From Nocardioides faecalis (GTDB lineage: Bacteria; Actinomycetota; Actinomycetes; Propionibacteriales; Nocardioidaceae), in NCBI RefSeq assembly GCF_018388425.1, contig NZ_CP074406.1, forward strand, positions 1,054,001 to 1,118,000: DNA of 64,000 nt, read 5' to 3'. The first letter of the stretch is position 1. Every line of letters begins with the position of its first letter. Made by a program: the position numbers and the translations under genes. The notes beneath the pieces are model-generated. The model saw only the letters and a list, made by a program, of their open reading frames with translations. It was not told the origin of the DNA and made no database searches. Below are positions 1 to 64,000 of this stretch, piece after piece.

Positions 1-6
1 CCTGAG

Positions 7-1239
7 ATGACCACAGCTTCCCTTGGCTCGGCGATCGTCGCCGGCGCAGGCCCGGTCGGATTGACCGCGGCGCTGATCCTGGCCCGTGCCGGTGTGCAGG
101 TGACCGTGCTGGAGGCCGGGGACGCCCTGGCCACCGAGTCGCGCGCCTCGACCTTCCACCCGCCGAGCCTGGAGATGCTCGCCGAGCTGGGCGTGCTGGA
201 GACGCTCATGGAGCGCGGCATCGTCTCGACCGGGTTCCAGTACCGCGACCGCCGTACCGGCCCGATCGCCGACCTCGACCTCGGTGTGCTCGCCGAGGAC
301 ACGCCGTACCCGTTCCGGGTCCAGGCCGAGCAGTCCAAGCTGACGCCGATCCTCCTCGAGGTGCTCGAGGGCCTGGACAACGTCACCGTCCGCTTCGGGC
401 AGCGCGTCGTGGCCGCCGAGACGGTCTCCGGTCCGTCCGGGGAGCAGGGCGTGGTGCGCACCGAGGTGGGCGAGACCTTCGCGGCGGACTGGGTGCTCGG
501 TGCCGACGGGTCCAACTCGCAGGTCCGCCAGACCGCCGGGTTCACCTTCGAGGGCATGACCTACCCGGAGCGGTTCCTGGTCGCCTCCACCACCGAGGAC
601 CTGGACACGATCCTGCCGGGCATCTCGGCGGTCAACTACGTCTTCGACCCCACCGAGTGGCTGGTGCTGCTGCGCACGCCGGAGCACTGGCGGGTGCTGT
701 TCCCGACCGCGCAGGACACCCCCGACGAGGTCGAGAGCGACCCCGCCCGGGTGCAGGAGCGTCTCGCCGGCGTCGCCGACCTCGGCCGCGAGTGGGACGT
801 GCTGCACACGACGCTGTACCGGGTGCACCAGCGGGTCGCCGACGAGTTCCGCAAGGGCCGTCTGATCCTGATGGGCGATGCCGCGCACATCAACAACCCG
901 CTCGGCGGGATGGGCATGAACTCGGGCATCCACGACGCCCACGTCGAGACCAACGCCCTGCTGGCGCTGCTGCGTGGCGAGGGCACCCTGGAGGAGCTGG
1001 ACGAGGCGTGCGAGGCGCGCCGCGAGGTCGCGCTGTCCTACGTCAAGACCATCACCCACGACAACTGGGAGAAGCTGCGTCAGGACGACCCGGAGGCGAT
1101 CCGGGCCTACCACGACGAGCTGCGCGAGCTGGCCGGCGACAAGGAGCGGATGCGCAAGCACCTGCTCAACACCTCGATGATCAACTCGCTGCGCTCGGGC
1201 AAGGTCGTCGACATGGTCGGGGTCAAGGCGAGCGGATGA
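7..1239 (+). CDS. FAD-dependent aromatic-ring-type monooxygenase (PHBH/UbiH-like)
   Basis: The 410-residue protein has the class A flavoprotein monooxygenase layout. The FAD-binding 'GAGPVGLTAA' lies near residues 13-22, the 'GADGSNSQVRQ' DG motif near 165-175, and the 'LMGDAAHINNPLGGMGMN' FAD-ribityl motif near 285-302. Enzymes of this family use NAD(P)H and O2 to hydroxylate aromatic or enolic substrates. A stop codon (TGA at 3-5) just before the ATG suggests the gene sits inside an operon that begins outside the window. The ATG of the next gene overlaps its stop (ATGA). The substrate is unknown. Given the neighbours, it could oxidise a pyrrole-derived or other ring intermediate, but this is inference. 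Confidence 0.85.
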   Translation: MTTASLGSAIVAGAGPVGLTAALILARAGVQVTVLEAGDALATESRASTFHPPSLEMLAELGVLETLMERGIVSTGFQYRDRRTGPIADLDLGVLAEDTPYPFRVQAEQSKLTPILLEVLEGLDNVTVRFGQRVVAAETVSGPSGEQGVVRTEVGETFAADWVLGADGSNSQVRQTAGFTFEGMTYPERFLVASTTEDLDTILPGISAVNYVFDPTEWLVLLRTPEHWRVLFPTAQDTPDEVESDPARVQERLAGVADLGREWDVLHTTLYRVHQRVADEFRKGRLILMGDAAHINNPLGGMGMNSGIHDAHVETNALLALLRGEGTLEELDEACEARREVALSYVKTITHDNWEKLRQDDPEAIRAYHDELRELAGDKERMRKHLLNTSMINSLRSGKVVDMVGVKASG

Positions 1240-2675
1240 TCCAGCGGGAGAACCCGGCGCGCACCGACGAGGTGGTCGCGACGGTCCCCGTCGCCACCGC
1301 CGACGACGTCGACGCGGTCGTCACCGCCGCCGACGCCGCCCAGCGCACCTGGCGGGCGGTGCCCGTCGCCGAGCGCGCCGCGGTGCTGCTCGCCGCCGCC
1401 GACGCGCTGGCCGCGGAGGTCGACGCGATCGCCGAGGCGATGGCACGCGAGACCGGCAAGGTGCTCGGTGACGCCCGGGGCGAGGCCGGCTTCGCGGTGC
1501 ACGTGCTGCGGTTCTACGCCGGCCGGGCGCCGGAGCTGCTGGCCGAGGAGGTCCGCGACGACGAGCGCGGCCGCCTGGTCGTCCGGCACCGCCCGTACGG
1601 CGTCGTCGCCGCGGTCACCCCGTGGAACGCGCCGCTGATCCTGACCATGCTCAAGCTGGCGCCGGGCCTGGTGGCCGGCAACGCGCTGGTGGTCAAGCCC
1701 TCGCCGCTGGCCCCGGTCGCGGTGGCCCGGATGGTCGAGGTGCTCGCCACCCACCTGCCCGCAGGCCTCGTCGCCGTCGTGCAGGGCGGCGCGGAGACCG
1801 CGACCGCGCTGGTCACCCACCCGCGCACCGCGAAGGTCGCGTTCACCGGCGGCGACGTCGCCGGCCGCGCGATCGCGGCCACGGCCTCGCAGGCGCTGGT
1901 GCCCAGCGTGCTGGAGCTCGGCGGCAACGACGCAGCGGTGCTGCTCGACGACGTCGCCCTGAGCGAGGCCGACGCCGAGCGCCTGGTGATGGCGGCGTTC
2001 GCCACCTCCGGCCAGGTCTGCATGGCGATCAAGCGGCTCTACGTGCACCGCTCACGCCTGGACGAGGTGCTGGCCGCGATCCGTGCGGCCGCGGACCGGG
2101 TGCTGTGCGTCGGCGACCCGCTGCACGAGGGCAGCACGATGGGGCCGGTGGTCTCCGCGGAGTCCGCGCAACGGCTGCGGGCCCTGCTCGCGGCGGCCCT
2201 CGCGGACGGGGGAGAGGCGATCGAGCTCGGCGGGGTCAACCCGCGCAGCGACCTCTCGCGGGGGCACTTCGTGCGCCCGGTCCTGGTCACCGGGCTCGAC
2301 GACGCGCACCCGCTGGTCGCCGCCGAGCAGTTCGGCCCGATCCTGCCGGTGCTCGCCTTCGACTCCGTCGAGGAGGTCGTGGAGCGCGCGAACGCCACCG
2401 ACCTCGGCCTGGGGGCCTCGGTCTGGTCGGCCGACGAGGAGCGTGCGTTCGAGGTCGCCGCCCGGCTGGAGGCCGGCTTCACCTTCATCAACACCCACAA
2501 CCGCACCGGCATGGCCCTGGACGCGCCGTTCGGCGGGATCAAGGGATCCGGCTGGGGCCGGGAGTACGGCGACGAGGGGCTGATGGAGTACGTGCAGCCC
2601 TGCGTGATCAACGCGCCCGGCGCCTTCCGGGCCGGCGGCTCGGGCCTGGGCGCCGCGGCGTACCCCACCGCCTGA
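1236..2675 (+). CDS. NAD(P)+-dependent aldehyde dehydrogenase
   Basis: The protein is 479 residues, normal for the ALDH superfamily, and oxidises an aldehyde to its acid. The start is taken at the ATG overlapping the upstream stop; the open frame runs further upstream but only opposite the monooxygenase. Visible motifs are 'TPWNAP' with the following cofactor-binding 'VKPSPLAP', the general-base glutamate in 'LELGGNDAAV', and the nucleophilic cysteine in 'SGQVCMA'. The C-terminal 'APFGGIKGSGWGREYG' is typical. It looks like a succinate-semialdehyde or benzaldehyde dehydrogenase-type enzyme. It is probably translationally coupled to the monooxygenase. The substrate cannot be told from sequence. 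Confidence 0.88.
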   Translation: MIQRENPARTDEVVATVPVATADDVDAVVTAADAAQRTWRAVPVAERAAVLLAAADALAAEVDAIAEAMARETGKVLGDARGEAGFAVHVLRFYAGRAPELLAEEVRDDERGRLVVRHRPYGVVAAVTPWNAPLILTMLKLAPGLVAGNALVVKPSPLAPVAVARMVEVLATHLPAGLVAVVQGGAETATALVTHPRTAKVAFTGGDVAGRAIAATASQALVPSVLELGGNDAAVLLDDVALSEADAERLVMAAFATSGQVCMAIKRLYVHRSRLDEVLAAIRAAADRVLCVGDPLHEGSTMGPVVSAESAQRLRALLAAALADGGEAIELGGVNPRSDLSRGHFVRPVLVTGLDDAHPLVAAEQFGPILPVLAFDSVEEVVERANATDLGLGASVWSADEERAFEVAARLEAGFTFINTHNRTGMALDAPFGGIKGSGWGREYGDEGLMEYVQPCVINAPGAFRAGGSGLGAAAYPTA

Positions 2676-2787
2676 GGGCTTTTCGCCGCCCGGTGTGAGC
2701 CGGTTCACGACCCGAGCAGTGTCGGGCGGCGGCCGAGCGTCTGGGTACGAGGTCGGATTTTTGTGGGGCGCCCTCCCAAAAGCAGAG

Positions 2788-2803
2788 TAGATAGAATATA
2801 TTC
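2788..2803. promoter_or_regulatory. Regulon element A (AT-rich promoter/operator)
   Basis: TAGATAGAATATATTC contains a 12-bp perfect palindrome (AGAATATATTCT, 2793-2804) in otherwise GC-rich DNA, 29 bp before the 2832 start codon. It contains two TANNNT -10 candidates (TAGAAT, TATTCT). It matches similar elements in front of six other operons of the island (consensus about TAGATRN-ATATATGATC). Confidence 0.6.
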
Positions 2804-2831
2804 TTCAGTGAGTCGTCTAGGAGGACACCAC

Positions 2832-3644
2832 ATGAGCCAGACCCTGAAGTCCGTGCGCGAGTTCTACGACGAGGCGCCGCCCACCGACATCTCCGAGCTC
2901 TTCGCCACCTGGATGGACCTCGTCGACGGCCTCAAGGACAAGGTGGCCGACCGCTTCGAGCTCAAGCGCGACCCCTCGACGCTGCCGCTGGAGTCCTTCG
3001 GTGGCGAGAACGGCGGCCCCACCGGCCGGATCCGCGGCTACGTGGGCCCCGAGATCGACTGGATGATCCACTCCCACATGGAGAACGCCAAGGTCGGCTT
3101 CGCCAACATCCACCTGACCATCTGGCTCGGCCCCCAGGTCAAGGTGCCGCACTTCGGCCTCGCCCTCGGCGCCTTCCCGCAGGCCTGGATCTTCGTGGAC
3201 TCGGTGCCGCGCACCAACCTGCTCGTCGACACCGACTCCTACGACCGCTACTACGGTCCGCTCAACGCCGAGTGGGAGCAGGTCCAGCAGGAGAACGACT
3301 TCCTCAAGCCGTTCGTCAGCCGCAGCGGCTTCGTGCGTGCGAGCCTGTCGCCCATGGCCCATGCCTACACCGCCACCATCGACGAGCGGACCACCGAGCT
3401 GGTCACCAAGCTGGCCCACGACCACCTGGACCGCTGGCTGGGCTGGGTCGACGCGGCCGAGAAGGTGCCGGCCGAGGAGCAGGCAGCCCTGGCCGCCGCC
3501 GACCTCGCCACCCGACGCAACGTCGCCGAGCGCGACCCCGCCAACGAGATGGGCGACCGCTTCTTCGGCAAGGAGCTGACCGAGCAGCTCGTGCGCTCCC
3601 TGTGGGGCGGCGACCGCGAGCTGCCGCGTCCGCACGAGGCCTGA
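2832..3644 (+). CDS. Red chlorophyll catabolite reductase (RCCR)-like protein, paralogue 1
   Basis: The start is the ATG preceded by TAGGAGGA; an upstream in-frame start at 2763 lies before the promoter element. The 270-residue protein lines up with plant RCCR (ferredoxin-dependent bilin reductase superfamily) across most of its length. Shared blocks are 'IDWMIHSHM' (75-83), 'KVPHFGLALG' (104-113), 'SYDRYYGPLNAEW' (136-148), 'SGFVRASLSPMA' (165-176) and 'RDPANEMGDRFFG' (234-246). The last block falls at or next to plant Asp291. The plant catalytic Glu154 position is Ala111 here, so this copy may bind rather than reduce, or use another donor. RCCR reduces a linear tetrapyrrole with ferredoxin electrons. 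It leads an operon with a hydrolase, Rieske oxygenase and second paralogue. The homology was aligned by eye from remembered plant sequence. Confidence 0.75.
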   Translation: MSQTLKSVREFYDEAPPTDISELFATWMDLVDGLKDKVADRFELKRDPSTLPLESFGGENGGPTGRIRGYVGPEIDWMIHSHMENAKVGFANIHLTIWLGPQVKVPHFGLALGAFPQAWIFVDSVPRTNLLVDTDSYDRYYGPLNAEWEQVQQENDFLKPFVSRSGFVRASLSPMAHAYTATIDERTTELVTKLAHDHLDRWLGWVDAAEKVPAEEQAALAAADLATRRNVAERDPANEMGDRFFGKELTEQLVRSLWGGDRELPRPHEA

Positions 3645-3655
3645 CAAGGGCGACC

Positions 3656-4663
3656 ATGACCGTCACCGCAGCACCATCGCAGCTCGTCCGGGCACACCGC
3701 ACCGCGGTGCGGGTGCCCGGCGCTGCCGCGCCGTTCGACACGTTGCACGTCACGCTGCGCCACCCGGCGTTGCCGGCGGCCAGCGACGTCGAGCGGATGA
3801 GCGGCATGCTGCGCGCCGACCCGACCGGGGCGCCGTACCCGGTCGTGGTGGTGCTGCCTGGGGTCAACGTCTCCTCCACCGGCTACCTCGACCTCGCCGT
3901 CGCGCTCGCGCAGGCGGGGATGGTCGCGGTCACCTTCGACTGGGTGGGCGAGCTCTTCGCAGGTCAGCACGGCCTGACCCCCGGCGTGGACCTCGCGGTG
4001 GTGGGCCCTGAGACCTACGGCACCGCACCGACGACCCCGGTGCTCGCGCCGCTGCTGGAGGCCCTGGCCTCCTGCAATGCCGAGGGCCCCCTGGCCGGGC
4101 TGCTCGACCTGGACCGGGTCGGGCTCTTCGGCCACTCCGCCGGCGGCACCGTCGCCCTGCAGTCCGCGCGTGCCGAGTGGTTCCCGCAGGTGCGCGCCGT
4201 GGCGACGTACGGCGCCCACACCATGGCCTCCCAGCAGCTCGGCCACCCGGCCGGGACCCTGCTGCCGGCGCCGGTCTCGGTGCCGGTGATGCTCGTGGCC
4301 GGCACCGCCGACGGCGTCGTCGCCGCGAGCGCCATCCGGTACGGCGAGGAGGCCGGCGCGCCGGCGCACGACCCGGTCGAGCGCACGTTCGTCGAGGCGC
4401 TGCCCGCCGACACCGAGGCGTGGCTGGTCCGGCTCGCGGGCGCGGGCCACATGCTCCCGGCCGCGCCGGAGGACCCCACCTCGGCCCGCGGCTTCCTCGA
4501 GGAGCCCCTCACCGCGGATGCCGAGCACCTGCGCGGCGTCCTCGTCGAGCTGCTCGTCGCCTTCTACTCTTCCCGCCTCGGCACCGACGCCGTTGCGACC
4601 ACCGTCTTGGCCGGCTTGGCCGATGACCCCCGACCCGAGATCGCCGACATCCGTCGCCGCTAG
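3656..4663 (+). CDS. Alpha/beta hydrolase, chlorophyllase/dienelactone-hydrolase-like
   Basis: This 335-residue serine hydrolase has 'PYPVVVVLPGVN' (oxyanion strand, about 60-71), the nucleophile elbow 'GHSAGG' (about 158-163), an 'AGTADGVV' acid region and 'GAGHMLP' supplying the catalytic His. The order and spacing resemble chlorophyllase (which has GHSRGG) and PET-hydrolase/dienelactone-hydrolase-type enzymes. Chlorophyllase removes the phytol ester of chlorophyll, and a side-chain ester of a tetrapyrrole is a sensible substrate in this operon. No signal peptide is visible, so it should be cytoplasmic. It begins 11 bp after the RCCR-like gene. A general esterase role cannot be excluded. 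Confidence 0.7.
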   Translation: MTVTAAPSQLVRAHRTAVRVPGAAAPFDTLHVTLRHPALPAASDVERMSGMLRADPTGAPYPVVVVLPGVNVSSTGYLDLAVALAQAGMVAVTFDWVGELFAGQHGLTPGVDLAVVGPETYGTAPTTPVLAPLLEALASCNAEGPLAGLLDLDRVGLFGHSAGGTVALQSARAEWFPQVRAVATYGAHTMASQQLGHPAGTLLPAPVSVPVMLVAGTADGVVAASAIRYGEEAGAPAHDPVERTFVEALPADTEAWLVRLAGAGHMLPAAPEDPTSARGFLEEPLTADAEHLRGVLVELLVAFYSSRLGTDAVATTVLAGLADDPRPEIADIRRR

Positions 4664-4677
4664 GAGGAATTCCCCCC

Positions 4678-5979
4678 ATGTTCAAGAACTTCTGGTACGC
4701 GGTCGAGTTCAGCACCGACCTCAAGGTCGGTGAGCCCAAGAAGGTCAAGATCCTCGGCCAGCAGCTGGTGCTCTACCGCAAGAACAGCGACAAGTCCGTC
4801 GTCGCGATGTCGGACCTGTGCGTGCACCGCGGTGCCGCGCTGTCGGACGGCTCGGTCAAGGGCGACTGCATCGTGTGCCCCTACCACGGCTGGGAGTTCC
4901 AGCCCGACGGCGTGGTCAGCCGCATCCCCGCGCACCCCGACAAGGGCATCCCGCGCAAGGCGCGGATCGACTCCTACCCGGTCGTCGAGAAGTACATGTT
5001 CATCTGGGTCTACATGGGCGACCTCCCCGAGGAGGAGCGCCCGCCGATCCCGGACTGGTCCGCGATCGACGACACCGAGAACTTCCGTGCGGTGAGCGGC
5101 TCCTTCCTGTGGAAGTCGAACTACGAGCGCATCCTCGAGAACGGCGTCGACGTCGCGCACACCCCGTTCGTGCACGGCGGTGTCTTCGGCAACCCGGAGA
5201 AGCCCGAGGTCCCGGAGTTCGTGGTCGAGGAGTCGGAGTGGCACTGCAAGATCTCCATCGAGCTCAACCCGCCGCGCTCCAAGGGCCTGTGGGGCGTCAT
5301 CAACCCCAACAAGCAGGACCTCGCGAACCGCCCGCCGGTCCCGGTCTCCACGACCTGGTGGCTGCCGAACATGATCCTGCTCGAGATCGGCACCCCGATG
5401 GGCGCGATGAAGATCTTCGACGTCAACATCCCGATCGACGAGGACACCACCCTGGTCAAGTTCGTCGCGCTGCGCTCGTTCTTCAAGGGCAAGTGGGCCG
5501 ACCGCGACGCTCTGCGCCGCGTCTTCAAGGTGCTCTACGAGGACCAGGGCATCGTCGACGCCGTCCGTCCCGAGCTGCTGCCCTTCGACCTCTCCTCGGA
5601 GCTGCACGTCAAGAGCGACTACAACGCGGTGCTCTACCGCCGACGCCGCCAGCAGCTGCTGGAGATGGGCTGGGGCGTGGAGGACAACACCATCGTCGGT
5701 GAGGGCCCGGCCCGGGTCGAGGCCCGCGTGATCCCCTCGCCGGTGCGCCGCGAGGTGCCCGAGCTGGCCAGCGCGTGGAACTTCAAGGAGGTCCGCAGCC
5801 GCGAGATCCTCGCCGGCCGCGGCGAGGCGCCGGTGCGCCAGGAGCGGCGCCTGGTGATGGACGACCCCGAGAAGCCCGGCACCGACGCCAAGGCCGACGA
5901 CTCGGCCGCCAAGCCCGACGCCAACAAGGCCGGTGCCACCGCCCCGGCCACCGCCAAGGACAAGGAAGTGACCGCATGA
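4678..5979 (+). CDS. Rieske non-heme iron oxygenase, pheophorbide-a-oxygenase-type
   Basis: The start follows TAGGAGGAA. The Rieske 2Fe-2S ligands are C48/H50 ('CVHRGAALS') and C67/H70 ('CPYHGWEF'). The mononuclear iron site is N155-D158-H161-H166 in 'NGVDVAHTPFVH'. This has the same spacing as pheophorbide a oxygenase (PAO), CAO and Tic55, and also fits vanillate-demethylase-type oxygenases. The N-terminal 'WYAVEF', 'QLVLYR' and 'IWVYMG' blocks agree with that clade. PAO opens the chlorin ring with O2 and ferredoxin. The plant C-terminal CxxC and membrane anchor are absent. Instead the last 45 residues are a low-complexity Asp/Lys/Ala tail. No electron-transfer partner is encoded nearby. Ring cleavage of a tetrapyrrole is inference. 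Confidence 0.82.
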   Translation: MFKNFWYAVEFSTDLKVGEPKKVKILGQQLVLYRKNSDKSVVAMSDLCVHRGAALSDGSVKGDCIVCPYHGWEFQPDGVVSRIPAHPDKGIPRKARIDSYPVVEKYMFIWVYMGDLPEEERPPIPDWSAIDDTENFRAVSGSFLWKSNYERILENGVDVAHTPFVHGGVFGNPEKPEVPEFVVEESEWHCKISIELNPPRSKGLWGVINPNKQDLANRPPVPVSTTWWLPNMILLEIGTPMGAMKIFDVNIPIDEDTTLVKFVALRSFFKGKWADRDALRRVFKVLYEDQGIVDAVRPELLPFDLSSELHVKSDYNAVLYRRRRQQLLEMGWGVEDNTIVGEGPARVEARVIPSPVRREVPELASAWNFKEVRSREILAGRGEAPVRQERRLVMDDPEKPGTDAKADDSAAKPDANKAGATAPATAKDKEVTA

Positions 5980-6716
5980 GCCTCCCCGGTGGACTCTGCA
6001 ACCGCACCGTCGACACCCTCGTCGACCGACTCGGCGCCAAGGAGGTCACCGGCCCCGACGGTGGCCCGTTCCAGGTGCTGGGCTCCGTGATGGGCCCCGA
6101 CCCGGTCGGGTCCGTGCGGATCTGGACCAGCGAGAAGGTCGCCAAGATCGTCTACATCGGCGTCGTGGTGCCCCAGATCGGTCTCGACTCGCACATGGTG
6201 TTCGCCTTCGGGCACGAGGACTCCCCGATCCCGCACTTCACGCTGGACTCGGTGGCCGCGGGCGGTCACCTGGCGTTCCACCTCGACCTGATCCAGCGCG
6301 TCGACGCCGGCATCCACATGGTCTACAACGACTGGGCGCACACCCCGATCAGCGCCGCGTTCGAGGAGCTGAACACCCTCGAGGGCCTCTCCAAGGCGCA
6401 GCTCGAGCCGCGCCAGCTCACCGTGATGTCCTCGTGGATGGTCGCCAACCGGGCCAACCCCGAGGCGTTCGAGAAGCTCGATGGTCCGGTCAACGCCTAC
6501 CTGGAGCACTGGCTGTCCCTGGTCGACTCCGAGGTTCCGGCCGCGGTGCTGGCCGACATCGAGGACACAAACCTCGCGGTGCGCGACGCCAAGAACCGGG
6601 CGCTGCTGTTCAGTGCCGACGTCGACAAGGTGTGGGCCCAGATGACGCGCCTGCTCGGCGAGGAGACCTCGGAGAAGCTGCGCCTGCAGCTGGCCTCCAA
6701 CCAGATCAGCGCATGA
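5976..6716 (+). CDS. RCCR/ferredoxin-dependent bilin reductase-like protein, paralogue 3 (acidic residue retained)
   Basis: The ATG overlaps the Rieske stop codon. The 246-residue protein is shorter and more divergent than paralogues 1 and 2 but keeps the same order. It has a central 'IPHFTLDSVAAGG' (85-97), a hydrophobic strand 'HLAFHLDLI', 'LEHWLSLV' (176-183) and a C-terminal 'VRDAKNRALL'. Asp91 falls where plant RCCR has catalytic Glu154, whereas paralogues 1 and 2 have Ala and Val. Asp204 falls near plant Asp291. It is therefore the best candidate for the catalytically active bilin reductase of the three. Its place directly after the oxygenase mirrors the plant order of reaction (PAO then RCCR). 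Remote homology was judged by eye only. Confidence 0.6.
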   Translation: MSLPGGLCNRTVDTLVDRLGAKEVTGPDGGPFQVLGSVMGPDPVGSVRIWTSEKVAKIVYIGVVVPQIGLDSHMVFAFGHEDSPIPHFTLDSVAAGGHLAFHLDLIQRVDAGIHMVYNDWAHTPISAAFEELNTLEGLSKAQLEPRQLTVMSSWMVANRANPEAFEKLDGPVNAYLEHWLSLVDSEVPAAVLADIEDTNLAVRDAKNRALLFSADVDKVWAQMTRLLGEETSEKLRLQLASNQISA

Positions 6717-7669
6717 GCTCGGAGGTCGAGACCTCGGAGTGGCAGAAGCGGATCGAGGGGGAGTGGCACGGGATCCCCGCGCTCTTCGACGCCCAGGGCA
6801 ACCACGTCGGCTTCGAGTACATCGCTCGGGCCAGCGAGGTCACTGCTGAGGGCGCGCGCTACTGGATGGACTCCAAGCTGTCCGGTGCCGGTCCGCTGCG
6901 CAACCGCTTCGAGCTCGGCGCGCAGTTCGACTTCGGGGTCGTGGACTCCGACGAGAACCGCGTCTACACGGGACCGGACTTCTACGGCACCGGCCAGCCC
7001 TACGGGCTGTTCGTCGAGGCGAACTACTACTCGCCCGGCTGGCAGGCCGACCTGCGCACCTGGAACCAGGTGCTGCCCGACGGCGAGACGCAGGTCTACT
7101 CGTCGGTGCTGCACGACGGCTGGGCGGTGTGCGCGGTCTTCAACGGCGTCTACAAGCGCACCACGGACCGGGAGACCAACCCCGCCACCCAGCGTCTCGT
7201 CGACGACTGGCGTGAGCTGGAGAAGGAGCGCGGTCCGCGGCCCCAGGTGCTGCCCACGAAGCAGGCCGGCGCGTGGACCGGCACCCTGTTCCTCGACGGC
7301 GCCGACCAGTCCAGCGCGGGCAAGGTCGACGTGGTCATCGACCACCAGCCGACCTCGCTGCGCTCGGCGCGCCACACCATCACCTGGAGCGGCGACCTGG
7401 AGCGCAGCTACACCTTCGACCGCTACCGCGACGGCGCGCGCACCATGTACGAGGGCCCCGAGGTCTTCGGCAACGCCACGTCGTACGGCCGGGCGCTGTT
7501 CACCGTGCAGCACCTCGTCGGCCCCGACGCCAAGGGCGTGGAGAAGATTCGTGGACGCGAGTTCCTGATCGACCCCGACACCCGCGAGCTGGCCGTGGTG
7601 TGGCAGCTGATCAGCGGCGAGACCACCACCCACTGGGTGCACGGCTCGCTCGCCTGGGAGCCGCGATGA
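6713..7669 (+). CDS. Unknown two-domain, probably lipocalin-like beta-barrel protein
   Basis: The 318-residue soluble protein has its ATG overlapping the previous stop. I do not recognise the family. The sequence is rich in short beta-strand patterns with aromatic residues, and both halves open alike: 'EWQKRIEGEWHGIPALFDAQG' at residues 8-28 and 'KQAGAWTGTLFLDGAD' around 183-198. Each half then has strands ending in 'VFNGVYKRT' or 'HWVHGSLAWEPR'. A W-x-G start and strand-rich repeats are what lipocalins and bilin lyases of the CpcS/CpeT type show, so a tetrapyrrole or hydrophobic-ligand carrier is an attractive guess. No signal peptide or membrane segment is present. It sits between an RCCR-like and an NYC1-like gene. 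Function unproven. Confidence 0.7.
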   Translation: MSSEVETSEWQKRIEGEWHGIPALFDAQGNHVGFEYIARASEVTAEGARYWMDSKLSGAGPLRNRFELGAQFDFGVVDSDENRVYTGPDFYGTGQPYGLFVEANYYSPGWQADLRTWNQVLPDGETQVYSSVLHDGWAVCAVFNGVYKRTTDRETNPATQRLVDDWRELEKERGPRPQVLPTKQAGAWTGTLFLDGADQSSAGKVDVVIDHQPTSLRSARHTITWSGDLERSYTFDRYRDGARTMYEGPEVFGNATSYGRALFTVQHLVGPDAKGVEKIRGREFLIDPDTRELAVVWQLISGETTTHWVHGSLAWEPR

Positions 7670-8478
7670 GCACCGCCCCGGGTCCCAGCCGCGTCGTGGT
7701 CGTCACCGGGGGCACCCGGGGCATCGGCCTCGGACTGGCCCGCGAGCTCCTCGTCCGCGGCTGCCGCGTGGTGGTCTGCGGACGATCCGAGGCCGCCGTC
7801 GCCGACGCGCTGAGCACGCTCGGTGCCGGCGACCGGGCGACCGGTCTGGCCACCGACGTCAGCGACCGCGCCTCCGTGCAGGCGCTGTGGGACCACGCCG
7901 TCGCCAGCTTCGGCCGGGTCGACGTCTGGGTGAACAACGCCGGCGTCTCCTCTGCCAACGTACCGATCGTCGACTCCGACCCCGCCGATGTGGACGCCAT
8001 CCTGGCCGTCAACGTCGCCGGCGTCGTCAACGGCTCCTCGGTCGCCGGCAAGGGCATGGCTGCCCAGCCGGGCGGCGGCTGGATCTGGAACATGGAGGGC
8101 TTCGGCTCCGACGGGCGGACCCAGGCCGGCATCGGGGTGTACGGCGCCTCCAAGCGCGCGCTGCGCTACCTCACCGAGTCGCTGGTCAAGGAGCACAAGG
8201 GCACCGACGTGAAGATCGGCTTCCTCTCCCCGGGCATCGTCGTCACCGACCTGCTGGTCGGCGACTACGACGACAACCCCGAGGGTTTCGAGAAGGCGAA
8301 GAAGATCTTCAACATCCTCGGCGACAAGGTCGAGACCGTCACGCCGTACCTGGCCGAAGGGGTGCTCGCGGCCAAGAAGTCCGGTACCCGCGTGGCCTGG
8401 CTGACCAACGGCAAGGCCGCCCGCCGGTTCATGACCGCCGGCTTCTCCAAGCGCGACCTCTTCGCCGAGGCCGTCTGA
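7666..8478 (+). CDS. Short-chain dehydrogenase, chlorophyll b reductase (NYC1/NOL)-like
   Basis: The 270-residue SDR has 'TGGTRGIG' (14-21) for the nucleotide, 'NNAG' (90-93), Ser148 in 'GFGSDG', and Tyr159/Lys163 in 'VYGASK'. Outside these general SDR motifs it follows NOL/NYC1. 'GGWIWNMEGFGSDG' parallels 'GGHIFNMDGAGSGG'. 'SLVKEHKGTDVKIGFLSPGIV' parallels the plant 'SIVKESQKTNV...SPGMV'. 'KKIFNILGDKVETVTPYL' parallels 'KQMFNIICELPETVARTL'. NOL/NYC1 reduce the 7-formyl group of chlorophyll b. A bacterial homologue could reduce a carbonyl on a tetrapyrrole. The ATGA overlap couples it to the preceding gene. A second paralogue is at 34726-35526. Confidence 0.75.
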   Translation: MSTAPGPSRVVVVTGGTRGIGLGLARELLVRGCRVVVCGRSEAAVADALSTLGAGDRATGLATDVSDRASVQALWDHAVASFGRVDVWVNNAGVSSANVPIVDSDPADVDAILAVNVAGVVNGSSVAGKGMAAQPGGGWIWNMEGFGSDGRTQAGIGVYGASKRALRYLTESLVKEHKGTDVKIGFLSPGIVVTDLLVGDYDDNPEGFEKAKKIFNILGDKVETVTPYLAEGVLAAKKSGTRVAWLTNGKAARRFMTAGFSKRDLFAEAV

Positions 8479-9194
8479 TGTCGGTCCTCGCCGCGAGCAT
8501 CGACGTGTGCACCGAGTACGACGTGGCGCTCGCGGTCGAGGACTTCGTGCCCTGCCTGCTCGCACTCTCCGCGTTCGTCGTGCTCGCCGGCGCGGTGCGT
8601 GCCCGGGTGCCCTCGGCGTACCCGGTGGCCCTGCTCGGCGGCCTGCTGGTCTCGGCCGGCGGGTTCGGCAAGGCGATCTGGAAGCTGCTGGTGGCCACCG
8701 GGTGCTGGGAGTACCCGTGGCTGGAGTCGCTGCTCTTCCCGTGCCTGGCCTTCGGTTTCGCCGCCGTGGCCTGGGCGGTGCTCAGCGCGGTCCGCGGCCG
8801 GAAGGTGTCGCCGCTGGGGTTCGTGCTGTTCCCGCTCGCCGCGGGCATCGGCGCGGCCTGGATGAGCATCTCGGCCGGTGAGTACCGCAACTGGCCGCTG
8901 CTCATCGCTGCCGCCGTCGGGGCGTCCTTCCTCGGCATCACCCTCTGCGTCGCCGCGTTCCGCGGCGGCAAGCCCTCGGTGGGCGTGCTGTTCATCGTCT
9001 ACACCCTGGGCACCAACATCCTGCCCCCGCTGGCCGCCCAGCCCGAGCAGTCGCTGGAGCTGCAGTGGGCCGAGCAGCTCACCAACTCGTGCGTCCAGCT
9101 CTGCTTCCTGCTGGGAGCGCTCTGGCTGCGCGAGCACATGAACCGCCCGGCGCCCACCACGAGCGCCGGCGAGAAGACAGGAGTCCCCGCGTGA
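8478..9194 (+). CDS. Polytopic membrane protein, unknown
   Basis: The 238-residue protein has about seven hydrophobic helices: residues 18-40, 48-70, 80-103, 111-130, 137-158, 165-182 and 200-220. There is a short charged C-terminus and no recognised family. Cys residues occur near the N-terminus (CTEYD, 'PCLLAL'), in 'TGCWEYPW' and in the fourth helix region. The ATG overlaps the stop of the NYC1-like gene and its own stop overlaps the next start, so it is co-expressed with the tetrapyrrole-type enzymes. It could be an uptake or efflux component or a membrane-bound redox partner. Nothing in the sequence decides this. Confidence 0.75.
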   Translation: MSVLAASIDVCTEYDVALAVEDFVPCLLALSAFVVLAGAVRARVPSAYPVALLGGLLVSAGGFGKAIWKLLVATGCWEYPWLESLLFPCLAFGFAAVAWAVLSAVRGRKVSPLGFVLFPLAAGIGAAWMSISAGEYRNWPLLIAAAVGASFLGITLCVAAFRGGKPSVGVLFIVYTLGTNILPPLAAQPEQSLELQWAEQLTNSCVQLCFLLGALWLREHMNRPAPTTSAGEKTGVPA

Positions 9195-9943
9195 GCGGAG
9201 TCGACCGGTTGGGCTGGCGTCGCAAGTTCGGCGTCATCGCGCCCTCCACCAACACCATCGTGCAGCCCGAGTTCGACATGATGCGCGTCCCCGGCGTCAC
9301 GTCGCACTACGGCCGCATCTACATCCCCGACGGGCGGATCGCCACCGACGAGGGCATGGAGAACCTCCTCGTCCAGATCCGCGCCAACATGGACGACTGC
9401 GTGCGCAGCCTGATGACCATGCAGCCGGACTACATGGTCATGGGCATGAGCGCGGAGACGTTCTGGGACGGCGTCGAGGGCAACCGCCAGTTCGTCAAGC
9501 AGATCCAGGACCTGACCGGCGGCCTCGGCGTGGCCACCGGCGCGGAGGGCTGCGAGCGGGCGCTGAAGCTGTTCGGTGCGAAGAAGATCGCCGTCGTCAC
9601 GCCGTACACGCCCATCGGCGACGCGAACGTCCGCAAGTTCTTCACCGAGCTGGGCTTCGAGGTCGGCCAGATCAAGGGGCTGTGCGTCAACAGCGCCGTC
9701 GAGATCGCCCAGGTCACCGAGAAGACCCTGCGGGAGTCGCTGATCGAGATCAACGACTCCGATGTCGACGCGATCGTGCAGTGCGGCACCAACCTGTGCA
9801 TGACCGAGCTCGCCGACGAGGCCGAGCGTTGGCTCGACAAGCCCGTCATCGCGATCAACGCCGCCACCTGGTGGATGGCGCTGCGCGACAACGGCATCGA
9901 GGACCAGATGCACGGCTACGGGACGCTGCTCCGGGAGCACTGA
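9191..9943 (+). CDS. Asp/Glu racemase superfamily: maleate isomerase / arylmalonate decarboxylase-like
   Basis: The GTG start overlaps the upstream stop. The 250-residue protein has the maleate cis-trans isomerase signature 'GVIAPSTNTIVQPEFD' near the N-terminus and a C-terminal half cysteine in 'VQCGTNLCMTEL'. Maleate isomerases need two cysteines. Here the N-terminal position reads 'VMGMSAETFW', with Ser and no Cys, which resembles the one-cysteine arylmalonate decarboxylase arrangement. It could isomerise a substituted maleate to a fumarate, or decarboxylate a malonate/beta-keto acid such as the one left on ring E of a demethylated pheophorbide-type catabolite. It is the last gene before a strong terminator. 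Confidence 0.75.
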   Translation: MSGVDRLGWRRKFGVIAPSTNTIVQPEFDMMRVPGVTSHYGRIYIPDGRIATDEGMENLLVQIRANMDDCVRSLMTMQPDYMVMGMSAETFWDGVEGNRQFVKQIQDLTGGLGVATGAEGCERALKLFGAKKIAVVTPYTPIGDANVRKFFTELGFEVGQIKGLCVNSAVEIAQVTEKTLRESLIEINDSDVDAIVQCGTNLCMTELADEAERWLDKPVIAINAATWWMALRDNGIEDQMHGYGTLLREH

Positions 9944-9955
9944 GCCGCTGGACGA

Positions 9956-10000
9956 CGAAGCCCCGCCCACCGACCTGACGGGTCCGTGGGCGGGGCTTCG
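9956..10000. terminator. Strong hairpin terminator (bidirectional position)
   Basis: CGAAGCCCCGCCCAC pairs perfectly over 15 bp with GTGGGCGGGGCTTCG around a 15-nt loop. It lies between the 2832-9943 operon and the oppositely oriented sortase genes, so it can end both. Confidence 0.8.
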
Positions 10001-10038
10001 TGCTGCGTGCGGGGTCTCGGGGGGCGGGGCGAGCCGCC

Positions 10039-10194
10039 TCAGCCGACGACGACCTCGTCGAGCGGAAGGTGCGGCTCGATCGCGGGGAACACGACGTACA
10101 TCAGCAGCCACAGGACCGCGGCGAGCAGCACGAGCAGCTGCACGGCCTTCCACGGCCTGGAGCCGGGCAGGATGCGCCAGAGCAGTGCGTACAC
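10039..10194 (-). CDS. Small single-pass membrane protein downstream of sortase
   Basis: The GTG start at 10194 follows GAGGAGG, which overlaps the sortase stop. The 51-residue product has a basic N-terminus ('WRILPGSRPWK'), one membrane helix of about 20 residues ('VQLLVLLAAVLWLLMYVVF') and a short acidic C-terminus 'PHLPLDEVVVG'. The excellent ribosome site and the tight coupling to the sortase gene argue that it is real despite its size. Small membrane partners near class E sortases are plausible accessory factors, but no function is known to me. Confidence 0.7.
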   Translation of the reverse strand: MYALLWRILPGSRPWKAVQLLVLLAAVLWLLMYVVFPAIEPHLPLDEVVVG

Positions 10195-10205
10195 GTCGTA
10201 CCTCC

Positions 10206-10874
10206 TCAGCCCAGAGCGGGCGGCGGGCCCGCGGCGGGGTCACGGGACTCGACCAGCTGGGCACCGACGACCAGGCGCTCGGTGGAGGCCCAGCGCGGGT
10301 GACAGGTGACCAGGGTCAGGGACTGGACGGTCGGGTTCTTGCCGGGTCGGCCGGCGACCGGGGCGATGACCTCGACCGCGGTGGGCGGCACGATCCGGGA
10401 CCAGGTCACCTGGTAGGTGAACCAACCGTCCACGGCCTCGACGTAGACCTTGTCGCCCTCCTTCAGCTTGTCCAGCTGGGCGAAGGGCTCGCCGTGGGTG
10501 GCGCGGTGGCCGGCGACCGCGAAGTTCCCGACCTCACCGGGCAGCGCGGTGCCGGGGAAGTGGCCGGGGCCGTCGTTGAGGGTCTTCTTGTCCACGCCCT
10601 CGAGCACGACCCACTCCCAGTCCTCACCGAGCCGGGGGATGTGCAGCACGCTCAGGCCGTCGCCGACGTCCGGCGTGCGCGGCGACTCCTCGCCGCCCTC
10701 GAAGGTCTGGGCACGGAAATCCTCGAGCAGGCTGCGCTGCGCCGCGTCCGTCTGTACGTTCGTCCACACCAGCAGGTAGAAGGCCAGCAGGAACAGCAGG
10801 GCCGCGCCCGTCAGCAGCAGCTCGGCGAGGACGCTGAGCACGCTCCTGATGGACAGACGCGAGACACCGGGCAT
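10206..10874 (-). CDS. Class E sortase
   Basis: The 222-residue transpeptidase has an N-terminal membrane anchor (about residues 12-33), the catalytic His in 'VAGHRATHG', the catalytic Cys in 'TLVTCHP' and the Arg in 'STERLVV'. The enzyme cuts LPXTG/LAXTG-type signals of secreted proteins and links them to peptidoglycan. Two proteins encoded further on (18172 and 18795) end with LPKTG and LPGTG signals, and are its likely substrates. The ATG directly abuts regulon element B. On the minus strand TATATT lies six bases before the ATG, so the message is probably leaderless. This ties the sortase to the tetrapyrrole-type regulon. Confidence 0.9.
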   Translation of the reverse strand: MPGVSRLSIRSVLSVLAELLLTGAALLFLLAFYLLVWTNVQTDAAQRSLLEDFRAQTFEGGEESPRTPDVGDGLSVLHIPRLGEDWEWVVLEGVDKKTLNDGPGHFPGTALPGEVGNFAVAGHRATHGEPFAQLDKLKEGDKVYVEAVDGWFTYQVTWSRIVPPTAVEVIAPVAGRPGKNPTVQSLTLVTCHPRWASTERLVVGAQLVESRDPAAGPPPALG

Positions 10875-10893
10875 CTATTTAATATATCATCTA
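10875..10893. promoter_or_regulatory. Regulon element B (divergent sortase / surface protein)
   Basis: CTATTTAATATATCATCTA lies between the sortase start (10874, -) and the 10934 gene (+). Read on the minus strand it begins TAGATGATATATT, matching the shared consensus. It holds TANNNT boxes for both directions. Confidence 0.6.
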
Positions 10894-10933
10894 GCATCCG
10901 TCTCCCGGACTGCCCGCAGGAGGATCCGAACGC

Positions 10934-13063
10934 ATGCTGACGCCCCGTTTGCGCACAGTATTGGCCACGGCGGTCCTCGCTGCCTCCGCCCTGCCCGGTC
11001 TGGGCATGGTGGCCGGCTCGGCCAGTGCTGCGGACACCGTGGTCGGCACCGACCCCGGGGGCGGGTGCTGGCGCTACGTGCCGGCCGTGCCGACGCCCGA
11101 GGTTCCGCGCCTCGGCACGCCGCTGAGCACGGAGCTGGAGCCCTGGGTGCTCGCTCCGGCGGAGGCCGAGGTGCAGCTGAGCACCGCCGGCGACACCGCG
11201 GTCGGCGGCACCCGGACGTTCGCCCTCGAGATCCCCAACGGCCCCGTGCTCTACCCGGACGCTACCGAGCAGCCCGCCGAGAAGATCGTGCTCAAGGCGA
11301 GCGCGGTGCTGCTGCTCGACGGCGCGGAGCTCCCGCCCGTGACCACCGAGGTGGAGCTCGAGCCCGCCCCCGCGGCGCCCGACCCGGCCGCGGCCGCGCC
11401 GGTCACGGTTCCGGCCCTCTCCTTCACCGGTGAGATCACCATCGCGACGGCCGCCACCTCGGCCCTGATCCTCAAGCAGCTGACCGTCGACGTCCCCCGC
11501 CCCGACCTGCCGCTCGGCGTCCCGCAGTCGCCGAGCCTGCGCGTGGTCTGCAACGGCCAGACCGAGGGAGACCCGGGCACGCTGCCGGGCCTCGGCGTGA
11601 ACCCGGCGACCGAGCCCGTCGCGACGTCGGTCACTGCGACCTACCGCACGGTGGCCGGCACGGCGGCCAAGGTCACCGCCATCAGCTCGCAGGCGGTCAC
11701 CAACGCGGCCCGTGCCGGCGACACGCTCACCCTGCAGGGCTCCGGCTTCCCCTCCGCCGCCGCCGGTGCGCTCGAGATGTGCGATCCCGACGGCACCACG
11801 GCTTGCACCCAGATGGTCCCCACCCAGACCACGCCCACGGGTGAGCACCTGGCCAGCGCGGCGCTCCCGTCCGGCCTCGCCGCCGGCGACCGCGCCGTGC
11901 GACTGGTGGCCGGGCTCCGCAGCGCCACCACGCCGCTGCTCGTCCTCGGCGACCCCACGGCCGAGGCATCCTCGGAAGGCTCCGGTGAGGACCGCGCAGC
12001 CCAGGTCGCCGGTGGGGACTGGGACCCGCTGCGCAAGGTCGCCCTGCGCGGGCTCGACTCCTCCGGCGCCGCGATCGGCAAGCGGATCGTCGTCACCGCG
12101 GACGAGCGCGGCCGGATCGAGGGTCGCCTCGACGTCGGCAAGCGCGCGGTCACCGCGGTCCGTGCCGAGCAGAAGCGCGCCGGCGGCGACCTGGTCGTCG
12201 AGGCCGACCTCGACGGCGGTGAGGTGACCGGCGGTCCCGAGACGCCGCAGCAGGACGCGCCGGGCGATGCCACGCCGCCGGCCTCCGGTGCCCCGGTCAC
12301 GACGACCGGCCCGGTCACGGCCGACCCGGTCACGGCCGCACCGGTGGAGATCCCCGAGCCCGCCGACCTCGCGGTCAACGAGGTCACCGCCCCCGGCGAC
12401 GCAGCCGCTGCGCAGCAGGGCGAGCTCGCCATCATCGACGCCGCCCTCACCGGGTCGAGCACCCTGGGCGACATGTTCGGAGCCTCGCCACGCCGCGTGC
12501 TGCGGCTCGACGTCGAGAACGTCGGCCAGGTGGCGGTGAGCGCCCCCGGTCTCACCATCTCGGTCGGGCGCACCGACGACGTCGAGCCGATCTACAGCTC
12601 CGACGGGCTGGGCACCATCGAGCCGGGAGCGGTGGAGCGGATCGAGGTGCCGATCGCGCTGGGTGTGGGGGCGATCGGCACCTACCAGATCAGTGGACAG
12701 CTGGGCACCGGCGAGGCCGGCACGTTCTCCCTCACCTGGCAGACCTACCCGTGGGGCCTGATCGTCCTCAACGTGCTGGGCATCGCGCTGCTGTCGTGGG
12801 CCGTCGAGCGTCGGCTGCGCCGGCGCAACCCGCCCCGCGTGGTGGCCGCCCTCGCGCCCGCCGGTCTCGCCACCGGCGCGCCGGTCGCCGGTGGCCCCGT
12901 CGGTGGGGGAGAGGCCGTCATCGACCTCGAGACCCTGGAGCGCTGGTGGGCGATGCAGGCCGCGGCGCCGGAGACCCTCATCGGCGCCGGGGACGACGGT
13001 CACGCCGTCGTCGACATCGACGCGGTGGAGCGCTGGATCGACCGCCTGCCCGCCAGGTCCTGA
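10934..13063 (+). CDS. Secreted, membrane-anchored multidomain surface protein
   Basis: The start follows AGGAGGA. The 709-residue protein has a signal peptide (residues 1-33, '...GSASA'). An N-terminal Cys-bracketed domain (from 'GGGCWRY' to 'LRVVCNGQ') resembles those of the 18795 and 33140 proteins. Next comes an Ig-like segment ('DTLTLQGSGFPS' with 'MCDPDGTTACT') reminiscent of the neocarzinostatin fold. There follows a Pro/Thr-rich linker near 440-480, an extracellular beta domain, a membrane helix ('WGLIVLNVLGIALLSWAV') and a cytoplasmic tail of about 100 residues. The tail carries two copies of an 'ID(L/I)xxxERW' motif. There is no LPXTG motif; it is held by its helix. Divergent from the sortase and under element B. 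It may hand a ligand from wall proteins to the ABC importer; that is inference. Confidence 0.8.
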   Translation: MLTPRLRTVLATAVLAASALPGLGMVAGSASAADTVVGTDPGGGCWRYVPAVPTPEVPRLGTPLSTELEPWVLAPAEAEVQLSTAGDTAVGGTRTFALEIPNGPVLYPDATEQPAEKIVLKASAVLLLDGAELPPVTTEVELEPAPAAPDPAAAAPVTVPALSFTGEITIATAATSALILKQLTVDVPRPDLPLGVPQSPSLRVVCNGQTEGDPGTLPGLGVNPATEPVATSVTATYRTVAGTAAKVTAISSQAVTNAARAGDTLTLQGSGFPSAAAGALEMCDPDGTTACTQMVPTQTTPTGEHLASAALPSGLAAGDRAVRLVAGLRSATTPLLVLGDPTAEASSEGSGEDRAAQVAGGDWDPLRKVALRGLDSSGAAIGKRIVVTADERGRIEGRLDVGKRAVTAVRAEQKRAGGDLVVEADLDGGEVTGGPETPQQDAPGDATPPASGAPVTTTGPVTADPVTAAPVEIPEPADLAVNEVTAPGDAAAAQQGELAIIDAALTGSSTLGDMFGASPRRVLRLDVENVGQVAVSAPGLTISVGRTDDVEPIYSSDGLGTIEPGAVERIEVPIALGVGAIGTYQISGQLGTGEAGTFSLTWQTYPWGLIVLNVLGIALLSWAVERRLRRRNPPRVVAALAPAGLATGAPVAGGPVGGGEAVIDLETLERWWAMQAAAPETLIGAGDDGHAVVDIDAVERWIDRLPARS

Positions 13064-13123
13064 CCCGCAGGGCCCTGTGTAACGGCTTCATGAATTGGCC
13101 GAGAAAGCCCCTTCCGGCCAAGT

Positions 13124-13141
13124 CGATATCGTATATAGTTC
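13124..13141. promoter_or_regulatory. Regulon element C (weaker match), ABC importer promoter
   Basis: CGATATCGTATATAGTTC, 23 bp before the GTG at 13165, is AT-rich and includes TATATAG. It fits the shared consensus only with a one-base insertion, so it is the least certain of the seven elements. Confidence 0.4.
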
Positions 13142-13164
13142 GGCCCAACGAGAGGAGTCGACCT

Positions 13165-14520
13165 GTGCAGCTGCGCCGTCGAAACACCGGGGCCGATAGG
13201 TCCTTGATCCTGCGGTCCGCTGCCGTTGCCGGCGGCCTGGTCCTGGCCCTCGCGGGCTGCGGCGTGCTGATGCCGGGCGGCGGTCAGAGCGTCGACCGCA
13301 CGAGCGCCGGACCGGGCGTGACCGAGGACTCCGTGAAGGTGGTGTTCGTCGGCGTCGACCTCGACGCCGTCAAGGAGCAGACCGGCTTCAAGACCGCCTC
13401 GGTGGGCGACCCCGAGAAGCAGGTCCAGGTCCTCGAGGACTGGGTCAACGACAACGGCGGCCTCGGCGGGCGCAAGCTCGACGCCGTCTTCAAGATGTAC
13501 GACGCGCAGACCGACTCCCCGGCCTCCGAGGAGAAGCTCTGCAACGAGGTCAGCCAGGACGAGCAGGCCTTCGCCGTCGTCCTGCTCGGCCAGTACCAGT
13601 CGAACGCACGACCCTGCTACGCCCAGCGCAAGACGCTGATGCTCGACATCTCCCTGGTCGCCAGCGACAAGACGATCTACGAGGAGCTCGCGCCGTACCT
13701 GTGGACGCCGAGCTTCCCCGAGCACGACGCGTTCGTGAACTCTTACATCGCCGCGCTCGACGAGCAGGGCTTCTTCGAGGGCCGCGACGAGGTCGCGATC
13801 ATCGCCGCGGACTCGCCGGTCAACCGCCGCTCCGTGGAGAACAAGGCCGTGCCGCTGCTCAAGGAGCGCGGCATCAAGGGCGAGGTGGCCTGGGTCGACA
13901 CCACCGACATCGGCACCATCTACACCGGCGGCGAGCAGGCCGCGGTGACCCTGGCGGGCAAGGGCATCGACCGGGTGATCTTCCTCGGCGGCTCCCGGCT
14001 CGCCTCGATCTTCGCGACGATCGCCGGGTCCAAGCAGTTCACGCCCCGCTACGCGATCTCCAGCTTCGACAACCCGTCGTTCTTCCTGGGCAACCCGGAG
14101 ACGGTGCCGTCCACCACGATGGACGGAATGGTCGGCATCGGGTTCCACCCGCCGCAGGACGTCGCCGACGACCAGATGCCGTTCCCGGCCGAGGAGGGCC
14201 CCGAGGCCGAGTGCGTCGCGGTGTTCGAGGCCGCCGGCATCACGTTCGAGTCCCGCGAGGGTGCGCGCCAGGCGCTGCCGTACTGCGACGCCGCCCGTCT
14301 GCTCAAGCTCGGCGGTGACAACGTCGACGGCGAGCTGAACGCTGCGACCTGGGCGGATGCGGTGAAGAAGCACGGCGCGGAGTTCCAGACCGCCTCCGGC
14401 TTCGGCAACGCCCTGGACAAGGGCAACGCCGCCGCCGGCGCCTACCGGGTGCTGAAGTTCGCCGACGACTGCAGGTGCTTCGTCTACGAGGGGGACGAAG
14501 TCCCGTTCGCCGATGAGTGA
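13165..14520 (+). CDS. Branched-chain-type ABC transporter substrate-binding lipoprotein
   Basis: The GTG start follows AGAGGAG with seven bases spacing. The 451-residue protein carries a lipoprotein signal with lipobox 'LAGCG' (Cys about residue 32). The mature part is a type I periplasmic-binding fold (Peripla_BP_6), with 'VKVVFVGVDLDAVKEQ', 'WVNDNGGLGGRKLD' and 'CYAQRKTLMLD'. Such lipoproteins catch amino acids, aromatic acids, amides or sterol-like acids outside the membrane for a Liv-type importer. The following two genes encode that importer. The ligand is unknown; a tetrapyrrole fragment or maleimide-type acid would suit the island. Confidence 0.85.
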   Translation: MQLRRRNTGADRSLILRSAAVAGGLVLALAGCGVLMPGGGQSVDRTSAGPGVTEDSVKVVFVGVDLDAVKEQTGFKTASVGDPEKQVQVLEDWVNDNGGLGGRKLDAVFKMYDAQTDSPASEEKLCNEVSQDEQAFAVVLLGQYQSNARPCYAQRKTLMLDISLVASDKTIYEELAPYLWTPSFPEHDAFVNSYIAALDEQGFFEGRDEVAIIAADSPVNRRSVENKAVPLLKERGIKGEVAWVDTTDIGTIYTGGEQAAVTLAGKGIDRVIFLGGSRLASIFATIAGSKQFTPRYAISSFDNPSFFLGNPETVPSTTMDGMVGIGFHPPQDVADDQMPFPAEEGPEAECVAVFEAAGITFESREGARQALPYCDAARLLKLGGDNVDGELNAATWADAVKKHGAEFQTASGFGNALDKGNAAAGAYRVLKFADDCRCFVYEGDEVPFADE

Positions 14521-15255
14521 GCGTCGCGCAGCACCCGCGCTGGCCGTGGAGGAGATCCGTGCCTCCTACGGTCCGGTCCAGGTGCTCTTCGGCGCCGGCC
14601 TGGTCGTGGAGAAGGGCGAGATGGTCGCCCTCATGGGCCCCAACGGCGTGGGCAAGTCGACGCTGCTGCGGGTCATCGGCGGGCTCATGCGGCCCGACTC
14701 CGGGACGGTGCGGATCGGGGGCATCGACGCCACCTCGTGGAGCCCGCGCAAGCGGGTCGAGGCCGGCCTGAGCCAGGTCGTGGGCCAGTCGGCCTTCGGC
14801 TCCCTGAGCGTCGTGGACAACCTCACGATGCACGGCTACGCGAACGCCGACAAGAAGTGGGTGCGCGAGTCGGTCGAGGCCGCGCTGATGATCTTCCCGC
14901 GCCTCAACGCGCGGCGGAACCAGCCGGCCGCGACGCTGTCCGGCGGCGAGCGCCAGATGCTCGCGCTGGCCAAGGCGATCGTCAACGACCCGGAGCTGCT
15001 CGTCATCGACGAGTTCTCCCTCGGGCTCGCGCCCGTGGTCGTGGGCGGCCTGATGGAGCTGGTCCGCCGGCTCAACGAGCGCGGCACGTCCGTGCTCCTC
15101 GTGGAGCAGTCGGTCAACGTGGCGCTGTCGCTCGTGCACCGCGCCTATGTCATGGAGAAGGGCGAGATCATCGCTGAGGAGTCCGCAGCAGTGCTGGCCG
15201 CCGATCCGGAACGAATCCGCACCCTGATGCTGGGTGGCCACGTGGCGGAGGCGGG

Positions 15256-15259
<4 letters not shown>
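14513..15259 (+). CDS. ABC transporter ATPase, LivF type
   Basis: The 248-residue ATPase has Walker A 'GPNGVGKST', ABC signature 'LSGGERQML', Walker B 'LLVIDEFSLGLAP' and the switch region after 'VLLVEQ'. Its length and the LivF-like C-terminus make it the second ATPase of a branched-chain-type importer. It overlaps the lipoprotein gene by eight bases and the fused permease/ATPase gene by four, so all three are one transcript. The Walker B glutamate is present, so it should hydrolyse ATP. Confidence 0.9.
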
Positions 15260-18162
<2,903 letters not shown>

Positions 18163-18171
18163 GGAGAGACC

Positions 18172-18798
18172 GTGAAGAACGCATCGACGCTGTTGAAGGC
18201 GATCGTGAGCTTGACGGCATTGCTCGTCGTCACGATCGTGGCCGCGCCACCGAGCTTCGCCAAGGCCACGCTCGAGGTCAGCGCCAGCCAGAACCTCAAG
18301 GACGGCCAGAAGATCGACATCAGCGGAGGCGGCTACAAGCCCGGCCTCACGCAGATCGCGGTCGGCCAGTGCATTGAGGGCTACACCGGCCCCTCGCACT
18401 GCAACCTGCAGGGCGGCGCCACCTTCCGCAACGCAGACGCCAGCGGTTCCATCGGCTCGTTCTCGGTGGTGGTCAAGGAGAAGTTCGGCGCCCACGACTG
18501 CACCAAGGTCAAGTGCGTCCTCGCCTCCGGCCCGCTGCCGACCGTCGCCGACGCCGCCACCGTCAAGGCCAACCAGGTCATCATCCCGATCACCTTCGGT
18601 GGCGCGCCGGCCGCCGAGGCGCCCGCCGAGACGCCCGCCGCCGCGCCGGCCGCCGACGAGCGCGCCGCGACCGACGACGAGCTGCCCAAGACCGGTGTCG
18701 CCGACAGCCTGCCGATGATCATGATGGCCGGGCTCGTGCTGCTCCTCGCCGGTGCCGGCCTGCGTCTCGGTACCCGTCGCCCGGGCGGTGTCGCATGA
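18172..18798 (+). CDS. Sortase-anchored neocarzinostatin-family surface protein (LPKTG)
   Basis: The GTG start follows GAGGAGA. The 208-residue protein has a signal peptide (1-30), one domain (31-143), an Ala/Pro/Glu linker, an LPKTG sorting signal at 171-175, a membrane helix and a basic tail. The domain matches the neocarzinostatin/macromomycin apoprotein family. 'LKDGQKIDISGGG' parallels the family opening, and the cysteines C67/C77 ('VGQC...HCN') and C110/C115 have exactly the 10- and 5-residue spacing of neocarzinostatin's two disulfides. Known family members bind a chromophore in a cleft. A wall-bound version beside an importer suggests capture of a coloured or hydrophobic ligand; this is inference. 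Confidence 0.8.
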   Translation: MKNASTLLKAIVSLTALLVVTIVAAPPSFAKATLEVSASQNLKDGQKIDISGGGYKPGLTQIAVGQCIEGYTGPSHCNLQGGATFRNADASGSIGSFSVVVKEKFGAHDCTKVKCVLASGPLPTVADAATVKANQVIIPITFGGAPAAEAPAETPAAAPAADERAATDDELPKTGVADSLPMIMMAGLVLLLAGAGLRLGTRRPGGVA

Positions 18799-20054
18799 GG
18801 GCCGCGTTCCGCCGCGGCTTCGGCGGCGCGCTCGTCGCCGGTGCCGCCGCCCTCGCGGTCGCTCCGCTGCCGATGCTGACCGCGCCGGCCTCCGCTGCGC
18901 CGACGAAGGTCACGATGGAGATCGACTGCACGCTGCCGGTCTTCAACAGGGACTTCGACTGGACCGCCGAGGTCACCGCGAGCGCCGTCACCGACGGCAC
19001 GAACACGTCGCTGTCGCTGGCGTTCAGCGACATGCCGGGTGTGGCGCCGGTCCCGGTGAACAAGCAGAACATCTCCGGGACGCTCGTCGCCGACGTCGAC
19101 GGCAAGTCCGTCACGATGAAGGGGACGCGCAACGTCACCGCCGCCTCGAACGCTCCCGTCGGTGCTCCCACCGTCACGGCGTCGATCCCCGGCTCGACGG
19201 ATCCGATCGACGTCTCCATCCTCACGTTCGACATGGTGGTGGCCGGTATCGAGATCAAGTGCAAGCCGGAGACCTCGGGCGCGGTGGGCGCGGTGGCGGT
19301 GGAGACCGGCACGCTGCCTACGGCGAGCCCGACCCCCACGGTCACCCCCACCCCCACTCCCACGCCCACCCCGACCAAGCCGGAGTCGACGCCGACGAAG
19401 GCCCAGGGTGCCAAGAAGGGCGTGCCGGCCAAGGGCAAGGCGAGCTTCGACTGCAAGCTGATGACGCTCGGCAGCCCGTTCAAGTACAACCCGACCGTGA
19501 CCGTCTCCGGCGCCCGCGCCAAGGAGGGCGACAGCAAGGTCTCCATCAGCGCGAAGTTCTCCGAGATCCCCGGCCTGGCGCCGGTCCCGATCGAGAACGG
19601 CACGATGAAGATCACCGCCGCGGCCAAGATCGACGGCAAGAACGTCTCGTTCTCGCACTCCTCGACGGTCAACGCGCCCACCTACGGCACGGTCGCGGTG
19701 CCGACCCTGACCTCGACGGTGGAGACGGACAACGACCAGGTCCCGGTCGAGATCACCGCCTTCAAGTTCGACTTCGGTGAGATGTCCGGGCTGACCGTCT
19801 ACTCCGACTGCAAGGGCGGCGGCAAGCTCAGCCGGATGACCGTCGGTGTCGGCGAGAAGGCTGTCAACGAGGTCGGCGACGACGTCGCCGGCGGCGGCAG
19901 CGCGGGCGGCGGTACTCCCGCGGCCGGCGGTTCGTCCCTGCCCGGCACCGGTGCCGGCGCGCCGCTCGCGGCCATCGGTCTGTGGGCGGGTGCGCTGGCC
20001 CTGTTCGGCGCGGCGGTCTTCCTGCTGGTCCCGCGCTCGCGCATCCAGGCCTAG
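18795..20054 (+). CDS. Sortase-anchored surface protein with two Cys-bracketed beta domains (LPGTG)
   Basis: The ATG overlaps the preceding stop. The 419-residue protein has a signal peptide ('...APASA', 1-36). Two homologous domains follow: 'TMEIDCTLPVF...IEIKCKP' (about 40-160) and 'SFDCKLMTLG...VYSDCKG' (about 217-340). They are joined by a TPTPTP-rich linker. Each begins and ends with a Cys, probably a disulfide, and carries 'FS(D/E)(M/I)PG(V/L)APVP'. A Gly/Ser-rich stretch leads to LPGTG, a membrane helix and 'RSRIQA'. The domain recurs in the 33140 protein and in the 10934 protein, and may be the DUF6801-type domain of actinobacteria. Probably attached by the class E sortase. The ligand is unknown. 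Confidence 0.8.
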   Translation: MRAAFRRGFGGALVAGAAALAVAPLPMLTAPASAAPTKVTMEIDCTLPVFNRDFDWTAEVTASAVTDGTNTSLSLAFSDMPGVAPVPVNKQNISGTLVADVDGKSVTMKGTRNVTAASNAPVGAPTVTASIPGSTDPIDVSILTFDMVVAGIEIKCKPETSGAVGAVAVETGTLPTASPTPTVTPTPTPTPTPTKPESTPTKAQGAKKGVPAKGKASFDCKLMTLGSPFKYNPTVTVSGARAKEGDSKVSISAKFSEIPGLAPVPIENGTMKITAAAKIDGKNVSFSHSSTVNAPTYGTVAVPTLTSTVETDNDQVPVEITAFKFDFGEMSGLTVYSDCKGGGKLSRMTVGVGEKAVNEVGDDVAGGGSAGGGTPAAGGSSLPGTGAGAPLAAIGLWAGALALFGAAVFLLVPRSRIQA

Positions 20055-20069
20055 CACCGCTCGCAACGC

Positions 20070-20116
20070 CTCGGCCCCCGCCGACCGCAAGGTCGGCGGG
20101 GGCCGAGTTCTTTTTG
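20070..20116 (+). terminator. Rho-independent terminator of the importer/surface operon
   Basis: A perfect 17-bp stem (CTCGGCCCCCGCCGACC with its complement, loop GCAA) is followed by TTCTTTTT. It is the clearest intrinsic terminator in the window. Confidence 0.9.
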
Positions 20117-20153
20117 CCCGCGGCCGCCTCGGGCCCGGCGTCCCGAGATGCGA

Positions 20154-20187
20154 CGAGCCCCCGGGACCTTGCGGTCCCGGGGGCTCG
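20154..20187 (-). terminator. Hairpin terminator of the minus-strand pair
   Basis: CGAGCCCCCGGGACC pairs over 15 bp with its complement around a 4-nt loop, 21 bp after the stop of the 20209 gene. On the minus strand it is not followed by a long T run. Confidence 0.65.
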
Positions 20188-20208
20188 GTGTGCAGCAGCG
20201 GTGCGGAC

Positions 20209-21051
20209 TCAGTAGGTGAACGAGCGCGCCGCCTTGAAGCCGGTGGCGCTGAGCTTGTCGACCGAGATCGGCTTCGCGGGCGAGGCGATCTCGTTGCGGT
20301 AGACCAGCGGCGGCAGGCCCTGCTCGGCCGAGAGCCGGTCGAAGAGCTCGGCGTTGCGCGGCGGCAGCTCGGGGTGCGTGAGGTTGTAGACCCCGCTCAG
20401 GTCGTTCTCGATGGCGTGCACGACGGCGTCGGCGGCGTCGTTGACCTGCAGCCGGTAGAGCAGCGCCTCGCCGGAGAACGGGACGGAGCCGCCCAGGTAC
20501 TTGTGCGCCATCGCGACCTTCTCGCCGATCGGCGGGTCGCCCTCGCCGAAGATGTCGCCACAGCGCAGGACGACCGCCCGGTCGCCGGCGCGGCCGTAGG
20601 CGGCCTCCATGAGCAGGAAGTTCGCCGGGCTCGGGTCGGAGGACTCGGTGACGGGGGAGTCCTCGTCGATCACGTCGAGGTGGTTCGCCGCGTCGCCGTA
20701 CACCGACAGCGACGAGAGCGAGACCAGCTTGGTCTCAGGCCCAGCGGCCGCGACGACGTTCTCGGCGGTCTTCACGAGGATCTCGCGGTAGGTGACCGCG
20801 CGCTCCTCGGGCGTCATCGAGTTCGCCGCCGACGGGCCGGCGGTCACGACGACCGCGTCCATGCCGGCCACCGCGCTGTTCACCGTCTCGGCGTCGGAGC
20901 CGCGCAGCACGACGGCCTTGCCGAAGCGCTCCTTGAGCCGGGCCACCTTCTCCTCACTGGTGGCGGTGACGGTCACGTCGTGGCCGAGCTCCTTGAGGCG
21001 CTCGGCGGCGGCGGAGCCGACGAAGCCGGCACCGATCACGAGAATCTTCAC
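20209..21051 (-). CDS. NAD(P)-binding extended-SDR (epimerase/reductase-like) protein
   Basis: The 280-residue Rossmann protein starts 'MKILVIGAGFVGSAAAERL' with the GxGxxG motif. It has an extended/atypical SDR body: 'VSLSSLSVYGDAANHLD', 'VVLRCGDIFGEGD', 'RLQVNDAADAV'. The usual YxxxK is not obvious; 'LLMEAAYG' takes its place. Members reduce carbonyls or double bonds or epimerise sugars; divinyl-chlorophyllide reductase is one extended-SDR relative in tetrapyrrole metabolism, but I see no specific match to it. It overlaps the end of the RCCR-like gene 21048-21863 by four bases, so the two are translated together from element D. Confidence 0.75.
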   Translation of the reverse strand: MKILVIGAGFVGSAAAERLKELGHDVTVTATSEEKVARLKERFGKAVVLRGSDAETVNSAVAGMDAVVVTAGPSAANSMTPEERAVTYREILVKTAENVVAAAGPETKLVSLSSLSVYGDAANHLDVIDEDSPVTESSDPSPANFLLMEAAYGRAGDRAVVLRCGDIFGEGDPPIGEKVAMAHKYLGGSVPFSGEALLYRLQVNDAADAVVHAIENDLSGVYNLTHPELPPRNAELFDRLSAEQGLPPLVYRNEIASPAKPISVDKLSATGFKAARSFTY

Positions 21052-21863
21052 TTGGTCTCCTCCATCTGGCGCAGTCCGGCACGGACCGCGACCAGCTCCT
21101 CGACGCGTTCGGCGCCGAGGAATCGCTTGGACAGTTCATTCATCGGGTCGAGCGTGTAGCCGTTGGTGCGGATCGTGTGGTCGCGCTCGCGGAGGGCGGC
21201 GCGCTCCTCGGCGGGCACCGGCTGGGCGTCGGCCACCCAGCCCAGCCAGGTGTCCACGCGGCGGTGGACATCCTCGCGCAGCGCCGCCACCACGTCGTCG
21301 GAGCGGTCCGCGACGTAGGAGTTGGCGACCGGCGAGGTGTAGGCGCGCATGTAGGTGCCGTGGCTGACCGACCAGGTGAACCGGTCGTCGCCGCGGAGCT
21401 TCAGCCAGCCCTCGTTCTGCGGGCTGTAGTAGCGCTCCAGGTAGTCGGTGTCGGTCATCAGGTCCCGGCGGGCGACGAAGTCGCTGTAGTGGAAGACCTG
21501 CGGCACCGTGCCGAAGACGATGATCAGGTGCGGCACGTCGATGTGCGGGCCGAGCCAGACCTGGAGGTTCATGTCCAGGATGGACGCGCTGCGGTTGCCG
21601 ATCCAGGAGTGGACCAGCCACTCCGCGCCGTTGTCCGCGTCTCCGGTGAACGTGTTGAGGGAGCCCTCGTAGCTGCCGTCCTCGGTCTGCCAGTAGCCGA
21701 GGCCTTCGCTGGTGGGGTGCGCGGTGACGGGCAGGGCAGCGGTGACCTTGTCCTTCGCCTCGCTGAGGATCTCCCAGAATTGGGCCCAGAGATCGTGGCT
21801 GTCGACGTCGGGCGCCTCAGCCAGGAACTCGTGGATGGTCTTGGTCTGCGTGCTGCTGCTCAC
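21048..21863 (-). CDS. RCCR-like protein, paralogue 2
   Basis: The GTG start is just inside element D. The 271-residue protein parallels paralogue 1 block for block: 'GAEWLVHSWIGN' (79-90), 'IDVPHLIIVFG' (108-118), 'DYLERYYSPQNEGW' (140-153), 'YMRAYTSPVA' (171-180), 'RVDTWLGWV' (202-210) and 'LDPMNELSKRFLG' (238-250). Plant RCCR has 'DYLKEYYQDT' and 'LFVRSAFSP' at the matching places. The catalytic Glu154 position is Val116 here, while Asp239 sits near plant Asp291. It may therefore be a binding or partner subunit, or act with a different stereochemistry. It is paired with an NAD(P)-binding SDR and is divergent from the large CoA operon. Confidence 0.72.
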   Translation of the reverse strand: MSSSTQTKTIHEFLAEAPDVDSHDLWAQFWEILSEAKDKVTAALPVTAHPTSEGLGYWQTEDGSYEGSLNTFTGDADNGAEWLVHSWIGNRSASILDMNLQVWLGPHIDVPHLIIVFGTVPQVFHYSDFVARRDLMTDTDYLERYYSPQNEGWLKLRGDDRFTWSVSHGTYMRAYTSPVANSYVADRSDDVVAALREDVHRRVDTWLGWVADAQPVPAEERAALRERDHTIRTNGYTLDPMNELSKRFLGAERVEELVAVRAGLRQMEETK

Positions 21864-21875
21864 GTAGCCAGCGTA

Positions 21876-21890
21876 TAGATATATGATCTA
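21876..21890. promoter_or_regulatory. Regulon element D (divergent RCCR-like 2 / CoA operon)
   Basis: TAGATATATGATCTA has 5-bp inverted arms (TAGAT/ATCTA) around ATATG. It lies between the 21863(-) and 21909(+) starts. TATGAT and TATTCT serve as -10 candidates for the plus strand. Confidence 0.65.
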
Positions 21891-21908
21891 TTCTGCCAGG
21901 AGGTGCCC

Positions 21909-22250
21909 ATGATCGTCGTCGTCAGCCAAGCGTGGACCAAGCCGTCGGAGGAACACGCCGCGGCCTACGTCGCGCTGAGCGAGGAATTCGGCCGGTTCTT
22001 CCGGACCCAGCCGGGCTTCCGCGGGCGGCGACTGCTGCGCGGCGTGGAGAACCCTTGGCACTTCACCCACCTGCGCTGGTTCGACTCCGTCGAGGCCTAC
22101 GAGGCGTGCACCACCGCGGAGGGCTACGTCGCCCACACCGAGGCGATGTACGAGCACCTCCAGCCGTACGAGTCCTACCCCCGCGAGTACCTCGAGGTCG
22201 TCCTCGACGAGCCCGACCCCACCCCCGAGCGCGGCGGTGTCGGTCAGTGA
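21909..22250 (+). CDS. Dimeric alpha/beta-barrel (ABM/IsdG-fold) monooxygenase-like protein
   Basis: The ATG at 21909, preceded by AGGAGG with five bases spacing, is preferred over an in-frame GTG six bases earlier. The 113-residue protein shows the ferredoxin-like dimeric barrel pattern: 'MIVVVSQAWTKP', a helix 'EEFGRFFRTQPGFRGRRLLRG' and 'HFTHLRWFDSVEAYEA'. The fold includes antibiotic-biosynthesis monooxygenases and heme-degrading IsdG/HmoA proteins. The IsdG Asn-Trp-His catalytic set is not clearly recognisable. As first gene of a 13-gene operon in a tetrapyrrole-type island, it could be a cofactorless oxygenase on a bilin fragment. That is inference. Confidence 0.7.
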   Translation: MIVVVSQAWTKPSEEHAAAYVALSEEFGRFFRTQPGFRGRRLLRGVENPWHFTHLRWFDSVEAYEACTTAEGYVAHTEAMYEHLQPYESYPREYLEVVLDEPDPTPERGGVGQ

Positions 22251-22951
22251 CCACCTTCGTCCTCGTGCACGGCGCCTTCCGCGGCGGCTGGGCCTGGCGG
22301 CGGGTGCGCCCGCTGCTGCTCGCCGCCGGGCACGACGTGCACGCCCCGAGCCTGCTGGGCTCCGGCGAGCACGCCGCCCACCTCGGTGCGGTGAGCGGCC
22401 TGCAGGTGTGGGTCGACCAGGTCTCCCGCCTGCTCGAGCTGGAGGACCTGTACGACGTGGTGCTGGTCGGGCACAGCCAGGGCGGTCTGGTCACCACGGG
22501 TGTGGCCGCGGCCGTGCCCGAGCGGATCGGCCTGCTGGTGCACCTCGACGCCGCGCTGCCGCTGCCCGGCCAGCGGGCCGTCGACCTGCTCGGCGCCCCC
22601 GCGGCGCTGCCCGCGCGCGAGACCCACGTGCCGCCGCAGCCGGCCGCGGCCGCCGGCGAGCACGACCCGGCCACGGCCGCCTGGCTGGACGCGCGCACCA
22701 CCGCCTCGCCGGTCGCCGTCGCGCTGGACCCCGTCGTCGCCGTACCGCCGCAGGTGCGTGAGATGCACGCCTTCTGCTCACAGACCCCCGAGGGCTACCC
22801 CTCGAGAGCCGTCCGGGCCCGCCTGGACGCCGCCGGCACGAGCTACCGACTGCTCGTGGCCGGTCACGACGCCCCACTCTCTGCACCCGAACTGGTCGCC
22901 GAGCTCCTGCTCGACGCGGCCGCAGAGAACGATGAAAGGAACGACGGATGA
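22247..22951 (+). CDS. Alpha/beta hydrolase, plant methylesterase (MES)/pheophorbidase-like
   Basis: The GTG start overlaps the upstream stop. The 234-residue protein opens 'TTFVLVHGAFRGGWAWRRVRPLL' and continues 'AAGHDVHAPSLLGSGEHAAHL', closely following plant MES proteins ('FVLVHG..HGAWCW..L.P.L...GHKV.A.DL.ASG'). The nucleophile is in 'GHSQGG' and the catalytic His in 'VAGHDAP'. In plants MES16 and pheophorbidase remove the ring-E carboxymethyl ester from chlorophyll catabolites. The same clade also holds bacterial EstC-type esterases and hydroxynitrile lyases. The context favours demethylation of a tetrapyrrole ester, but the sequence alone does not prove the substrate. Confidence 0.72.
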   Translation: MTTFVLVHGAFRGGWAWRRVRPLLLAAGHDVHAPSLLGSGEHAAHLGAVSGLQVWVDQVSRLLELEDLYDVVLVGHSQGGLVTTGVAAAVPERIGLLVHLDAALPLPGQRAVDLLGAPAALPARETHVPPQPAAAAGEHDPATAAWLDARTTASPVAVALDPVVAVPPQVREMHAFCSQTPEGYPSRAVRARLDAAGTSYRLLVAGHDAPLSAPELVAELLLDAAAENDERNDG

Positions 22952-23508
22952 GCGTGCAGCCCGGCTGGGAAGGCCGATTCTTCGAGGACTTCACCGTGGG
23001 GGACGTCTACCGTCACCCGCTCGGTCGCACGGTCACGGAGTACGACAACATCTCGTTCTCGCTGCTGACGATGAACACCAACCAGATGCACTTCAACTCC
23101 GTCTACGCCGCGCAGTCGGAGTTCGAGAAGCCGCTGGTCGTCTCCACCCTCACCGTCGCGATCGCGGTCGGGCAGAGCGTCACCGACCTCACCCAGAACG
23201 CCTTCGCCAACCTGGGCTGGGACGAGATCCGGATGACCCACCCGGTCTTCGCGGGCGACACCCTGTTCAGCGAGTCGGTCGTGCTGGAGAAGCGTGAGTC
23301 CTCCTCGCGCCCGCACGCCGGCATCGTCACCGTCAAGACCCGCACCCTGAACCAGAACGGCGACGAGGTCTGCTCCTTCAAGCGGACGTTCTACGTCTAC
23401 AAGACCGGTGCCGAGCAGCTCGAGGGCATCTTCCCCGAGGGCAAGCGGCCGATCACCGAAGGCACCCCGCTCGCCGACGCCGCCGACTCCGCCGACGCAG
23501 GGGCCTGA
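22948..23508 (+). CDS. MaoC-family hydratase, mesaconyl-CoA / beta-methylmalyl-CoA dehydratase type
   Basis: The 186-residue hot-dog protein begins 'GRFFEDFTVGDVYRHPLGRTVTEYDN', the opening seen in MaoC-like mesaconyl-CoA hydratases and beta-methylmalyl-CoA dehydratases. 'MHFNSVYAA' takes the place of the hydratase 'N-x-x-H' region (Asn/His near residues 50-53). It would add water across a C=C of a branched unsaturated CoA ester. ATGA overlap couples it to the MES-like gene. A C2-substituted fumaryl- or mesaconyl-CoA is the logical substrate, feeding the HpcH-type lyase at the end of the operon. Confidence 0.75.
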   Translation: MSVQPGWEGRFFEDFTVGDVYRHPLGRTVTEYDNISFSLLTMNTNQMHFNSVYAAQSEFEKPLVVSTLTVAIAVGQSVTDLTQNAFANLGWDEIRMTHPVFAGDTLFSESVVLEKRESSSRPHAGIVTVKTRTLNQNGDEVCSFKRTFYVYKTGAEQLEGIFPEGKRPITEGTPLADAADSADAGA

Positions 23509-23513
23509 GGGCG

Positions 23514-24548
23514 ATGCGGATCACCTTCGCGCCGTGGGGCGAGACGCTGGCCGAGATGGCCGACGCCGCCGCCCGGGCAGAGGCCGCCGGCGCCGAGGCC
23601 GTGTGGGCACCCGAGCTGCACCGCAGCGCGACGGTGACCGCGGCCGCGCTGGTGCAGGCCACCAGCACCGCCCAGGTCGGCACCGCCATCACCTTGGCGT
23701 TCACCCGCAGCCCGATGGTGACCGCGCTCGAGGCGCTCGACCTCGACGAGCTCTCCGACGGCCGCTTCGTCCTCGGCCTGGGCACGGGCGTGCAGCGGCT
23801 CAACGAGGACTGGCACAACGCCCGCTGGGGCAAGCCGGTCACCCACATCCGCGAGACCGTGCGCAACGTGCGGCACTTCGTCGCCAACGCCACCAGCGGT
23901 GAGCCGATGGAGCTCGACGGCGAGCACGAGCCGATGCGGATCCGCGGCTACGAGCGCCCCTACCCGGTGCGCCGCACCGAGATCCCCGTCTACCTGGCCG
24001 CGATGGGCCCGGCGATGACCCGCCTGGCGGGCCGGATCGCCGACGGCTGGATCAGCCACGAGCTGTGCTCGCCGTCGTACCTGAAGGACCGGATCCTGCC
24101 CGAGATCGACGCCGGGATCGACGCCGTCGAGGGCCGCGAGCGCTCCGACATCGAGCTCGTCGTCTCCGCCTGCTGCTCCGTCGCCGCCGACCCGGCGGCC
24201 GCGGTCGACCGGGTGCGCGGCCACGTCGGCTTCTACGCCAGCGTGCGCACCTACGCCGACTTCTTCGGCTTCCACGGCCTCGGCGAGGCCCAGCAGCGGG
24301 TGATCGACGCCTTCCGTGCCGGCGCGGGTGCCGAGCACCTCGCCGCCGCGGTCACCCCCGACATGGTCGACGCGGTCACCCTCAACGGCGACCGCGACCG
24401 GGTCGCGACCCAGCTCGCCGCCTACGAGGGCATCGCCGACGCGGTCAAGCTCTCCGCCCCCACCCACGGCCTGACTCCCGCGGAGATCAGGGCCGGCCAG
24501 GACGAGGTCATCGGCCTCATCGCATCGCTCACAGGAGGTCGGCCGTGA
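23514..24548 (+). CDS. LLM-class (F420-dependent) oxidoreductase
   Basis: The 344-residue luciferase-like TIM barrel has 'AEAAGAEAVWAPELH' (about 22-36), 'GTAITLAFTRSPMV', 'DLDELSDGRFVLGLGTGVQ' (about 78-96) and 'IPVYLAAMGPAMTRLAGRIADGWI'. These are typical of actinobacterial F420-dependent reductases and dehydrogenases (Mer-like). Such enzymes transfer hydride from F420H2 to imines, enones or carbonyls. A low-potential F420H2 reductase would suit reduction of pyrrolic double bonds. It starts five bases after the MaoC stop and ends in overlap with the CoA-transferase. Confidence 0.82.
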   Translation: MRITFAPWGETLAEMADAAARAEAAGAEAVWAPELHRSATVTAAALVQATSTAQVGTAITLAFTRSPMVTALEALDLDELSDGRFVLGLGTGVQRLNEDWHNARWGKPVTHIRETVRNVRHFVANATSGEPMELDGEHEPMRIRGYERPYPVRRTEIPVYLAAMGPAMTRLAGRIADGWISHELCSPSYLKDRILPEIDAGIDAVEGRERSDIELVVSACCSVAADPAAAVDRVRGHVGFYASVRTYADFFGFHGLGEAQQRVIDAFRAGAGAEHLAAAVTPDMVDAVTLNGDRDRVATQLAAYEGIADAVKLSAPTHGLTPAEIRAGQDEVIGLIASLTGGRP

Positions 24549-25762
24549 AGCCGCTCGAGGACATCAGGATCATCTCGCTGGAGCAGTACGGCGCCGGCCC
24601 GTTCGGCAGCGTGCACCTTGCCGACCTCGGCGCCGAGGTCATCAAGATCGAGGACCCCAGCGTCGGTGGCGACGTGGGCCGCTACGTGCCGCCGTACTTC
24701 ACGGGAGAGGACTCGCTGTTCTTCGAGACCTTCAACCGCAACAAGAAGTCGATCTCGCTCGACATCAAGACCCCCGCCGGGCGCGCGGTCTTCGAGGACC
24801 TGGTCCGCAACGCCGACGCCGTCTACTCCAACCTGCGCGGGGACGTGCCGGAGAAGATCGGCATCACCTACGACCAGCTCAAGCACCTCAACCCGGCGAT
24901 CGTGTGCTGCTCGCTCACCGGCTTCGGCATGACCGGGCCGCGGATGAAGGAGCCGGGCTACGACTACGTGCTGCAGGGCCTGGCCGGCTGGATGGAGCTG
25001 ACCGGCGAGCCCGACGGCCCGCCCACCAAGTCCGGCCTGTCGCTGGTCGACTTCTCCGGCGGCTACGTCGCGGCGCTGTCGCTGATGGCCGGCCTGCACG
25101 CCGCCAAGCGCGACGGCATCGGCATGGACTGCGACGTCAGCCTCTACGACACCGCGATGGCGATGCTGACCTACCCGGCGACGTGGCACCTCAACGCCGG
25201 CTACACCCCGAGCCGCACCAGCCACTCCGCGCACCCCTCGCTGGTGCCGTTCCAGGCGTTCGAGGCCTCCGACGGCTGGTTCGTCGTGGGTTGTGCCAAG
25301 GAGAAGTTCTGGAAGCGGCTGGCCGAGGTCCTCGGGCACCCGGAGTGGGCCGAGGAGGGCTCGCCGTACGCGAGCTTCTCGGGGCGCAACGAGCGCCGCG
25401 AGGAGCTCATCGCCGAGCTCGACGCCATCTTCGCGACCAACACCGTGGAGCACTGGCTCTCGCTGTGCTACCCGGCCGCGATCCCGTGCGGACCGATCAA
25501 CGACGTCGAGGCGGCGCTCAAGGACGAGCACCTGATCGCGCGCAACATGCTGGTGGAGACCGACCACCCGCGCTACGGCACGGTCAAGCAGGTCGCCTCG
25601 CCGGTCAAGGTCGGCGCCGAGGTGCCCGACTACGTCCGCGCGCCGCAGCGCAACGAGCACTTCACCGAGGTGCTCACCGGGGTCGCCGGGTACGACGCCG
25701 AGAGGATCGCCGAGCTGCGTGCAGCCGGCGCGTTCGGGGACGTGCCGGCGGTCGAGGGCTGA
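24545..25762 (+). CDS. Family III (CaiB/BaiF) CoA-transferase
   Basis: The 405-residue protein starts at a GTG overlapping the previous stop. It has the family opening 'LEDIRIISLEQYGAGPFGSVHLADLGAEVIKIE', 'NRNKKSISLDI', and the probable catalytic Asp in 'SLVDFSGG'. Family III enzymes move CoA from a donor such as succinyl-CoA to a carboxylic acid; mesaconate, citramalate and itaconate are known substrates. Here it would activate an alkyl-substituted dicarboxylic acid. A second copy lies at 41463-42659, suggesting two different acids are activated. Confidence 0.88.
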   Translation: MKPLEDIRIISLEQYGAGPFGSVHLADLGAEVIKIEDPSVGGDVGRYVPPYFTGEDSLFFETFNRNKKSISLDIKTPAGRAVFEDLVRNADAVYSNLRGDVPEKIGITYDQLKHLNPAIVCCSLTGFGMTGPRMKEPGYDYVLQGLAGWMELTGEPDGPPTKSGLSLVDFSGGYVAALSLMAGLHAAKRDGIGMDCDVSLYDTAMAMLTYPATWHLNAGYTPSRTSHSAHPSLVPFQAFEASDGWFVVGCAKEKFWKRLAEVLGHPEWAEEGSPYASFSGRNERREELIAELDAIFATNTVEHWLSLCYPAAIPCGPINDVEAALKDEHLIARNMLVETDHPRYGTVKQVASPVKVGAEVPDYVRAPQRNEHFTEVLTGVAGYDAERIAELRAAGAFGDVPAVEG

Positions 25763-27156
25763 TGATCGCGCCGGACCTGGCCGCCTGGGCGGTCGGGGAG
25801 CTCGACGTGCCCGCCGAGGTGCAGCACGCCGCGAAGCGACACCTGCTCGACGGCCTGGGCAACGCGGTCGCCGGTGCGCGCGCCGGCGCCGCGGCCCCGG
25901 CGGTGAGCGTCGCCGCCGGCCTCGGCGGCCCGGCGGAGGCCACGATCCTCGGCTGCACCGACCGGGTCTCCGCGCCGGCCGCCGCGCTGGCCAACGGCAC
26001 GCTGGTGCACGCGCTGGACTTCGACGACACCCACGCCGGCGGGCTGGTGCACGCCACCGCCGTCGTGCTGCCGGCCGTGCTCGCGGTGGGTGAGCAGGTC
26101 GGTGCCCGCGGCCGGGACCTGCTCGACGCCGCGGTGGTCGGCTACGAGGTCGCCTGCCGCGTCGCCGGTGCCGCGCCGCACCGCTTCCACGCCGGCGGCC
26201 TGCACGCCACGATGGTGGCCGGCGTCTTCTCCTCGGCGGCCGTCGCGGCCCGGCTCATGGGGCTGGACGCGGCGACGACGACGAGTGCGCTGGGCATCGC
26301 CGGCAGCCAGGCCGGCGGCCTGCTCGCCTTCCTCGCCACCGGGGCCAGCACCAAGCAGCTGCACCCCGGCTTCGCCTCGCAGTCCGGCATCCTCGCCGCG
26401 CGGCTCGCCGCCGCCGGCGCCACCGGCCCGGAGACCGTCTTCGACGGCCCGCACGGTGTGTACGACGCCCTGGCCACCGGTCAGGTCGACACCGGCTTCA
26501 TCCTGCGCGACCTCGGCTCGACCGAGGCTGCCACGTGGCAGACCACGCAGATCGGGATCAAGCCGTGGCCGACCTGCCAGCTGGCGCACGCCACGATGGC
26601 TGCCGCGCAGGTGGCCCTGGCGCAGGCCGGCGTCGATGCCTCGGCGGTGCGCGCGGTGTCCGCGCAGGTGCACCCGGACTCGGCGTCGGTGGTCTGCGCC
26701 GCCGACCGCGACCTGACCCGGCCCGCGAGCCCGTACGCGGCGAAGTTCAGCCTGCCGTGGAGCGTGGCGGCGATCCTGGTGGACGGTGCCGTCGGCATCG
26801 ACACCTACGCCGAGGCCAACCTGGCCCGGCCCGAGCTGACCGAGCTCGCCGGCCGGATCACTTGGAGCCTCACCCCCGGCGCCGGTGTGGCCGCGGATGC
26901 CGCCGGCGACGTGGTGCTCACCCTGGCCGACGGGCGCACCGTCACCGGCCACGTGGACCGCAGCCCCGGCGGCGGCTCGGCGCCGCTGTCCGAGGACGGC
27001 CTGTTCGCCAAGCTGGCCGGCAACGTCGCCGACACCGGGCTCGCCGAGCGCCTGCGAGCCGCCGTGGACGCTCTGCCGAGCGCCGGCGACGCCACCGAGA
27101 TCCTGTCCCTGGCCGCCGCGGCGGCCGTCGTACCCTCCGAGGAGACCACCGCATGA
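25762..27156 (+). CDS. MmgE/PrpD-family protein (2-methylcitrate dehydratase-like)
   Basis: The 464-residue protein carries the family hallmark 'LVHALDFDDTHAGG' (about 79-92) and the two-domain MmgE/PrpD layout, with the lid region around 'CQLAHATMAAAQVAL'. PrpD dehydrates methylcitrate; iminodisuccinate epimerase and cis-aconitate decarboxylase share the fold. It could hydrate, dehydrate, decarboxylate or epimerise a substituted di- or tricarboxylic acid. It shares one base with the end of the CoA-transferase gene. A second member is at 39008-40507. Confidence 0.85.
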   Translation: MIAPDLAAWAVGELDVPAEVQHAAKRHLLDGLGNAVAGARAGAAAPAVSVAAGLGGPAEATILGCTDRVSAPAAALANGTLVHALDFDDTHAGGLVHATAVVLPAVLAVGEQVGARGRDLLDAAVVGYEVACRVAGAAPHRFHAGGLHATMVAGVFSSAAVAARLMGLDAATTTSALGIAGSQAGGLLAFLATGASTKQLHPGFASQSGILAARLAAAGATGPETVFDGPHGVYDALATGQVDTGFILRDLGSTEAATWQTTQIGIKPWPTCQLAHATMAAAQVALAQAGVDASAVRAVSAQVHPDSASVVCAADRDLTRPASPYAAKFSLPWSVAAILVDGAVGIDTYAEANLARPELTELAGRITWSLTPGAGVAADAAGDVVLTLADGRTVTGHVDRSPGGGSAPLSEDGLFAKLAGNVADTGLAERLRAAVDALPSAGDATEILSLAAAAAVVPSEETTA

Positions 27157-28391
27157 CGCTGTCCGCCATCAAGCCCGCGAAGTTCGAGTGGTTCCCCTAC
27201 GAGGGGTTCACGTTCTGCCTCGGGCTCAGCGAGGGTGACGCGGCCTGGACCTCGGGCCACACCTCCGCCCGGCACGACGAGGCCATCGGCAAGATGACCG
27301 TCGAGGGCTCCATGGAGACCCAGGCCCGCATCGCCTACGCCAAGTGCCTGGCCATCCTGGAGGCCGCCGGGTTCGGCCCCGAGGACGTCACCCGGGTCAG
27401 CGAGAACATCACCGTCGCCGGCCTGGCGGCGTACGACGACGCCGCCGGCGTGCGCAAGGAGCTGCTCGGCGAGCGCCCCACCGTGCGCACCGTCATCGTC
27501 GAGCGCCTGGTCCGTCGCGCCGCGTGGATCGAGGTCGAGCTGCACGCGGTCAAGGGCGGCGGCGCGCAGCTGCGGGCGGCCTCCGAGGCACGCGAGGCCG
27601 GCACCTGGCAGGCCTCGGCGATCACCGAGGGCACCGACGGCGTGGTCTACCTGCCCACCGTCACGCCGATCGACGCGAACGGCGACGTCGTCTTCGAGGG
27701 CGACTTCGTCTCGCAGTACCGCTACGTGCTGGAGCGGGCCGGCGACATGCTCGAGGCCGTCGGCCTGACGCTGGGTCACGCCGTGACCACCTACGACTAC
27801 TCCACGCCGGAGACCCGCGCGGTCTACCGCGGCACGCACAAGGTCCGCAAGGAGCTGCTCGGCAACAACGCCGGCGGCGTCTACCCGGGCGCCGGCGGCA
27901 TCCTGATGTCGCAGCTGCACGCCCCGGGCGCGCTGGTGGCCATCGACGTGACCGCCTCGCGGCACCCGCTGGAGATCGTCAACCCGGGCTGGAGCCGCTA
28001 CGACACGCTGACCTACGCCCCGGGCGTGAAGGCCGGCCGGATGCTGTTCATGTCCGGCTTCGCCGCGCTCGACATGGAGACCCAGCAGGCGCTGCACGAC
28101 GGCGACCTGGGCAAGCAGGCCGAGGCCACCTACGGCGCCATCCTGACGTTGCTGGAGCACGCCGGCCTCGGTCCCGAGCACCTGCTGGAGACCACCGAGT
28201 ACTGCGTGGAGTCCTACGTCGGCGACTACAAGGCCGTCGCGGACGTGCGCGAGAAGCTGCTCGTCGCACCGTGGCCGGCCTCCACCGGCGCGCTGTGCAA
28301 GGCGCTGCTGCGCCCCGAGTTCGGCCTCGAGGTCTTCCCGACCGCGCTCTACCCGGCCGACCACCCCGCGGTGACGGGGGTGCAGGCATGA
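27153..28391 (+). CDS. Single-chain triple RidA/YjgF protein
   Basis: The 412-residue protein contains three successive RidA-like units (about 1-125, 130-265 and 270-405). Each has the helix pattern 'YAKCLAILEAAGFGPEDV', 'LERAGDMLEAVGLTLGHAV' or 'YGAILTLLEHAGLGPEHLL', followed by 'VRKELLG' or 'VREKLL' and a final strand ('WIEVELHAV', 'LVAIDVTAS', 'GLEVFPTAL'). RidA is normally a homotrimer of about 130 residues that hydrolyses enamines and imines at the subunit interfaces. This chain looks like a covalent pseudo-trimer with unequal sites. Enamine or imine hydrolysis fits the opening of pyrroline or pyrrolinone rings. ATGA overlaps at both ends. Confidence 0.75.
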   Translation: MTLSAIKPAKFEWFPYEGFTFCLGLSEGDAAWTSGHTSARHDEAIGKMTVEGSMETQARIAYAKCLAILEAAGFGPEDVTRVSENITVAGLAAYDDAAGVRKELLGERPTVRTVIVERLVRRAAWIEVELHAVKGGGAQLRAASEAREAGTWQASAITEGTDGVVYLPTVTPIDANGDVVFEGDFVSQYRYVLERAGDMLEAVGLTLGHAVTTYDYSTPETRAVYRGTHKVRKELLGNNAGGVYPGAGGILMSQLHAPGALVAIDVTASRHPLEIVNPGWSRYDTLTYAPGVKAGRMLFMSGFAALDMETQQALHDGDLGKQAEATYGAILTLLEHAGLGPEHLLETTEYCVESYVGDYKAVADVREKLLVAPWPASTGALCKALLRPEFGLEVFPTALYPADHPAVTGVQA

Positions 28392-28897
28392 GCGAGAACT
28401 CCCTGCTGACCCCCGAGGTGCTGGCGCTCAAGGGCCGCACCGTCACCTACACCGCACCCGAGCCGTGCGGTGCCGCGGCCGGGCGCTACTTCGGCCTGGC
28501 CATCGGCGACGAGAACCCGCTGTACTCCGACGCCGACTTCGCCCGGGCCCAGGGGCTGACCGGGGTGACCTGGCCGCTGACCCTGATCTGCGAGACCAAC
28601 CAGTACGCCGGGCTGCCGATGGACGCCGACGGCTACGCCGGGCACACCTGGGGCCTGGAGATGCCGGGCACCCGGCAGGTGCGTGGCGGCAACGCCTACA
28701 CGTTCCACCGCCGCATCCGTCCCGAGGACACCGTCGTGGCCACCTGGTCCATCGACGACGTACAGGGCAAGGTGACCGGCTCGGGCAACGAGATGGTCAT
28801 CATCACCTCGACCGCGCGGTACGCCACCACCGAGGGCGAGCCGCTGGCGGAGAACACCGAGACGATCATCTTCGTCGGACTGGAGAAGAAGGCATGA
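28388..28897 (+). CDS. MaoC-like hydratase subunit (FAS1-DH N-terminal type)
   Basis: This 169-residue hot-dog protein has 'YFGLAIGDENPLYSDADFARAQG' and 'PEDTVVATWSIDDVQGK', typical of the N-terminal MaoC half (FAS1_DH_region) that lacks the catalytic residues and forms a heterodimer with a catalytic MaoC partner, as in ChsH1/ChsH2 or HadAB. Its partner is the next gene. It contributes the acyl-binding half of an enoyl-CoA hydratase. ATGA overlaps on both sides indicate one translation unit. Confidence 0.78.
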   Translation: MSENSLLTPEVLALKGRTVTYTAPEPCGAAAGRYFGLAIGDENPLYSDADFARAQGLTGVTWPLTLICETNQYAGLPMDADGYAGHTWGLEMPGTRQVRGGNAYTFHRRIRPEDTVVATWSIDDVQGKVTGSGNEMVIITSTARYATTEGEPLAENTETIIFVGLEKKA

Positions 28898-29367
28898 GCG
28901 CCGCGAACGACGTGGACCACGCGACGATCCAGGCCACCGTCGCCGCCGGCGACGTGGTGCCGCCGCTGGAGCGGACCATCACGCTCGTCGACATGGTCGC
29001 CTACGCCGGCGCCACCTGGGACTTCTACAAGTCGCACTACGACCCCGAGTTCGTGGCCGCGGCCAAGCTGCCCGGCCCGATCGTGGACGGCCAGGTCTTC
29101 GGCGCCCTGCTCGTCGAGCAGCTGCAGGACTGGCTCGGCCCGGCCAGCTTCGTGGCCACGCTGTCCTTCCAGTTCAAGAACCTCGTCTTCGCCGGCGAGA
29201 CCATCCGCTGCGAGGGTACGGTCACCGAGGTCTCCGACGGCCGGCTCGTCGCCGACCTGAGCGTCGGCGTCGTCGGCGAGGACGGTGCCGTGACCCGGCT
29301 CGCCGTCGCCGGCGGCAAGGCCGAGGTCCTGCTCGGTCAGGCCGACGGCCCCGGGGCAGCCTCGTGA
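28894..29367 (+). CDS. MaoC-like hydratase, partner subunit
   Basis: The 157-residue hot-dog protein has 'ERTITLVDMVAYAGATWDFYKSHYD', in which the Asp/His pattern of the MaoC hydratase site is recognisable. It then has 'PGPIVDGQVFGALLVEQLQDWLG' and 'LSFQFKNLVFAGETIRCEG'. With the preceding FAS1-DH-type subunit it should form a heteromeric enoyl-CoA hydratase for bulky or branched CoA esters. The next two genes encode an Ltp2-like thiolase and DUF35 protein, the same set used for retro-aldol cleavage in steroid side-chain breakdown. Confidence 0.78.
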   Translation: MSAANDVDHATIQATVAAGDVVPPLERTITLVDMVAYAGATWDFYKSHYDPEFVAAAKLPGPIVDGQVFGALLVEQLQDWLGPASFVATLSFQFKNLVFAGETIRCEGTVTEVSDGRLVADLSVGVVGEDGAVTRLAVAGGKAEVLLGQADGPGAAS

Positions 29368-30509
29368 CGGGTGTTGCCGTCGTCGGGGCCGCGGAGTGCG
29401 ACCTCGGCGTCACCGGCAAGTCGATCCTCGGGCTGCAGACGCAGGCCGTGACCCGCGCGCTGGCCGACGCCGGGCTGAGCCTGGCCGACGTCGACGGCAT
29501 CGCCTCGACCAGCGTCTCCCGGTTCTCCGCCACCCAGCTCGCCGAGCACTTCGGGATCACCCCGCGCTGGACCGACTCGACCTTCGCCGGCGGCAGCGCC
29601 TACGAGATGTTCGTGGCTCGCGCGGCGCAGGCGATCGAGGCCGGCCAGGCCTCCGTCGTGGTGATCACCTTCGCCTCCAACCAGCGCTCGGCCGCCTCGC
29701 GTCGCCTCGGCGGCGTCTACGAGCCGTGGACCCCGGAGGCACAGTTCGAGGAGCCCTACGACCCGCTGTTCCCGCTGTCGTACTACGCGATGGCGGCGCA
29801 GTCCTACCTGCACCACTCGGGCGCGAAGCGTGAGCAGCTCGCCGAGGTCGCCATCGCCGCGCGGGAGTGGGCGCTGCTCAACCCGAAGGCGTTCCGGCAC
29901 ACCAAGGGCTCGCTCAGCGTCGAGGACGTGCTGGGCTCCACGATGATCTCCTCGCCGCTGACCGCGGCCGACTGCTGCCTGGTCACCGACGGAGGCGGCG
30001 CGATCGTGCTCACCTCGCTGGAGCGGGCCCGCGACCTGAAGCAGGTCCCGGTCCGGGTCCTCGGCTACGGCGAGCGCACCACGAACAACTCGTTCACCGG
30101 TCACGACGACCTGACCGTCTCGGGTGCTGCGGGCTCCGCAGCCGACGCCTTCGCCCGCGCGGGCGTCACCGTCGCCGACGTCGACGTCACCCAGGTCTAC
30201 GACTCCTTCACCATCACCGTCGCGCTCACCCTCGAGGCGCTCGGGTTCTGCGGCAAGGGCGAGGCGCTCGACCTGATCGCCGACGGCCGCACCCGGCCCG
30301 GGGGAGCGCTGCCGCTGAACACCAGCGGCGGCGGGCTGTCCTACTGCCACCCCGGCCAGTACGGCGTGCTGCTGCTCGTCGAGGCCGTGCGCCAGCTGCG
30401 CGGTGAGTGCGGCGCGCGGCAGGTGCCGGGCGCCGAGGTCGCCGTGGCGCACGGCACCGGCGGCATCCTGTCCACCCACGCCACCGTCGTCCTGGGGAGG
30501 GACCGATGA
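29364..30509 (+). CDS. Thiolase-fold lipid-transfer protein (Ltp2/SCPx-like aldolase or thiolase)
   Basis: The GTG start overlaps the MaoC stop. The 381-residue thiolase-fold protein has 'GVAVVGAAECDLGVTGKS', 'YDSFTITVALTLEALGFCGKGEA' and 'NTSGGGLSYCHPGQYG', all typical of the Ltp/SCPx clade rather than FadA thiolases. In actinobacteria Ltp2 works with a DUF35 partner to split tertiary beta-hydroxyacyl-CoAs by retro-aldol cleavage. A DUF35 gene follows directly. This fits a substrate whose beta carbon is fully substituted and so cannot be oxidised to a ketone. Confidence 0.82.
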   Translation: MTGVAVVGAAECDLGVTGKSILGLQTQAVTRALADAGLSLADVDGIASTSVSRFSATQLAEHFGITPRWTDSTFAGGSAYEMFVARAAQAIEAGQASVVVITFASNQRSAASRRLGGVYEPWTPEAQFEEPYDPLFPLSYYAMAAQSYLHHSGAKREQLAEVAIAAREWALLNPKAFRHTKGSLSVEDVLGSTMISSPLTAADCCLVTDGGGAIVLTSLERARDLKQVPVRVLGYGERTTNNSFTGHDDLTVSGAAGSAADAFARAGVTVADVDVTQVYDSFTITVALTLEALGFCGKGEALDLIADGRTRPGGALPLNTSGGGLSYCHPGQYGVLLLVEAVRQLRGECGARQVPGAEVAVAHGTGGILSTHATVVLGRDR

Positions 30510-30952
30510 CCGACCCCGCACCCGATCCCACGCCCAACAGCGTCTTCGTCCCCGGCACCGCGTCCCCGGCCGACGACCTCACCCAGGCCTGGTGGGACGC
30601 CGCGACCGAGCGCCGGCTGACCGTGGAGACCTGCGCGGCCTGCGGCAACCGCCAGCACCCGCCCCGCGGCGTGTGCACGGCCTGTTCCTCCACCGAGCAC
30701 CTGGGCCAGGCCGACGTCGCCGGCACCGGCACCATCGACTCCTTCACCGTGGTCCACCGCGCGCCGCGCGCGGACCTGGAGGTGCCCTACGTGCTCGCCC
30801 GGGTCCGCCTGGGTGAGGGGCCGGTGCTGCTGACCCGCCTGGTCGGTGGGCTGGAGTGGCGCATCGGCCAGCCCGTGACCGTGGCCTGGGCCGACCTCCC
30901 GGACGGCCGGGCCCTCCCGTACTTCACCCGCATCCCCGACAGCCAGACCTGA
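30506..30952 (+). CDS. Zn-ribbon/OB-fold (DUF35) partner of the thiolase
   Basis: The 148-residue protein has a zinc ribbon with four cysteines ('CAACGNRQHPPRGVCTACSS', about 38-57) followed by an OB fold ('GTGTIDSFTVVHRAP', 'VPYVLARVRL', 'GQPVTVAW'). DUF35 proteins bind acyl-CoA and activate Ltp2-type aldolases or thiolases. The start overlaps the thiolase stop, so the two should be made in equal amounts. Confidence 0.88.
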   Translation: MTDPAPDPTPNSVFVPGTASPADDLTQAWWDAATERRLTVETCAACGNRQHPPRGVCTACSSTEHLGQADVAGTGTIDSFTVVHRAPRADLEVPYVLARVRLGEGPVLLTRLVGGLEWRIGQPVTVAWADLPDGRALPYFTRIPDSQT

Positions 30953-30961
30953 GAGGCACCG

Positions 30962-32122
30962 ATGGACTTCAAGCTCAACGAGGACCAGGCCGAGTTCAAG
31001 GCGCTGCTGCGCCAGTTCGTCGACAACGAGATCATCCCGGTCGCGCGCGAGTGGGAGCAGGCGGGCCGCTACCCGACCGAGATCGTCGACGGCATGAAGG
31101 ACATGGGCCTGTTCGGCATCACCGTGCCGGAGCAGTACGGCGGCCTCGACCTCGACCCGGTCGCGTTCGGCCTCGTCTTCGAGGAGATCGCCCGCGGCTG
31201 GATGGGCATCGCCGGCATCCTGGGCAGCCACTCCTTGGCCTGCCGCCTCATCGCGATGCACGGCACCGAGGAGCAGAAGGACAAGTACCTGCCGGACCTG
31301 GCCACCGGCAAGCGTCGTACCGGCATCGGCCTGACCGAGCCCGATGCGGGCACGGACCTCCAAGGCATCCGCACCACCGCGAAGCTGGACGGCGACCACT
31401 ACGTCGTCAACGGCGCGAAGATGTGGATCACCAACGCCCGCTACGCCGACCCGCTCCCGGTGCTGGTGAAGACCGACCCGACCGCGAGCCCGGCGCACAA
31501 GGGCATGAGCGTGCTGCTCATCGAGGCCGGCACCCCTGGCTTCGAGGTCACCAAGGACATCCCCAAGCTCGGCTACAAGGGCACCGAGTCCTGCGAGATC
31601 CTGCTCGACAACGTCCGCGTCCACAAGGACCAGCTGGTCGGCGGCGTCGAGGGCAGGGGCATGCAGCAGGTGCTCTCCGCGCTGGAGTGGGGCCGGGTCA
31701 ACATCGCCGCCCGCTCCGTCGGCATCGCGCAGCGTGCCTACGAGGAGGCGCTGGCCTACTCCAAGCAGCGCAAGGCGTTCGGTCAGGCCATCTCGGAGTT
31801 CCAGCTCATCCAGGCCAAGCTCGGCGAGCTCGGCACCCAGGTCCAGGCCGCACGGCTGATGGCCTACTGGGCCGCGGACGCGGTGCGCCAGGGCCGCGCC
31901 GACGGCGCCACCGGCATGGCGAAGATCTTCTGCTCCGAGGTCGCGCTGCAGTCGGCCATCGACTCGCTCAAGGTGCACGGCGGCTACGGCTACTCCACCG
32001 AGTTCGAGGTCGAGCGGCTCTACCGCGACTCGATCCTGATGAGCATCGGCGAGGGCACCAACGACATCCTGCGCACGGTCGTGGCGAAGTCGCTGCTCAA
32101 GGGCGAGACGAAGGTCGGCTGA
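30962..32122 (+). CDS. Acyl-CoA dehydrogenase
   Basis: The 386-residue flavoenzyme has 'RRTGIGLTEPDAGTDLQGI' (about 118-136), 'KMWITNA', 'KQRKAFGQAISEFQLIQ' and 'VHGGYGYSTEFEVERLYRD'. The catalytic Glu is probably in 'GEGTNDILR'. It introduces an alpha-beta double bond in a CoA ester and passes electrons to ETF. Within this operon it would act before the MaoC hydratases on a branched or dicarboxylic substrate. It begins nine bases after the DUF35 gene. Confidence 0.9.
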   Translation: MDFKLNEDQAEFKALLRQFVDNEIIPVAREWEQAGRYPTEIVDGMKDMGLFGITVPEQYGGLDLDPVAFGLVFEEIARGWMGIAGILGSHSLACRLIAMHGTEEQKDKYLPDLATGKRRTGIGLTEPDAGTDLQGIRTTAKLDGDHYVVNGAKMWITNARYADPLPVLVKTDPTASPAHKGMSVLLIEAGTPGFEVTKDIPKLGYKGTESCEILLDNVRVHKDQLVGGVEGRGMQQVLSALEWGRVNIAARSVGIAQRAYEEALAYSKQRKAFGQAISEFQLIQAKLGELGTQVQAARLMAYWAADAVRQGRADGATGMAKIFCSEVALQSAIDSLKVHGGYGYSTEFEVERLYRDSILMSIGEGTNDILRTVVAKSLLKGETKVG

Positions 32123-32958
32123 TGGGTACGGCTCTCTCCCGCTCGGCGCTCTACGTCCCGGGCGATGCTCCGGACAAGCTGCGCAAGGCGCTGGACCGCG
32201 GGGCCGACGAGCTGATCGTCGACCTCGAGGACGCGGTGCTGCCGGCCAACAAGCCCAAGGCCCGCGACATCGTGTGGATGTGGGTCGACGGCCTGCCCGC
32301 CACCGACGTCAAGGTCTGGGTCCGCATCAACCAGCACGGCCCCGAGCGCGAGGCCGACGTCCGCGCCCTGGCCGGCTGCGAGGAGCTCGCCGGCTTCGTC
32401 GCGGCCAAGACCGAGGACGCCGCCGAGCTCGTCGCGCTCGACGCGCTGCTCACCGAGCTGGGCTCGGCCGCCAAGGTGGTCCCGCTGCTGGAGAGCGCGA
32501 ACGCGGTCCTCAACGCCCGCGAGATCGCGCTCGCGCCGCGGGTGGAGCGGCTCCAGGTGGGGGAGGCCGACCTGCGCGCCGACGTCGGGGTCACCCCCGG
32601 GGCCGACGAGCGGGAGCTGCTCTACGCCCGCAGCCACGTCGTCTTCGCCTCGGCTGCGGCCGGCATCTCCCCGCCGATCGCCCCGGTGTCGGTGGAGTTC
32701 CGTGACCTCGACGCCTACCGCGCCTCCACCGAGGCCGTGGCCCGGCTCGGTTTCGTGGGTCGTGCCTGCATCCACCCCGCCCAGGTCGCCGTCGCCAACG
32801 AGGTGTTCACCCCGACCGACGAGGAGGTCGCCAAGGCGACCGCGCTGCTGGAGCGGTTCGCCGGTGGCGACGCCGGCGTGGGTGTGGACGCCGACGGCCG
32901 GATGGTCGACGAGGCGGTCCTGCGCCAAGCGCGTGGAGTGCTGGTGCGACGCCGCTGA
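32122..32958 (+). CDS. HpcH/HpaI family lyase (citramalyl-/malyl-CoA lyase, CitE-like)
   Basis: The 278-residue TIM-barrel protein has 'SALYVPGDAPDKLRKALDRGADELIVDLEDAV' at the N-terminus, 'PLLESANAVLNAREIA', the metal and CoA region 'GEADLRADVG', and 'RACIHPAQV'. CitE-like lyases split (beta-methyl)malyl-CoA or citramalyl-CoA into acetyl- or propionyl-CoA plus glyoxylate or pyruvate. As last gene of the operon it is the natural exit step: a hydrated, alkyl-substituted malyl-CoA would give an acyl-CoA and a 2-oxo acid. Its start overlaps the acyl-CoA dehydrogenase stop by one base. Confidence 0.85.
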   Translation: MGTALSRSALYVPGDAPDKLRKALDRGADELIVDLEDAVLPANKPKARDIVWMWVDGLPATDVKVWVRINQHGPEREADVRALAGCEELAGFVAAKTEDAAELVALDALLTELGSAAKVVPLLESANAVLNAREIALAPRVERLQVGEADLRADVGVTPGADERELLYARSHVVFASAAAGISPPIAPVSVEFRDLDAYRASTEAVARLGFVGRACIHPAQVAVANEVFTPTDEEVAKATALLERFAGGDAGVGVDADGRMVDEAVLRQARGVLVRRR

Positions 32959-32980
32959 CCGCACCTAGCGAGGCAAATAC

Positions 32981-33012
32981 CGAAGGGCCGGACGTCATCG
33001 TCCGGCCCTTCG
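32981..33012 (+). terminator. Hairpin terminator of the 13-gene CoA operon
   Basis: CGAAGGGCCGGAC and GTCCGGCCCTTCG form a perfect 13-bp stem with a 6-nt loop, 22 bp after the HpcH stop. Confidence 0.8.
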
Positions 33013-33070
33013 CGTTACCTCGGCGTTTCATCTTCAGAAAGTTCTTGGGATTCGGTGGTCACCGACACGG

Positions 33071-33088
33071 CGATCATATATCTTATCG
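33071..33088. promoter_or_regulatory. Regulon element E (secreted protein promoter)
   Basis: CGATCATATATCTTATCG, 51 bp before the 33140 start. On the minus strand it reads CGATAAGATATATGATCG, an excellent match to the shared element. TATCTT is a plausible -10. Confidence 0.65.
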
Positions 33089-33139
33089 ATGAGACCTAGG
33101 CCACACCCGCCCATGGGATGGCCCACGAGGAGGAAACAC

Positions 33140-34444
33140 ATGCGTTTTCGCAAGCTTGCCGGCCTTTCGGCCGGAGCCCTGACCCTGGGCATGCTCGCCG
33201 CGCCCGCCCTGATGACCCCCGCCAACGCTGCCGTCACGTCGACCGCGACCGCCAGCTTCACCTGCGGCACCGGTATGCAGACGTCGGCGTACAACGCGAC
33301 CATCACGTTCAAGCTCGCCCACAACAACGGTGGCGCGTCGCTGACCGCGACGCTCTCCGACATGCCGAACGGTGCGCCGGCGCAGTACGTGAACTTCCCC
33401 GGTGCGACGGTCTCGAACAAGCTGACGGTCGCCGCCAACGGCGCGGACGTCGTGCTCGAGGGCTCGCACAAGGCCGACTTCATCGGCGGCACGCCGACGA
33501 AGATGCCGAAGGCGACGGGCAGCCTCGCGACCCGTCCCGCCTCGATCTCCATCAAGGCCTACTCCTACGACGTGAAGAAGGCCGACGGCACGAACGCTGC
33601 CGCGCAGTCCTGCACGCTGGCCGCCCCGGTGGCGGTGACCTTCGCTGACGAGGCGCAGCTCGCCGGCGTGAACGCGACGTGCACGATCGACATGTCCGCG
33701 AGCGGTTTCGGCGGCGCGGGCGCGTACCCGGCCAAGCTCGAGACCACCGCGACCATGCCCGCCAAGGGCACCGTGGGCACGGCGATGACCGTCCCGGTCA
33801 CCGCCAAGATCACGCTCGGCCGTGAGTTCTCCGACTACCTCGAGACCTCCCCGGTCAAGAAGGTCACCGGCAAGGTCGCGCCGAAGATCACCGTCGGTGC
33901 CGCCACCGCCACCGGTGACATCGCGCTCAGCACCTGGAACCGCACCATCCCCTCCGGCACCGGCATCGGTTCGCCGGTCAACGAGTTCGTCAGCGTCGAG
34001 GGCGCGGGCAACGTGACGGTGAAGCCCGCCGCTGCCGGCACCCACAACGCGACGCTCTCCGGCGCCGCGGGTTCCGCCACCATGACGGTCACCTTCGGTG
34101 ACGTCGAGATGGACGCTCCGATGGACTGCGTGCTCGCTGCGCCGGCCACCCTGGCCTCCGTGTCCGTCGTCGCCGCCGGTCCGTCGGCCGCGTGCAAGGC
34201 CGCCACCACCAACGCGACCAAGGCCGCCTCGGCGTACACCGCCGCGAAGAAGGCGTACACCAAGGCCGTCAAGAAGGTGAAGGCCCTCAACAAGAAGGTC
34301 AAGAAGGCCAAGGGCGCCAAGAAGACCAAGCTCAAGAAGCAGGTCAAGAAGGCCAAGAAGGCCCAGACCTCGGCCAAGAAGAAGGTCAGCTCGACCACCA
34401 AGGCGCTGAGCTCCGCGAACGCCGCCAAGAAGAAGAGCTGCTGA
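33140..34444 (+). CDS. Secreted protein: two Cys-bracketed beta domains plus Lys-rich tail
   Basis: The ATG follows GAGGAGG; an earlier in-frame ATG at 33089 would lack a signal-peptide start. The 434-residue protein has a signal peptide ('...TPANAA', 1-30). Two domains each run from Cys to Cys: 'ASFTCGTG...AQSCTLAAP' and 'NATCTIDMS...MDCVLAAP', about 30-360, with the 'LSDMPNGAP' motif shared with the 18795 protein. A final stretch of about 70 residues is built from AKK/KVKK repeats and ends '...KKKSC'. There is no sorting motif. The strongly basic tail may bind the anionic cell wall. As a single-gene operon under element E it is likely an abundant secreted ligand-binding protein; the ligand is unknown. 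Confidence 0.8.
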   Translation: MRFRKLAGLSAGALTLGMLAAPALMTPANAAVTSTATASFTCGTGMQTSAYNATITFKLAHNNGGASLTATLSDMPNGAPAQYVNFPGATVSNKLTVAANGADVVLEGSHKADFIGGTPTKMPKATGSLATRPASISIKAYSYDVKKADGTNAAAQSCTLAAPVAVTFADEAQLAGVNATCTIDMSASGFGGAGAYPAKLETTATMPAKGTVGTAMTVPVTAKITLGREFSDYLETSPVKKVTGKVAPKITVGAATATGDIALSTWNRTIPSGTGIGSPVNEFVSVEGAGNVTVKPAAAGTHNATLSGAAGSATMTVTFGDVEMDAPMDCVLAAPATLASVSVVAAGPSAACKAATTNATKAASAYTAAKKAYTKAVKKVKALNKKVKKAKGAKKTKLKKQVKKAKKAQTSAKKKVSSTTKALSSANAAKKKSC

Positions 34445-34453
34445 TCCCGCCGT

Positions 34454-34487
34454 CCGGGTGCCCTGCCTGTGGGGGAAGGGCACCCGG
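34454..34487 (+). terminator. Hairpin terminator after the secreted protein
   Basis: CCGGGTGCCC and GGGCACCCGG pair over 10 bp, starting 10 bp after the stop codon of the 33140 gene. Confidence 0.7.
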
Positions 34488-34506
34488 CCGGTCAGCATGA
34501 ACCACC

Positions 34507-34546
34507 AGCAGGGCCCCGGCACGGATCTCCGTGCCGGGGCCCTGCT
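34507..34546. terminator. Second, stronger hairpin (18-bp stem)
   Basis: A perfect 18-bp stem (AGCAGGGCCCCGGCACGG with its complement) encloses the tetraloop ATCT. It may back up the preceding terminator or act on minus-strand transcripts. Confidence 0.75.
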
Positions 34547-34560
34547 GCGTCTTGCGGCCC

Positions 34561-34670
34561 GCCGAATCCCCCCTGGTGGCCCGCCGAATCCCCCCTGGTG
34601 GTCCGCCGAATCCCCCCTGGTGGTCGGCCGAATCACCTGTCGTGGTCGCTCGAACCGCCCGTCGTGCCCG
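34561..34670. repeat. 22-bp tandem repeat, about five units
   Basis: Units start at 34561, 34583, 34605, 34627 and 34649. The first three are nearly identical (GCCGAATCCCCCCTGGTGG plus three variable bases) and the last two are degenerate. The array lies between two sets of terminators in a 281-bp gene-free gap. Confidence 0.85.
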
Positions 34671-34679
34671 GGTACGACG

Positions 34680-34710
34680 AAGGGGCCGGGGGAGTGCCCC
34701 CAGGCCCCTT
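34680..34710 (-). terminator. Hairpin terminator of the minus-strand SDR operon
   Basis: AAGGGGCC-GGGGG and CCCCC-A-GGCCCCTT form a stem with one bulge, 16 bp beyond the stop codon of the 34726 gene. Confidence 0.7.
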
Positions 34711-34725
34711 CTGTGCGGTGTCGGC

Positions 34726-35526
34726 TCAGAGGCCGTAGCGCGCCAGCTTGTCGTTCTTCTTCGCGTAGCCGGGGTTCATGAACCGCTTGGTCATCCGGCC
34801 GGTGGTCAGCCAGGCGATGGCGTCGCCGTTCTTGGTGCTGGCGAGCATCTTGTCGACCAGCTCGGGCGCGACGTCCTCCACGTGGTCGACCAGGATGTTC
34901 AGCACCTTGCGCTGCTTGGCGACCTGGTCGGGGGCGGCCGCGGCCTCGCGCAGCCAGCCGTCGGTGATCAGGATGCCCGGGCGGATCTGGCCGACCCGCA
35001 CCCCGGAGCCCTCCACCTCCTTCACCAGCGCCTTGGTGAACATGTCGAGGCCGCGCTTGGTGGCGCCGTACACGCCCATGTTGGGCCGGATCCGGCCGTC
35101 GCTGCCGCCGCCGAGCACGTTGAAGAGCTGGCCACCGCCCTGGGTGGTCATGCCGCGCACGGCGGTCTGCGAGCCGAAGATGGTGCCGTACATGTTGGTC
35201 TGCACCATCGCCCGCACGGCCTCGGCGGGGGTGTCGACGATGGCGTGCGTGGTGTGCGCGACGCCGGCGTTGTTGACCCAGATGTCGACGCGGCCGAGCT
35301 CGCTCGCGGCGTGCTCCCACAGCGCGTCGAGGGAGGCGGGGTCGGTGACGTCGACCGTGCGGCCGAGCGCGCGGGCGCCGCCGCGGGACTCCAGCTCGGC
35401 GACGGCCGCCTTGAGCGCCGGCTCGTCGCGCCCGGTGAGGACGACGTTGTGGCCACGGGCGTGGAAGGCGCTCGCCATCGCACGTCCGATCCCCTTGGTG
35501 CTGCCGGTGATGACGACGTTCTTCAT
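34726..35526 (-). CDS. Short-chain dehydrogenase, NYC1/NOL-like, paralogue 2
   Basis: The 266-residue SDR has 'VVITGSTKGIGRAMA' at the N-terminus, as in NOL/NYC1 ('VVITGSTKGLGKALA'), followed by 'VDIWVNNAG', 'GGQLFNVLGGGSDG' and 'VYGATKRGLD' with the Tyr/Lys pair. The C-terminal 'RKVLNILVDHVEDVAPEL' parallels the 'IFNILGDKVETVTPYL' block of the 7666 SDR. The two bacterial paralogues are more like each other than like ordinary SDRs. A carbonyl on a tetrapyrrole or linear catabolite is a sensible substrate. It is the second gene of a two-gene operon behind an enone-reductase-like enzyme. Confidence 0.75.
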   Translation of the reverse strand: MKNVVITGSTKGIGRAMASAFHARGHNVVLTGRDEPALKAAVAELESRGGARALGRTVDVTDPASLDALWEHAASELGRVDIWVNNAGVAHTTHAIVDTPAEAVRAMVQTNMYGTIFGSQTAVRGMTTQGGGQLFNVLGGGSDGRIRPNMGVYGATKRGLDMFTKALVKEVEGSGVRVGQIRPGILITDGWLREAAAAPDQVAKQRKVLNILVDHVEDVAPELVDKMLASTKNGDAIAWLTTGRMTKRFMNPGYAKKNDKLARYGL

Positions 35527-35558
35527 GCGTCTTCCTTCCTCGGGTCCCGGCGGGACCG

Positions 35559-36569
35559 CTACGACACGTGGACGACGACCTTGCCGCGGTTGCGGCCGGC
35601 CATGAGCTCGGCGAAGGCCTGTCCGGCGTTCTCCAGCCCCTCGTGGGCGTCCTCGAGCGCGACGACCTCGCCGCGGGCGAGCAGCTCGCCGACCCGCTCG
35701 CGGTGCGCGTCGGCGAGGTCGGCGTGGTCGTAGACGACCATGCCGTACGTCGTCGCGCGGGCCGCCATGAGCGCGCCGACCCGGATCCGGGTGGGCGCGG
35801 CGCCGTTGTTCTGGTCGATGACGCCGACCAGGGAGACCCGGGCGCCGACGGCGAGGTGCTCCACGACACCGTCGAGGGTCTCCTGGTCGGCCATGTGCAC
35901 GTAGCCGTGGATCTTCTCGGGGCAGGCGGCGTGCAGCTCGTCGATCCAGCCCGGTCGTCCGCGCAGGACGGTGGCGTCGTAGCCGAGGTCCTTGGCGATC
36001 GCGGCCTTGTCCTCGTCGCCGACGATCGCGACGGTCCGGGCGCCGGCGAGGCGCGCGAGCTGGCCGACGAGGGAGCCGACGCCGCCGGTGGCGGCGGTGA
36101 CCACGATCGTCTCTCCGGCGGCGGGGCGCAGGTGCCGCTCGACGACGGCGAAGGCGGTCAGCCCGGGCATGCCGAGCACGCCGAGCACGGCGGAGGCCGG
36201 CACGCCGGCGGGCACGGAGACGGGCGTGGTGGCGTCGCCGGCCACGACGGCCTCGGTGCGCCAGCCGGTCTCGGCGAGCACCTGGCTGCCCTCGGGCACG
36301 TCGGGGTGGCGCGAGAGCGTCGCGGTGCCGATGGCGCGTCCGGGCATCACCGCACCGGGGCCCACGGCGGGCTCGCCGAGGTGGCCGGGGCCGAGCAGGG
36401 AGCGCAGGTAGGGGTCGAGGGAGAGCACGTCCACGCGGATCCGGACGTCGCCGTCGGCGAGCTCCGGCAGGGGAGCCTCCGCGACCTCGAAGTCACTCGC
36501 CTGCACCTGTCCGTGTGGCGTGGACCGCACCAGCACGGCGCGGGAGGACGAGGGAGCGCTGGCCTGCAT
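35559..36569 (-). CDS. MDR-family NADPH-dependent enone/alkenal reductase
   Basis: The 336-residue zinc-free medium-chain reductase has 'VLSLDPYLRSLL' and 'PGRAIGTATLSRHPD' in the catalytic domain, and 'VTAATGGVGSLVGQLARLAG' for NADPH. This is the layout of leukotriene B4 dehydrogenase/2-alkenal reductase (PTGR, CurA). These enzymes reduce a C=C conjugated to a carbonyl. A vinyl or methine double bond of a tetrapyrrole catabolite is possible. The start codon is next to element F. On its strand TATCCT lies six bases before the ATG, so the transcript is probably leaderless. Confidence 0.83.
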   Translation of the reverse strand: MQASAPSSSRAVLVRSTPHGQVQASDFEVAEAPLPELADGDVRIRVDVLSLDPYLRSLLGPGHLGEPAVGPGAVMPGRAIGTATLSRHPDVPEGSQVLAETGWRTEAVVAGDATTPVSVPAGVPASAVLGVLGMPGLTAFAVVERHLRPAAGETIVVTAATGGVGSLVGQLARLAGARTVAIVGDEDKAAIAKDLGYDATVLRGRPGWIDELHAACPEKIHGYVHMADQETLDGVVEHLAVGARVSLVGVIDQNNGAAPTRIRVGALMAARATTYGMVVYDHADLADAHRERVGELLARGEVVALEDAHEGLENAGQAFAELMAGRNRGKVVVHVS

Positions 36570-36570
36570 C

Positions 36571-36588
36571 TAGATAGGATATATGAAT
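36571..36588. promoter_or_regulatory. Regulon element F filling the 17-bp gap between divergent genes
   Basis: TAGATAGGATATATGAAT occupies the whole space between the start codons at 36569(-) and 36587(+). It contains TAGGAT six bases before the plus ATG and, on the other strand, TATCCT six bases before the minus ATG. Both transcripts would be leaderless and a bound regulator would block both. Confidence 0.65.
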
Positions 36589-37561
36589 GAGCGCTTCCTG
36601 GATCTACGGTCCGTTGATCTCGACCGACGACTTCGCCGGCCACGCCGCGCTGCTCGGCCGCACCTACGGGATGGCGCCGCGCGGCGCGGGCCGCCTCGGG
36701 GGCGCGGACGCCGAGGCGCTGCTGGGCGAGGGGTTCGCCGCCGACCTGCAGGTGCTCGGCACTCCCGGGGTCACGGCCGGTGCCGTGCTGTGTCGCTTCG
36801 ACGGCCCGCCCGCGCCGCCGGTGCGCGACGAGGAGAGCCGGCTGTTCCGCGACGCGTTCCGGGTCATCGACTTCTACGCCCCCGACTTCGCCGCGGCACT
36901 GGAGCACTCCGCGGCGGCCGGCTTCCCGATGCACACCAAGGAGGCGTCGTACGAGCTGGCGGAGGGCAGCTTCCGCGAGGCGCACGTCGAGGCACCCGAC
37001 AACGTGATGACGGCGTTCCTCAGCGGTCCCGCCGACTTCTTCACCGAGTTCGCCCAGGTCCGCGACCGGATCGCCAGCGAGCCGGTGAGCATCTCGCTGC
37101 CGCTCAGCGACGCCGCGACGACGACCGCGTTCTACCGTGACGTGTTCGGCTGGGGCGTCGTCTACGAGTACGACTTCGTCGACGCCTCGTTCTCCGCGAT
37201 GCTCGGTATCGACGGTGAGGACGCCGAGCCGATCAAGGTGTGCTCGCAGGCGCTCGGCCCGAGCCGGGACCGGACCTACGTCAACATCGTCGACTACGGC
37301 CTGCCCGCCGACCGCGCCGGCTCGCTGCTGGGTGCGTCCGTGCCGCCGCGCCGCGGCCTGCTCGGCCTCGTCGTGCTCACCGACGACCTGGACGGTGTCG
37401 TCGCCCGGGCCGGTGCGGACGCCCGGCTGGGGGAGGTCGTCGACGTCGACCTGCCCGGCTTCGGAAGCAGCAGGGCCACGACGTTGCGGGCGCCTTTCGG
37501 CGCTCCGCACGTCGTGGCCCAGCCGCGTGATGCAGAGGCGATCCTCAGAGCGGACGCTTGA
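36587..37561 (+). CDS. Two-domain VOC (glyoxalase/extradiol-dioxygenase fold) protein
   Basis: The ATG at 36587 is chosen over an out-of-frame ATG at 36583 because only this frame stays open (324 residues). Both halves look like vicinal-oxygen-chelate units: 'WIYGPLISTDDFAGHAALLG' with 'RVIDFYAPDFAAALEHSAAAGFPMH', and 'SISLPLSDAATTTAFYRDVFGW' with 'GLVVLTDDLDGVVARAG'. VOC enzymes bind a divalent metal through His/Glu and include ring-cleaving dioxygenases, isomerases and epimerases. The usual His ligands are not clear in the second half, so it may be an unusual member or a binding protein. The 3' end overlaps the convergent amidohydrolase gene by 17 bp. Confidence 0.72.
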   Translation: MSASWIYGPLISTDDFAGHAALLGRTYGMAPRGAGRLGGADAEALLGEGFAADLQVLGTPGVTAGAVLCRFDGPPAPPVRDEESRLFRDAFRVIDFYAPDFAAALEHSAAAGFPMHTKEASYELAEGSFREAHVEAPDNVMTAFLSGPADFFTEFAQVRDRIASEPVSISLPLSDAATTTAFYRDVFGWGVVYEYDFVDASFSAMLGIDGEDAEPIKVCSQALGPSRDRTYVNIVDYGLPADRAGSLLGASVPPRRGLLGLVVLTDDLDGVVARAGADARLGEVVDVDLPGFGSSRATTLRAPFGAPHVVAQPRDAEAILRADA

Positions 37562-39011
37562 GGTAGGTGCCCGACGGCGCCTCGTCGGTGACGGCGCCGT
37601 CGGTCATGATCCGCTTGCCGCGCAGGAAGGTGTCGGTCACCTTCGCGCTCAGCTCGGCGCCCTCGAACGGCGTGTACTCCTGGGTGGACTCCGACTCCTC
37701 CGCGCGCACCGTCCAGGTGTGGGCGTCGTCGACCAGCGCGACGTCGGCGTCCAGGCCGACCGCGATCGCGCCCTTGCGGCCGCCGAGGCCGTAGCGGGTG
37801 GCCGGGTTGGTCGCGGTCAGCTCGGCGATCCGGCCGTAGGCCAGGCCCCGCTTGCCGCCCTCGCTGACCATGCCGGCCAGCAGGTACTCGGCGCCGCCGA
37901 AGCCGGACTTGGCCAGGAACACGTCGTCCTTGGGCTCGCCGAACTTCAGCTCCTCCTTGCAGCAGGCGTGGTCGGAGACGACCCAGTCGATCTTGCCGTC
38001 GAGCAGGTAGGACCACAGCGCCTCGACGTCCTCACGCGGACGCAGCGGCGGGTTCACCTTGCCGCCGACGCCGTGCGCGGTGTCGCAGTCGGCGAGCAGG
38101 TGCCCGACGGTGACCTCGCGGCGGAAGTCGATGTGCGGGAACGCCGCGGCCATCGTCAGCGCCGCCTCGACCGCCTTGCGGGAGGTCAGGTGCAGCAGGT
38201 TGATCGTGGGCAGCTGCGTCTCGTGCGCCAGGTACGACGCGATGGTGACCGCGAGGCCCTCGGAGTGCGGCGGCCGGGAGGCGGAGTAGGCGGGCAGGCC
38301 CTTGAGCTCGCCCTCCTCCTCGACCATCTTCGTGTAGGCGGCCATGATCTCGGCGGTCTCGCAGTGCAGCGACAGCGAGATCGCCTCGGCGATCTCGGGG
38401 TTCTCCTCGCGGGCCTTCTGGATGCCGCGCATGACGAACTCGAAGTGCGCGTAGTCGTAGCGCTCGCCCTCGGGGGTCATCAGGAACTCGGACTGGTCGG
38501 TGCTGCGGCCGTGCAGGCCGTGGCTGCCGTAGAACATGAACACCTTGAACGAGGTGACGCCGTGGTCGGTGATCAGGCTCGGGATCTCACCGATCTGCGC
38601 CTTGCTCATCGGGGCCAGGTGGTAGGTGTAGTCGACCAGCGCGTTGCCCTGCGTCTGCGCCAGCACCTCGGGGAAGAAGTCGGCGTAGGCGCCGCCCTTG
38701 TTCAGGTAGTACTGGCCGGTGCGCATGTAGGACAGCGACGTGGTCACACCGCCCTGGGCGCAGGCGCGCGACTCGGTGCGCACGTCGTCGGGCAGCGGGT
38801 TGTAGATGCCCCAGTGCTGGTGGGCGTCCACGACGCCGGGGAAGGCCACCTTGCCGCCGGCGTCGACGACCTCGGCCGCGCTCGCCGGGTCGATGCCGGC
38901 CTCGATCCGGGCGAACTTGCCGTCCTTGACGGCGATGTCGACCGCCTGCGGCTCGTCGTGGCCGGGCAGGACGGCCTTGACGTTGGTGAGGAGGACGTCG
39001 TACTCGGTCAC
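37545..39011 (-). CDS. Amidohydrolase of the hydantoinase/dihydropyrimidinase/imidase family
   Basis: The GTG at 39011 overlaps the upstream stop. The open frame extends further but only across the PrpD gene. The 488-residue TIM-barrel enzyme has the binuclear metal set: 'DAHQHWG' (HxH), the carboxylated Lys in 'TSFKVFMFY', His in 'LHCET', His in 'LLHLTS' and Asp in 'VVSDHACC'. The family opens cyclic amides and imides (hydantoins, dihydropyrimidines, succinimide or maleimide). In a tetrapyrrole-type island, maleimides such as ethylmethylmaleimide or hematinic acid imide are obvious candidates; this assignment is inference. It ends the minus operon from element G. Confidence 0.82.
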   Translation of the reverse strand: MTEYDVLLTNVKAVLPGHDEPQAVDIAVKDGKFARIEAGIDPASAAEVVDAGGKVAFPGVVDAHQHWGIYNPLPDDVRTESRACAQGGVTTSLSYMRTGQYYLNKGGAYADFFPEVLAQTQGNALVDYTYHLAPMSKAQIGEIPSLITDHGVTSFKVFMFYGSHGLHGRSTDQSEFLMTPEGERYDYAHFEFVMRGIQKAREENPEIAEAISLSLHCETAEIMAAYTKMVEEEGELKGLPAYSASRPPHSEGLAVTIASYLAHETQLPTINLLHLTSRKAVEAALTMAAAFPHIDFRREVTVGHLLADCDTAHGVGGKVNPPLRPREDVEALWSYLLDGKIDWVVSDHACCKEELKFGEPKDDVFLAKSGFGGAEYLLAGMVSEGGKRGLAYGRIAELTATNPATRYGLGGRKGAIAVGLDADVALVDDAHTWTVRAEESESTQEYTPFEGAELSAKVTDTFLRGKRIMTDGAVTDEAPSGTYLKRPL

Positions 39012-40507
39012 AGGGACTCTCCTTGGTTGACGGCGGGGCTGAACGTGGACAGGGGCTTCAGCACGGCGGCCAGGTCGGTCGCGGTGTGCAGGTCGAGGAC
39101 GTCGGCGCTGACGGCGCCGGCGGTCTCGGGGGACAGGCGTCCGGCGACGTTGTCGCGGAACTTGGTGGCCAGCTCGTCGTCGGTCAGCGGACGCGCCGGC
39201 CCGCCGCGGTTGGCCAGCACCTCCTCGACGAGGACCTCGCCGTCCGCCGTGGTCAGGGTGACCACGGCGGGGAACTGGAAGGGGAAGATCTCGTTGCACT
39301 TCTCGTCGGCGACCACGTCGACCTTCGCCATCAGCTCCCGGCGGGCGGGGTCCTGGGCGAGGGTGTCGGAGTAGTCGTCGAGGCTGGTGCCGAGCCCGCC
39401 GCCGCCGAGCAGGCCCGCGGCGAAGGCGTAGGGGCCGGAGAACTGCGCCTGGTAGCCGGTCTCAGGGGTCCGCTTGACCTCGATCGGCTCGCCGATGGTG
39501 CGCACCGTCGAGCCGGCGACGCCGACCACGACCTTCGCGACCTGCTCGGGGGTGATCCCGCGCTCGCGGAACGCACGGCCCGCGTCCACCGTGGTGTGCG
39601 TGAAGTGGTTGGCCGGGTAGGGCTTGAAGAAGATGCCCGGCACCGACCACGCGGTGCCGAGGTCCTCGGTGATCGCGGTGGGGAAGAACTGGCCGTGCAG
39701 CCACGCCTGGAAGAAGCCGAAGCGGCCCTCGAGCACGGTCGGCGGGCCGGTGAAGCCGCGCCGCACCAGCTGCGCGGCGGTGACGCCGGCCTGGGCGGCG
39801 ACGCCGCAGTGCAGCCGCTTGACGGTGCCGCCGGTCCGGTTCGCCTCGATGACGCCGGCCGCCATGGAGGCGGTGATGCCGAGCGCGTCGGCGATGCCGC
39901 CTGCGTCCAGGCCGTAGATCATCGACGCCGCGACCGAGGAGCCCATCGCGCCGGTGATCGAGGTGGCGTGCTGGCCGTGCTCGAAGAACACGGAGTTGCC
40001 CAGCTCGGCGTCGTAGCCGGCCATGCCGAGGCGGACGGCGACCTCGATGCCGACCGCGATCGCGCGGACGGTGAGCTCGCCGGAGGCGCCGGCGTGCTCG
40101 GCGGCGGCCAGCGCGGCCGGCACGATGCTGGCGCTCGGGTGCAGCACCGAGGGCAGGTGCGTGTCGTCGTAGTCCAGGGAGTGCGCGAGCACGCCGTTGG
40201 CGAAGGCGGCCTGGGCGGCGTTGACCCGGGTGCTCTCACCGACGACCGTGGCCTGCGGGTGCCCGCCCTGGTCGAGCACGTGCCCGATCGCGGCCGCGGA
40301 GGTGGGCAGCCGGTGCGCGGCGACGCACAGGCCCAGCACGTCGAGCGTGCGCTGGTTGACCGAGCTGCGCACGTCGTCCGGCACCCCGTGCGCGGCGACA
40401 TGGGCGGCGAAGGCGCCCAGCTGCTGGGCCAGGGTGGGCCCGCCGTCGGCGGCGTACGTCGGGTTGCCGGCCGGGTTCGCCTCAGGCGCGGGGGAGTAGG
40501 TGCTCAT
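39008..40507 (-). CDS. MmgE/PrpD-family protein, second copy
   Basis: The 499-residue protein carries 'LAHSLDYDDTHLPS' and 'EHGQHATSITGAMGSSVAAS', with 'AVVTLTTADGEVLVEE' in the C-terminal domain, as in MmgE/PrpD proteins. It is divergent from the 25762 copy and probably acts on a different acid. It has a disordered N-terminal lead of about 25 residues. Its start overlaps the end of the cyclase gene and its end overlaps the amidohydrolase start, so all are co-translated. Hydration, dehydration, decarboxylation or epimerisation of a substituted dicarboxylate is possible. Confidence 0.83.
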   Translation of the reverse strand: MSTYSPAPEANPAGNPTYAADGGPTLAQQLGAFAAHVAAHGVPDDVRSSVNQRTLDVLGLCVAAHRLPTSAAAIGHVLDQGGHPQATVVGESTRVNAAQAAFANGVLAHSLDYDDTHLPSVLHPSASIVPAALAAAEHAGASGELTVRAIAVGIEVAVRLGMAGYDAELGNSVFFEHGQHATSITGAMGSSVAASMIYGLDAGGIADALGITASMAAGVIEANRTGGTVKRLHCGVAAQAGVTAAQLVRRGFTGPPTVLEGRFGFFQAWLHGQFFPTAITEDLGTAWSVPGIFFKPYPANHFTHTTVDAGRAFRERGITPEQVAKVVVGVAGSTVRTIGEPIEVKRTPETGYQAQFSGPYAFAAGLLGGGGLGTSLDDYSDTLAQDPARRELMAKVDVVADEKCNEIFPFQFPAVVTLTTADGEVLVEEVLANRGGPARPLTDDELATKFRDNVAGRLSPETAGAVSADVLDLHTATDLAAVLKPLSTFSPAVNQGESL

Positions 40508-41334
40508 GCGCCCACCACGGCGATCGGGCGGACCGGGGAGCCGGTGGCGCCGAAGAACTTCAGCGGGCTCATCACGAACAGGAACTCCTGCGCGCCGGAG
40601 GCGGCCAGGCCCTCGAGGTCGAGCGCCTCGATGATGTAGATGCCGCGCTCCACCAGCAGCACCCGGTGCGCGGGCAGCAGGCCGTGGCCGGCGCCGGGCT
40701 TGAGCTGCTCGTAGGCGATGGTGTCCGCGCCGGTGGCGTGGATGCCGGCCTCGGCGAGGAACGTGGCGCCGGCGTCGGAGACCCCGGGCACGCCCGTGGA
40801 CAGGCCGCGGTAGGTGTCGCCGTCGCCGTTGTCGAAGTGCTGGCCCCAGCCGGAGCGCACCAGGACGACGTCGCCCTCACGGATCTCGGTGCCCTGCTTG
40901 GCCAGCGTGGTCTCGAGGTCGGCGACGGTGATCTCCTGGCCCGGCTCGAGCCGGCCCACGCCGAGGGCGGCCGGCACGTCGAGCAGCACGCCGCGGCGCA
41001 CCATCGGCGCGATGGTGTGCGCGCCGTGCTCGAGGAACTTGCCGCCGACCTGCGCCTCGTAGGCGTCCACGTCGCCGTACAGCTTGCCGTCCTGGGAGAC
41101 GTGGGCGAGCGCGTCGACGTGGGTGCCGACGTGGGTGCCCATCGAGATCATGTCGTTGGCGGCCGAGCCGCCGTCGCCGCGGACCATGTCGCCGTGGCGG
41201 CGCGGCATGGCGTGCCAGTACGCCGGGTGGTTGGGCGACTGCGGCATGCCGACGGTCAGGGTGCGGCCGAGGTCGACGACCTCGACGCCCGCGGCGACGG
41301 CGGCGAGCAGCTGCTCGGTGACGGTGTTGTTCAT
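40504..41334 (-). CDS. Cyclase-family metal-dependent amidohydrolase (kynurenine formamidase/isatin hydrolase-like)
   Basis: The 276-residue protein has the family metal motif 'HVGTHVDALAH' (about 92-102), 'LLDVPAALG', 'GDVVLVRSGWG' and a C-terminal 'PVRPIAVV'. Members hydrolyse formamides, isatin or cyclic amides with Mn or Zn. Next to an imidase-type enzyme it could complete the second hydrolysis, from half-amide to free diacid and ammonia, or open a lactam. The start is the ATG after AGGACAGAGG on the minus strand. It follows the CoA-transferase after a 128-bp gap with no recognisable feature. Confidence 0.83.
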   Translation of the reverse strand: MNNTVTEQLLAAVAAGVEVVDLGRTLTVGMPQSPNHPAYWHAMPRRHGDMVRGDGGSAANDMISMGTHVGTHVDALAHVSQDGKLYGDVDAYEAQVGGKFLEHGAHTIAPMVRRGVLLDVPAALGVGRLEPGQEITVADLETTLAKQGTEIREGDVVLVRSGWGQHFDNGDGDTYRGLSTGVPGVSDAGATFLAEAGIHATGADTIAYEQLKPGAGHGLLPAHRVLLVERGIYIIEALDLEGLAASGAQEFLFVMSPLKFFGATGSPVRPIAVVGA

Positions 41335-41462
41335 GGTTCCTCTGTCCTTCGGCGTACGACGACCCGCGGCGGGTCGCTGTTCGGTGCGGCTCGGGTCGGT
41401 GCTCGTGGGCGTGCTCGTGGCGGTGATCGGGGCGCGGGCTGCGGCCAGGCGTGCTGGCGGGC

Positions 41463-42659
41463 TCAGCGGACGGCGCCGCGGGAGCGGAGCTCCGCGACGT
41501 CCTCGGGGGTGATCCCGAGGCTGTCCAGCACGACGTCGGTGTCGGCGCCGAGGTCCCGGCCGGTGAACCGGATCGAGCCCGGCGTCTCCGACATCCGCCA
41601 CATCACGTTGTGCTGCAGGACGCGGCCGAAGTCGGCGTCCTCGACCTCGACGAGCATCTCGGTCTCGCGCACGTGCGGGTCCTCGACGAGGTCCTGGGCG
41701 GTGTAGATCGGCGCGATCGCGGCACCGGCCTCGGTGAAGGCGTCGACGACCTCCTCGCGGGTGCGGGCGGCGATCCAGGAGCCGACCATCTCGTCGAGCT
41801 CGTCGGCGTGCTGTGCCCGGCTGTGGCCGGCGGCGAACCAGGGCTCGTCGATGACCTCGGGGTGCCCGACCAGGCGCATCACCCGCTCGGCGATGGCCTG
41901 GGCGCTGGTGGAGATGGCGACCCACTGGTCGTCGGAGGTGCGGTAGGTGTTGCGCGGGGCGTTGTTGGTGGAGCGGTTGCCGTGGCGCATGCCGACCTCG
42001 CCGGTCTGCTGGTAGACCGTGGGGCCGGGGCCGACCGCGGTCATCAGCGGGCTGAGCAGGTCGAGGTCGATGACCTGGCCCTTGCCGCCGTTGCGCTCGC
42101 GGGCGAAGAGCGCCATCGAGACCGCGGAGGAGGCGGCGATGCCGGCGATGGAGTCCGCCAGGCCGAAGGCCGGCAGGGTGGGCGGGCCGTCGGCCTCACC
42201 GGTCAGGTGCGCGAAGCCGCTCATCGCCTCGGCGAGGGTGCCGAAGCCGGCGCGCGAGGAGTAGGGGCCCTTCTGGCCGAACCCGGTCACCCGGAGCACG
42301 ATCAGGCCGGGGTTGAGCTCGTGCAGCACCTCGGGGCCGATGCCCCAGCGCTCCAGGGTGCCGGGACGGAAGTTCTCCACCACCACGTCGGCCTGGGAGG
42401 CCAGCGCCTTGAAGATGTCGGCGCCGTCGGGGTTGGAGAGGCTGAGCCCGAGGGTCTGCTTGTTGCGGCTGATCTCCTTCCACCAGATCGGCGTGCCGTC
42501 CTTGGCAGGGCCGTGGCCGCGCATGCCGTCCCCGGCCTTGGGGTGCTCGATCTTGATCACGTCCGCACCGAAGTCGCCGAGGATCTGGCAGGCCAGCGGC
42601 CCGGCGAGGATGGTGGATGCGTCCAGGACTCGAATACCGGTCAGGGGACCCTGGGTCAT
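41463..42659 (-). CDS. Family III (CaiB/BaiF) CoA-transferase, second copy
   Basis: The 398-residue protein has 'GIRVLDASTILAGPLACQILGDFGADVIKIEHP' at the N-terminus, 'SRNKQTLGLSLSNPDGADI' and the putative catalytic Asp in 'GLADSIAG'. It resembles succinyl-CoA:acid CoA-transferases (mesaconate, itaconate, citramalate). Being first in the operon with an imidase-like and a cyclase-like hydrolase, it is placed to activate the diacid they release. Its start lies 34 bp from element G, which it shares with the divergent flavoprotein. Confidence 0.87.
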   Translation of the reverse strand: MTQGPLTGIRVLDASTILAGPLACQILGDFGADVIKIEHPKAGDGMRGHGPAKDGTPIWWKEISRNKQTLGLSLSNPDGADIFKALASQADVVVENFRPGTLERWGIGPEVLHELNPGLIVLRVTGFGQKGPYSSRAGFGTLAEAMSGFAHLTGEADGPPTLPAFGLADSIAGIAASSAVSMALFARERNGGKGQVIDLDLLSPLMTAVGPGPTVYQQTGEVGMRHGNRSTNNAPRNTYRTSDDQWVAISTSAQAIAERVMRLVGHPEVIDEPWFAAGHSRAQHADELDEMVGSWIAARTREEVVDAFTEAGAAIAPIYTAQDLVEDPHVRETEMLVEVEDADFGRVLQHNVMWRMSETPGSIRFTGRDLGADTDVVLDSLGITPEDVAELRSRGAVR

Positions 42660-42692
42660 GTTCGTCCTCGGGGGGTGGGGATCAGGTCAGCC

Positions 42693-42708
42693 GATCATAT
42701 ATCATCTA
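42693..42708. promoter_or_regulatory. Regulon element G (divergent CoA-transferase / flavoprotein)
   Basis: GATCATATATCATCTA (minus strand TAGATGATATATGATC) is the best match to the shared consensus. It touches the ATG of the 42708 gene and stands 34 bp from the 42659(-) start. Confidence 0.65.
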
Positions 42709-44150
42709 TGACTGTGACTGAGGTGGACGTCGTCGTCGTCGGAGCCGGTGCTGCTGGGATGGCCTGCGCCATCCACGCCGCACGCGGCGGGGCCAAGGTG
42801 CTGCTGGTGGACAAGGACCGCCGCCTGGGAGGCACGCTGCACCTCAGCGGGGGCCACCTTGCCGCGGGCGGCACGCCGCAGCAAGCGGCGCTCGGCATCG
42901 AGGACTCACCCGAGGCCCACCTCGAGGACGTCCGCCGGATCAGCCGGGGCAGCGCGCGGGAGGACCTGGTGGGCACCGTGACCGCGCACGCCCCCGGCAC
43001 CATCGCCTGGCTCGCCGACGCCGGCTTCAACTTCTCCCCGGAGACCCCGCGCATCGTCTACGGCCACGAGCCCTACCGCACCGCCCGCACCTACTACGGC
43101 GTCGACGAGGGGATGTCGATCCTCACCGTCCTCGAGGCCGAGCTCGAGGCGACCCAGGCCGAGGCCGACCTCGAGGTCTGGCTCGGCGCGGCCGTGGTCG
43201 ACCTCGTCGAAGGCGCCGACGGGATCGCCGGGGTGCACCTGGACCGCTCCGGCAAGGACGAGCAGGTCCGCGCCCGCGCCGTCGTCCTCGCCACCGGCGG
43301 GTACGGCGCCGACCCCGAGCTGTTCACCGAGATGCACGGCGCGCCGCTGGTCTCCGCGGCCGCCAAGACCTCCACCGGCGACGGCATCCACCTCGGCATG
43401 TCCGTGGGCGCCGCGCTGCAGGGGGAGGGCACCTACCTGCCCACCTTCGGCGGCCTGCCCGACCCGGTCTCCCCGGGCCGGGCCAACTGGAACGACCGGC
43501 AGCGCCTGACCAGCGAGCGACCGCCGTGGGAGATCTACGTCGACCGCGACGGCAAGCGCTGGATCGCCGAGGACGAGGAGTCCATCGACGAGAAGGAGCG
43601 CGCCCTGGTCGGCGTCGGTGACCAGACGTTCTGGACCGTCTTCGACGACGCGGCGCTCGCCCAGGCGACCGGCGACCTGCAGATCGTGGTCGGCAAGGAG
43701 CCCGACGAGGTGCGTGCCATGGCCAACACCCGGCCCGGCGTGCACTCCGCCGCCACGATCGGTGAGCTCGCGGCCAAGGCGGGCATCGACCCGGCCGGGC
43801 TCGAGGCGGAGGTGGCGTCGTACAACGCGGCGGTGGCGGCGGGCGTCGACGAGAAGTTCGGCCGAGTGCACCTGCCCGCCCCGATCGCGGCCGGGCCGTT
43901 CTATGCGATCCGCAACCACGCGATCACCCTGGTCACCTTCGTCGGCCTCGACATCGACGCCGACTGCGGGGTGCGCGCCGAGGACGGCAGCACCATCTCG
44001 GGCCTGTACGCCGTCGGCGAGGTCATCGGCGCCGGCGCCACCTGCGGCAACAGCTTCTGCTCCGGCATGCTGCTGACGCCCGCGCTGACCCTGGGCCGGC
44101 TGCTCGGTGCCCGGCTGGCCAGCCAGGTCGCGGCACCGGTCACCGCGTGA
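42708..44150 (+). CDS. FAD-dependent oxidoreductase of the fumarate reductase/KstD superfamily
   Basis: The 480-residue flavoprotein has 'VVVVGAGAAGMACAIHAARGG' (about 8-28), 'LVDKDRRLGGTLHLSGGH', 'VVLATGGYGADPELF' and a C-terminal 'GLYAVGEVIGAGATCGNSFCSGMLL'. Enzymes of this class reduce or form C=C bonds next to carbonyls (fumarate reductase, 3-ketosteroid dehydrogenase, urocanate reductase). It could reduce an alkylfumarate to a succinate or desaturate a lactam ring. The ATG touches element G. A GTG two codons later (42714) would sit better relative to the TATCAT box, so the exact start is uncertain by two residues. Confidence 0.83.
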   Translation: MTVTEVDVVVVGAGAAGMACAIHAARGGAKVLLVDKDRRLGGTLHLSGGHLAAGGTPQQAALGIEDSPEAHLEDVRRISRGSAREDLVGTVTAHAPGTIAWLADAGFNFSPETPRIVYGHEPYRTARTYYGVDEGMSILTVLEAELEATQAEADLEVWLGAAVVDLVEGADGIAGVHLDRSGKDEQVRARAVVLATGGYGADPELFTEMHGAPLVSAAAKTSTGDGIHLGMSVGAALQGEGTYLPTFGGLPDPVSPGRANWNDRQRLTSERPPWEIYVDRDGKRWIAEDEESIDEKERALVGVGDQTFWTVFDDAALAQATGDLQIVVGKEPDEVRAMANTRPGVHSAATIGELAAKAGIDPAGLEAEVASYNAAVAAGVDEKFGRVHLPAPIAAGPFYAIRNHAITLVTFVGLDIDADCGVRAEDGSTISGLYAVGEVIGAGATCGNSFCSGMLLTPALTLGRLLGARLASQVAAPVTA

Positions 44151-44213
44151 ACCTCGCCTGGGCCTCGCCCGCGGCTCATCTGCGTCGCGCCTGAGTCGCA
44201 TCTGAGTGTCACT

Positions 44214-44251
44214 GGACACCCGCCTCAGCCCTCCGGGCGGGGCGGGTGTCC
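44214..44251 (+). terminator. Hairpin terminator closing the island
   Basis: GGACACCCGCC pairs over 11 bp with GGCGGGTGTCC around a 16-nt loop, 64 bp after the flavoprotein stop. It marks the right edge of the catabolic island. Confidence 0.7.
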
Positions 44252-44294
44252 GTCGTTCGCGCCGGCTTCGCGGTGGAAGGTCTTGTATGGCAAC

Positions 44295-44322
44295 CTGATC
44301 GGTAAAGTTTCTCATCGATCAG
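44295..44322. promoter_or_regulatory. Inverted repeat with -10 box before the TSUP permease
   Basis: CTGATCG and CGATCAG are 7-bp inverted arms 14 bp apart that enclose TAAAGT (44303-44308), a -10-like box. It is probably an operator for an unknown regulator. It is unlike the island elements. Confidence 0.45.
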
Positions 44323-44338
44323 CACTTGCGAGGTCCTC

Positions 44339-45238
44339 ATGTGGTTGCTGGCTGCCTTCGCGCTCGCCGGTGGACTGGCGCAGCTGGTCGACGGCACCCT
44401 CGGCATGGGTTTCGGGGTCACCTCCGCCACCGTGCTGCTCGCCCTGGGCGTCGCGCCGGCGACCGCGAGCGCTGCGACGCACGTGGCGAAGATGCCCACC
44501 ACACTGGTCTCCGGGCTCTCCCACTGGCGTGCCGGCAACGTCGACCGCAAGGTGCTGATCCGGGTTGCGATCCCCGGTGCCATCGGCGGCTTCCTCGGCG
44601 CGGTGGTGCTGACCTCGATCAGCCTGGCCGCGGCCAAGTCCTCGATGGCGGCCCTGCTGCTGTTCTTCGGCTTCGTGATCCTGGTGCGCTTCGGCTTCGG
44701 CCTCCGGATCATCCCGGTGCCCAAGTCCGGCAGCACGCTGCGCTGGCTGGGGCCGATCGGCCTGCTCGGCGGCTTCGTCGACGCCACTGGCGGCGGGGGC
44801 TGGGGGCCGGTGGTCACGCCCAGCCTGATGACGGTGACCCGCCACGAGCCCCGCAAGGTCGTCGGTACGACGAACGCGGCCGAGTTCATCGTCGCGCTGT
44901 CGGTCTCCAGCGGCTTCATCACCGGCGCCGTGCACCAGGACATCCCCTGGCTACCGGTCATCGGTCTGATCGTCGGCGGCGTCATCGCCGCGCCGATCGC
45001 GGCCCGGCTCGCCGGCCGGCTGCCGCACGCGCCCATGGGCACGCTGGTCGGCGGCATGGTGATCCTGGTGAACGCCGTGACCATCATCGACGCCCTGGGC
45101 GACCTCCCCGGCTGGCTCGACGCCGTGCTCATGGTGGCCTGGCTGGCGCTCGTCGGCCGGCTGGCGTGGGGTGCCTGGGGCCGTGAGAAGCGCGAGGCCG
45201 ACCCCGTGGTGGACGAGACCCGCGTCGCGGTCGACTGA
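44339..45238 (+). CDS. TSUP (TauE/SafE) family membrane permease
   Basis: The 299-residue protein has about eight membrane helices and the TSUP motifs 'QLVDGTLGMGFGVTSATVLLALG' at the N-terminus and 'GGFVDATGGGGWGPVVTPSLM' in the middle (the two-fold repeat). This family moves sulfite, sulfoacetate, thiosulfate or other organic anions. The gene has its own promoter with an inverted repeat, and stands after the island terminator, so it is probably not part of the regulon. The substrate is unknown. Confidence 0.88.
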   Translation: MWLLAAFALAGGLAQLVDGTLGMGFGVTSATVLLALGVAPATASAATHVAKMPTTLVSGLSHWRAGNVDRKVLIRVAIPGAIGGFLGAVVLTSISLAAAKSSMAALLLFFGFVILVRFGFGLRIIPVPKSGSTLRWLGPIGLLGGFVDATGGGGWGPVVTPSLMTVTRHEPRKVVGTTNAAEFIVALSVSSGFITGAVHQDIPWLPVIGLIVGGVIAAPIAARLAGRLPHAPMGTLVGGMVILVNAVTIIDALGDLPGWLDAVLMVAWLALVGRLAWGAWGREKREADPVVDETRVAVD

Positions 45239-45319
45239 CGCCGGCGCCTCCTTTCCGCGTTCCACGCCTCCGGGGCTCGTCGCGTCGTACGCTCCCGCGC
45301 ATGGCCGAAGCGACGTGCG

Positions 45320-46444
45320 GTGTCGGCGCCGCTCGGTGCACCCGCCGGGAACGTGGAGACCTTCATCGAGGTGTCGTTCAAGCTGGGGGACAAGGAGTGG
45401 CGACCCGACGGGCTGATCAGGGTGAAGCGGGGCGCCCGGACCTGGGTCGCTCTCGTCGAGGTGAAGACCGGCAAGAACGCCTTGAGGCACCTTTCCTGGG
45501 CGGACCTGCTCAGTGCGGCGGTCCTGCAGAAGGAGCATCGCGGTGTGTCGGACCCGGAACAAGCTTGGATCCTCGGTGAGCTGATCCGGTACCTCGAGCA
45601 CCCGAAGTCCGGCGCGCTGGAGTTCGACGACATGGGTGGCGACTGGGTCGGGGTGCGTGAGGCGGTCGCAGCGGGGACGTTGCGAGCCTCGGACAGGTCC
45701 GTCCCTGATGTCGTTGCCCGATTCGACGCATTGCTGCGATACGTCGCCCTGCACTTGGGGCGCCGGTTGGGGACCGATGTCACGGTGCAGCTGAGTCGCA
45801 AGGAACGTGCCGACCCGAGCCTGCGGGCCCAAGCACTCAAGAGCCTGCTCGCCGACACGGGAACGCTCGAGGGACTCATCCGGATCCCTGACACCGTCGG
45901 CGACATCAAGGTCGTCGCGGATCTTCGCTCGGGCAAGGTGACGTGTGAGCTCACGGTCGAGGCGCCGAAGGCGGGGCGGCCGACGACGAGGGTCAACTGG
46001 CTCGTCCGGCAGCTGCGCGAGGCGCCCGGAACGCTGCGGATCGAGGCGTCCGTGGTGAACCAGCGGGGGCCGGGTATGGCCGAGCCGTTGAGCGTCGTGC
46101 GCGAGGACCCGGCTGCGCTCGTCCAGGACGGAAGCCGCGATCTCAAGGCGTTCGCCATCGCGCAGACGTCGCCGATGGGCACGAAGCGCGGGCGTGGACG
46201 AGGCGCCTTCATCGACTCGGTCATCGTCGCAGTGGACACCTTCTATGAGGGGGTCGTGCAGAACCTCAAGGCGTGGTCTGCGGCGCCGCCGAAGCTGCGC
46301 GAAGAGGTCGACCCTCCGGGCAGTGTTCGTCCCGACCTGTCCTCGACCGCCTTGTCGTCACAAGACGGCGCGGAGCCGACGGCGTCCGCTGCGACCACAG
46401 TCAAGCCTGTCGCCGACGGCGGCAGTGCCGGGCAAGAACAGTGA
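45320..46444 (+). CDS. PD-(D/E)XK-like protein, probably N-terminally truncated
   Basis: The 374-residue frame opens abruptly with 'SAPLGAPAGNVETFIEVSFKLGDKEWRPDGLIRV', then 'WVALVEVKTGKN' (D...ExK, the PD-(D/E)XK nuclease core). It goes on to a long all-alpha/beta C-terminal part ('VTVQLSRKERADPSLR', 'TTRVNWLVRQLREAPG', 'SVIVAVDTFYEGVVQNLKAWSA'). I recall longer actinobacterial relatives with roughly 70 more N-terminal residues ending in '...LGAPAG'. Here an ATG at 45301 in another frame is the only nearby candidate start. A deletion or frameshift near 45300-45325 has probably removed the N-terminus, so the product may be non-functional. Confidence 0.55.
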   Translation: MSAPLGAPAGNVETFIEVSFKLGDKEWRPDGLIRVKRGARTWVALVEVKTGKNALRHLSWADLLSAAVLQKEHRGVSDPEQAWILGELIRYLEHPKSGALEFDDMGGDWVGVREAVAAGTLRASDRSVPDVVARFDALLRYVALHLGRRLGTDVTVQLSRKERADPSLRAQALKSLLADTGTLEGLIRIPDTVGDIKVVADLRSGKVTCELTVEAPKAGRPTTRVNWLVRQLREAPGTLRIEASVVNQRGPGMAEPLSVVREDPAALVQDGSRDLKAFAIAQTSPMGTKRGRGRGAFIDSVIVAVDTFYEGVVQNLKAWSAAPPKLREEVDPPGSVRPDLSSTALSSQDGAEPTASAATTVKPVADGGSAGQEQ

Positions 46445-46462
46445 AAAGTGCGCCTCTCGCAC

Positions 46463-46478
46463 TAGAACACATGTTCGA
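46463..46478. promoter_or_regulatory. LexA (SOS) box before the DUF222/HNH gene
   Basis: TAGAACACATGTTCGA differs in one base from the actinobacterial SOS consensus TCGAAC-N4-GTTCGA and is 76 bp before the GTG at 46554. 13E12-type DUF222 genes of mycobacteria are known to be LexA-controlled. Confidence 0.65.
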
Positions 46479-46553
46479 TTAATGGTAGGATCGACCGTAG
46501 GTCGAGCGCTCCCGCTCGACGTGTGACCCACCGTTCCGGGGAGGTCGATCGCA

Positions 46554-47828
46554 GTGACCGCTGGTGTTCTCACCCGCCACCCCGTGCTGGAGGCTGCCGG
46601 GCAGATGCGTCGGGTCCTGGGCGAGGTGGCGGACGTCGAGTCGCTGTTCATGGCGACTGCCGACAAGGAAGCCGCGCTGCGTGAGCTCACCCGGGTTGAG
46701 GCGCAGGTCGCCGAGCTGAGGCTGCGGGTGTTGGCCTCGGCGGACGACGTCGCGGCAGTGCACGGCGTCCGCGATGCCGGCGCCTGGATCGCCCACGCCA
46801 CCCACACCGACCCACAAACGGCACGAGCGGACTGGAAGCTGGCGAAAGCGCTCGAGCACCGGCCTGTAGTGGCGGCGGGCATGCGGGAGGGGCGGGTTTC
46901 GGCGGCGCAGGCTCGCGTCATCACCACGGGCCTCGACGAGCTGCCCACCGAGCTCGGACCCGAGACCGTCGCCGGTGCGGAGCTGACCTTGGTCGGCTAC
47001 TGCACCGAGTTCGGTCCCAAGGACCTGCGGCGTCTGGCGCGGCGCATCCTCGAGGTCGTCGCCCCCGACGTCGCCGACGCCGAGGAAGGAAAGCGACTCG
47101 AGGACGAGGAACGCCGCGCCCGCGAGAAGGCCACGCTGAGCCTGAGGGACCTCGGCGACGGCCGCACGCGCCTGTCCGGCGTGCTTCCGACCACGGTCGC
47201 GAACCGGTTGCGGACCTACCTCGACGCCTACACCTCACCCCGCCAACCCACACCAGACGACGGGAGTGGCGATCGGCGCGGATCGAGCAGCGGCACCGGA
47301 GAGTTCCTTCCGCGGCACCGCGCGAACGCCCACGCGTTCGAGGCCCTGCTCGACCTCATCGACCCCGACCGGCTGCCCGAGCACGGCGGGGACGCCACCA
47401 CCGTGATCGTCACGCTGTCCCACGAGCAGCTGCTCACCGACCTCGCCACCGCGATCACGCTCACCGGTGGCGGCGCCGACCCCATCTCCGCGAGCGAAGC
47501 GCGCAGGCTGGCCTGCCAGGCCGCGATCATTCCCCAGGTGCTCGGCGGTAGATCCGAGGTCCTCGACCAGGGTCGAGCCCAACGCCTGTTCACCAAGGCC
47601 CAACGCAAAGCCCTCAAAGCCCGCGACCGCCGCTGCCGCGCCGAAGGCTGCACCATCCCCGCTGCCTGGACCGAGGCCCACCACCTCCAACCCTGGTCCC
47701 ACGGCGGGCCCACCGACCTCACCAACGGCGTCTGTCTGTGCAGCCACCATCACCATCGCGCCCACGACCCCACCTACACGATGCAGGTCCTGCCCAACGG
47801 CGACTACCGGTTCACCAAGCGCTCCTGA
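46554..47828 (+). CDS. DUF222 / 13E12-repeat HNH endonuclease-domain protein
   Basis: The 424-residue protein starts at a GTG. An alpha-helical DUF222 region (about 15-300, 'RVEAQVAELRLRVLASADDVA', 'VSAAQARVITTGLDELP') precedes a C-terminal HNH domain ('DRRCRAEGCTIPAAWTEAHHLQPW', 'GGPTDLTNGVCLCSHHHHRAH'). The Cys and His residues form a zinc-stabilised HNH fold. These proteins occur in many copies in actinobacterial genomes and may be selfish or mobile elements. The SOS box upstream predicts induction by DNA damage. Confidence 0.9.
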   Translation: MTAGVLTRHPVLEAAGQMRRVLGEVADVESLFMATADKEAALRELTRVEAQVAELRLRVLASADDVAAVHGVRDAGAWIAHATHTDPQTARADWKLAKALEHRPVVAAGMREGRVSAAQARVITTGLDELPTELGPETVAGAELTLVGYCTEFGPKDLRRLARRILEVVAPDVADAEEGKRLEDEERRAREKATLSLRDLGDGRTRLSGVLPTTVANRLRTYLDAYTSPRQPTPDDGSGDRRGSSSGTGEFLPRHRANAHAFEALLDLIDPDRLPEHGGDATTVIVTLSHEQLLTDLATAITLTGGGADPISASEARRLACQAAIIPQVLGGRSEVLDQGRAQRLFTKAQRKALKARDRRCRAEGCTIPAAWTEAHHLQPWSHGGPTDLTNGVCLCSHHHHRAHDPTYTMQVLPNGDYRFTKRS

Positions 47829-48090
47829 CGAGTCGGGACGGTCCCGATCAGCGCCCAACGCGCGCCGCAGGATGAGGACCGCAGGCAGACTCCGAGCATG
47901 CGCGCCCCCTGGCGCCCGTACGGCGTCCTGCCTCTCTCGCGGCACCGGGCACCGGTCGCGCTGTCGCTGTCCACGGACGTGCAGCAGGTCCATGAGGACC
48001 GTGAGCCGGAGCCCTTGGCCTCGGACGAAGCGGCGTTCACGGAGGTCGCCCGCACGAGGTGAGGGCAGGGCTGGCCCCTCGAGGTTCCGC

Positions 48091-48382
48091 CTAGGCAGGC
48101 GATCCCACGGCTGCCTGCACCGCCAGCAGTCGCTCGCACTCCGCGATCAGGGCGGCCCGCAGCGGCGCCGCCCGCTCGGCGAAGTCGCGCTGTGCGGCGA
48201 CGTACTCGGCCTTGCCCTCCGGCGTCTCGATCCGCACCGGCTCGAACCCCAGGTCCGCCAGGTCGTACGGCGCCGCGCGCATGTCGAGGGTGCGGATGTC
48301 CCAGGCCAGCTCGAAGCAGTCGGCGACGAGGTCGGAGCAGATCATCGGCGAGAGCCGGAAGGCGTGCCTGTACAGGTCCCTT
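48091..48382 (-). pseudogene. C-terminal fragment of a broken copy of the 52911-53774 gene
   Basis: From about 48118 to 48379 the sequence is nearly identical to the 3' part of the intact minus-strand gene at 52911-53774 ('RLSPMICSDLVA', 'WDIRTLDMRAAPYDLADLGF', 'ERAAPLR'), about 88 residues. The frame ends at a TAG at 48091. Similarity stops abruptly at about 48380. The matching N-terminus lies 1.3 kb away at 49653-49751. Confidence 0.8.
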
Positions 48383-48498
48383 CTCACGCGATCCGCAGGC
48401 TTCTGCGATACGGCGCTGGGGACCGGATCTGACGGAGTGGCGATTGCGTCGGAGCCCTGCGGCAGAGTGTGACGCCCACCACCTGTAAGGAGAATCTG

Positions 48499-48702
48499 AT
48501 GGATCTGAAAGTCGATATCAATTGCCCTGAGTGCGAGTCGGCCCTGACTGTGACCATGCGCGACGTGGCTAACGGGCGCACAGTGCGGTGCCCTCGTGGC
48601 CATGCCATCACGCTCGTGGATGAGGGGCGTGGTGCCCGTCAGGCGCAGCGGTCGATGGACGACCTCGACAAGGCGCTCAAGAACCTCGGCAAACGCCGTT
48701 GA
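48499..48702 (+). CDS. Small zinc-ribbon-like protein
   Basis: The ATG follows TAAGGAGA with good spacing. The 67-residue protein has 'INCPECESALTVTM' and 'GRTVRCPRGHAITL', a three-Cys-plus-His set that could bind one zinc, then a charged helical tail ('SMDDLDKALKNLGKRR'). It resembles the short zinc-ribbon proteins carried by mobile elements and phages. It lies inside the insert that breaks the duplicated gene, facing the 48727-49566 gene tail to tail. Function unknown. Confidence 0.7.
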   Translation: MDLKVDINCPECESALTVTMRDVANGRTVRCPRGHAITLVDEGRGARQAQRSMDDLDKALKNLGKRR

Positions 48703-48726
48703 TCTACTGCGCCAGTAGAGCGGTGG

Positions 48727-49566
48727 TCAGATGCCGAGCGCGCCGCTTGCTGCGTTTCCGAGGACGCCGCCCAGCGCCCCAGTGCTCAATTCGCCGAGGA
48801 ACGGGTACAGCCGGGCCAAGGCTCGCTGAGCCCGCGACGGGTCTTCGCGTTGCGTGATGTCATCGAGGAGGTCCTCGGTCTCGGGAGGAAGGCTCAGCAC
48901 GCTCAGGGCTTGGCGGATTGCTTCGGCGACCTGGATCGCTGCTTCGTGATCGAAGGACTCCATCGTTGCCGTCGCGGTGCTGTGCCTGCCGAGTGCGGCG
49001 GCGACGTTGTTACCCGTTCCGTGGACGTTGATCGTGGGGCCGACGGACGTGAGGGCGGGCTTGAGGAACTCGGTGATCGACGAGCCGGAGTCAATACACT
49101 CTCGTCCGAACTCTGTGATCTCGAACTGGAAGTGCGGTTCGCCCCATGCGTTGCCGGATATCAGGAGACCTTTCTGCATTAGGTACTCGGCAGCCTGGGC
49201 ACTTTCCTCCATAGAGAATGGGAGGCCGTCCGCGCTGCCGGGGAAGTCGCGACGCGCAAGGCGACCCCCAGTGTCCGCCCACCTGAGGAGTTGGGTACGG
49301 CACTCGCTACGTCGGTATGCCCGATCGGTTCGCCTGGAGCGTGCCTCTTGGACGATTCTGCGGCCCTCGGGTTCGATGTAGTAACCCGCAACCATTCGGA
49401 GATCGGCACGGATCAGGCCGCGATCCTTGAGGCTGGCGGCTGTTGCACGGCCCAGGTCGTCGGTGTCGGCCGTCCCCCAAGCGCCGAAGGCGTCAGCGGG
49501 GCCACCGGATGCTTCGCAGGCGTCGTAAATGAACTCAAGCATCCTGATGTCCAGATCGTCTTGCAT
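48727..49566 (-). CDS. Unknown protein: winged-helix N-terminus, Gly/Asn motif
   Basis: The 279-residue protein reads 'IRMLEFIYDACEASGGPADAFGAW', 'ASLKDRGLIRAD' and 'AEYLMQKGLLISGN', which look like two tandem winged-helix modules (about 1-75 and 85-160). A short 'TINVHGTGNNVAAALG' stretch and an alpha-helical C-terminus follow. The INxHGxGNN motif is common just before effector regions in bacterial defence and abortive-infection proteins, but I cannot name the family. The ribosome site before the chosen ATG is poor; the frame is open further upstream. Base composition is lower in GC than the neighbours, consistent with recent arrival. Confidence 0.6.
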   Translation of the reverse strand: MQDDLDIRMLEFIYDACEASGGPADAFGAWGTADTDDLGRATAASLKDRGLIRADLRMVAGYYIEPEGRRIVQEARSRRTDRAYRRSECRTQLLRWADTGGRLARRDFPGSADGLPFSMEESAQAAEYLMQKGLLISGNAWGEPHFQFEITEFGRECIDSGSSITEFLKPALTSVGPTINVHGTGNNVAAALGRHSTATATMESFDHEAAIQVAEAIRQALSVLSLPPETEDLLDDITQREDPSRAQRALARLYPFLGELSTGALGGVLGNAASGALGI

Positions 49567-49652
49567 GCCAGAAGTGTGCCCGAGATGGTCGATGTGGTGA
49601 TGCAACTTAGGTGAGCGCAGGAGTGGACGGACGGGTCTGCTGCACGAACCGA

Positions 49653-49751
49653 GACCGGGTGCTTCACGTGGGCCTCGCGCCGCGCGAGATGTCCGACGAC
49701 GTAGCCGTCGATGCGCCGGGCGTGTGCCGCTGCCCGCTCCTGCGCATTCAC
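49653..49751 (-). pseudogene. N-terminal fragment of the broken gene copy
   Basis: These bases encode the first 33 residues of the 52911-53774 protein ('NAQERAAAHARRIDGYV', 'HLARREAHVKHPV'), starting at GTG, with a 9-bp deletion relative to the intact copy. Similarity ends at the codons for KHPV; the middle of the gene is missing and replaced by the 48380-49652 segment. Confidence 0.8.
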
Positions 49752-49778
49752 GACGCACGGTGCTAGGTCGCTAGGGGA

Positions 49779-49805
49779 GTTGAGTCCCCGATAGTGGTGT
49801 AGCGC
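49779..49805. repeat. IS left inverted repeat
   Basis: GTTGAGTCCCCGATAGTGG...AGCGC, mirrored at 51177-51203 with three mismatches. Confidence 0.85.
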
Positions 49806-49907
49806 GGTCGCCGGGATCGTCATCGGCGTGTACGGAAGACGTAGATGCGGCCACCGCGTGATCCTTCGAGTGAACCTCTCACAGCACCCTCGAACGGAGT
49901 CATCACG

Positions 49908-51155
49908 ATGACCGCACCACACATTGTCGACCCTGCTGGCCTGCTTGGTGAAGCCCTGGCTGAGGCGAGTCCGGATCTGATGCGCAGCCTGCTGCAGACG
50001 ATCATCAACGCACTGTTGTCCGCCGACGCCGACGCGGTGGTCGGCGCCGAGTATGGCCGCCCGGATCCGGGTCGGGTCGCGCAGCGCAACGGCTACCGCC
50101 GCCGCCCGCTGGACACCAGGGTTGGCACCATCGACGTCGCGATCCCCAAACTCAGGAAGGGCACCTACTTCCCGGAGTGGCTCCTCGAGCGCCGCAAGCG
50201 CTCGGAGTCCGCGCTGATCACCGTGGTGGCTGACTGCTACCTCGCCGGCGTAAGCACGCGGCGGATGGACAAGCTGGTCAAGAGCCTGGGCATCGACTCG
50301 TTGAGCAAGTCCCAGGTGTCGCGGATGGCCGCCGAGCTCGACGAGCACGTCGAGGAGTTCCGCCACCGACCCCTCGACACCGCCGGCCCGTTCACCTTCG
50401 TCGCCGCCGACGCGCTGACGATGAAGGTCCGCGAGGGCGGCCGGGTCATCAACGCCGTGGTGCTGCTCGCGACCGGCGTCAATGGTGATGGGCACCGCGA
50501 GGTTCTCGGCATGCGCGTGGCTACCAGTGAGACCGGGGCGGCGTGGAACGAGTTCTTCGCCGACCTCGTCGCCCGCGGCCTGACCGGGGTCCGGCTGGTC
50601 ACCTCAGACGCCCACCAAGGGCTGGTCGAGGCGGTCGCGGCCAACCTGCCCGGCGCCGCCTGGCAACGCTGCCGCACCCACTACGCCGCCAACCTCATGT
50701 CCGCCACCCCGAAAGCGATGTGGCCGGCGGTGAAGGCGATGCTGCACAGCGTCTACGACCAGCCAGATCGGCCGGCGGTACACGCCCAGTTCGACCGGCT
50801 CCTGGACTACGTCGACGACAAGCTGCCCGAAGTCCACGACCACCTCGACGTGGCGCGTGCCGACATCCTTGCGTTCACCGAGTTCCCCAAGGACGTGTGG
50901 ACCCAGATCTGGTCCAACAACCCGGCCGAGCGCCTCAACCGCGAGATCCGACGCCGCACCGACGCCGTGGGGATCTTCCCCACCCGCGAGGCCATCGTGC
51001 GCCTGGTCGGTGCTGTCCTGGCCGAGCAGACCGATGAGTGGGCCGAAGGCCGCCGCTACCTCGGACTCGACCTCCTCGCCCGCTGCCGCGTCAACCTCGT
51101 TCCCACCACCGAACCCGAGATCGGAGCTGATCAACTGCCCGCCCTGACCGCCTGA
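49908..51155 (+). CDS. IS256-family (mutator-type) transposase
   Basis: The ATG at 49908 is preferred (ACGGAG upstream). The 415-residue DDE transposase matches the IS256 family over its length: '[21 protein letters not shown]', '[22 protein letters not shown]', '[19 protein letters not shown]', '[14 protein letters not shown]', the DDE region '[15 protein letters not shown]' and '[10 protein letters not shown]', and '[19 protein letters not shown]'. Intact frame and intact ends suggest it can still move. Confidence 0.95.
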
Positions 51156-51176
51156 ACCATCAAGAAGGAGAACGCA

Positions 51177-51203
51177 GCGCTACACCACTACCGGGGACTT
51201 GAC
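51177..51203. repeat. IS right inverted repeat
   Basis: Reverse complement of the left end (GCGCTACACCACTACCGGGG...). The target duplication CGCTAGGGGA follows at 51204-51213. The next 185 bp up to 51398 hold nothing I recognise. Confidence 0.85.
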
Positions 51204-51398
51204 CGCTAGGGGACGCAGCACGCTAGACGGCGAGCGGCGCTGTTCCGCGAGTCAACGTAAGGTCTTCCCCCGGCTCCTGACCCGTTCGAGGCGATATGGA
51301 GTGCGCTCGACATGGGCCAACTAGTGGTTCTCGACGGCGCCAGAGTCTGTCCTCCAGATCACAGAGCCTCGCCCTGGCGGAGCGAAGCTCGAGAGGTT

Positions 51399-52325
51399 TC
51401 AGTAGCGTCCGAGGAACGCGTCAGCCCCCTCGTAGCTGGTGTAGAACTGAGACCCGTCGGAACGGGTGCAGAGCACGTCGTTGTCCCAGTTGTAGTCGTA
51501 CGAGGTCACGTCCCGGCACGCCCCGGGGACGTCTTCGGGTTCACGCCAAGGGTCTGGGCCGGGCGGAACTGACGGGGGTTCGAACGGCGTGTCTGGGGCG
51601 TCGGGCTCCGTGTGCTCCCAGGGCGCTGGCTCCCGGCGCTTCTTCGCTGTGCCCTGTGTCCAGAACGGGGCATCGGGGTCATCTGGTTCACTCTCGGCGT
51701 TCTTGGCGGGCGGCGGTGCGCAGACACGGATTTTCCGTTTCGGTTGCGGTAGTTCTTGCTTCGCCTCGATCGGTCTGAAGGGCTGCGGGGCGTACCGCTT
51801 GCGGCACTCTTTCTCGACAACGGGAATGTTCAGTCGGGCAACGACCAGGGCAGTGTCTGCCGGTACCAGCGCCGGCGAATCGAAGCGCCACACGGACTCG
51901 GCCGTGCCTGCTTCCGTGGAATAGAGGTGCCCGATTGGGACCCCCGGAAGGAGGGCGGGGCTTCTGCCCACAGGTGGTGCCCCGTTCTCGTTCAACCGTC
52001 GCTGGACGGTGGGCACGGACACGTTGGAGCGCATGATGACGTACGCGCGGGCGCCGTCGTCGGTGGTGTCAATGCGCAGCGTGCACGCGACGAGATCATC
52101 GAGACCTTCAAGCCCTATGCTCGCCAGCGTGACCTGCGCGCCGGCAACAGTTTGGTCGGGATCGTAGGACCGCAGCGTCTCCACCGCCCCTTCGGGGCAG
52201 CCAGCAGGCCCCAAGTCGCCGTCACCAAAACTGCAGCCCATCAACCCCAGCGCGAGGGCCCCGACAACACCGCTTCGAAGCAGCGCGGTGCGCAAGCGCC
52301 CTGAACTTTTCTCGCAGGTTGCCAT
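51399..52325 (-). CDS. Putative lipoprotein, unknown
   Basis: The 308-residue frame starts at the ATG giving 'MATCEKSSGRLRTALLRSG', followed by a hydrophobic stretch and lipobox 'LGLMGCSF'. An earlier in-frame ATG (52382) would put 19 extra residues before it. The mature part has a compact domain of about 140 residues, then a Pro/Glu/Asp-rich region ('EPDDPDAPFW', 'PDAPDTPFEPPSVPPGPDPW') and a short C-terminal Cys-containing segment 'CRDVTSYDYNWDND'. Exported and lipid-anchored by prediction. No relatives recognised. The ribosome site is weak. Confidence 0.6.
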   Translation of the reverse strand: MATCEKSSGRLRTALLRSGVVGALALGLMGCSFGDGDLGPAGCPEGAVETLRSYDPDQTVAGAQVTLASIGLEGLDDLVACTLRIDTTDDGARAYVIMRSNVSVPTVQRRLNENGAPPVGRSPALLPGVPIGHLYSTEAGTAESVWRFDSPALVPADTALVVARLNIPVVEKECRKRYAPQPFRPIEAKQELPQPKRKIRVCAPPPAKNAESEPDDPDAPFWTQGTAKKRREPAPWEHTEPDAPDTPFEPPSVPPGPDPWREPEDVPGACRDVTSYDYNWDNDVLCTRSDGSQFYTSYEGADAFLGRY

Positions 52326-52910
52326 TGCGGGGCCGCCATAAGGGATCGCTGGCGGCATGGGCGCCAGCCTATGGCCCGCCACCCGCCTTGCGGGGCGGAA
52401 TCACATCGCTGGTCAGGGCACTAGGCCAGCACGGGAGAGATCAGCGGCGCGGCGTTGCGGGCTGGGAGACTACTTGGCGCCGTATCCGGCTCCCGTCAAG
52501 ACCCGTCGGCGCGAGGCCTTTCGGTGGGCCGCACGGTCTCGCTCGCGAGCAAGGAGAAACCTCGACACGCACCGGGTCCTCCCCGGCGTCAACGGCGCCA
52601 TGCCGGTCGCTGCCCCCGTCGGCGGATTTATCGGAGTCCTTTGCGGGCGGTTCACGTTGAGGCCGACCGGCGTCACCACCAGTTCGCGACTTCCCGCTGA
52701 TGTCCGTCATCTCTCGCCAGAGGCCATCTCGTGCCCGTCGTGCTGATGCTCGACCACATGGGTCGCGCTGCGCGGAGAATGTGGGACTCCGGGCCGGAGG
52801 CGTGCGGCGGTCCGATCATCACTCGCTGCCCATCAGGCATCAACATGGTCTGTCCCGGGACCTGGTTCGGCGTGGCTTCTAGGGGCCTGATCCGCCCGGC
52901 AACGAGCCCG
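52326..52910. other. 585-bp stretch without a supported gene
   Basis: Short open frames exist in several phases but none has a convincing ribosome site, codon bias or recognisable protein. G+C is lower than in the flanking core genes. Likely remnant DNA between a mobile region and the core. Confidence 0.5.
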
Positions 52911-53774
52911 TTACTGCGTGACAGCCAGCAGCCACTCGCACTCGGCGATCAGCCGCGAGCGCAGCGGCGCCGCCCGCTCGGCGAAGTCGCGCTGCGCGGC
53001 GACGTACTCGGCCTTGCCCTCCGGCGTCTCGATCCGCACCGGCTCGAACCCCAGGTCCGCCAGGTCGTACGGCGCCGCGCGCATGTCGAGGGTGCGGATG
53101 TCCCAAGCCAGCTCGAAGGCCTCGGCGACGAGGTCCGAGCAGATCATCGGGGAGAGCCGGAAGGCGTGCTTGTACAGGTCCATCCCGGCGTGCAGGCAGG
53201 CCGGCTGCTCGAAGTCCGCGCGGTCGTCGCGGCCGGGGGAGAGGGTGTTCAGGGGGCGTGCCGGGGGAGTGAAGAACCGGTAGGCGTCGAAGTGCGAGCA
53301 GGCGATCTTGTGGCCCTCGACGACCTCGTCGGTGCCGGCGGCGCCGAGGCGCAGCGGCCAGTCCGCGTGCCGCGTCTGGTCCTCGGTGAGCCGGTAGACC
53401 ATCGCCCACTCGTGCAGCCCGAAGCAGCCGAAGTGCGGCGTGCGGTCCGCGGTGGCGCGCAGCAGCCGGTGCAGTGCGAGCAGCAGCGGCCGCTGGCCCA
53501 TCACGTACGACGCCGCGACGCTCGCCCCGCCGCCGGCCGTGGCCTCGTACGCCTTCGCGCCCAGGTGGTCGGCCGCGTGCTCGGCCGGCACCTCGACCCC
53601 GAACCCGGGGTGCCAGCGGCGCAGCTGGGCCGGCCGGTGGGAGTAGTAGGTGAACAGGAAGTCGAAGACCGGGTGCTTCACGTGGGCCTCGCGCCGCGCC
53701 AGGTGAGGGGCGACGTAGGCGTCGATGCGCTGGGCGTGTGCCGCTGCCCGTTCCCGCCACTCCTGCGCATTCAC
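52911..53774 (-). CDS. Conserved actinobacterial protein, sometimes labelled 3-methyladenine DNA glycosylase
   Basis: The GTG start gives a 287-residue protein: 'AQRIDAYVAPHLARREAHVKHPVFDFLFTYYSHRPAQLRRWHPG', 'HFGCFGLHEWAMVYRL', 'CSHFDAYRFFTP', and a C-terminal 'RLSPMICSDLVAEAFELAWD'. I recall this family from actinobacterial genomes under the name 3-methyladenine DNA glycosylase, but no helix-hairpin-helix or glycosylase Asp motif is visible, so the name should not be trusted. Conserved His, Cys and Asp suggest a metal or redox enzyme. A broken copy lies at 48091-49751. Divergent from the FAH-gltX pair with a 32-bp gap. Confidence 0.75.
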   Translation of the reverse strand: MNAQEWRERAAAHAQRIDAYVAPHLARREAHVKHPVFDFLFTYYSHRPAQLRRWHPGFGVEVPAEHAADHLGAKAYEATAGGGASVAASYVMGQRPLLLALHRLLRATADRTPHFGCFGLHEWAMVYRLTEDQTRHADWPLRLGAAGTDEVVEGHKIACSHFDAYRFFTPPARPLNTLSPGRDDRADFEQPACLHAGMDLYKHAFRLSPMICSDLVAEAFELAWDIRTLDMRAAPYDLADLGFEPVRIETPEGKAEYVAAQRDFAERAAPLRSRLIAECEWLLAVTQ

Positions 53775-53806
53775 GACGCACGATGCTAGGTCGATAGGCT
53801 CGGCAG

Positions 53807-54619
53807 GTGCGCATCGTCAGATTCACCCAGGGTGAGGACCCCTCCTACGGCGTCCTCACCGGCGACCTCGACGACTACGGCCAGCCGGCCGAGGACGCGG
53901 TGATCGTCGGCCTCGCCGGGGACCCGCTCTACGTCGGTCTCAAGCTGCTCGACAAGGAGTACAGCCTCGCCGACGTGCGGCTGCTGGCGCCGGTGCTGCC
54001 GCGCAGCAAGGTCGTCGGGATCGGCAAGAACTACGCCGCGCACGCTGCCGAGATGGGCAGCGAGGCGCCCGCCGAGCCGCTGATCTTCCTCAAGCCCAAC
54101 ACGAGCGTGATCGGCCCCGGCGACGCCATCGCCTACCCGCGCCAGTCGACCAACGTGCACTACGAGGGCGAGCTCGCCGTCGTGATCGGCCGGATCTGCC
54201 GCGACGTCCCCGCCGAGAAGGCGACCGACGTCATCCACGGCTACACCATCGCCAACGACGTGACGGCGCGCGACCTGCAGGCCTCCGACGTGCAGTTCAC
54301 CCGCGCCAAGGGCTTCGACACGTTCTGCCCGCTCGGGCCGTGGATCGAGACCGACCTGGACCCCCACGACTTCAACGAGGGGCGCCGCGTCCAGACCTTC
54401 GTCAACGGCGACGTCGTGCAGGACGGCACGACCGCCGACATGATCCACGACATCCCGACGCTCATCGCCTACGTCAGCAGCGTGATGACGCTGCTGCCCG
54501 GCGACGTCATCCTCACCGGCACCCCCGAGGGTGTCGGCCCGCTCCAGGTCGGTGACGAGGTGGAGATCTCCATCGACGGCCTGGGAACCCTCACGAACAA
54601 GGTGGAAGCACGCGCATGA
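53807..54619 (+). CDS. Fumarylacetoacetate hydrolase (FAH) family protein
   Basis: The GTG start yields 270 residues with the FAH fold: '[17 protein letters not shown]', '[14 protein letters not shown]', the metal ligands in '[12 protein letters not shown]', '[14 protein letters not shown]' and '[18 protein letters not shown]'. Members hydrolyse or isomerise C-C bonds in 2-oxo acids (2-hydroxyhepta-dienedioate isomerase, acylpyruvase, oxaloacetate decarboxylase). It overlaps gltX by four bases, a pairing I recall from other actinobacteria, which suggests a housekeeping acylpyruvate or oxaloacetate clean-up role. Confidence 0.88.
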
Positions 54620-56112
54620 CGGACTCGACTGGCTCAGCAGGCTCGACCATCGACGGCGTCCGGGTCCGGATCGCCCCCTCGCCGACCGGCAGCCCGCACG
54701 TCGGCCTGATCCGCACGGCGCTGTTCAACTGGGCCTTCGCCCGCCACCACGGCGGCACGTTCGTCTTCCGCATCGAGGACACCGACCGCGAGCGCAGCAC
54801 GGACGAGTCGCTCCACTCGATCATCGAGCTGATGCACTGGCTCGGCCTGACCTGGGACGAGGGCCCGGAGGTCGGCGGCCCGCACGGGCCGTACAAGCAG
54901 AGCGAGCGTGGCGAGCTGTACGCCGACGCGCTGGCGCGGCTGCGCGAGAGCCGGTTCACCTACGACTGCTACTGCACCAACGACGAGGCCGCCGCACGCC
55001 GCAAGGCCGCCGGCTCCAAGGTGCAGGGCTACGACGGCTTCTGCCGCGAGCTCAGCGAGGAGCAGGTCGCCGCGTTCGTCGCCGAGGGCCGCAAGCCGGT
55101 CGTCAGGTTCCGGATGCCCGACGGCTCGATCACCTGGGACGACCTGGTCCGCGGCGAGGTCACCTTCGAGACCGAGTTCGTGCCGGACTACGCGCTGTGC
55201 CGCGCCAACGGCGACCCGCTGTACACGCTGGTCAACCCGGTCGACGACGCGCTCATGGAGATCACCCACGTGCTGCGCGGTGAGGACCTGCTGTCCTCCA
55301 CGCCGCGCCAGATCGCCCTCTACGAGGCGCTCAAGGAGATCGGCATCGCGAAGGTGACGCCGCAGTTCGGCCACCTGCCCTACGTGATGGGGGAGGGCAA
55401 CAAGAAGCTCTCCAAGCGCGACCCGGAGGCGCACGCGCTGGCCTACCGCGACCAGGGCTACCTGCCGGAGGGCCTGCTGAACTACCTGGCGCTGCTCGGC
55501 TGGTCGATCGCCGCCGACCGCGACATCTTCACCCTCGACGAGATGGTCGCCGCTTTCGACATCCGCGACGTGGTGCCGAACCCGGCCCGCTTCGACCTGA
55601 AGAAGGCCGACGCGATCAACGCCGCCCACATGCGGCGGCTGTCCACCGACGAGATCACCCACCGCGCGCTGCCGTTCCTCAAGCGCGACGGCGTCGTCTC
55701 CGACCCGGTCACCGACGCCGACGCGCAGCTGCTCGAGCTGGCGATGCCCCTGGTCGCGGAGCGGATCAACAAGCTCGCCGAGGCCAGCGCGATGCTCGGC
55801 TTCCTCTTCGTCGCCGACGAGGAGTTCAGCGTCGACGAGACCGACGCGGCCAAGCTGCTCGACGACAAGGGCCTCGAGGTCGTGCGTGCGTCGTACGACG
55901 CCCTGACGGGGCTGTCCACGTGGTCCACCGAGGCGATCCAGACCGCGCTGCAGACGGCGCTGGTCGAGGGCCTCGGGCTCAAGCCGCGCAACGCGTTCGG
56001 ACCGGTCCGGGTGGCCGTCACGGGCCGGCGGATCTCGCCGCCGCTGTTCGAGTCGATGGAGCTGCTCGGCCGCGAGCGCAGCCTGGCCCGGCTGCAGCGC
56101 GCCCTCGGCTGA
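54616..56112 (+). CDS. gltX: Glutamyl-tRNA synthetase
   Basis: The 498-residue class I synthetase charges tRNA-Glu. In actinobacteria it also makes Glu-tRNA-Gln for the amidotransferase route. The HIGH-type motif appears as '[14 protein letters not shown]' (about 19-32), followed by '[11 protein letters not shown]' and '[12 protein letters not shown]'. KMSKS appears as 'KLSKRDPEA' (about 257-265). Length and both catalytic motifs are normal. Both tRNA-Gln and tRNA-Glu genes lie just downstream. Confidence 0.97.
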
Positions 56113-56117
56113 GCGGC

Positions 56118-57086
56118 ATGGACGCCGGCCTGCGCTACGACCAGCTGCAGCGGCTCGGCCCCCGCGCGCCGTGGCGTCCGCTCCTCGGGGTGCTGATGCT
56201 GGGGGCGCTGGTCTTCGGCGCCCAGCTGGTGCTCAGCGTGCTGGTCGGGGTCGTGCTGTTCCTGACCGGCACCCCGCTCGACGAGGTCGGCGACGAGCTG
56301 CTCGGCGACCCGGTCACCCCGGCGTTCCTGGCGCTGGTCAACCTCGGCTGGGCCGTGGCCATCCCGGCGGTCTGGCTCGTCGGGCTGGCCCTGCACCGCC
56401 AGCGCCCCGGCTGGCTGGCGTCCGTGGCGGGCCGCATCCGCTGGCGGTGGCTGCTGGTCTGCCTGGGCCTGTCCGTCCTCGCGCTGCTGCTCACCCTCGG
56501 GGTGGCGGCCCTGCTGCCGGTGGAGGCCACCGAGGGCATGGAGGCCGACACCGGCCTGAACCCCTGGTCCAGCACGGTGCGCGACTTCGTGCTGGTGGTG
56601 CTCCTGCTCACCCCGCTGCAGGCGGCGGGCGAGGAGTACGTGTTCCGCGGCTACCTCACCCAGGCGTTCGGCGGCCTGTTCGGTCGCTGGGGGGACCGGC
56701 TGGGTGCGGTGGTGGCCGTCGTCGTACCGGCCCTGCTCTTCGCGCTCGCCCACGGCCTGGGGCAGGACCTTCCGGTGTTCTTCGACCGGTTCGCCTTCGG
56801 CCTGGTCGCCGGCACCCTGGTGCTGCTCACCGGCGGGCTGGAGGCGGGCATCGCCATGCACGTGCTGAACAACTTCCTCGCCTTCGGCGTCGCGCTCGCC
56901 TTCGGCGACATGACCGCCGCGCTCAACCCGACCGGCGGCTCGTGGTGGACCATCCTGTCCACCCTGACGCAGTCGGTGGGCTACCTGCTCCTCGCGCTCT
57001 GGGGCGCGCGCCGGATGGGGGTCCTGGACCGGACGACGAGAAGCGGAGGCGGGGCCATTTTGGAGCCGCGGCAGCGGCCCGTGTAA
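56118..57086 (+). CDS. CPBP family intramembrane glutamic endopeptidase
   Basis: The 322-residue protein starts five bases after gltX. It has about eight membrane helices and the CPBP/Rce1 motifs: 'AAGEEYVFRGYL' (EExxxR), 'LFALAHG' and 'HVLNNF'. Such proteases cut within or near the membrane and act in prenyl-protein processing or bacteriocin immunity elsewhere. The substrate here is unknown. There is a short basic cytoplasmic tail. Confidence 0.88.
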   Translation: MDAGLRYDQLQRLGPRAPWRPLLGVLMLGALVFGAQLVLSVLVGVVLFLTGTPLDEVGDELLGDPVTPAFLALVNLGWAVAIPAVWLVGLALHRQRPGWLASVAGRIRWRWLLVCLGLSVLALLLTLGVAALLPVEATEGMEADTGLNPWSSTVRDFVLVVLLLTPLQAAGEEYVFRGYLTQAFGGLFGRWGDRLGAVVAVVVPALLFALAHGLGQDLPVFFDRFAFGLVAGTLVLLTGGLEAGIAMHVLNNFLAFGVALAFGDMTAALNPTGGSWWTILSTLTQSVGYLLLALWGARRMGVLDRTTRSGGGAILEPRQRPV

Positions 57087-57130
57087 TGTTCCGGGTCGGT
57101 CGATCTCCCCGGAGAGAAGCCGGAAAACCA

Positions 57131-57202
57131 TGGTCTATGGTGTAATTGGCAGCACGACTGGTTCTGGTCCAGTTAGTCTAGGTTCGAGTCCTAGTAGACC
57201 AG
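57131..57202 (+). tRNA. tRNA-Gln (anticodon CTG)
   Basis: The 72-nt cloverleaf has acceptor arms TGGTCTA/TAGACCA and discriminator G. The anticodon stem ACTGG/CCAGT holds loop TTCTGGT (anticodon CTG). The T-arm is CTAGG-TTCGAGT-CCTAG. The CCA end is not encoded. Confidence 0.93.
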
Positions 57203-57307
57203 CGAGTTCTAGCGAGAACCGCGAAGGCAGGCCCGATTTGGACCGGCCGGAACAGCCCCGCTAGAGTTCACGAGTCGCAAGCGGCCCGCAAGGGAAGCAA
57301 GTGACGG

Positions 57308-57380
57308 GCCCCCGTTGTGTAGCGGCCTAGCACACCGCCCTCTCACGGCGGCAGCGCCGGTTCGAATCCGGTCGGGGGTA
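57308..57380 (+). tRNA. tRNA-Glu (anticodon CTC)
   Basis: The 73-nt cloverleaf has acceptor arms GCCCCCG/CGGGGGT (one G-U pair) and discriminator A. The anticodon stem CCGCC/GGCGG holds loop CTCTCAC (anticodon CTC). The T-arm is GCCGG-TTCGAAT-CCGGT. CCA is not encoded. Confidence 0.93.
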
Positions 57381-57387
57381 CCGAGAG

Positions 57388-57434
57388 CGAAGGCTCCTGG
57401 TCGGCGGAAGCTGACCGGGAGCCTTCGTCGTTTT
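57388..57434 (+). terminator. Rho-independent terminator after tRNA-Glu
   Basis: CGAAGGCTCC and GGAGCCTTCG form a 10-bp base stem extended by GGTC/GACC, followed by TCGTTTT. It ends the tRNA transcript. Confidence 0.8.
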
Positions 57435-57530
57435 CCCGTTCCTGCGCAGAACGGCGACGCCAGGACAGGGCCGGAACGTCGTGTCCGATTCCCGCCAGCC
57501 GATGTCGGCTCGGGGGTCCAGGATGGTCGG

Positions 57531-59180
57531 GTGCGGACGGAACCGGCGGTGTGGAGCGCTGAGGCGGGCGGCGTGCTCGACTTCGACGCCTGCTACACCG
57601 CGCTGCGCTCGCGGGACCGGCGCTTCGACGGTGTGTTCTACGTCGCGGTCCGCACCACCGGGATCTACTGCCGCCCGTCCTGCCCGGCCCGGACGCCGGC
57701 CCCGGTCAACGTCACCTTCCACCGCACCGCCGCCTCCGCCCAAGCCTCCGGGCACCGCGCCTGCAAGCGCTGCCTGCCCGACGCCACCCCGGGCAGCCCG
57801 CAGTGGGACGTCGCCGGCGACGTCGCGGGCCGGGCGATGCGGCTGATCGCCGACGGCGTCGTCGACCGCGACGGCGTCCCCGGTCTCGCCGCCCGGCTCG
57901 GGTACACCCCGCGGCACCTGTCCCGCGTGCTCGTCACCGAGCTCGGCGCCGGGCCGCTCGCGCTGGCCCGGACCCAGCGCGCCCTGACCGCCCGAGCCCT
58001 GGTGGAGAGCACCGACCTGCCGCTGGCCGACATCGCCTTCGCCGCGGGCTTCGCCAGCGTGCGCCAGTTCAACGCCACCCTGCGCGAGGTGTACGACGCG
58101 ACGCCCACCCAGCTGCGCACCCGGCGCCCCGACCGGTCCCGTGGCCGACTCGCGTCGGGCCACGGGGCGGGCGGCCTGCGGCTGCGGATCGCGGTCCGCA
58201 CGCCGTTCGCCGGGACGGCGCTGCTGCGCTTCCTCGCCGACCGCTGCGTGCCCGGCGTCGAGGTCGCCACCGTGGGTGCCAACGGCACGGGCAGGTACGC
58301 GCGCACCCTGCGGCTGCCACACGGGCCGGGAGCCGTCGAGGTCGAGCTCGCCGACCTGCCCGGGCCGGGGACGTCGTACGTCGTGATCCGGCTGGCCCTG
58401 CACGACCTGCGCGACACGGCCGCGGCGGTGGCCCGCGTCCGGGCCCTGCTCGACGCGGACGCCGACCCCGTCGCCGTCGACGCCCACCTCGGCACCGACC
58501 CGCTGCTCGCGCCACTGGTCGCCGCCCGGCCGGGCCTGCGCGTACCCGGCCACGTGGACGGCGCCGAGGTCGCCGTGCGGGCGGTGCTCGGCCAGCAGGT
58601 CAGCGTCGCGGCGGCACGCACCGCCGCGGCCCGCCTCGTCGCCGCCCACGGCGAGCCCGTGGCGACCGGGACGACCACGACGAACGGGACCACCGGGACC
58701 ACCCTGTCCGCGATCCCCGGCCTGACGCACCTCTTCCCGGCCCCGCAGGCCCTGGCGGCGCTCGACGTCGACGACCTGCGCGACGCCGGGGTCCGGATGC
58801 CCGGTTCCCGCGCCAGGGCCCTGCTCGGGCTCGCCGAGGCGTTGGCGCAGGGCCGCCTCGTGCTCGACCGCGGCCCGGACCGGGCCCGGGTGCGCGCCGA
58901 CCTGCTGGCGCTGCCCGGGATCGGCCCGTGGACCGCCGACTACGTCGCGCTGCGGGCCCTCGGCCACCCGGACGTGTGGCTGCCGGGCGACGCCGGGGTG
59001 CGCGCCGCGCTGACCGCCCGCGGCGCGGACCCGGCCGCCGCGCAGCGCTGGGCACCGTGGCGCTCGTACGCGCTCATGCACCTGTGGGCCGGCACGACGG
59101 CAGGCACGACAGCAGGCACGACGGCAGGCACGTCAGCCGGGACGACGGCGGCCGAGAAGAAGGCGGTGGGAGACTCGTGA
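57531..59180 (+). CDS. Ada-AraC-AlkA fusion: DNA-3-methyladenine glycosylase with Ada regulatory domain
   Basis: The GTG at 57531 is chosen; the longer frame runs back through the tRNA-Glu gene. The 549-residue protein has an Ada metal domain with four cysteines ('YCRPSCPA', 'CKRC', about 40-85). An AraC-type HTH follows ('[20 protein letters not shown]', '[15 protein letters not shown]', about 120-190), then an AlkA N-domain and an HhH-GPD domain with '[18 protein letters not shown]' and catalytic Asp in 'PGDAGV'. It combines phosphotriester sensing with base excision of alkylated bases. The C-terminus is a GTTA repeat. ogt follows, so this is an alkylation-repair operon. Confidence 0.9.
59091..59150. 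repeat. 12-bp tandem repeat inside the Ada-AlkA gene (five units)
   Basis: Units of GGCACGACGGCA start at 59091, 59103, 59115, 59127 and 59139 and encode Gly-Thr-Thr-Ala repeats at the protein's C-terminus. The 12-bp unit keeps the reading frame, so copy number can change without a frameshift. Confidence 0.85.
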
Positions 59181-59197
59181 GGAGGACGGAGGAAGCC

Positions 59198-59680
59198 ATG
59201 TGGATCGTGATCGACTCACCACTCGGACCGCTGCGCATCGTGGAGCGCGACGGCGCGATCACCGCGGTCGAGTTCTCGCCGTTCCGCGACGACTCGGACC
59301 CGGGCGCGCCGGGTGAGCCGGGGGAGCCGTCGCCGGTGCTGGCTCAGGCCGCGCGCGAGCTGGGGGAGTACTTCGCCGGCACCCGCACCCAATTCGGCCT
59401 GCCGCTGGCCCCGGTCGGCACGCTGTGGCAGCGCGCGGTGTGGGACCAGCTGCTGGGCATCGAGTACGGCGCCACCGCGTCGTACGGCCAGATCGCGGCC
59501 CGGCTGGGCCGGACCAACGCGGCGTCGCGTGCGGTGGGCTTGGCGAACGGGTCCAACCCGATCCCGATCCTCATCCCGTGTCACCGAGTGATCGGTGCGA
59601 ACGGCACGCTGACCGGCTACGCCGGCGGGGTGGCGCGCAAGCAGGTGCTGCTCGACATCGAGCAGGACGCCCTGTTCTGA
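59198..59680 (+). CDS. ogt: Methylated-DNA--protein-cysteine methyltransferase
   Basis: The ATG with CGGAGGA upstream is preferred over an in-frame GTG at 59177. The 160-residue suicide enzyme has the active-site '[10 protein letters not shown]' (Cys near 127), the recognition helix '[24 protein letters not shown]' with the arginine finger, and '[16 protein letters not shown]'. It transfers O6-methyl or O4-methyl groups from DNA to its own Cys. It lies 17 bp after the Ada-AlkA gene. Confidence 0.95.
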
Positions 59681-59716
59681 GCGGCCCGCGCGGGCAGGAC
59701 CGGGCTACTGCCCGGG

Positions 59717-60439
59717 CTACTCCGCGGCCGCGCGGCGCAGCGACTCCGAGAGCCGCTCGGCAGCGGCGAGCACGGCCGGGGCGTGCATCCGGCCGGGCTG
59801 GCGGGAGAGCCGCTCGAGCGGACCGGAGACGGAGACGGCCGCGATGACCTTGCCGCTGGGCGAACGCACCGGCGCCGAGACCGAGGCCACGCCCTGCTCG
59901 CGCTCGCCGACCGACTGCGCCCAGCCGCGGCGGCGGATGGCGGAGAGCTCGGCGGCGGAGAAGGCGGAGTTCTGCAGGCCGCGGTGGATCCGCTCGGGGT
60001 CGTCCCAGGCGAGCAGGACCTGCGCCGCGGAGCCGGCGCGCATGGTGAGCTGGGAGCCGACCGGGATGGTGTCGCGCAGGCCGGAGGGCCGCTCGGCGGC
60101 GGCCACGCAGACACGGTGGTCGCCCTGGCGGCGCCACAGCTGGGCGGACTCACCGGTGATGTCGCGCAGCCGGGCGAGCACCGGGCCCGCCGTGGCGAGC
60201 AGCCGGTCCTCGCCGGCCGCCGCGGAGAGCTCGGCCAGCCGCGGGCCCAGCACGAAGCGGCCCTGCATGTCGCGGGCCACGAGCCGGTGGTGCTCCAGTG
60301 CCACCGCCAGCCGGTGGGCCGTGGGGCGGGCGAGGCCGGTCCCGGCGACCAGGCCGGCCAGCGTGGCCGGTCCCGACTCCAGTGCCGTGAGCACCAGGGC
60401 TGCCTTGTCGAGTACGCCGACTCCGCTCGAGTTGTCCAT
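59717..60439 (-). CDS. IclR-family regulator, NdgR/LtbR-like
   Basis: The ATG at 60439 gives 240 residues. The winged helix-turn-helix is 'DKAALVLTALESGPATLAGLVAGTGLARPTAHRLAVALEHH' read in parts across residues 9-50, and the IclR effector domain follows ('SQLTMRAGSAAQVLLAWDD', 'VASVSAPVRSPSGKVIAAVSVSGP'). In actinobacteria the IclR gene divergent from leuCD (NdgR/LtbR) controls leucine and other amino-acid synthesis. The 146-bp space to leuC, with TAAACT at 60478-60483 as a -10 candidate, is the likely operator region. It is unlikely to control the catabolic island. Confidence 0.88.
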   Translation of the reverse strand: MDNSSGVGVLDKAALVLTALESGPATLAGLVAGTGLARPTAHRLAVALEHHRLVARDMQGRFVLGPRLAELSAAAGEDRLLATAGPVLARLRDITGESAQLWRRQGDHRVCVAAAERPSGLRDTIPVGSQLTMRAGSAAQVLLAWDDPERIHRGLQNSAFSAAELSAIRRRGWAQSVGEREQGVASVSAPVRSPSGKVIAAVSVSGPLERLSRQPGRMHAPAVLAAAERLSESLRRAAAE

Positions 60440-60585
60440 ATGGCAATACTGCCGTCTCGGGATCTGGGATGCAAGGCTAAACTGGAAGTCGAGGCCGGAA
60501 ACCCCGGCCGAGGTCACGCCGCACGGCCGATCGGCCGACCCGCGACGCAGCCACCAAGAACGACATCGACGATGAGGAGCGAGTC

Positions 60586-61998
<1,413 letters not shown>

Positions 61999-62012
61999 AC
62001 GGAGCACACGTC

Positions 62013-62612
62013 ATGGACAAGTTCACCACCCACACCGGCATCGGCGTCCCGCTGCGGCGCAGCAACGTCGACACCGACCAGATCATCCCCGCCGAGTACC
62101 TCAAGCGGGTCGCCCGCACCGGCTTCGAGGACGGCCTGTTCGCCAGCTGGCGCACCGACCCCGGCTTCGTGCTCAACCAGGACGCCTACCGCGCCGGCTC
62201 GGTGCTCGTCGCCGGCCCGGACTTCGGCACCGGCTCGTCTCGTGAGCACGCCGTCTGGGCGCTGCAGAACTACGGCTTCAAGGCCGTCCTCTCGCCGCGT
62301 TTCGCCGACATCTTCCGCGGCAACGCCGGCAACTCCGGCCTGCTCGCCGCGCAGGTCGAGGAGGACGTGATCCTGAAGATCCAGGACTACCTCGAGGCGA
62401 ACCCGGGCGCCGAGGTGAGAGTCGACCTCGAGGCCCGCACCGTCACCGCCGGCGACATCACCGCGGACTTCCAGGTCGACGACTACGTCCGCTGGCGGCT
62501 GCTCAACGGCCTCGACGACATCGGGATCACGCTGTCCCACGAGGACGACATCATCGCCTACGAGGCGAAGCGGCCGTCGTACAAGCCGGTCACGCTGGGC
62601 GCGACCTCCTGA
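62013..62612 (+). CDS. leuD: 3-isopropylmalate dehydratase, small subunit
   Basis: The 199-residue subunit has '[18 protein letters not shown]', '[21 protein letters not shown]' and '[15 protein letters not shown]', all diagnostic of LeuD. It forms the swivelling domain of the isomerase with LeuC and starts 14 bp after leuC. Confidence 0.98.
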
Positions 62613-62663
62613 GCCGATGACGTAGCGGAGGTGGGGGCGGGACCGTTCTCTAGGATCGATCCC

Positions 62664-64000
62664 GTGTCCACCTCCGTCGGCCCCGCCGCGCGCGCGGGCC
62701 AAGCCCTCGGAGACGCCCCCGAGGAGACCCTCCCCGAGGAGACCGTCCCCGAGGAGACCGTCCCACCGAGCCTGCGCCAGGTCCTGCTGCGCGGTGCCAA
62801 GGGCAGCCTGCAGGCGGCGCTGGCCATCTCGGTGGCGCTGCAGGCCTCCACGTTGGGGCTGTTCCTGCCCCGGTGGTTGAAGGACCTGCTCTTCGACGGC
62901 GGCGGGTTCTGGTTCGACACCTTGCTGGTCTGGGCGCTGATCGGCTTCTGCTGGGCGTTGCTCGGCCGGCTGTGGTGGTCCTTCGGCGCGGTCGCGGCGC
63001 TCGCCCTGGTGCTCGGCGTGGTCACGCTGGTCAAGATCCCGCTGCGCCGGGAGCCGGTCTATCCCAGCGACATCGACTTCCTGCGTGAGCCGGGCTTCCT
63101 GACCTCGATGGTCCCGCTGCCGCTGCTGATCCTCGGCGGGCTCGCCGTCGGTGGCGTGCTCGTCGCCGCGGCACGGATCGGCCGCCGGATGCAGCAGCGC
63201 TGGCCACGGCCGCGGTTGTGGGCGTTGCCTCGGCGCCAGGCCCTGGCCGTCATCGGACTGCGCCTCGGCGTCCTCGCGCTGACCGGGGTGATGCTGCTGC
63301 ACGCCTTCCAGTTCAACCACCAGGGCAACGCGTGGCGCGGCCTGTACGAGGCGCGAGGCGAGTCCTGGCGGTACTGGAACCAGACGACGAACTACCGCTC
63401 CAACGGCTTCATCGGCGGGTTCCTCTACAACATGCCGACCGAGGCCATGGCCGCCCCGACGTCGTACGACGCCGAGGTGATGGCGCGCCTCGCCGACCGC
63501 TACACCGCCGCCGCGGAGCGCATCAACGCCACCCGGGACGGCAGCCTGGCGGACGTGAACGTCGTGCTGGTGCTCAGCGAGTCGTTCACCGACCCCACCG
63601 AGCTCGAGGGCTTCGAGCTCGAGCGGGACCCGATCCCGCACACCCGCGCGCTGATGGCCCGCACCACCTCGGGCCACATGCTCGCCCAGATGTACGGCGG
63701 CGGCACGGCCAACATGGAGTTCGAGACCCTGACCGGGCAGTCCCTGCGCCTGTTCCGCCCGCAGATGCTCTCGCCGTACCAGATGCTCGTGCCCGGTGAG
63801 CGCGACTATCCCTCTGCGGTGGGCTGGTTCCGCGCCCAGGGGCACCGGGCGGTCGCGGTGCACCCCTACCGGGTGGGGATGTACAAGCGGCAGCAGGTCT
63901 ACCACCGCTTCGGCTTCCAGGAGTTCGTGCACGACACGACGCTGCCCGGGGCCCGCACCATCGACGACAACCCCTTCATCTCCGACGCCTCGGCCTTCGA
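62664..64000 (+). CDS. LTA-synthase-like membrane phosphoglycerol/sulfatase family protein (partial)
   Basis: The frame starts at GTG with TAGGAT seven bases before it (62651-62656), so the transcript is probably leaderless. It runs past the window end (445 residues seen). A short acidic head contains three 'PEET' repeats. About five membrane helices follow (residues 55-210), then the extracellular alkaline-phosphatase-fold domain with 'NVVLVLSESFTDPTELEGF', 'GGGTANMEFETLTGQSL' (the Thr nucleophile region) and 'HPYRVGMYKRQQVYHRFGF'. LtaS enzymes polymerise glycerol phosphate on wall teichoic or membrane polymers. The C-terminal metal ligands are outside the window. Confidence 0.87.
   Translation, partial: MSTSVGPAARAGQALGDAPEETLPEETVPEETVPPSLRQVLLRGAKGSLQAALAISVALQASTLGLFLPRWLKDLLFDGGGFWFDTLLVWALIGFCWALLGRLWWSFGAVAALALVLGVVTLVKIPLRREPVYPSDIDFLREPGFLTSMVPLPLLILGGLAVGGVLVAAARIGRRMQQRWPRPRLWALPRRQALAVIGLRLGVLALTGVMLLHAFQFNHQGNAWRGLYEARGESWRYWNQTTNYRSNGFIGGFLYNMPTEAMAAPTSYDAEVMARLADRYTAAAERINATRDGSLADVNVVLVLSESFTDPTELEGFELERDPIPHTRALMARTTSGHMLAQMYGGGTANMEFETLTGQSLRLFRPQMLSPYQMLVPGERDYPSAVGWFRAQGHRAVAVHPYRVGMYKRQQVYHRFGFQEFVHDTTLPGARTIDDNPFISDASAF

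Follow-up and report, generated by a model that had tools for sequence, protein, structure and literature searches.

Plants stop chlorophyll breakdown at phyllobilins or small oxidation products, and the lower nicotinate (maleamate) pathway, NicDFE, takes maleamate to maleate and then to fumarate. In pre-1 and pre-3 PcyA clusters the usual companions are a heme oxygenase, V4R proteins, an Fe-S protein and globins that bind bilins (PMC10151467). Chlorophyll turnover, synthesis as well as breakdown, is of the order of 10^12 kg each year, and the paper giving this figure itself detected only hematinic acid in leaves, not maleimides (PMC7318184). Our open-licence literature searches turned up no report of bacterial genes completing the breakdown of chlorophyll pigments.

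In a 64,000-nucleotide stretch of Nocardioides faecalis contig NZ_CP074406.1 (the window), we describe a gene island, conserved among actinobacteria, with three members of the RCCR/bilin-reductase superfamily at its core. Our preferred reading, held with moderate confidence, is uptake of bilin-type (linear tetrapyrrole) pigments by way of this island and their breakdown to central metabolites. A collection scan found 143 stretches encoding a relative; locus counts below use the best 80 of these 143, and the heme oxygenase and RCCR2 searches covered 45 of the 80 genomes.

Three members of the RCCR/bilin-reductase superfamily

Two proteins score above the gathering cut-off (24.9 bits) of the RCC-reductase family, PF06405: C, or RCCR1 (2832-3644, + strand; E 1.1e-14, 54.7 bits), and RCCR2 (21048-21863, - strand; E 1.9e-14, 53.9 bits). 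The family profile of C matches Arabidopsis RCCR at 2.5e-17 and gtPEBB at 3.4e-9, and C reaches 5.3e-7, just under the cut-off, with PF05996; the RCCR2 family profile matches Arabidopsis RCCR at 4.7e-13. Full-score RCCR2 matches were limited to the 11 Nocardioidaceae among the 45 genomes searched. The third protein, F (5976-6716, + strand), is more divergent: a Pfam scan gave no match, and since a search of solved sequences with its family profile brought up no bilin reductase, the assignment is carried by profile-profile comparison with the C family (hhalign probability 97.7, E 1.4e-12) and by a predicted fold, which is that of the FDBR/RCCR superfamily and which is no less similar to the biliverdin-type reductases of plants, algae and cyanobacteria than to RCCR. 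The three RCCR-like proteins named in the preliminary description are therefore borne out, C and RCCR2 by Pfam and F by profile comparison and predicted fold, and profile searches place them inside rather than outside the bilin reductase superfamily.

Profile comparisons of the three families also gave the residue register to AtRCCR. At the column of E154, the catalytic Glu, C has Ala111 (16/16 aligned sequences), RCCR2 has Val116 (18/18) and F has Asp91 (20/20). At the column of D291, the second catalytic Asp, all three keep an aspartate: D235 in C (16/16), D239 in RCCR2 (18/18) and D217 in F (20/20). Both catalytic-acid positions are thus present in F; the Ala of C and the Val of RCCR2 at the position of the plant catalytic Glu argue against bilin breakdown.

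The operon and its conserved surroundings

C and F belong to a run of + strand genes, A to J, in which adjacent genes share 1-4 bp from E through to J. Gene order is kept in 76 of the best 80 of 143 loci and is preserved over 17 genera among them; this conserved order, the tight spacing and a promoter element common to the Nocardioidaceae loci point to a catabolic operon. Chance assembly was rejected, both on this spread of conserved order over 17 genera and on the occurrence of three families in one and the same set of 13 genomes: the gene set is non-random through co-conservation, not through a list of plant enzymes. Plasmid carriage was likewise rejected, with no match for C or G among 72,556 plasmid records. 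The island had been drawn as starting at base 1 of the window, which does not hold, as conserved genes extend ~8 kb upstream. An isochorismatase-family amidase is encoded upstream, and the island has a GntR/FCD regulator, replaced by an IclR in a Nocardia locus.

A, a FAD-dependent monooxygenase (94-1239; PF01494 3.4e-46) whose 5′ end may lie further upstream, has a homologue in 67 of the best 80 named loci and in 3/4 relatives, and B, an aldehyde dehydrogenase (1236-2675; PF00171 7.6e-135), in 73 of the best 80. D (3707-4663; 77 of the best 80 loci) is an alpha/beta hydrolase with a GHSAGG motif. It had been called chlorophyllase-like, an identity that the scores reject: PF07224 gave 11.4 bits (E 0.14), far under its cut-off of 26, one relative of D also fell below it (15.6 bits, E 0.0071), and the solved relatives found for D are polyester hydrolases and cutinases. 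A secreted-looking hydrolase family lies beside the operon in 27 of the best 80 loci; the one member scanned matches chlorophyllase weakly (E 0.048).

E (4678-5979; PF00355 6.5e-24, PF19112 9.1e-22; 79 of the best 80 loci) is indeed a Rieske non-heme iron oxygenase, as proposed, but of VanA_C type and not PAO-like: it has no PaO match, and the whole genome is likewise without a match to the PaO domain PF08417 (a search whose control matched in 2/14 genomes), which together exclude a PAO identity. Its nearest solved relatives are SxtDIOX, SxtT and methylxanthine demethylases (NdmA), a likeness to alkaloid/heterocycle demethylases rather than to PAO that also counts against bilin breakdown. This likeness and the catalytic acid lost from C and RCCR2 favor a repurposed bilin-reductase fold, with C, F and RCCR2 acting in the island's degradation of a lactam or N-heterocycle that is not a tetrapyrrole (something like an alkaloid, a pyrrolidone or a hydantoin); so do the C-N hydrolase, hydantoinase/caprolactamase and isochorismatase families found among the island genes, families that typically serve in the catabolism of lactams and amides. 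We regard such repurposing as unlikely, although a serious contender.

G (6713-7669) has no Pfam match at 1e-3 or better, and its predicted fold is a two-barrel calycin-like one (DUF3598/BFA1-like), which makes it a possible bilin binder or chaperone; for its second barrel, unrelated barrels are as good a match as bilin lyases. H (7666-8478; PF00106 1.1e-40), a classical short-chain dehydrogenase, occurs in 79 of the best 80 loci and was not recognized in the two distant loci. Another classical SDR lies at 34726-35526 (- strand; PF00106 1.6e-42), with a close counterpart in 2/4 relatives (67-75%) and paralogue-level matches only in the other two. Both had been described as NYC1/NOL-like; they are SDRs, each matching generic SDR models and H also generic structures, which leaves the finer label unconfirmed. 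I (8478-9194; 55 of the best 80 loci) has no Pfam family at 1e-3 and is predicted from its hydrophobic segments to be a membrane protein. J (9191-9943; 78 of the best 80) belongs to the Amdase family, in the arylmalonate decarboxylase/maleate isomerase superfamily (PF17645 8.8e-18, above cut-off), and has two invariant cysteines, C121 and C198 (11/11 sequences); its matches to the NCBIfam EutA and arylmalonate decarboxylase equivalogs are below their cut-offs.

The genes from the sortase to the neighborhood of RCCR2 are each found in 4/4 relatives: a sortase (10206-10874, - strand; PF04203 3.4e-34); a probable ABC substrate-binding lipoprotein, without a Pfam family and named for its lipoprotein-type N-terminus (by eye) and Liv-gene neighbors (13165-14520, +); an ABC transporter ATPase, branched-chain type by position (14546-15259, +; PF00005); a fused Liv-type ABC permease and ATPase (15256-18162, +; PF02653, PF00005); a neocarzinostatin-family protein (18172-18798, +; PF00960 7.3e-16) that carries an LPKTG motif at residue 171 of 208, towards the C-terminus; a secreted-looking protein with an LPGTG motif and no Pfam family (18795-20054, +; 37-39% identity); a NAD-dependent epimerase/dehydratase-type protein whose gene overlaps that of RCCR2 (20209-21051, -; PF01370 1.6e-17); an ABM-family protein (21909-22250, +; PF03992 7.9e-7); and an MES/hydroxynitrile-lyase-type alpha/beta hydrolase (22247-22951, +). 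For this last protein the earlier MES-type call is upheld, with matches to SABP2 (1.1e-14) and to the "probable pheophorbidase" 5hk8 (1.1e-8) whose alignments are confined to the N-terminal ~105-110 residues.

A CoA module follows (22948-32958, +; from Pfam; 3/4 relatives), comprising MaoC/mesaconyl-CoA-hydratase-like, luciferase-like monooxygenase, CaiB, MmgE/PrpD and RidA-like proteins, then FAS1_DH and MaoC, an SCP-x-type thiolase with a ChsH2 OB protein, an acyl-CoA dehydrogenase and an HpcH/citramalyl-CoA-lyase-like protein; the RipC model matches here at 3.7e-54, under its own cut-off. A tRNA-Gly call at 30801 was taken as spurious because it sits inside a called gene. On the - strand lie a hydantoinase/allantoinase-like amidohydrolase (37545-39011; 2/4 relatives), a candidate imidase/lactamase judging by a TIGR03178 match (4.4e-63) of 213.6 bits that stays below the cut-off of 357.85, and genes for MmgE/PrpD, a putative cyclase (arylformamidase-like) and a CaiB CoA-transferase (39008-42659), with close counterparts in 2/4 relatives and homologues sharing 55-65% identity in L127, a distant locus. 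A FAD_binding_2 oxidoreductase (42759-44150, +; PF00890 8.5e-48) has a counterpart in 1/4 relatives. As the hydantoinase block with MmgE, cyclase and CaiB is found in 2/4 relatives and the CoA module in 3/4, the lower pathway is not uniform.

An AT-rich element, GATATATGAT, recurs upstream of several island genes. Exact copies lie between RCCR2 and the gene at 21909 (21877-21889, exact at 21878) and, on the - strand, at 33072-33084 and 42693-42706; a copy with one mismatch reaches the start codon of the gene at 36587 (36577-36589), and copies with two mismatches lie at 10881-10893 and upstream of the gene at 13165 (13125-13138). The shared promoter element reported earlier is thus real, but its copy upstream of C in the window (AGAATATATTCT, 2793-2804) is weak, with 3 mismatches to GATATATGAT. 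Among the best 80 of 143 loci, closer copies stand ~50 bp upstream of C in 10/11 Nocardioidaceae loci and an element is found there in 0/69 others; these statistics are partly circular, because the element was chosen for being common to island regions.

Candidate substrates and a proposed pathway

The observed parts of the bilin-breakdown explanation are superfamily membership, a fixed-order operon, co-occurrence and the shared promoter element, and with three bilin-reductase-superfamily proteins in one conserved island the earlier hedge that the substrate may be a bilin or phyllobilin holds. Within that explanation, one choice is a bacterial counterpart of the plant PAO/phyllobilin pathway attacking chlorophyll remnants (pheophorbide, RCC or phyllobilins), in which E would open the ring or hydroxylate and the RCCR proteins would reduce RCC-type bilins. 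C and RCCR2 are closer in sequence to RCCR than to FDBRs, the Rieske gene is beside the RCCR gene or one gene away in 78 of the best 80 of 143 loci and in both distant loci, the MES-type hydrolase has its "probable pheophorbidase" match, and the hosts come from soil genera that presumably meet leaf litter. Set against these are the genome's lack of a PaO-family protein, the loss of the Glu154 equivalent from C and RCCR2, the score of D, and a Staygreen (PF12638) search with 0 matches in the genome, though its control matched in no genome either. The island had been presented as mirroring the plant enzyme set, a claim that fails: beyond RCCR, sequence support extends to the MES-type hydrolase only. 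We consider chlorophyll remnants an improbable substrate.

The other main choice is a bilin derived from heme (biliverdin, bilirubin or urobilin): heme oxygenase would produce biliverdin in the course of heme-iron acquisition, and the island would use it up. The resemblance of F to biliverdin-type reductases fits this choice, and heme oxygenase is found in 13/13 island genomes of the order vs 93/293 overall (hypergeometric 1.8e-7, which ignores relatedness: kinship of the 13 inflates it, and the background is from one order only) and in 25/34 C-carrying genomes outside Nocardioidaceae. The reported lack of heme oxygenase is correct for the island proteins scanned but not for the genome, where the gene lies at G000:C1:810071, ~250 kb off and outside the island. 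Obligate coupling is ruled out by its presence in 36/45 genomes of the wider, overlapping set; 9/45 C-carrying genomes have no match, and therefore endogenous biliverdin cannot be the universal substrate. A heme bilin seems to us doubtful as the substrate, if a credible one.

Synthesis or tailoring of a pigment-type natural product is a very improbable alternative role for the island. It would suit the many hosts from genera rich in natural products (Streptomyces, Actinoplanes, Nocardia) and the presence of ABM-family and flavin enzymes, but no assembly-line gene turned up in the genes scanned, and the GntR/FCD regulator, uptake-type ABC transporter and CoA-transferase, hydratase, thiolase and lyase genes form a catabolic signature.

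For bilin breakdown, we infer the following route. Capture and import of the pigment, whole or in fragments, would fall to the Liv-type ABC transporter and to the proteins bearing cell-wall-anchor motifs, among them the neocarzinostatin-family one; G would hold the bilin. F would then reduce one bilin double bond via D91 and D217, with electrons from a ferredoxin encoded elsewhere (none was recognized among the island proteins scanned with Pfam, where short ORFs may be missed); E would hydroxylate, dealkylate or cleave the chromophore, and C and RCCR2, without the first acid, may be partner subunits or modified reductases. Side-chain esters would be cut by the hydrolases D and 22247, flavin monooxygenases would split the pigment into maleimide-like single rings, and C-N-hydrolase, hydantoinase-type and isochorismatase-type amidases would open these to substituted maleates. 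J would isomerize or decarboxylate the latter, and CoA transferases, MmgE/PrpD, hydratases and citramalyl-CoA/methylisocitrate-type lyases would complete breakdown. For several of the steps that follow F, the families invoked do not reach their equivalog cut-offs, and the leaf study's detection of hematinic acid without maleimides also counts against the scheme. That the whole amounts to a complete, regulated actinobacterial pathway mineralizing bilin-type tetrapyrroles (phyllobilins, heme bilins or both), in which paired relatives of bilin reductases, a calycin protein holding the bilin and a Rieske oxygenase are followed by maleimide/maleamate/maleate chemistry, is a tentative proposal that falls somewhat short of an even bet.

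If true, it would be a bacterial route taking bile- or chlorophyll-type pigments to ordinary food molecules and would supply the microbial sink that is missing for the pigments of chlorophyll and heme, bringing the RCCR family into bacterial carbon metabolism. The island offers testable candidates, in named genera, for the fate of bilins in soil, and, in its RCCR-family proteins, a bacterial reservoir with active sites set apart from that of the plant enzyme by defined differences.

Comparison with known systems

C and RCCR2 resemble plant RCCR (Arabidopsis; PDB 2zxk, 3agb) in exceeding the family's Pfam cut-off, F in its predicted fold, and all three in an invariant Asp at D291; the island differs in being bacterial, in bringing three superfamily members together, in having Ala, Val and Asp at the Glu154 position of C, RCCR2 and F, respectively, and in a PH motif where RCCR has PN. 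Among the FDBRs (PcyA, PebA/B, HY2) and bacterial pre-PcyA, the pre-PcyA clusters differ from the island in gene content: no heme oxygenase, V4R or globin was found among the island proteins scanned with Pfam. The predicted fold of G is like those of the DUF3598/BFA1 and nitrobindin/CpeS calycin proteins, whereas its sequence has no Pfam match at the threshold given above. The upstream isochorismatase-family amidase and J, of the Amdase/Asp-Glu-racemase superfamily, recall the maleamate logic of NicDFE, but J is above cut-off only for the Pfam Amdase family and not for the EutA and arylmalonate decarboxylase equivalogs.

With the PAO/phyllobilin pathway the island shares a Rieske oxygenase gene beside RCCR genes and an MES-type hydrolase. 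It differs in that its Rieske protein is of VanA_C type and not PaO, and in that no SGR, NYC1 or chlorophyllase assignment stands in it; the amidases and CoA module that it has in addition suggest complete degradation, not detoxification.

Operon layout and conservation

The host chromosome (3.86 Mb) is actinobacterial, and the nearest named relatives of the C protein come from Nocardioides, Aeromicrobium and Mumia. The window (G000:C1:1054001-1118000, 64 kb) has a G+C content of 66-75% in 4-kb steps. In our own gene call, which was based on G+C phase, ten genes (A through J) run in the same direction from 94 to 9943, with overlaps of 4 bp at A/B and of 1-4 bp at each junction from E through J, and with gaps only at B-C (156 bp), C-D (62 bp) and D-E (14 bp). 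The product of G (6713-7669), a predicted two-barrel calycin-like protein, is expected to have a fold in common with the plant protein BFA1 and a cyanobacterial DUF3598 protein.

A scan for relatives of C (2832-3644, RCC-reductase family) in one genome per species (84,980 species) gave 143 stretches, the best 80 of which were used. These 80 span 17 genera, including Nocardia, Actinomadura, Streptomyces, Catellatospora, Actinoplanes, Nonomuraea, Micromonospora, Streptosporangium, Nocardioides and Mumia. The order C-D-E-F-G-H is kept in 76 of them, the exceptions being two loci without D, one that is rearranged and one with C alone; homologues of J, B, A and I are present in 78, 73, 67 and 55 of the same 80, respectively, and the C-N hydrolase family in 77. 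Among 293 genomes of the order, PF06405, F and G were each found in 13, and the 13 are identical. PF06405 matches in 3 of 396 genomes of the phylum, the host genome counted, led to two more distant actinobacteria, both with C-E-F-G contiguous at 41-51% identity. The C-N hydrolase, an HMGL-type lyase, CaiB, J, A, isochorismatase and HpcH have relatives in both distant loci; a cyclase, MmgE/PrpD, the acyl-CoA-dehydrogenase-fold flavoprotein and aldehyde dehydrogenase each turned up in a single locus of the pair, and H was recognised in neither. One of them also has a caprolactamase/hydantoinase A-B pair near the C-E-F-G core (L127:6614-10344), for which the hydantoinase-like 37545 protein, a member of another family, may stand in within the window.

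The island extends past what the preliminary description had found. In the host genome, genes 5′ of the window encode a C-N hydrolase, a GntR/FCD regulator, a flavin reductase carrying an HMGL-like tail, a flavoprotein of the acyl-CoA-dehydrogenase fold that may be a monooxygenase, an aldehyde dehydrogenase and a PEP-mutase/methylisocitrate-lyase-like protein. All are kept in the four relatives compared (G112, G246, G085 and G017), save the last, which is kept in three. All four likewise keep the block with the sortase, the transporter and RCCR2 (10206-22951), three keep A and three the CoA module (22948-32958), and only two have close counterparts of the genes for the hydantoinase, MmgE/PrpD, the cyclase and CaiB (37545-42659); genes 35559 and 36587 are present in one relative and gene 33191 in none. 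Among 45 genomes searched, full-score proteins of the RCCR2 type (the second RCC-reductase family protein, 21048-21863, minus strand) were found only in the 11 Nocardioidaceae, and RCCR2 is therefore a feature of that family within this set.

Between C and RCCR2 lie a sortase gene (10206-10874) and genes for two LPXTG-motif proteins (18172-20054), one of the neocarzinostatin (chromophore-binding) family. Relatives of 18172 were found by tblastn in 28 of the 80 loci (best 80 of 143), and another genus also has a neocarzinostatin-family gene close to its operon (L078:16912-17496). Right of the island, a Mutator-family transposase gene (49980-51155; PF00872, 1.3e-128) sits in the window's lowest-G+C stretch (0.665).

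A shared upstream element and its candidate reader

The preliminary description had claimed a common promoter element, and one does exist: GATATATGAT, at ≤1 mismatch, has 4 copies in the window versus 0.11 expected, all of them intergenic or at an intergenic edge. Genome-wide, AGATATATGATC at ≤2 mismatches has 16 sites, versus 1 for the reversed control; five of the 16, including 3 of the 5 best, fall within the island span (~1.6% of the genome). Leaving out the source site of the pattern, 4 of 15 sites are in the island versus 0.23 expected (P ~1e-4, a value that is partly circular because the pattern was picked for being common to island regions). One further exact copy, at L132:7796 (G000:C1:957796) and thus ~96 kb ahead of the window, immediately precedes a gene for an MFS transporter (PF07690); this gene may be an outlying regulon member.

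A copy of the element with ≤2 mismatches precedes C by ~50 bp in 10 of 11 Nocardioidaceae loci (the exception is L034) and in 0 of 69 non-Nocardioidaceae loci (best 80 of 143); the window copy upstream of C has 3 mismatches. The same 11 Nocardioidaceae loci are those that have the GntR gene, whose product is the obvious candidate to read the element; alternatively, the element may belong to a promoter. In other loci an IclR gene is near the operon (family in 27 of the best 80 of 143, one member scanned).

Active sites of the three reductase-family proteins

Profile alignment with the Arabidopsis enzyme (AtRCCR) places E154 at chain residue 111 and D291 at residue 248 (a numbering offset of 43, set from the F218V mutant); these two are the catalytic residues of the plant enzyme. 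The D291 column is Asp throughout the alignments of C, RCCR2 and F (5976-6716). At the E154 column, F has Asp (20/20 aligned sequences, and 120/120 listed proteins by motif), and because both columns are thus Asp, F looks, from its sequence, like the competent bilin reductase. C and RCCR2 remain in the family but have lost one acid. The main evidence against assigning them as RCC reductases by function is the E154 column, which is Ala in C (16/16 aligned; by motif Ala in 115 of 120 listed proteins, Thr in one, motif absent from 4) and Val in RCCR2 (18/18 aligned).

Substrate and relation to known systems

Enzymes opening amides, imides and lactams, together with methyl-branched diacid lyases, would make up the set required for maleimide degradation. 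Oxidation of chlorophyll and heme is known to yield maleimides and hematinic acid, although the study cited found hematinic acid but no maleimides in its leaves (PMC7318184). Because this ring-opening and lyase set would fit maleimides and there are three bilin-reductase-superfamily proteins, bilin catabolism is the most economical reading. That the substrates are heme bilins is favored by heme oxygenase being present in all 13 of the order's island genomes versus 93 of 293 overall, the host's gene being outside the island (G000:C1:810071-810670); in the wider set, however, heme oxygenase was found in 36 of 45 C-carrying genomes, with no match in the other 9. Phyllobilins are favored by the plant RCCRs being, among solved proteins, the nearest in sequence to C and RCCR2.

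The label "red chlorophyll catabolite reductase" is already attached to single actinobacterial proteins in some databases. We found no description of the operon in searches of the open-licence literature. As far as that literature was searched, the bacterial system is undescribed; the enzyme superfamily is known.
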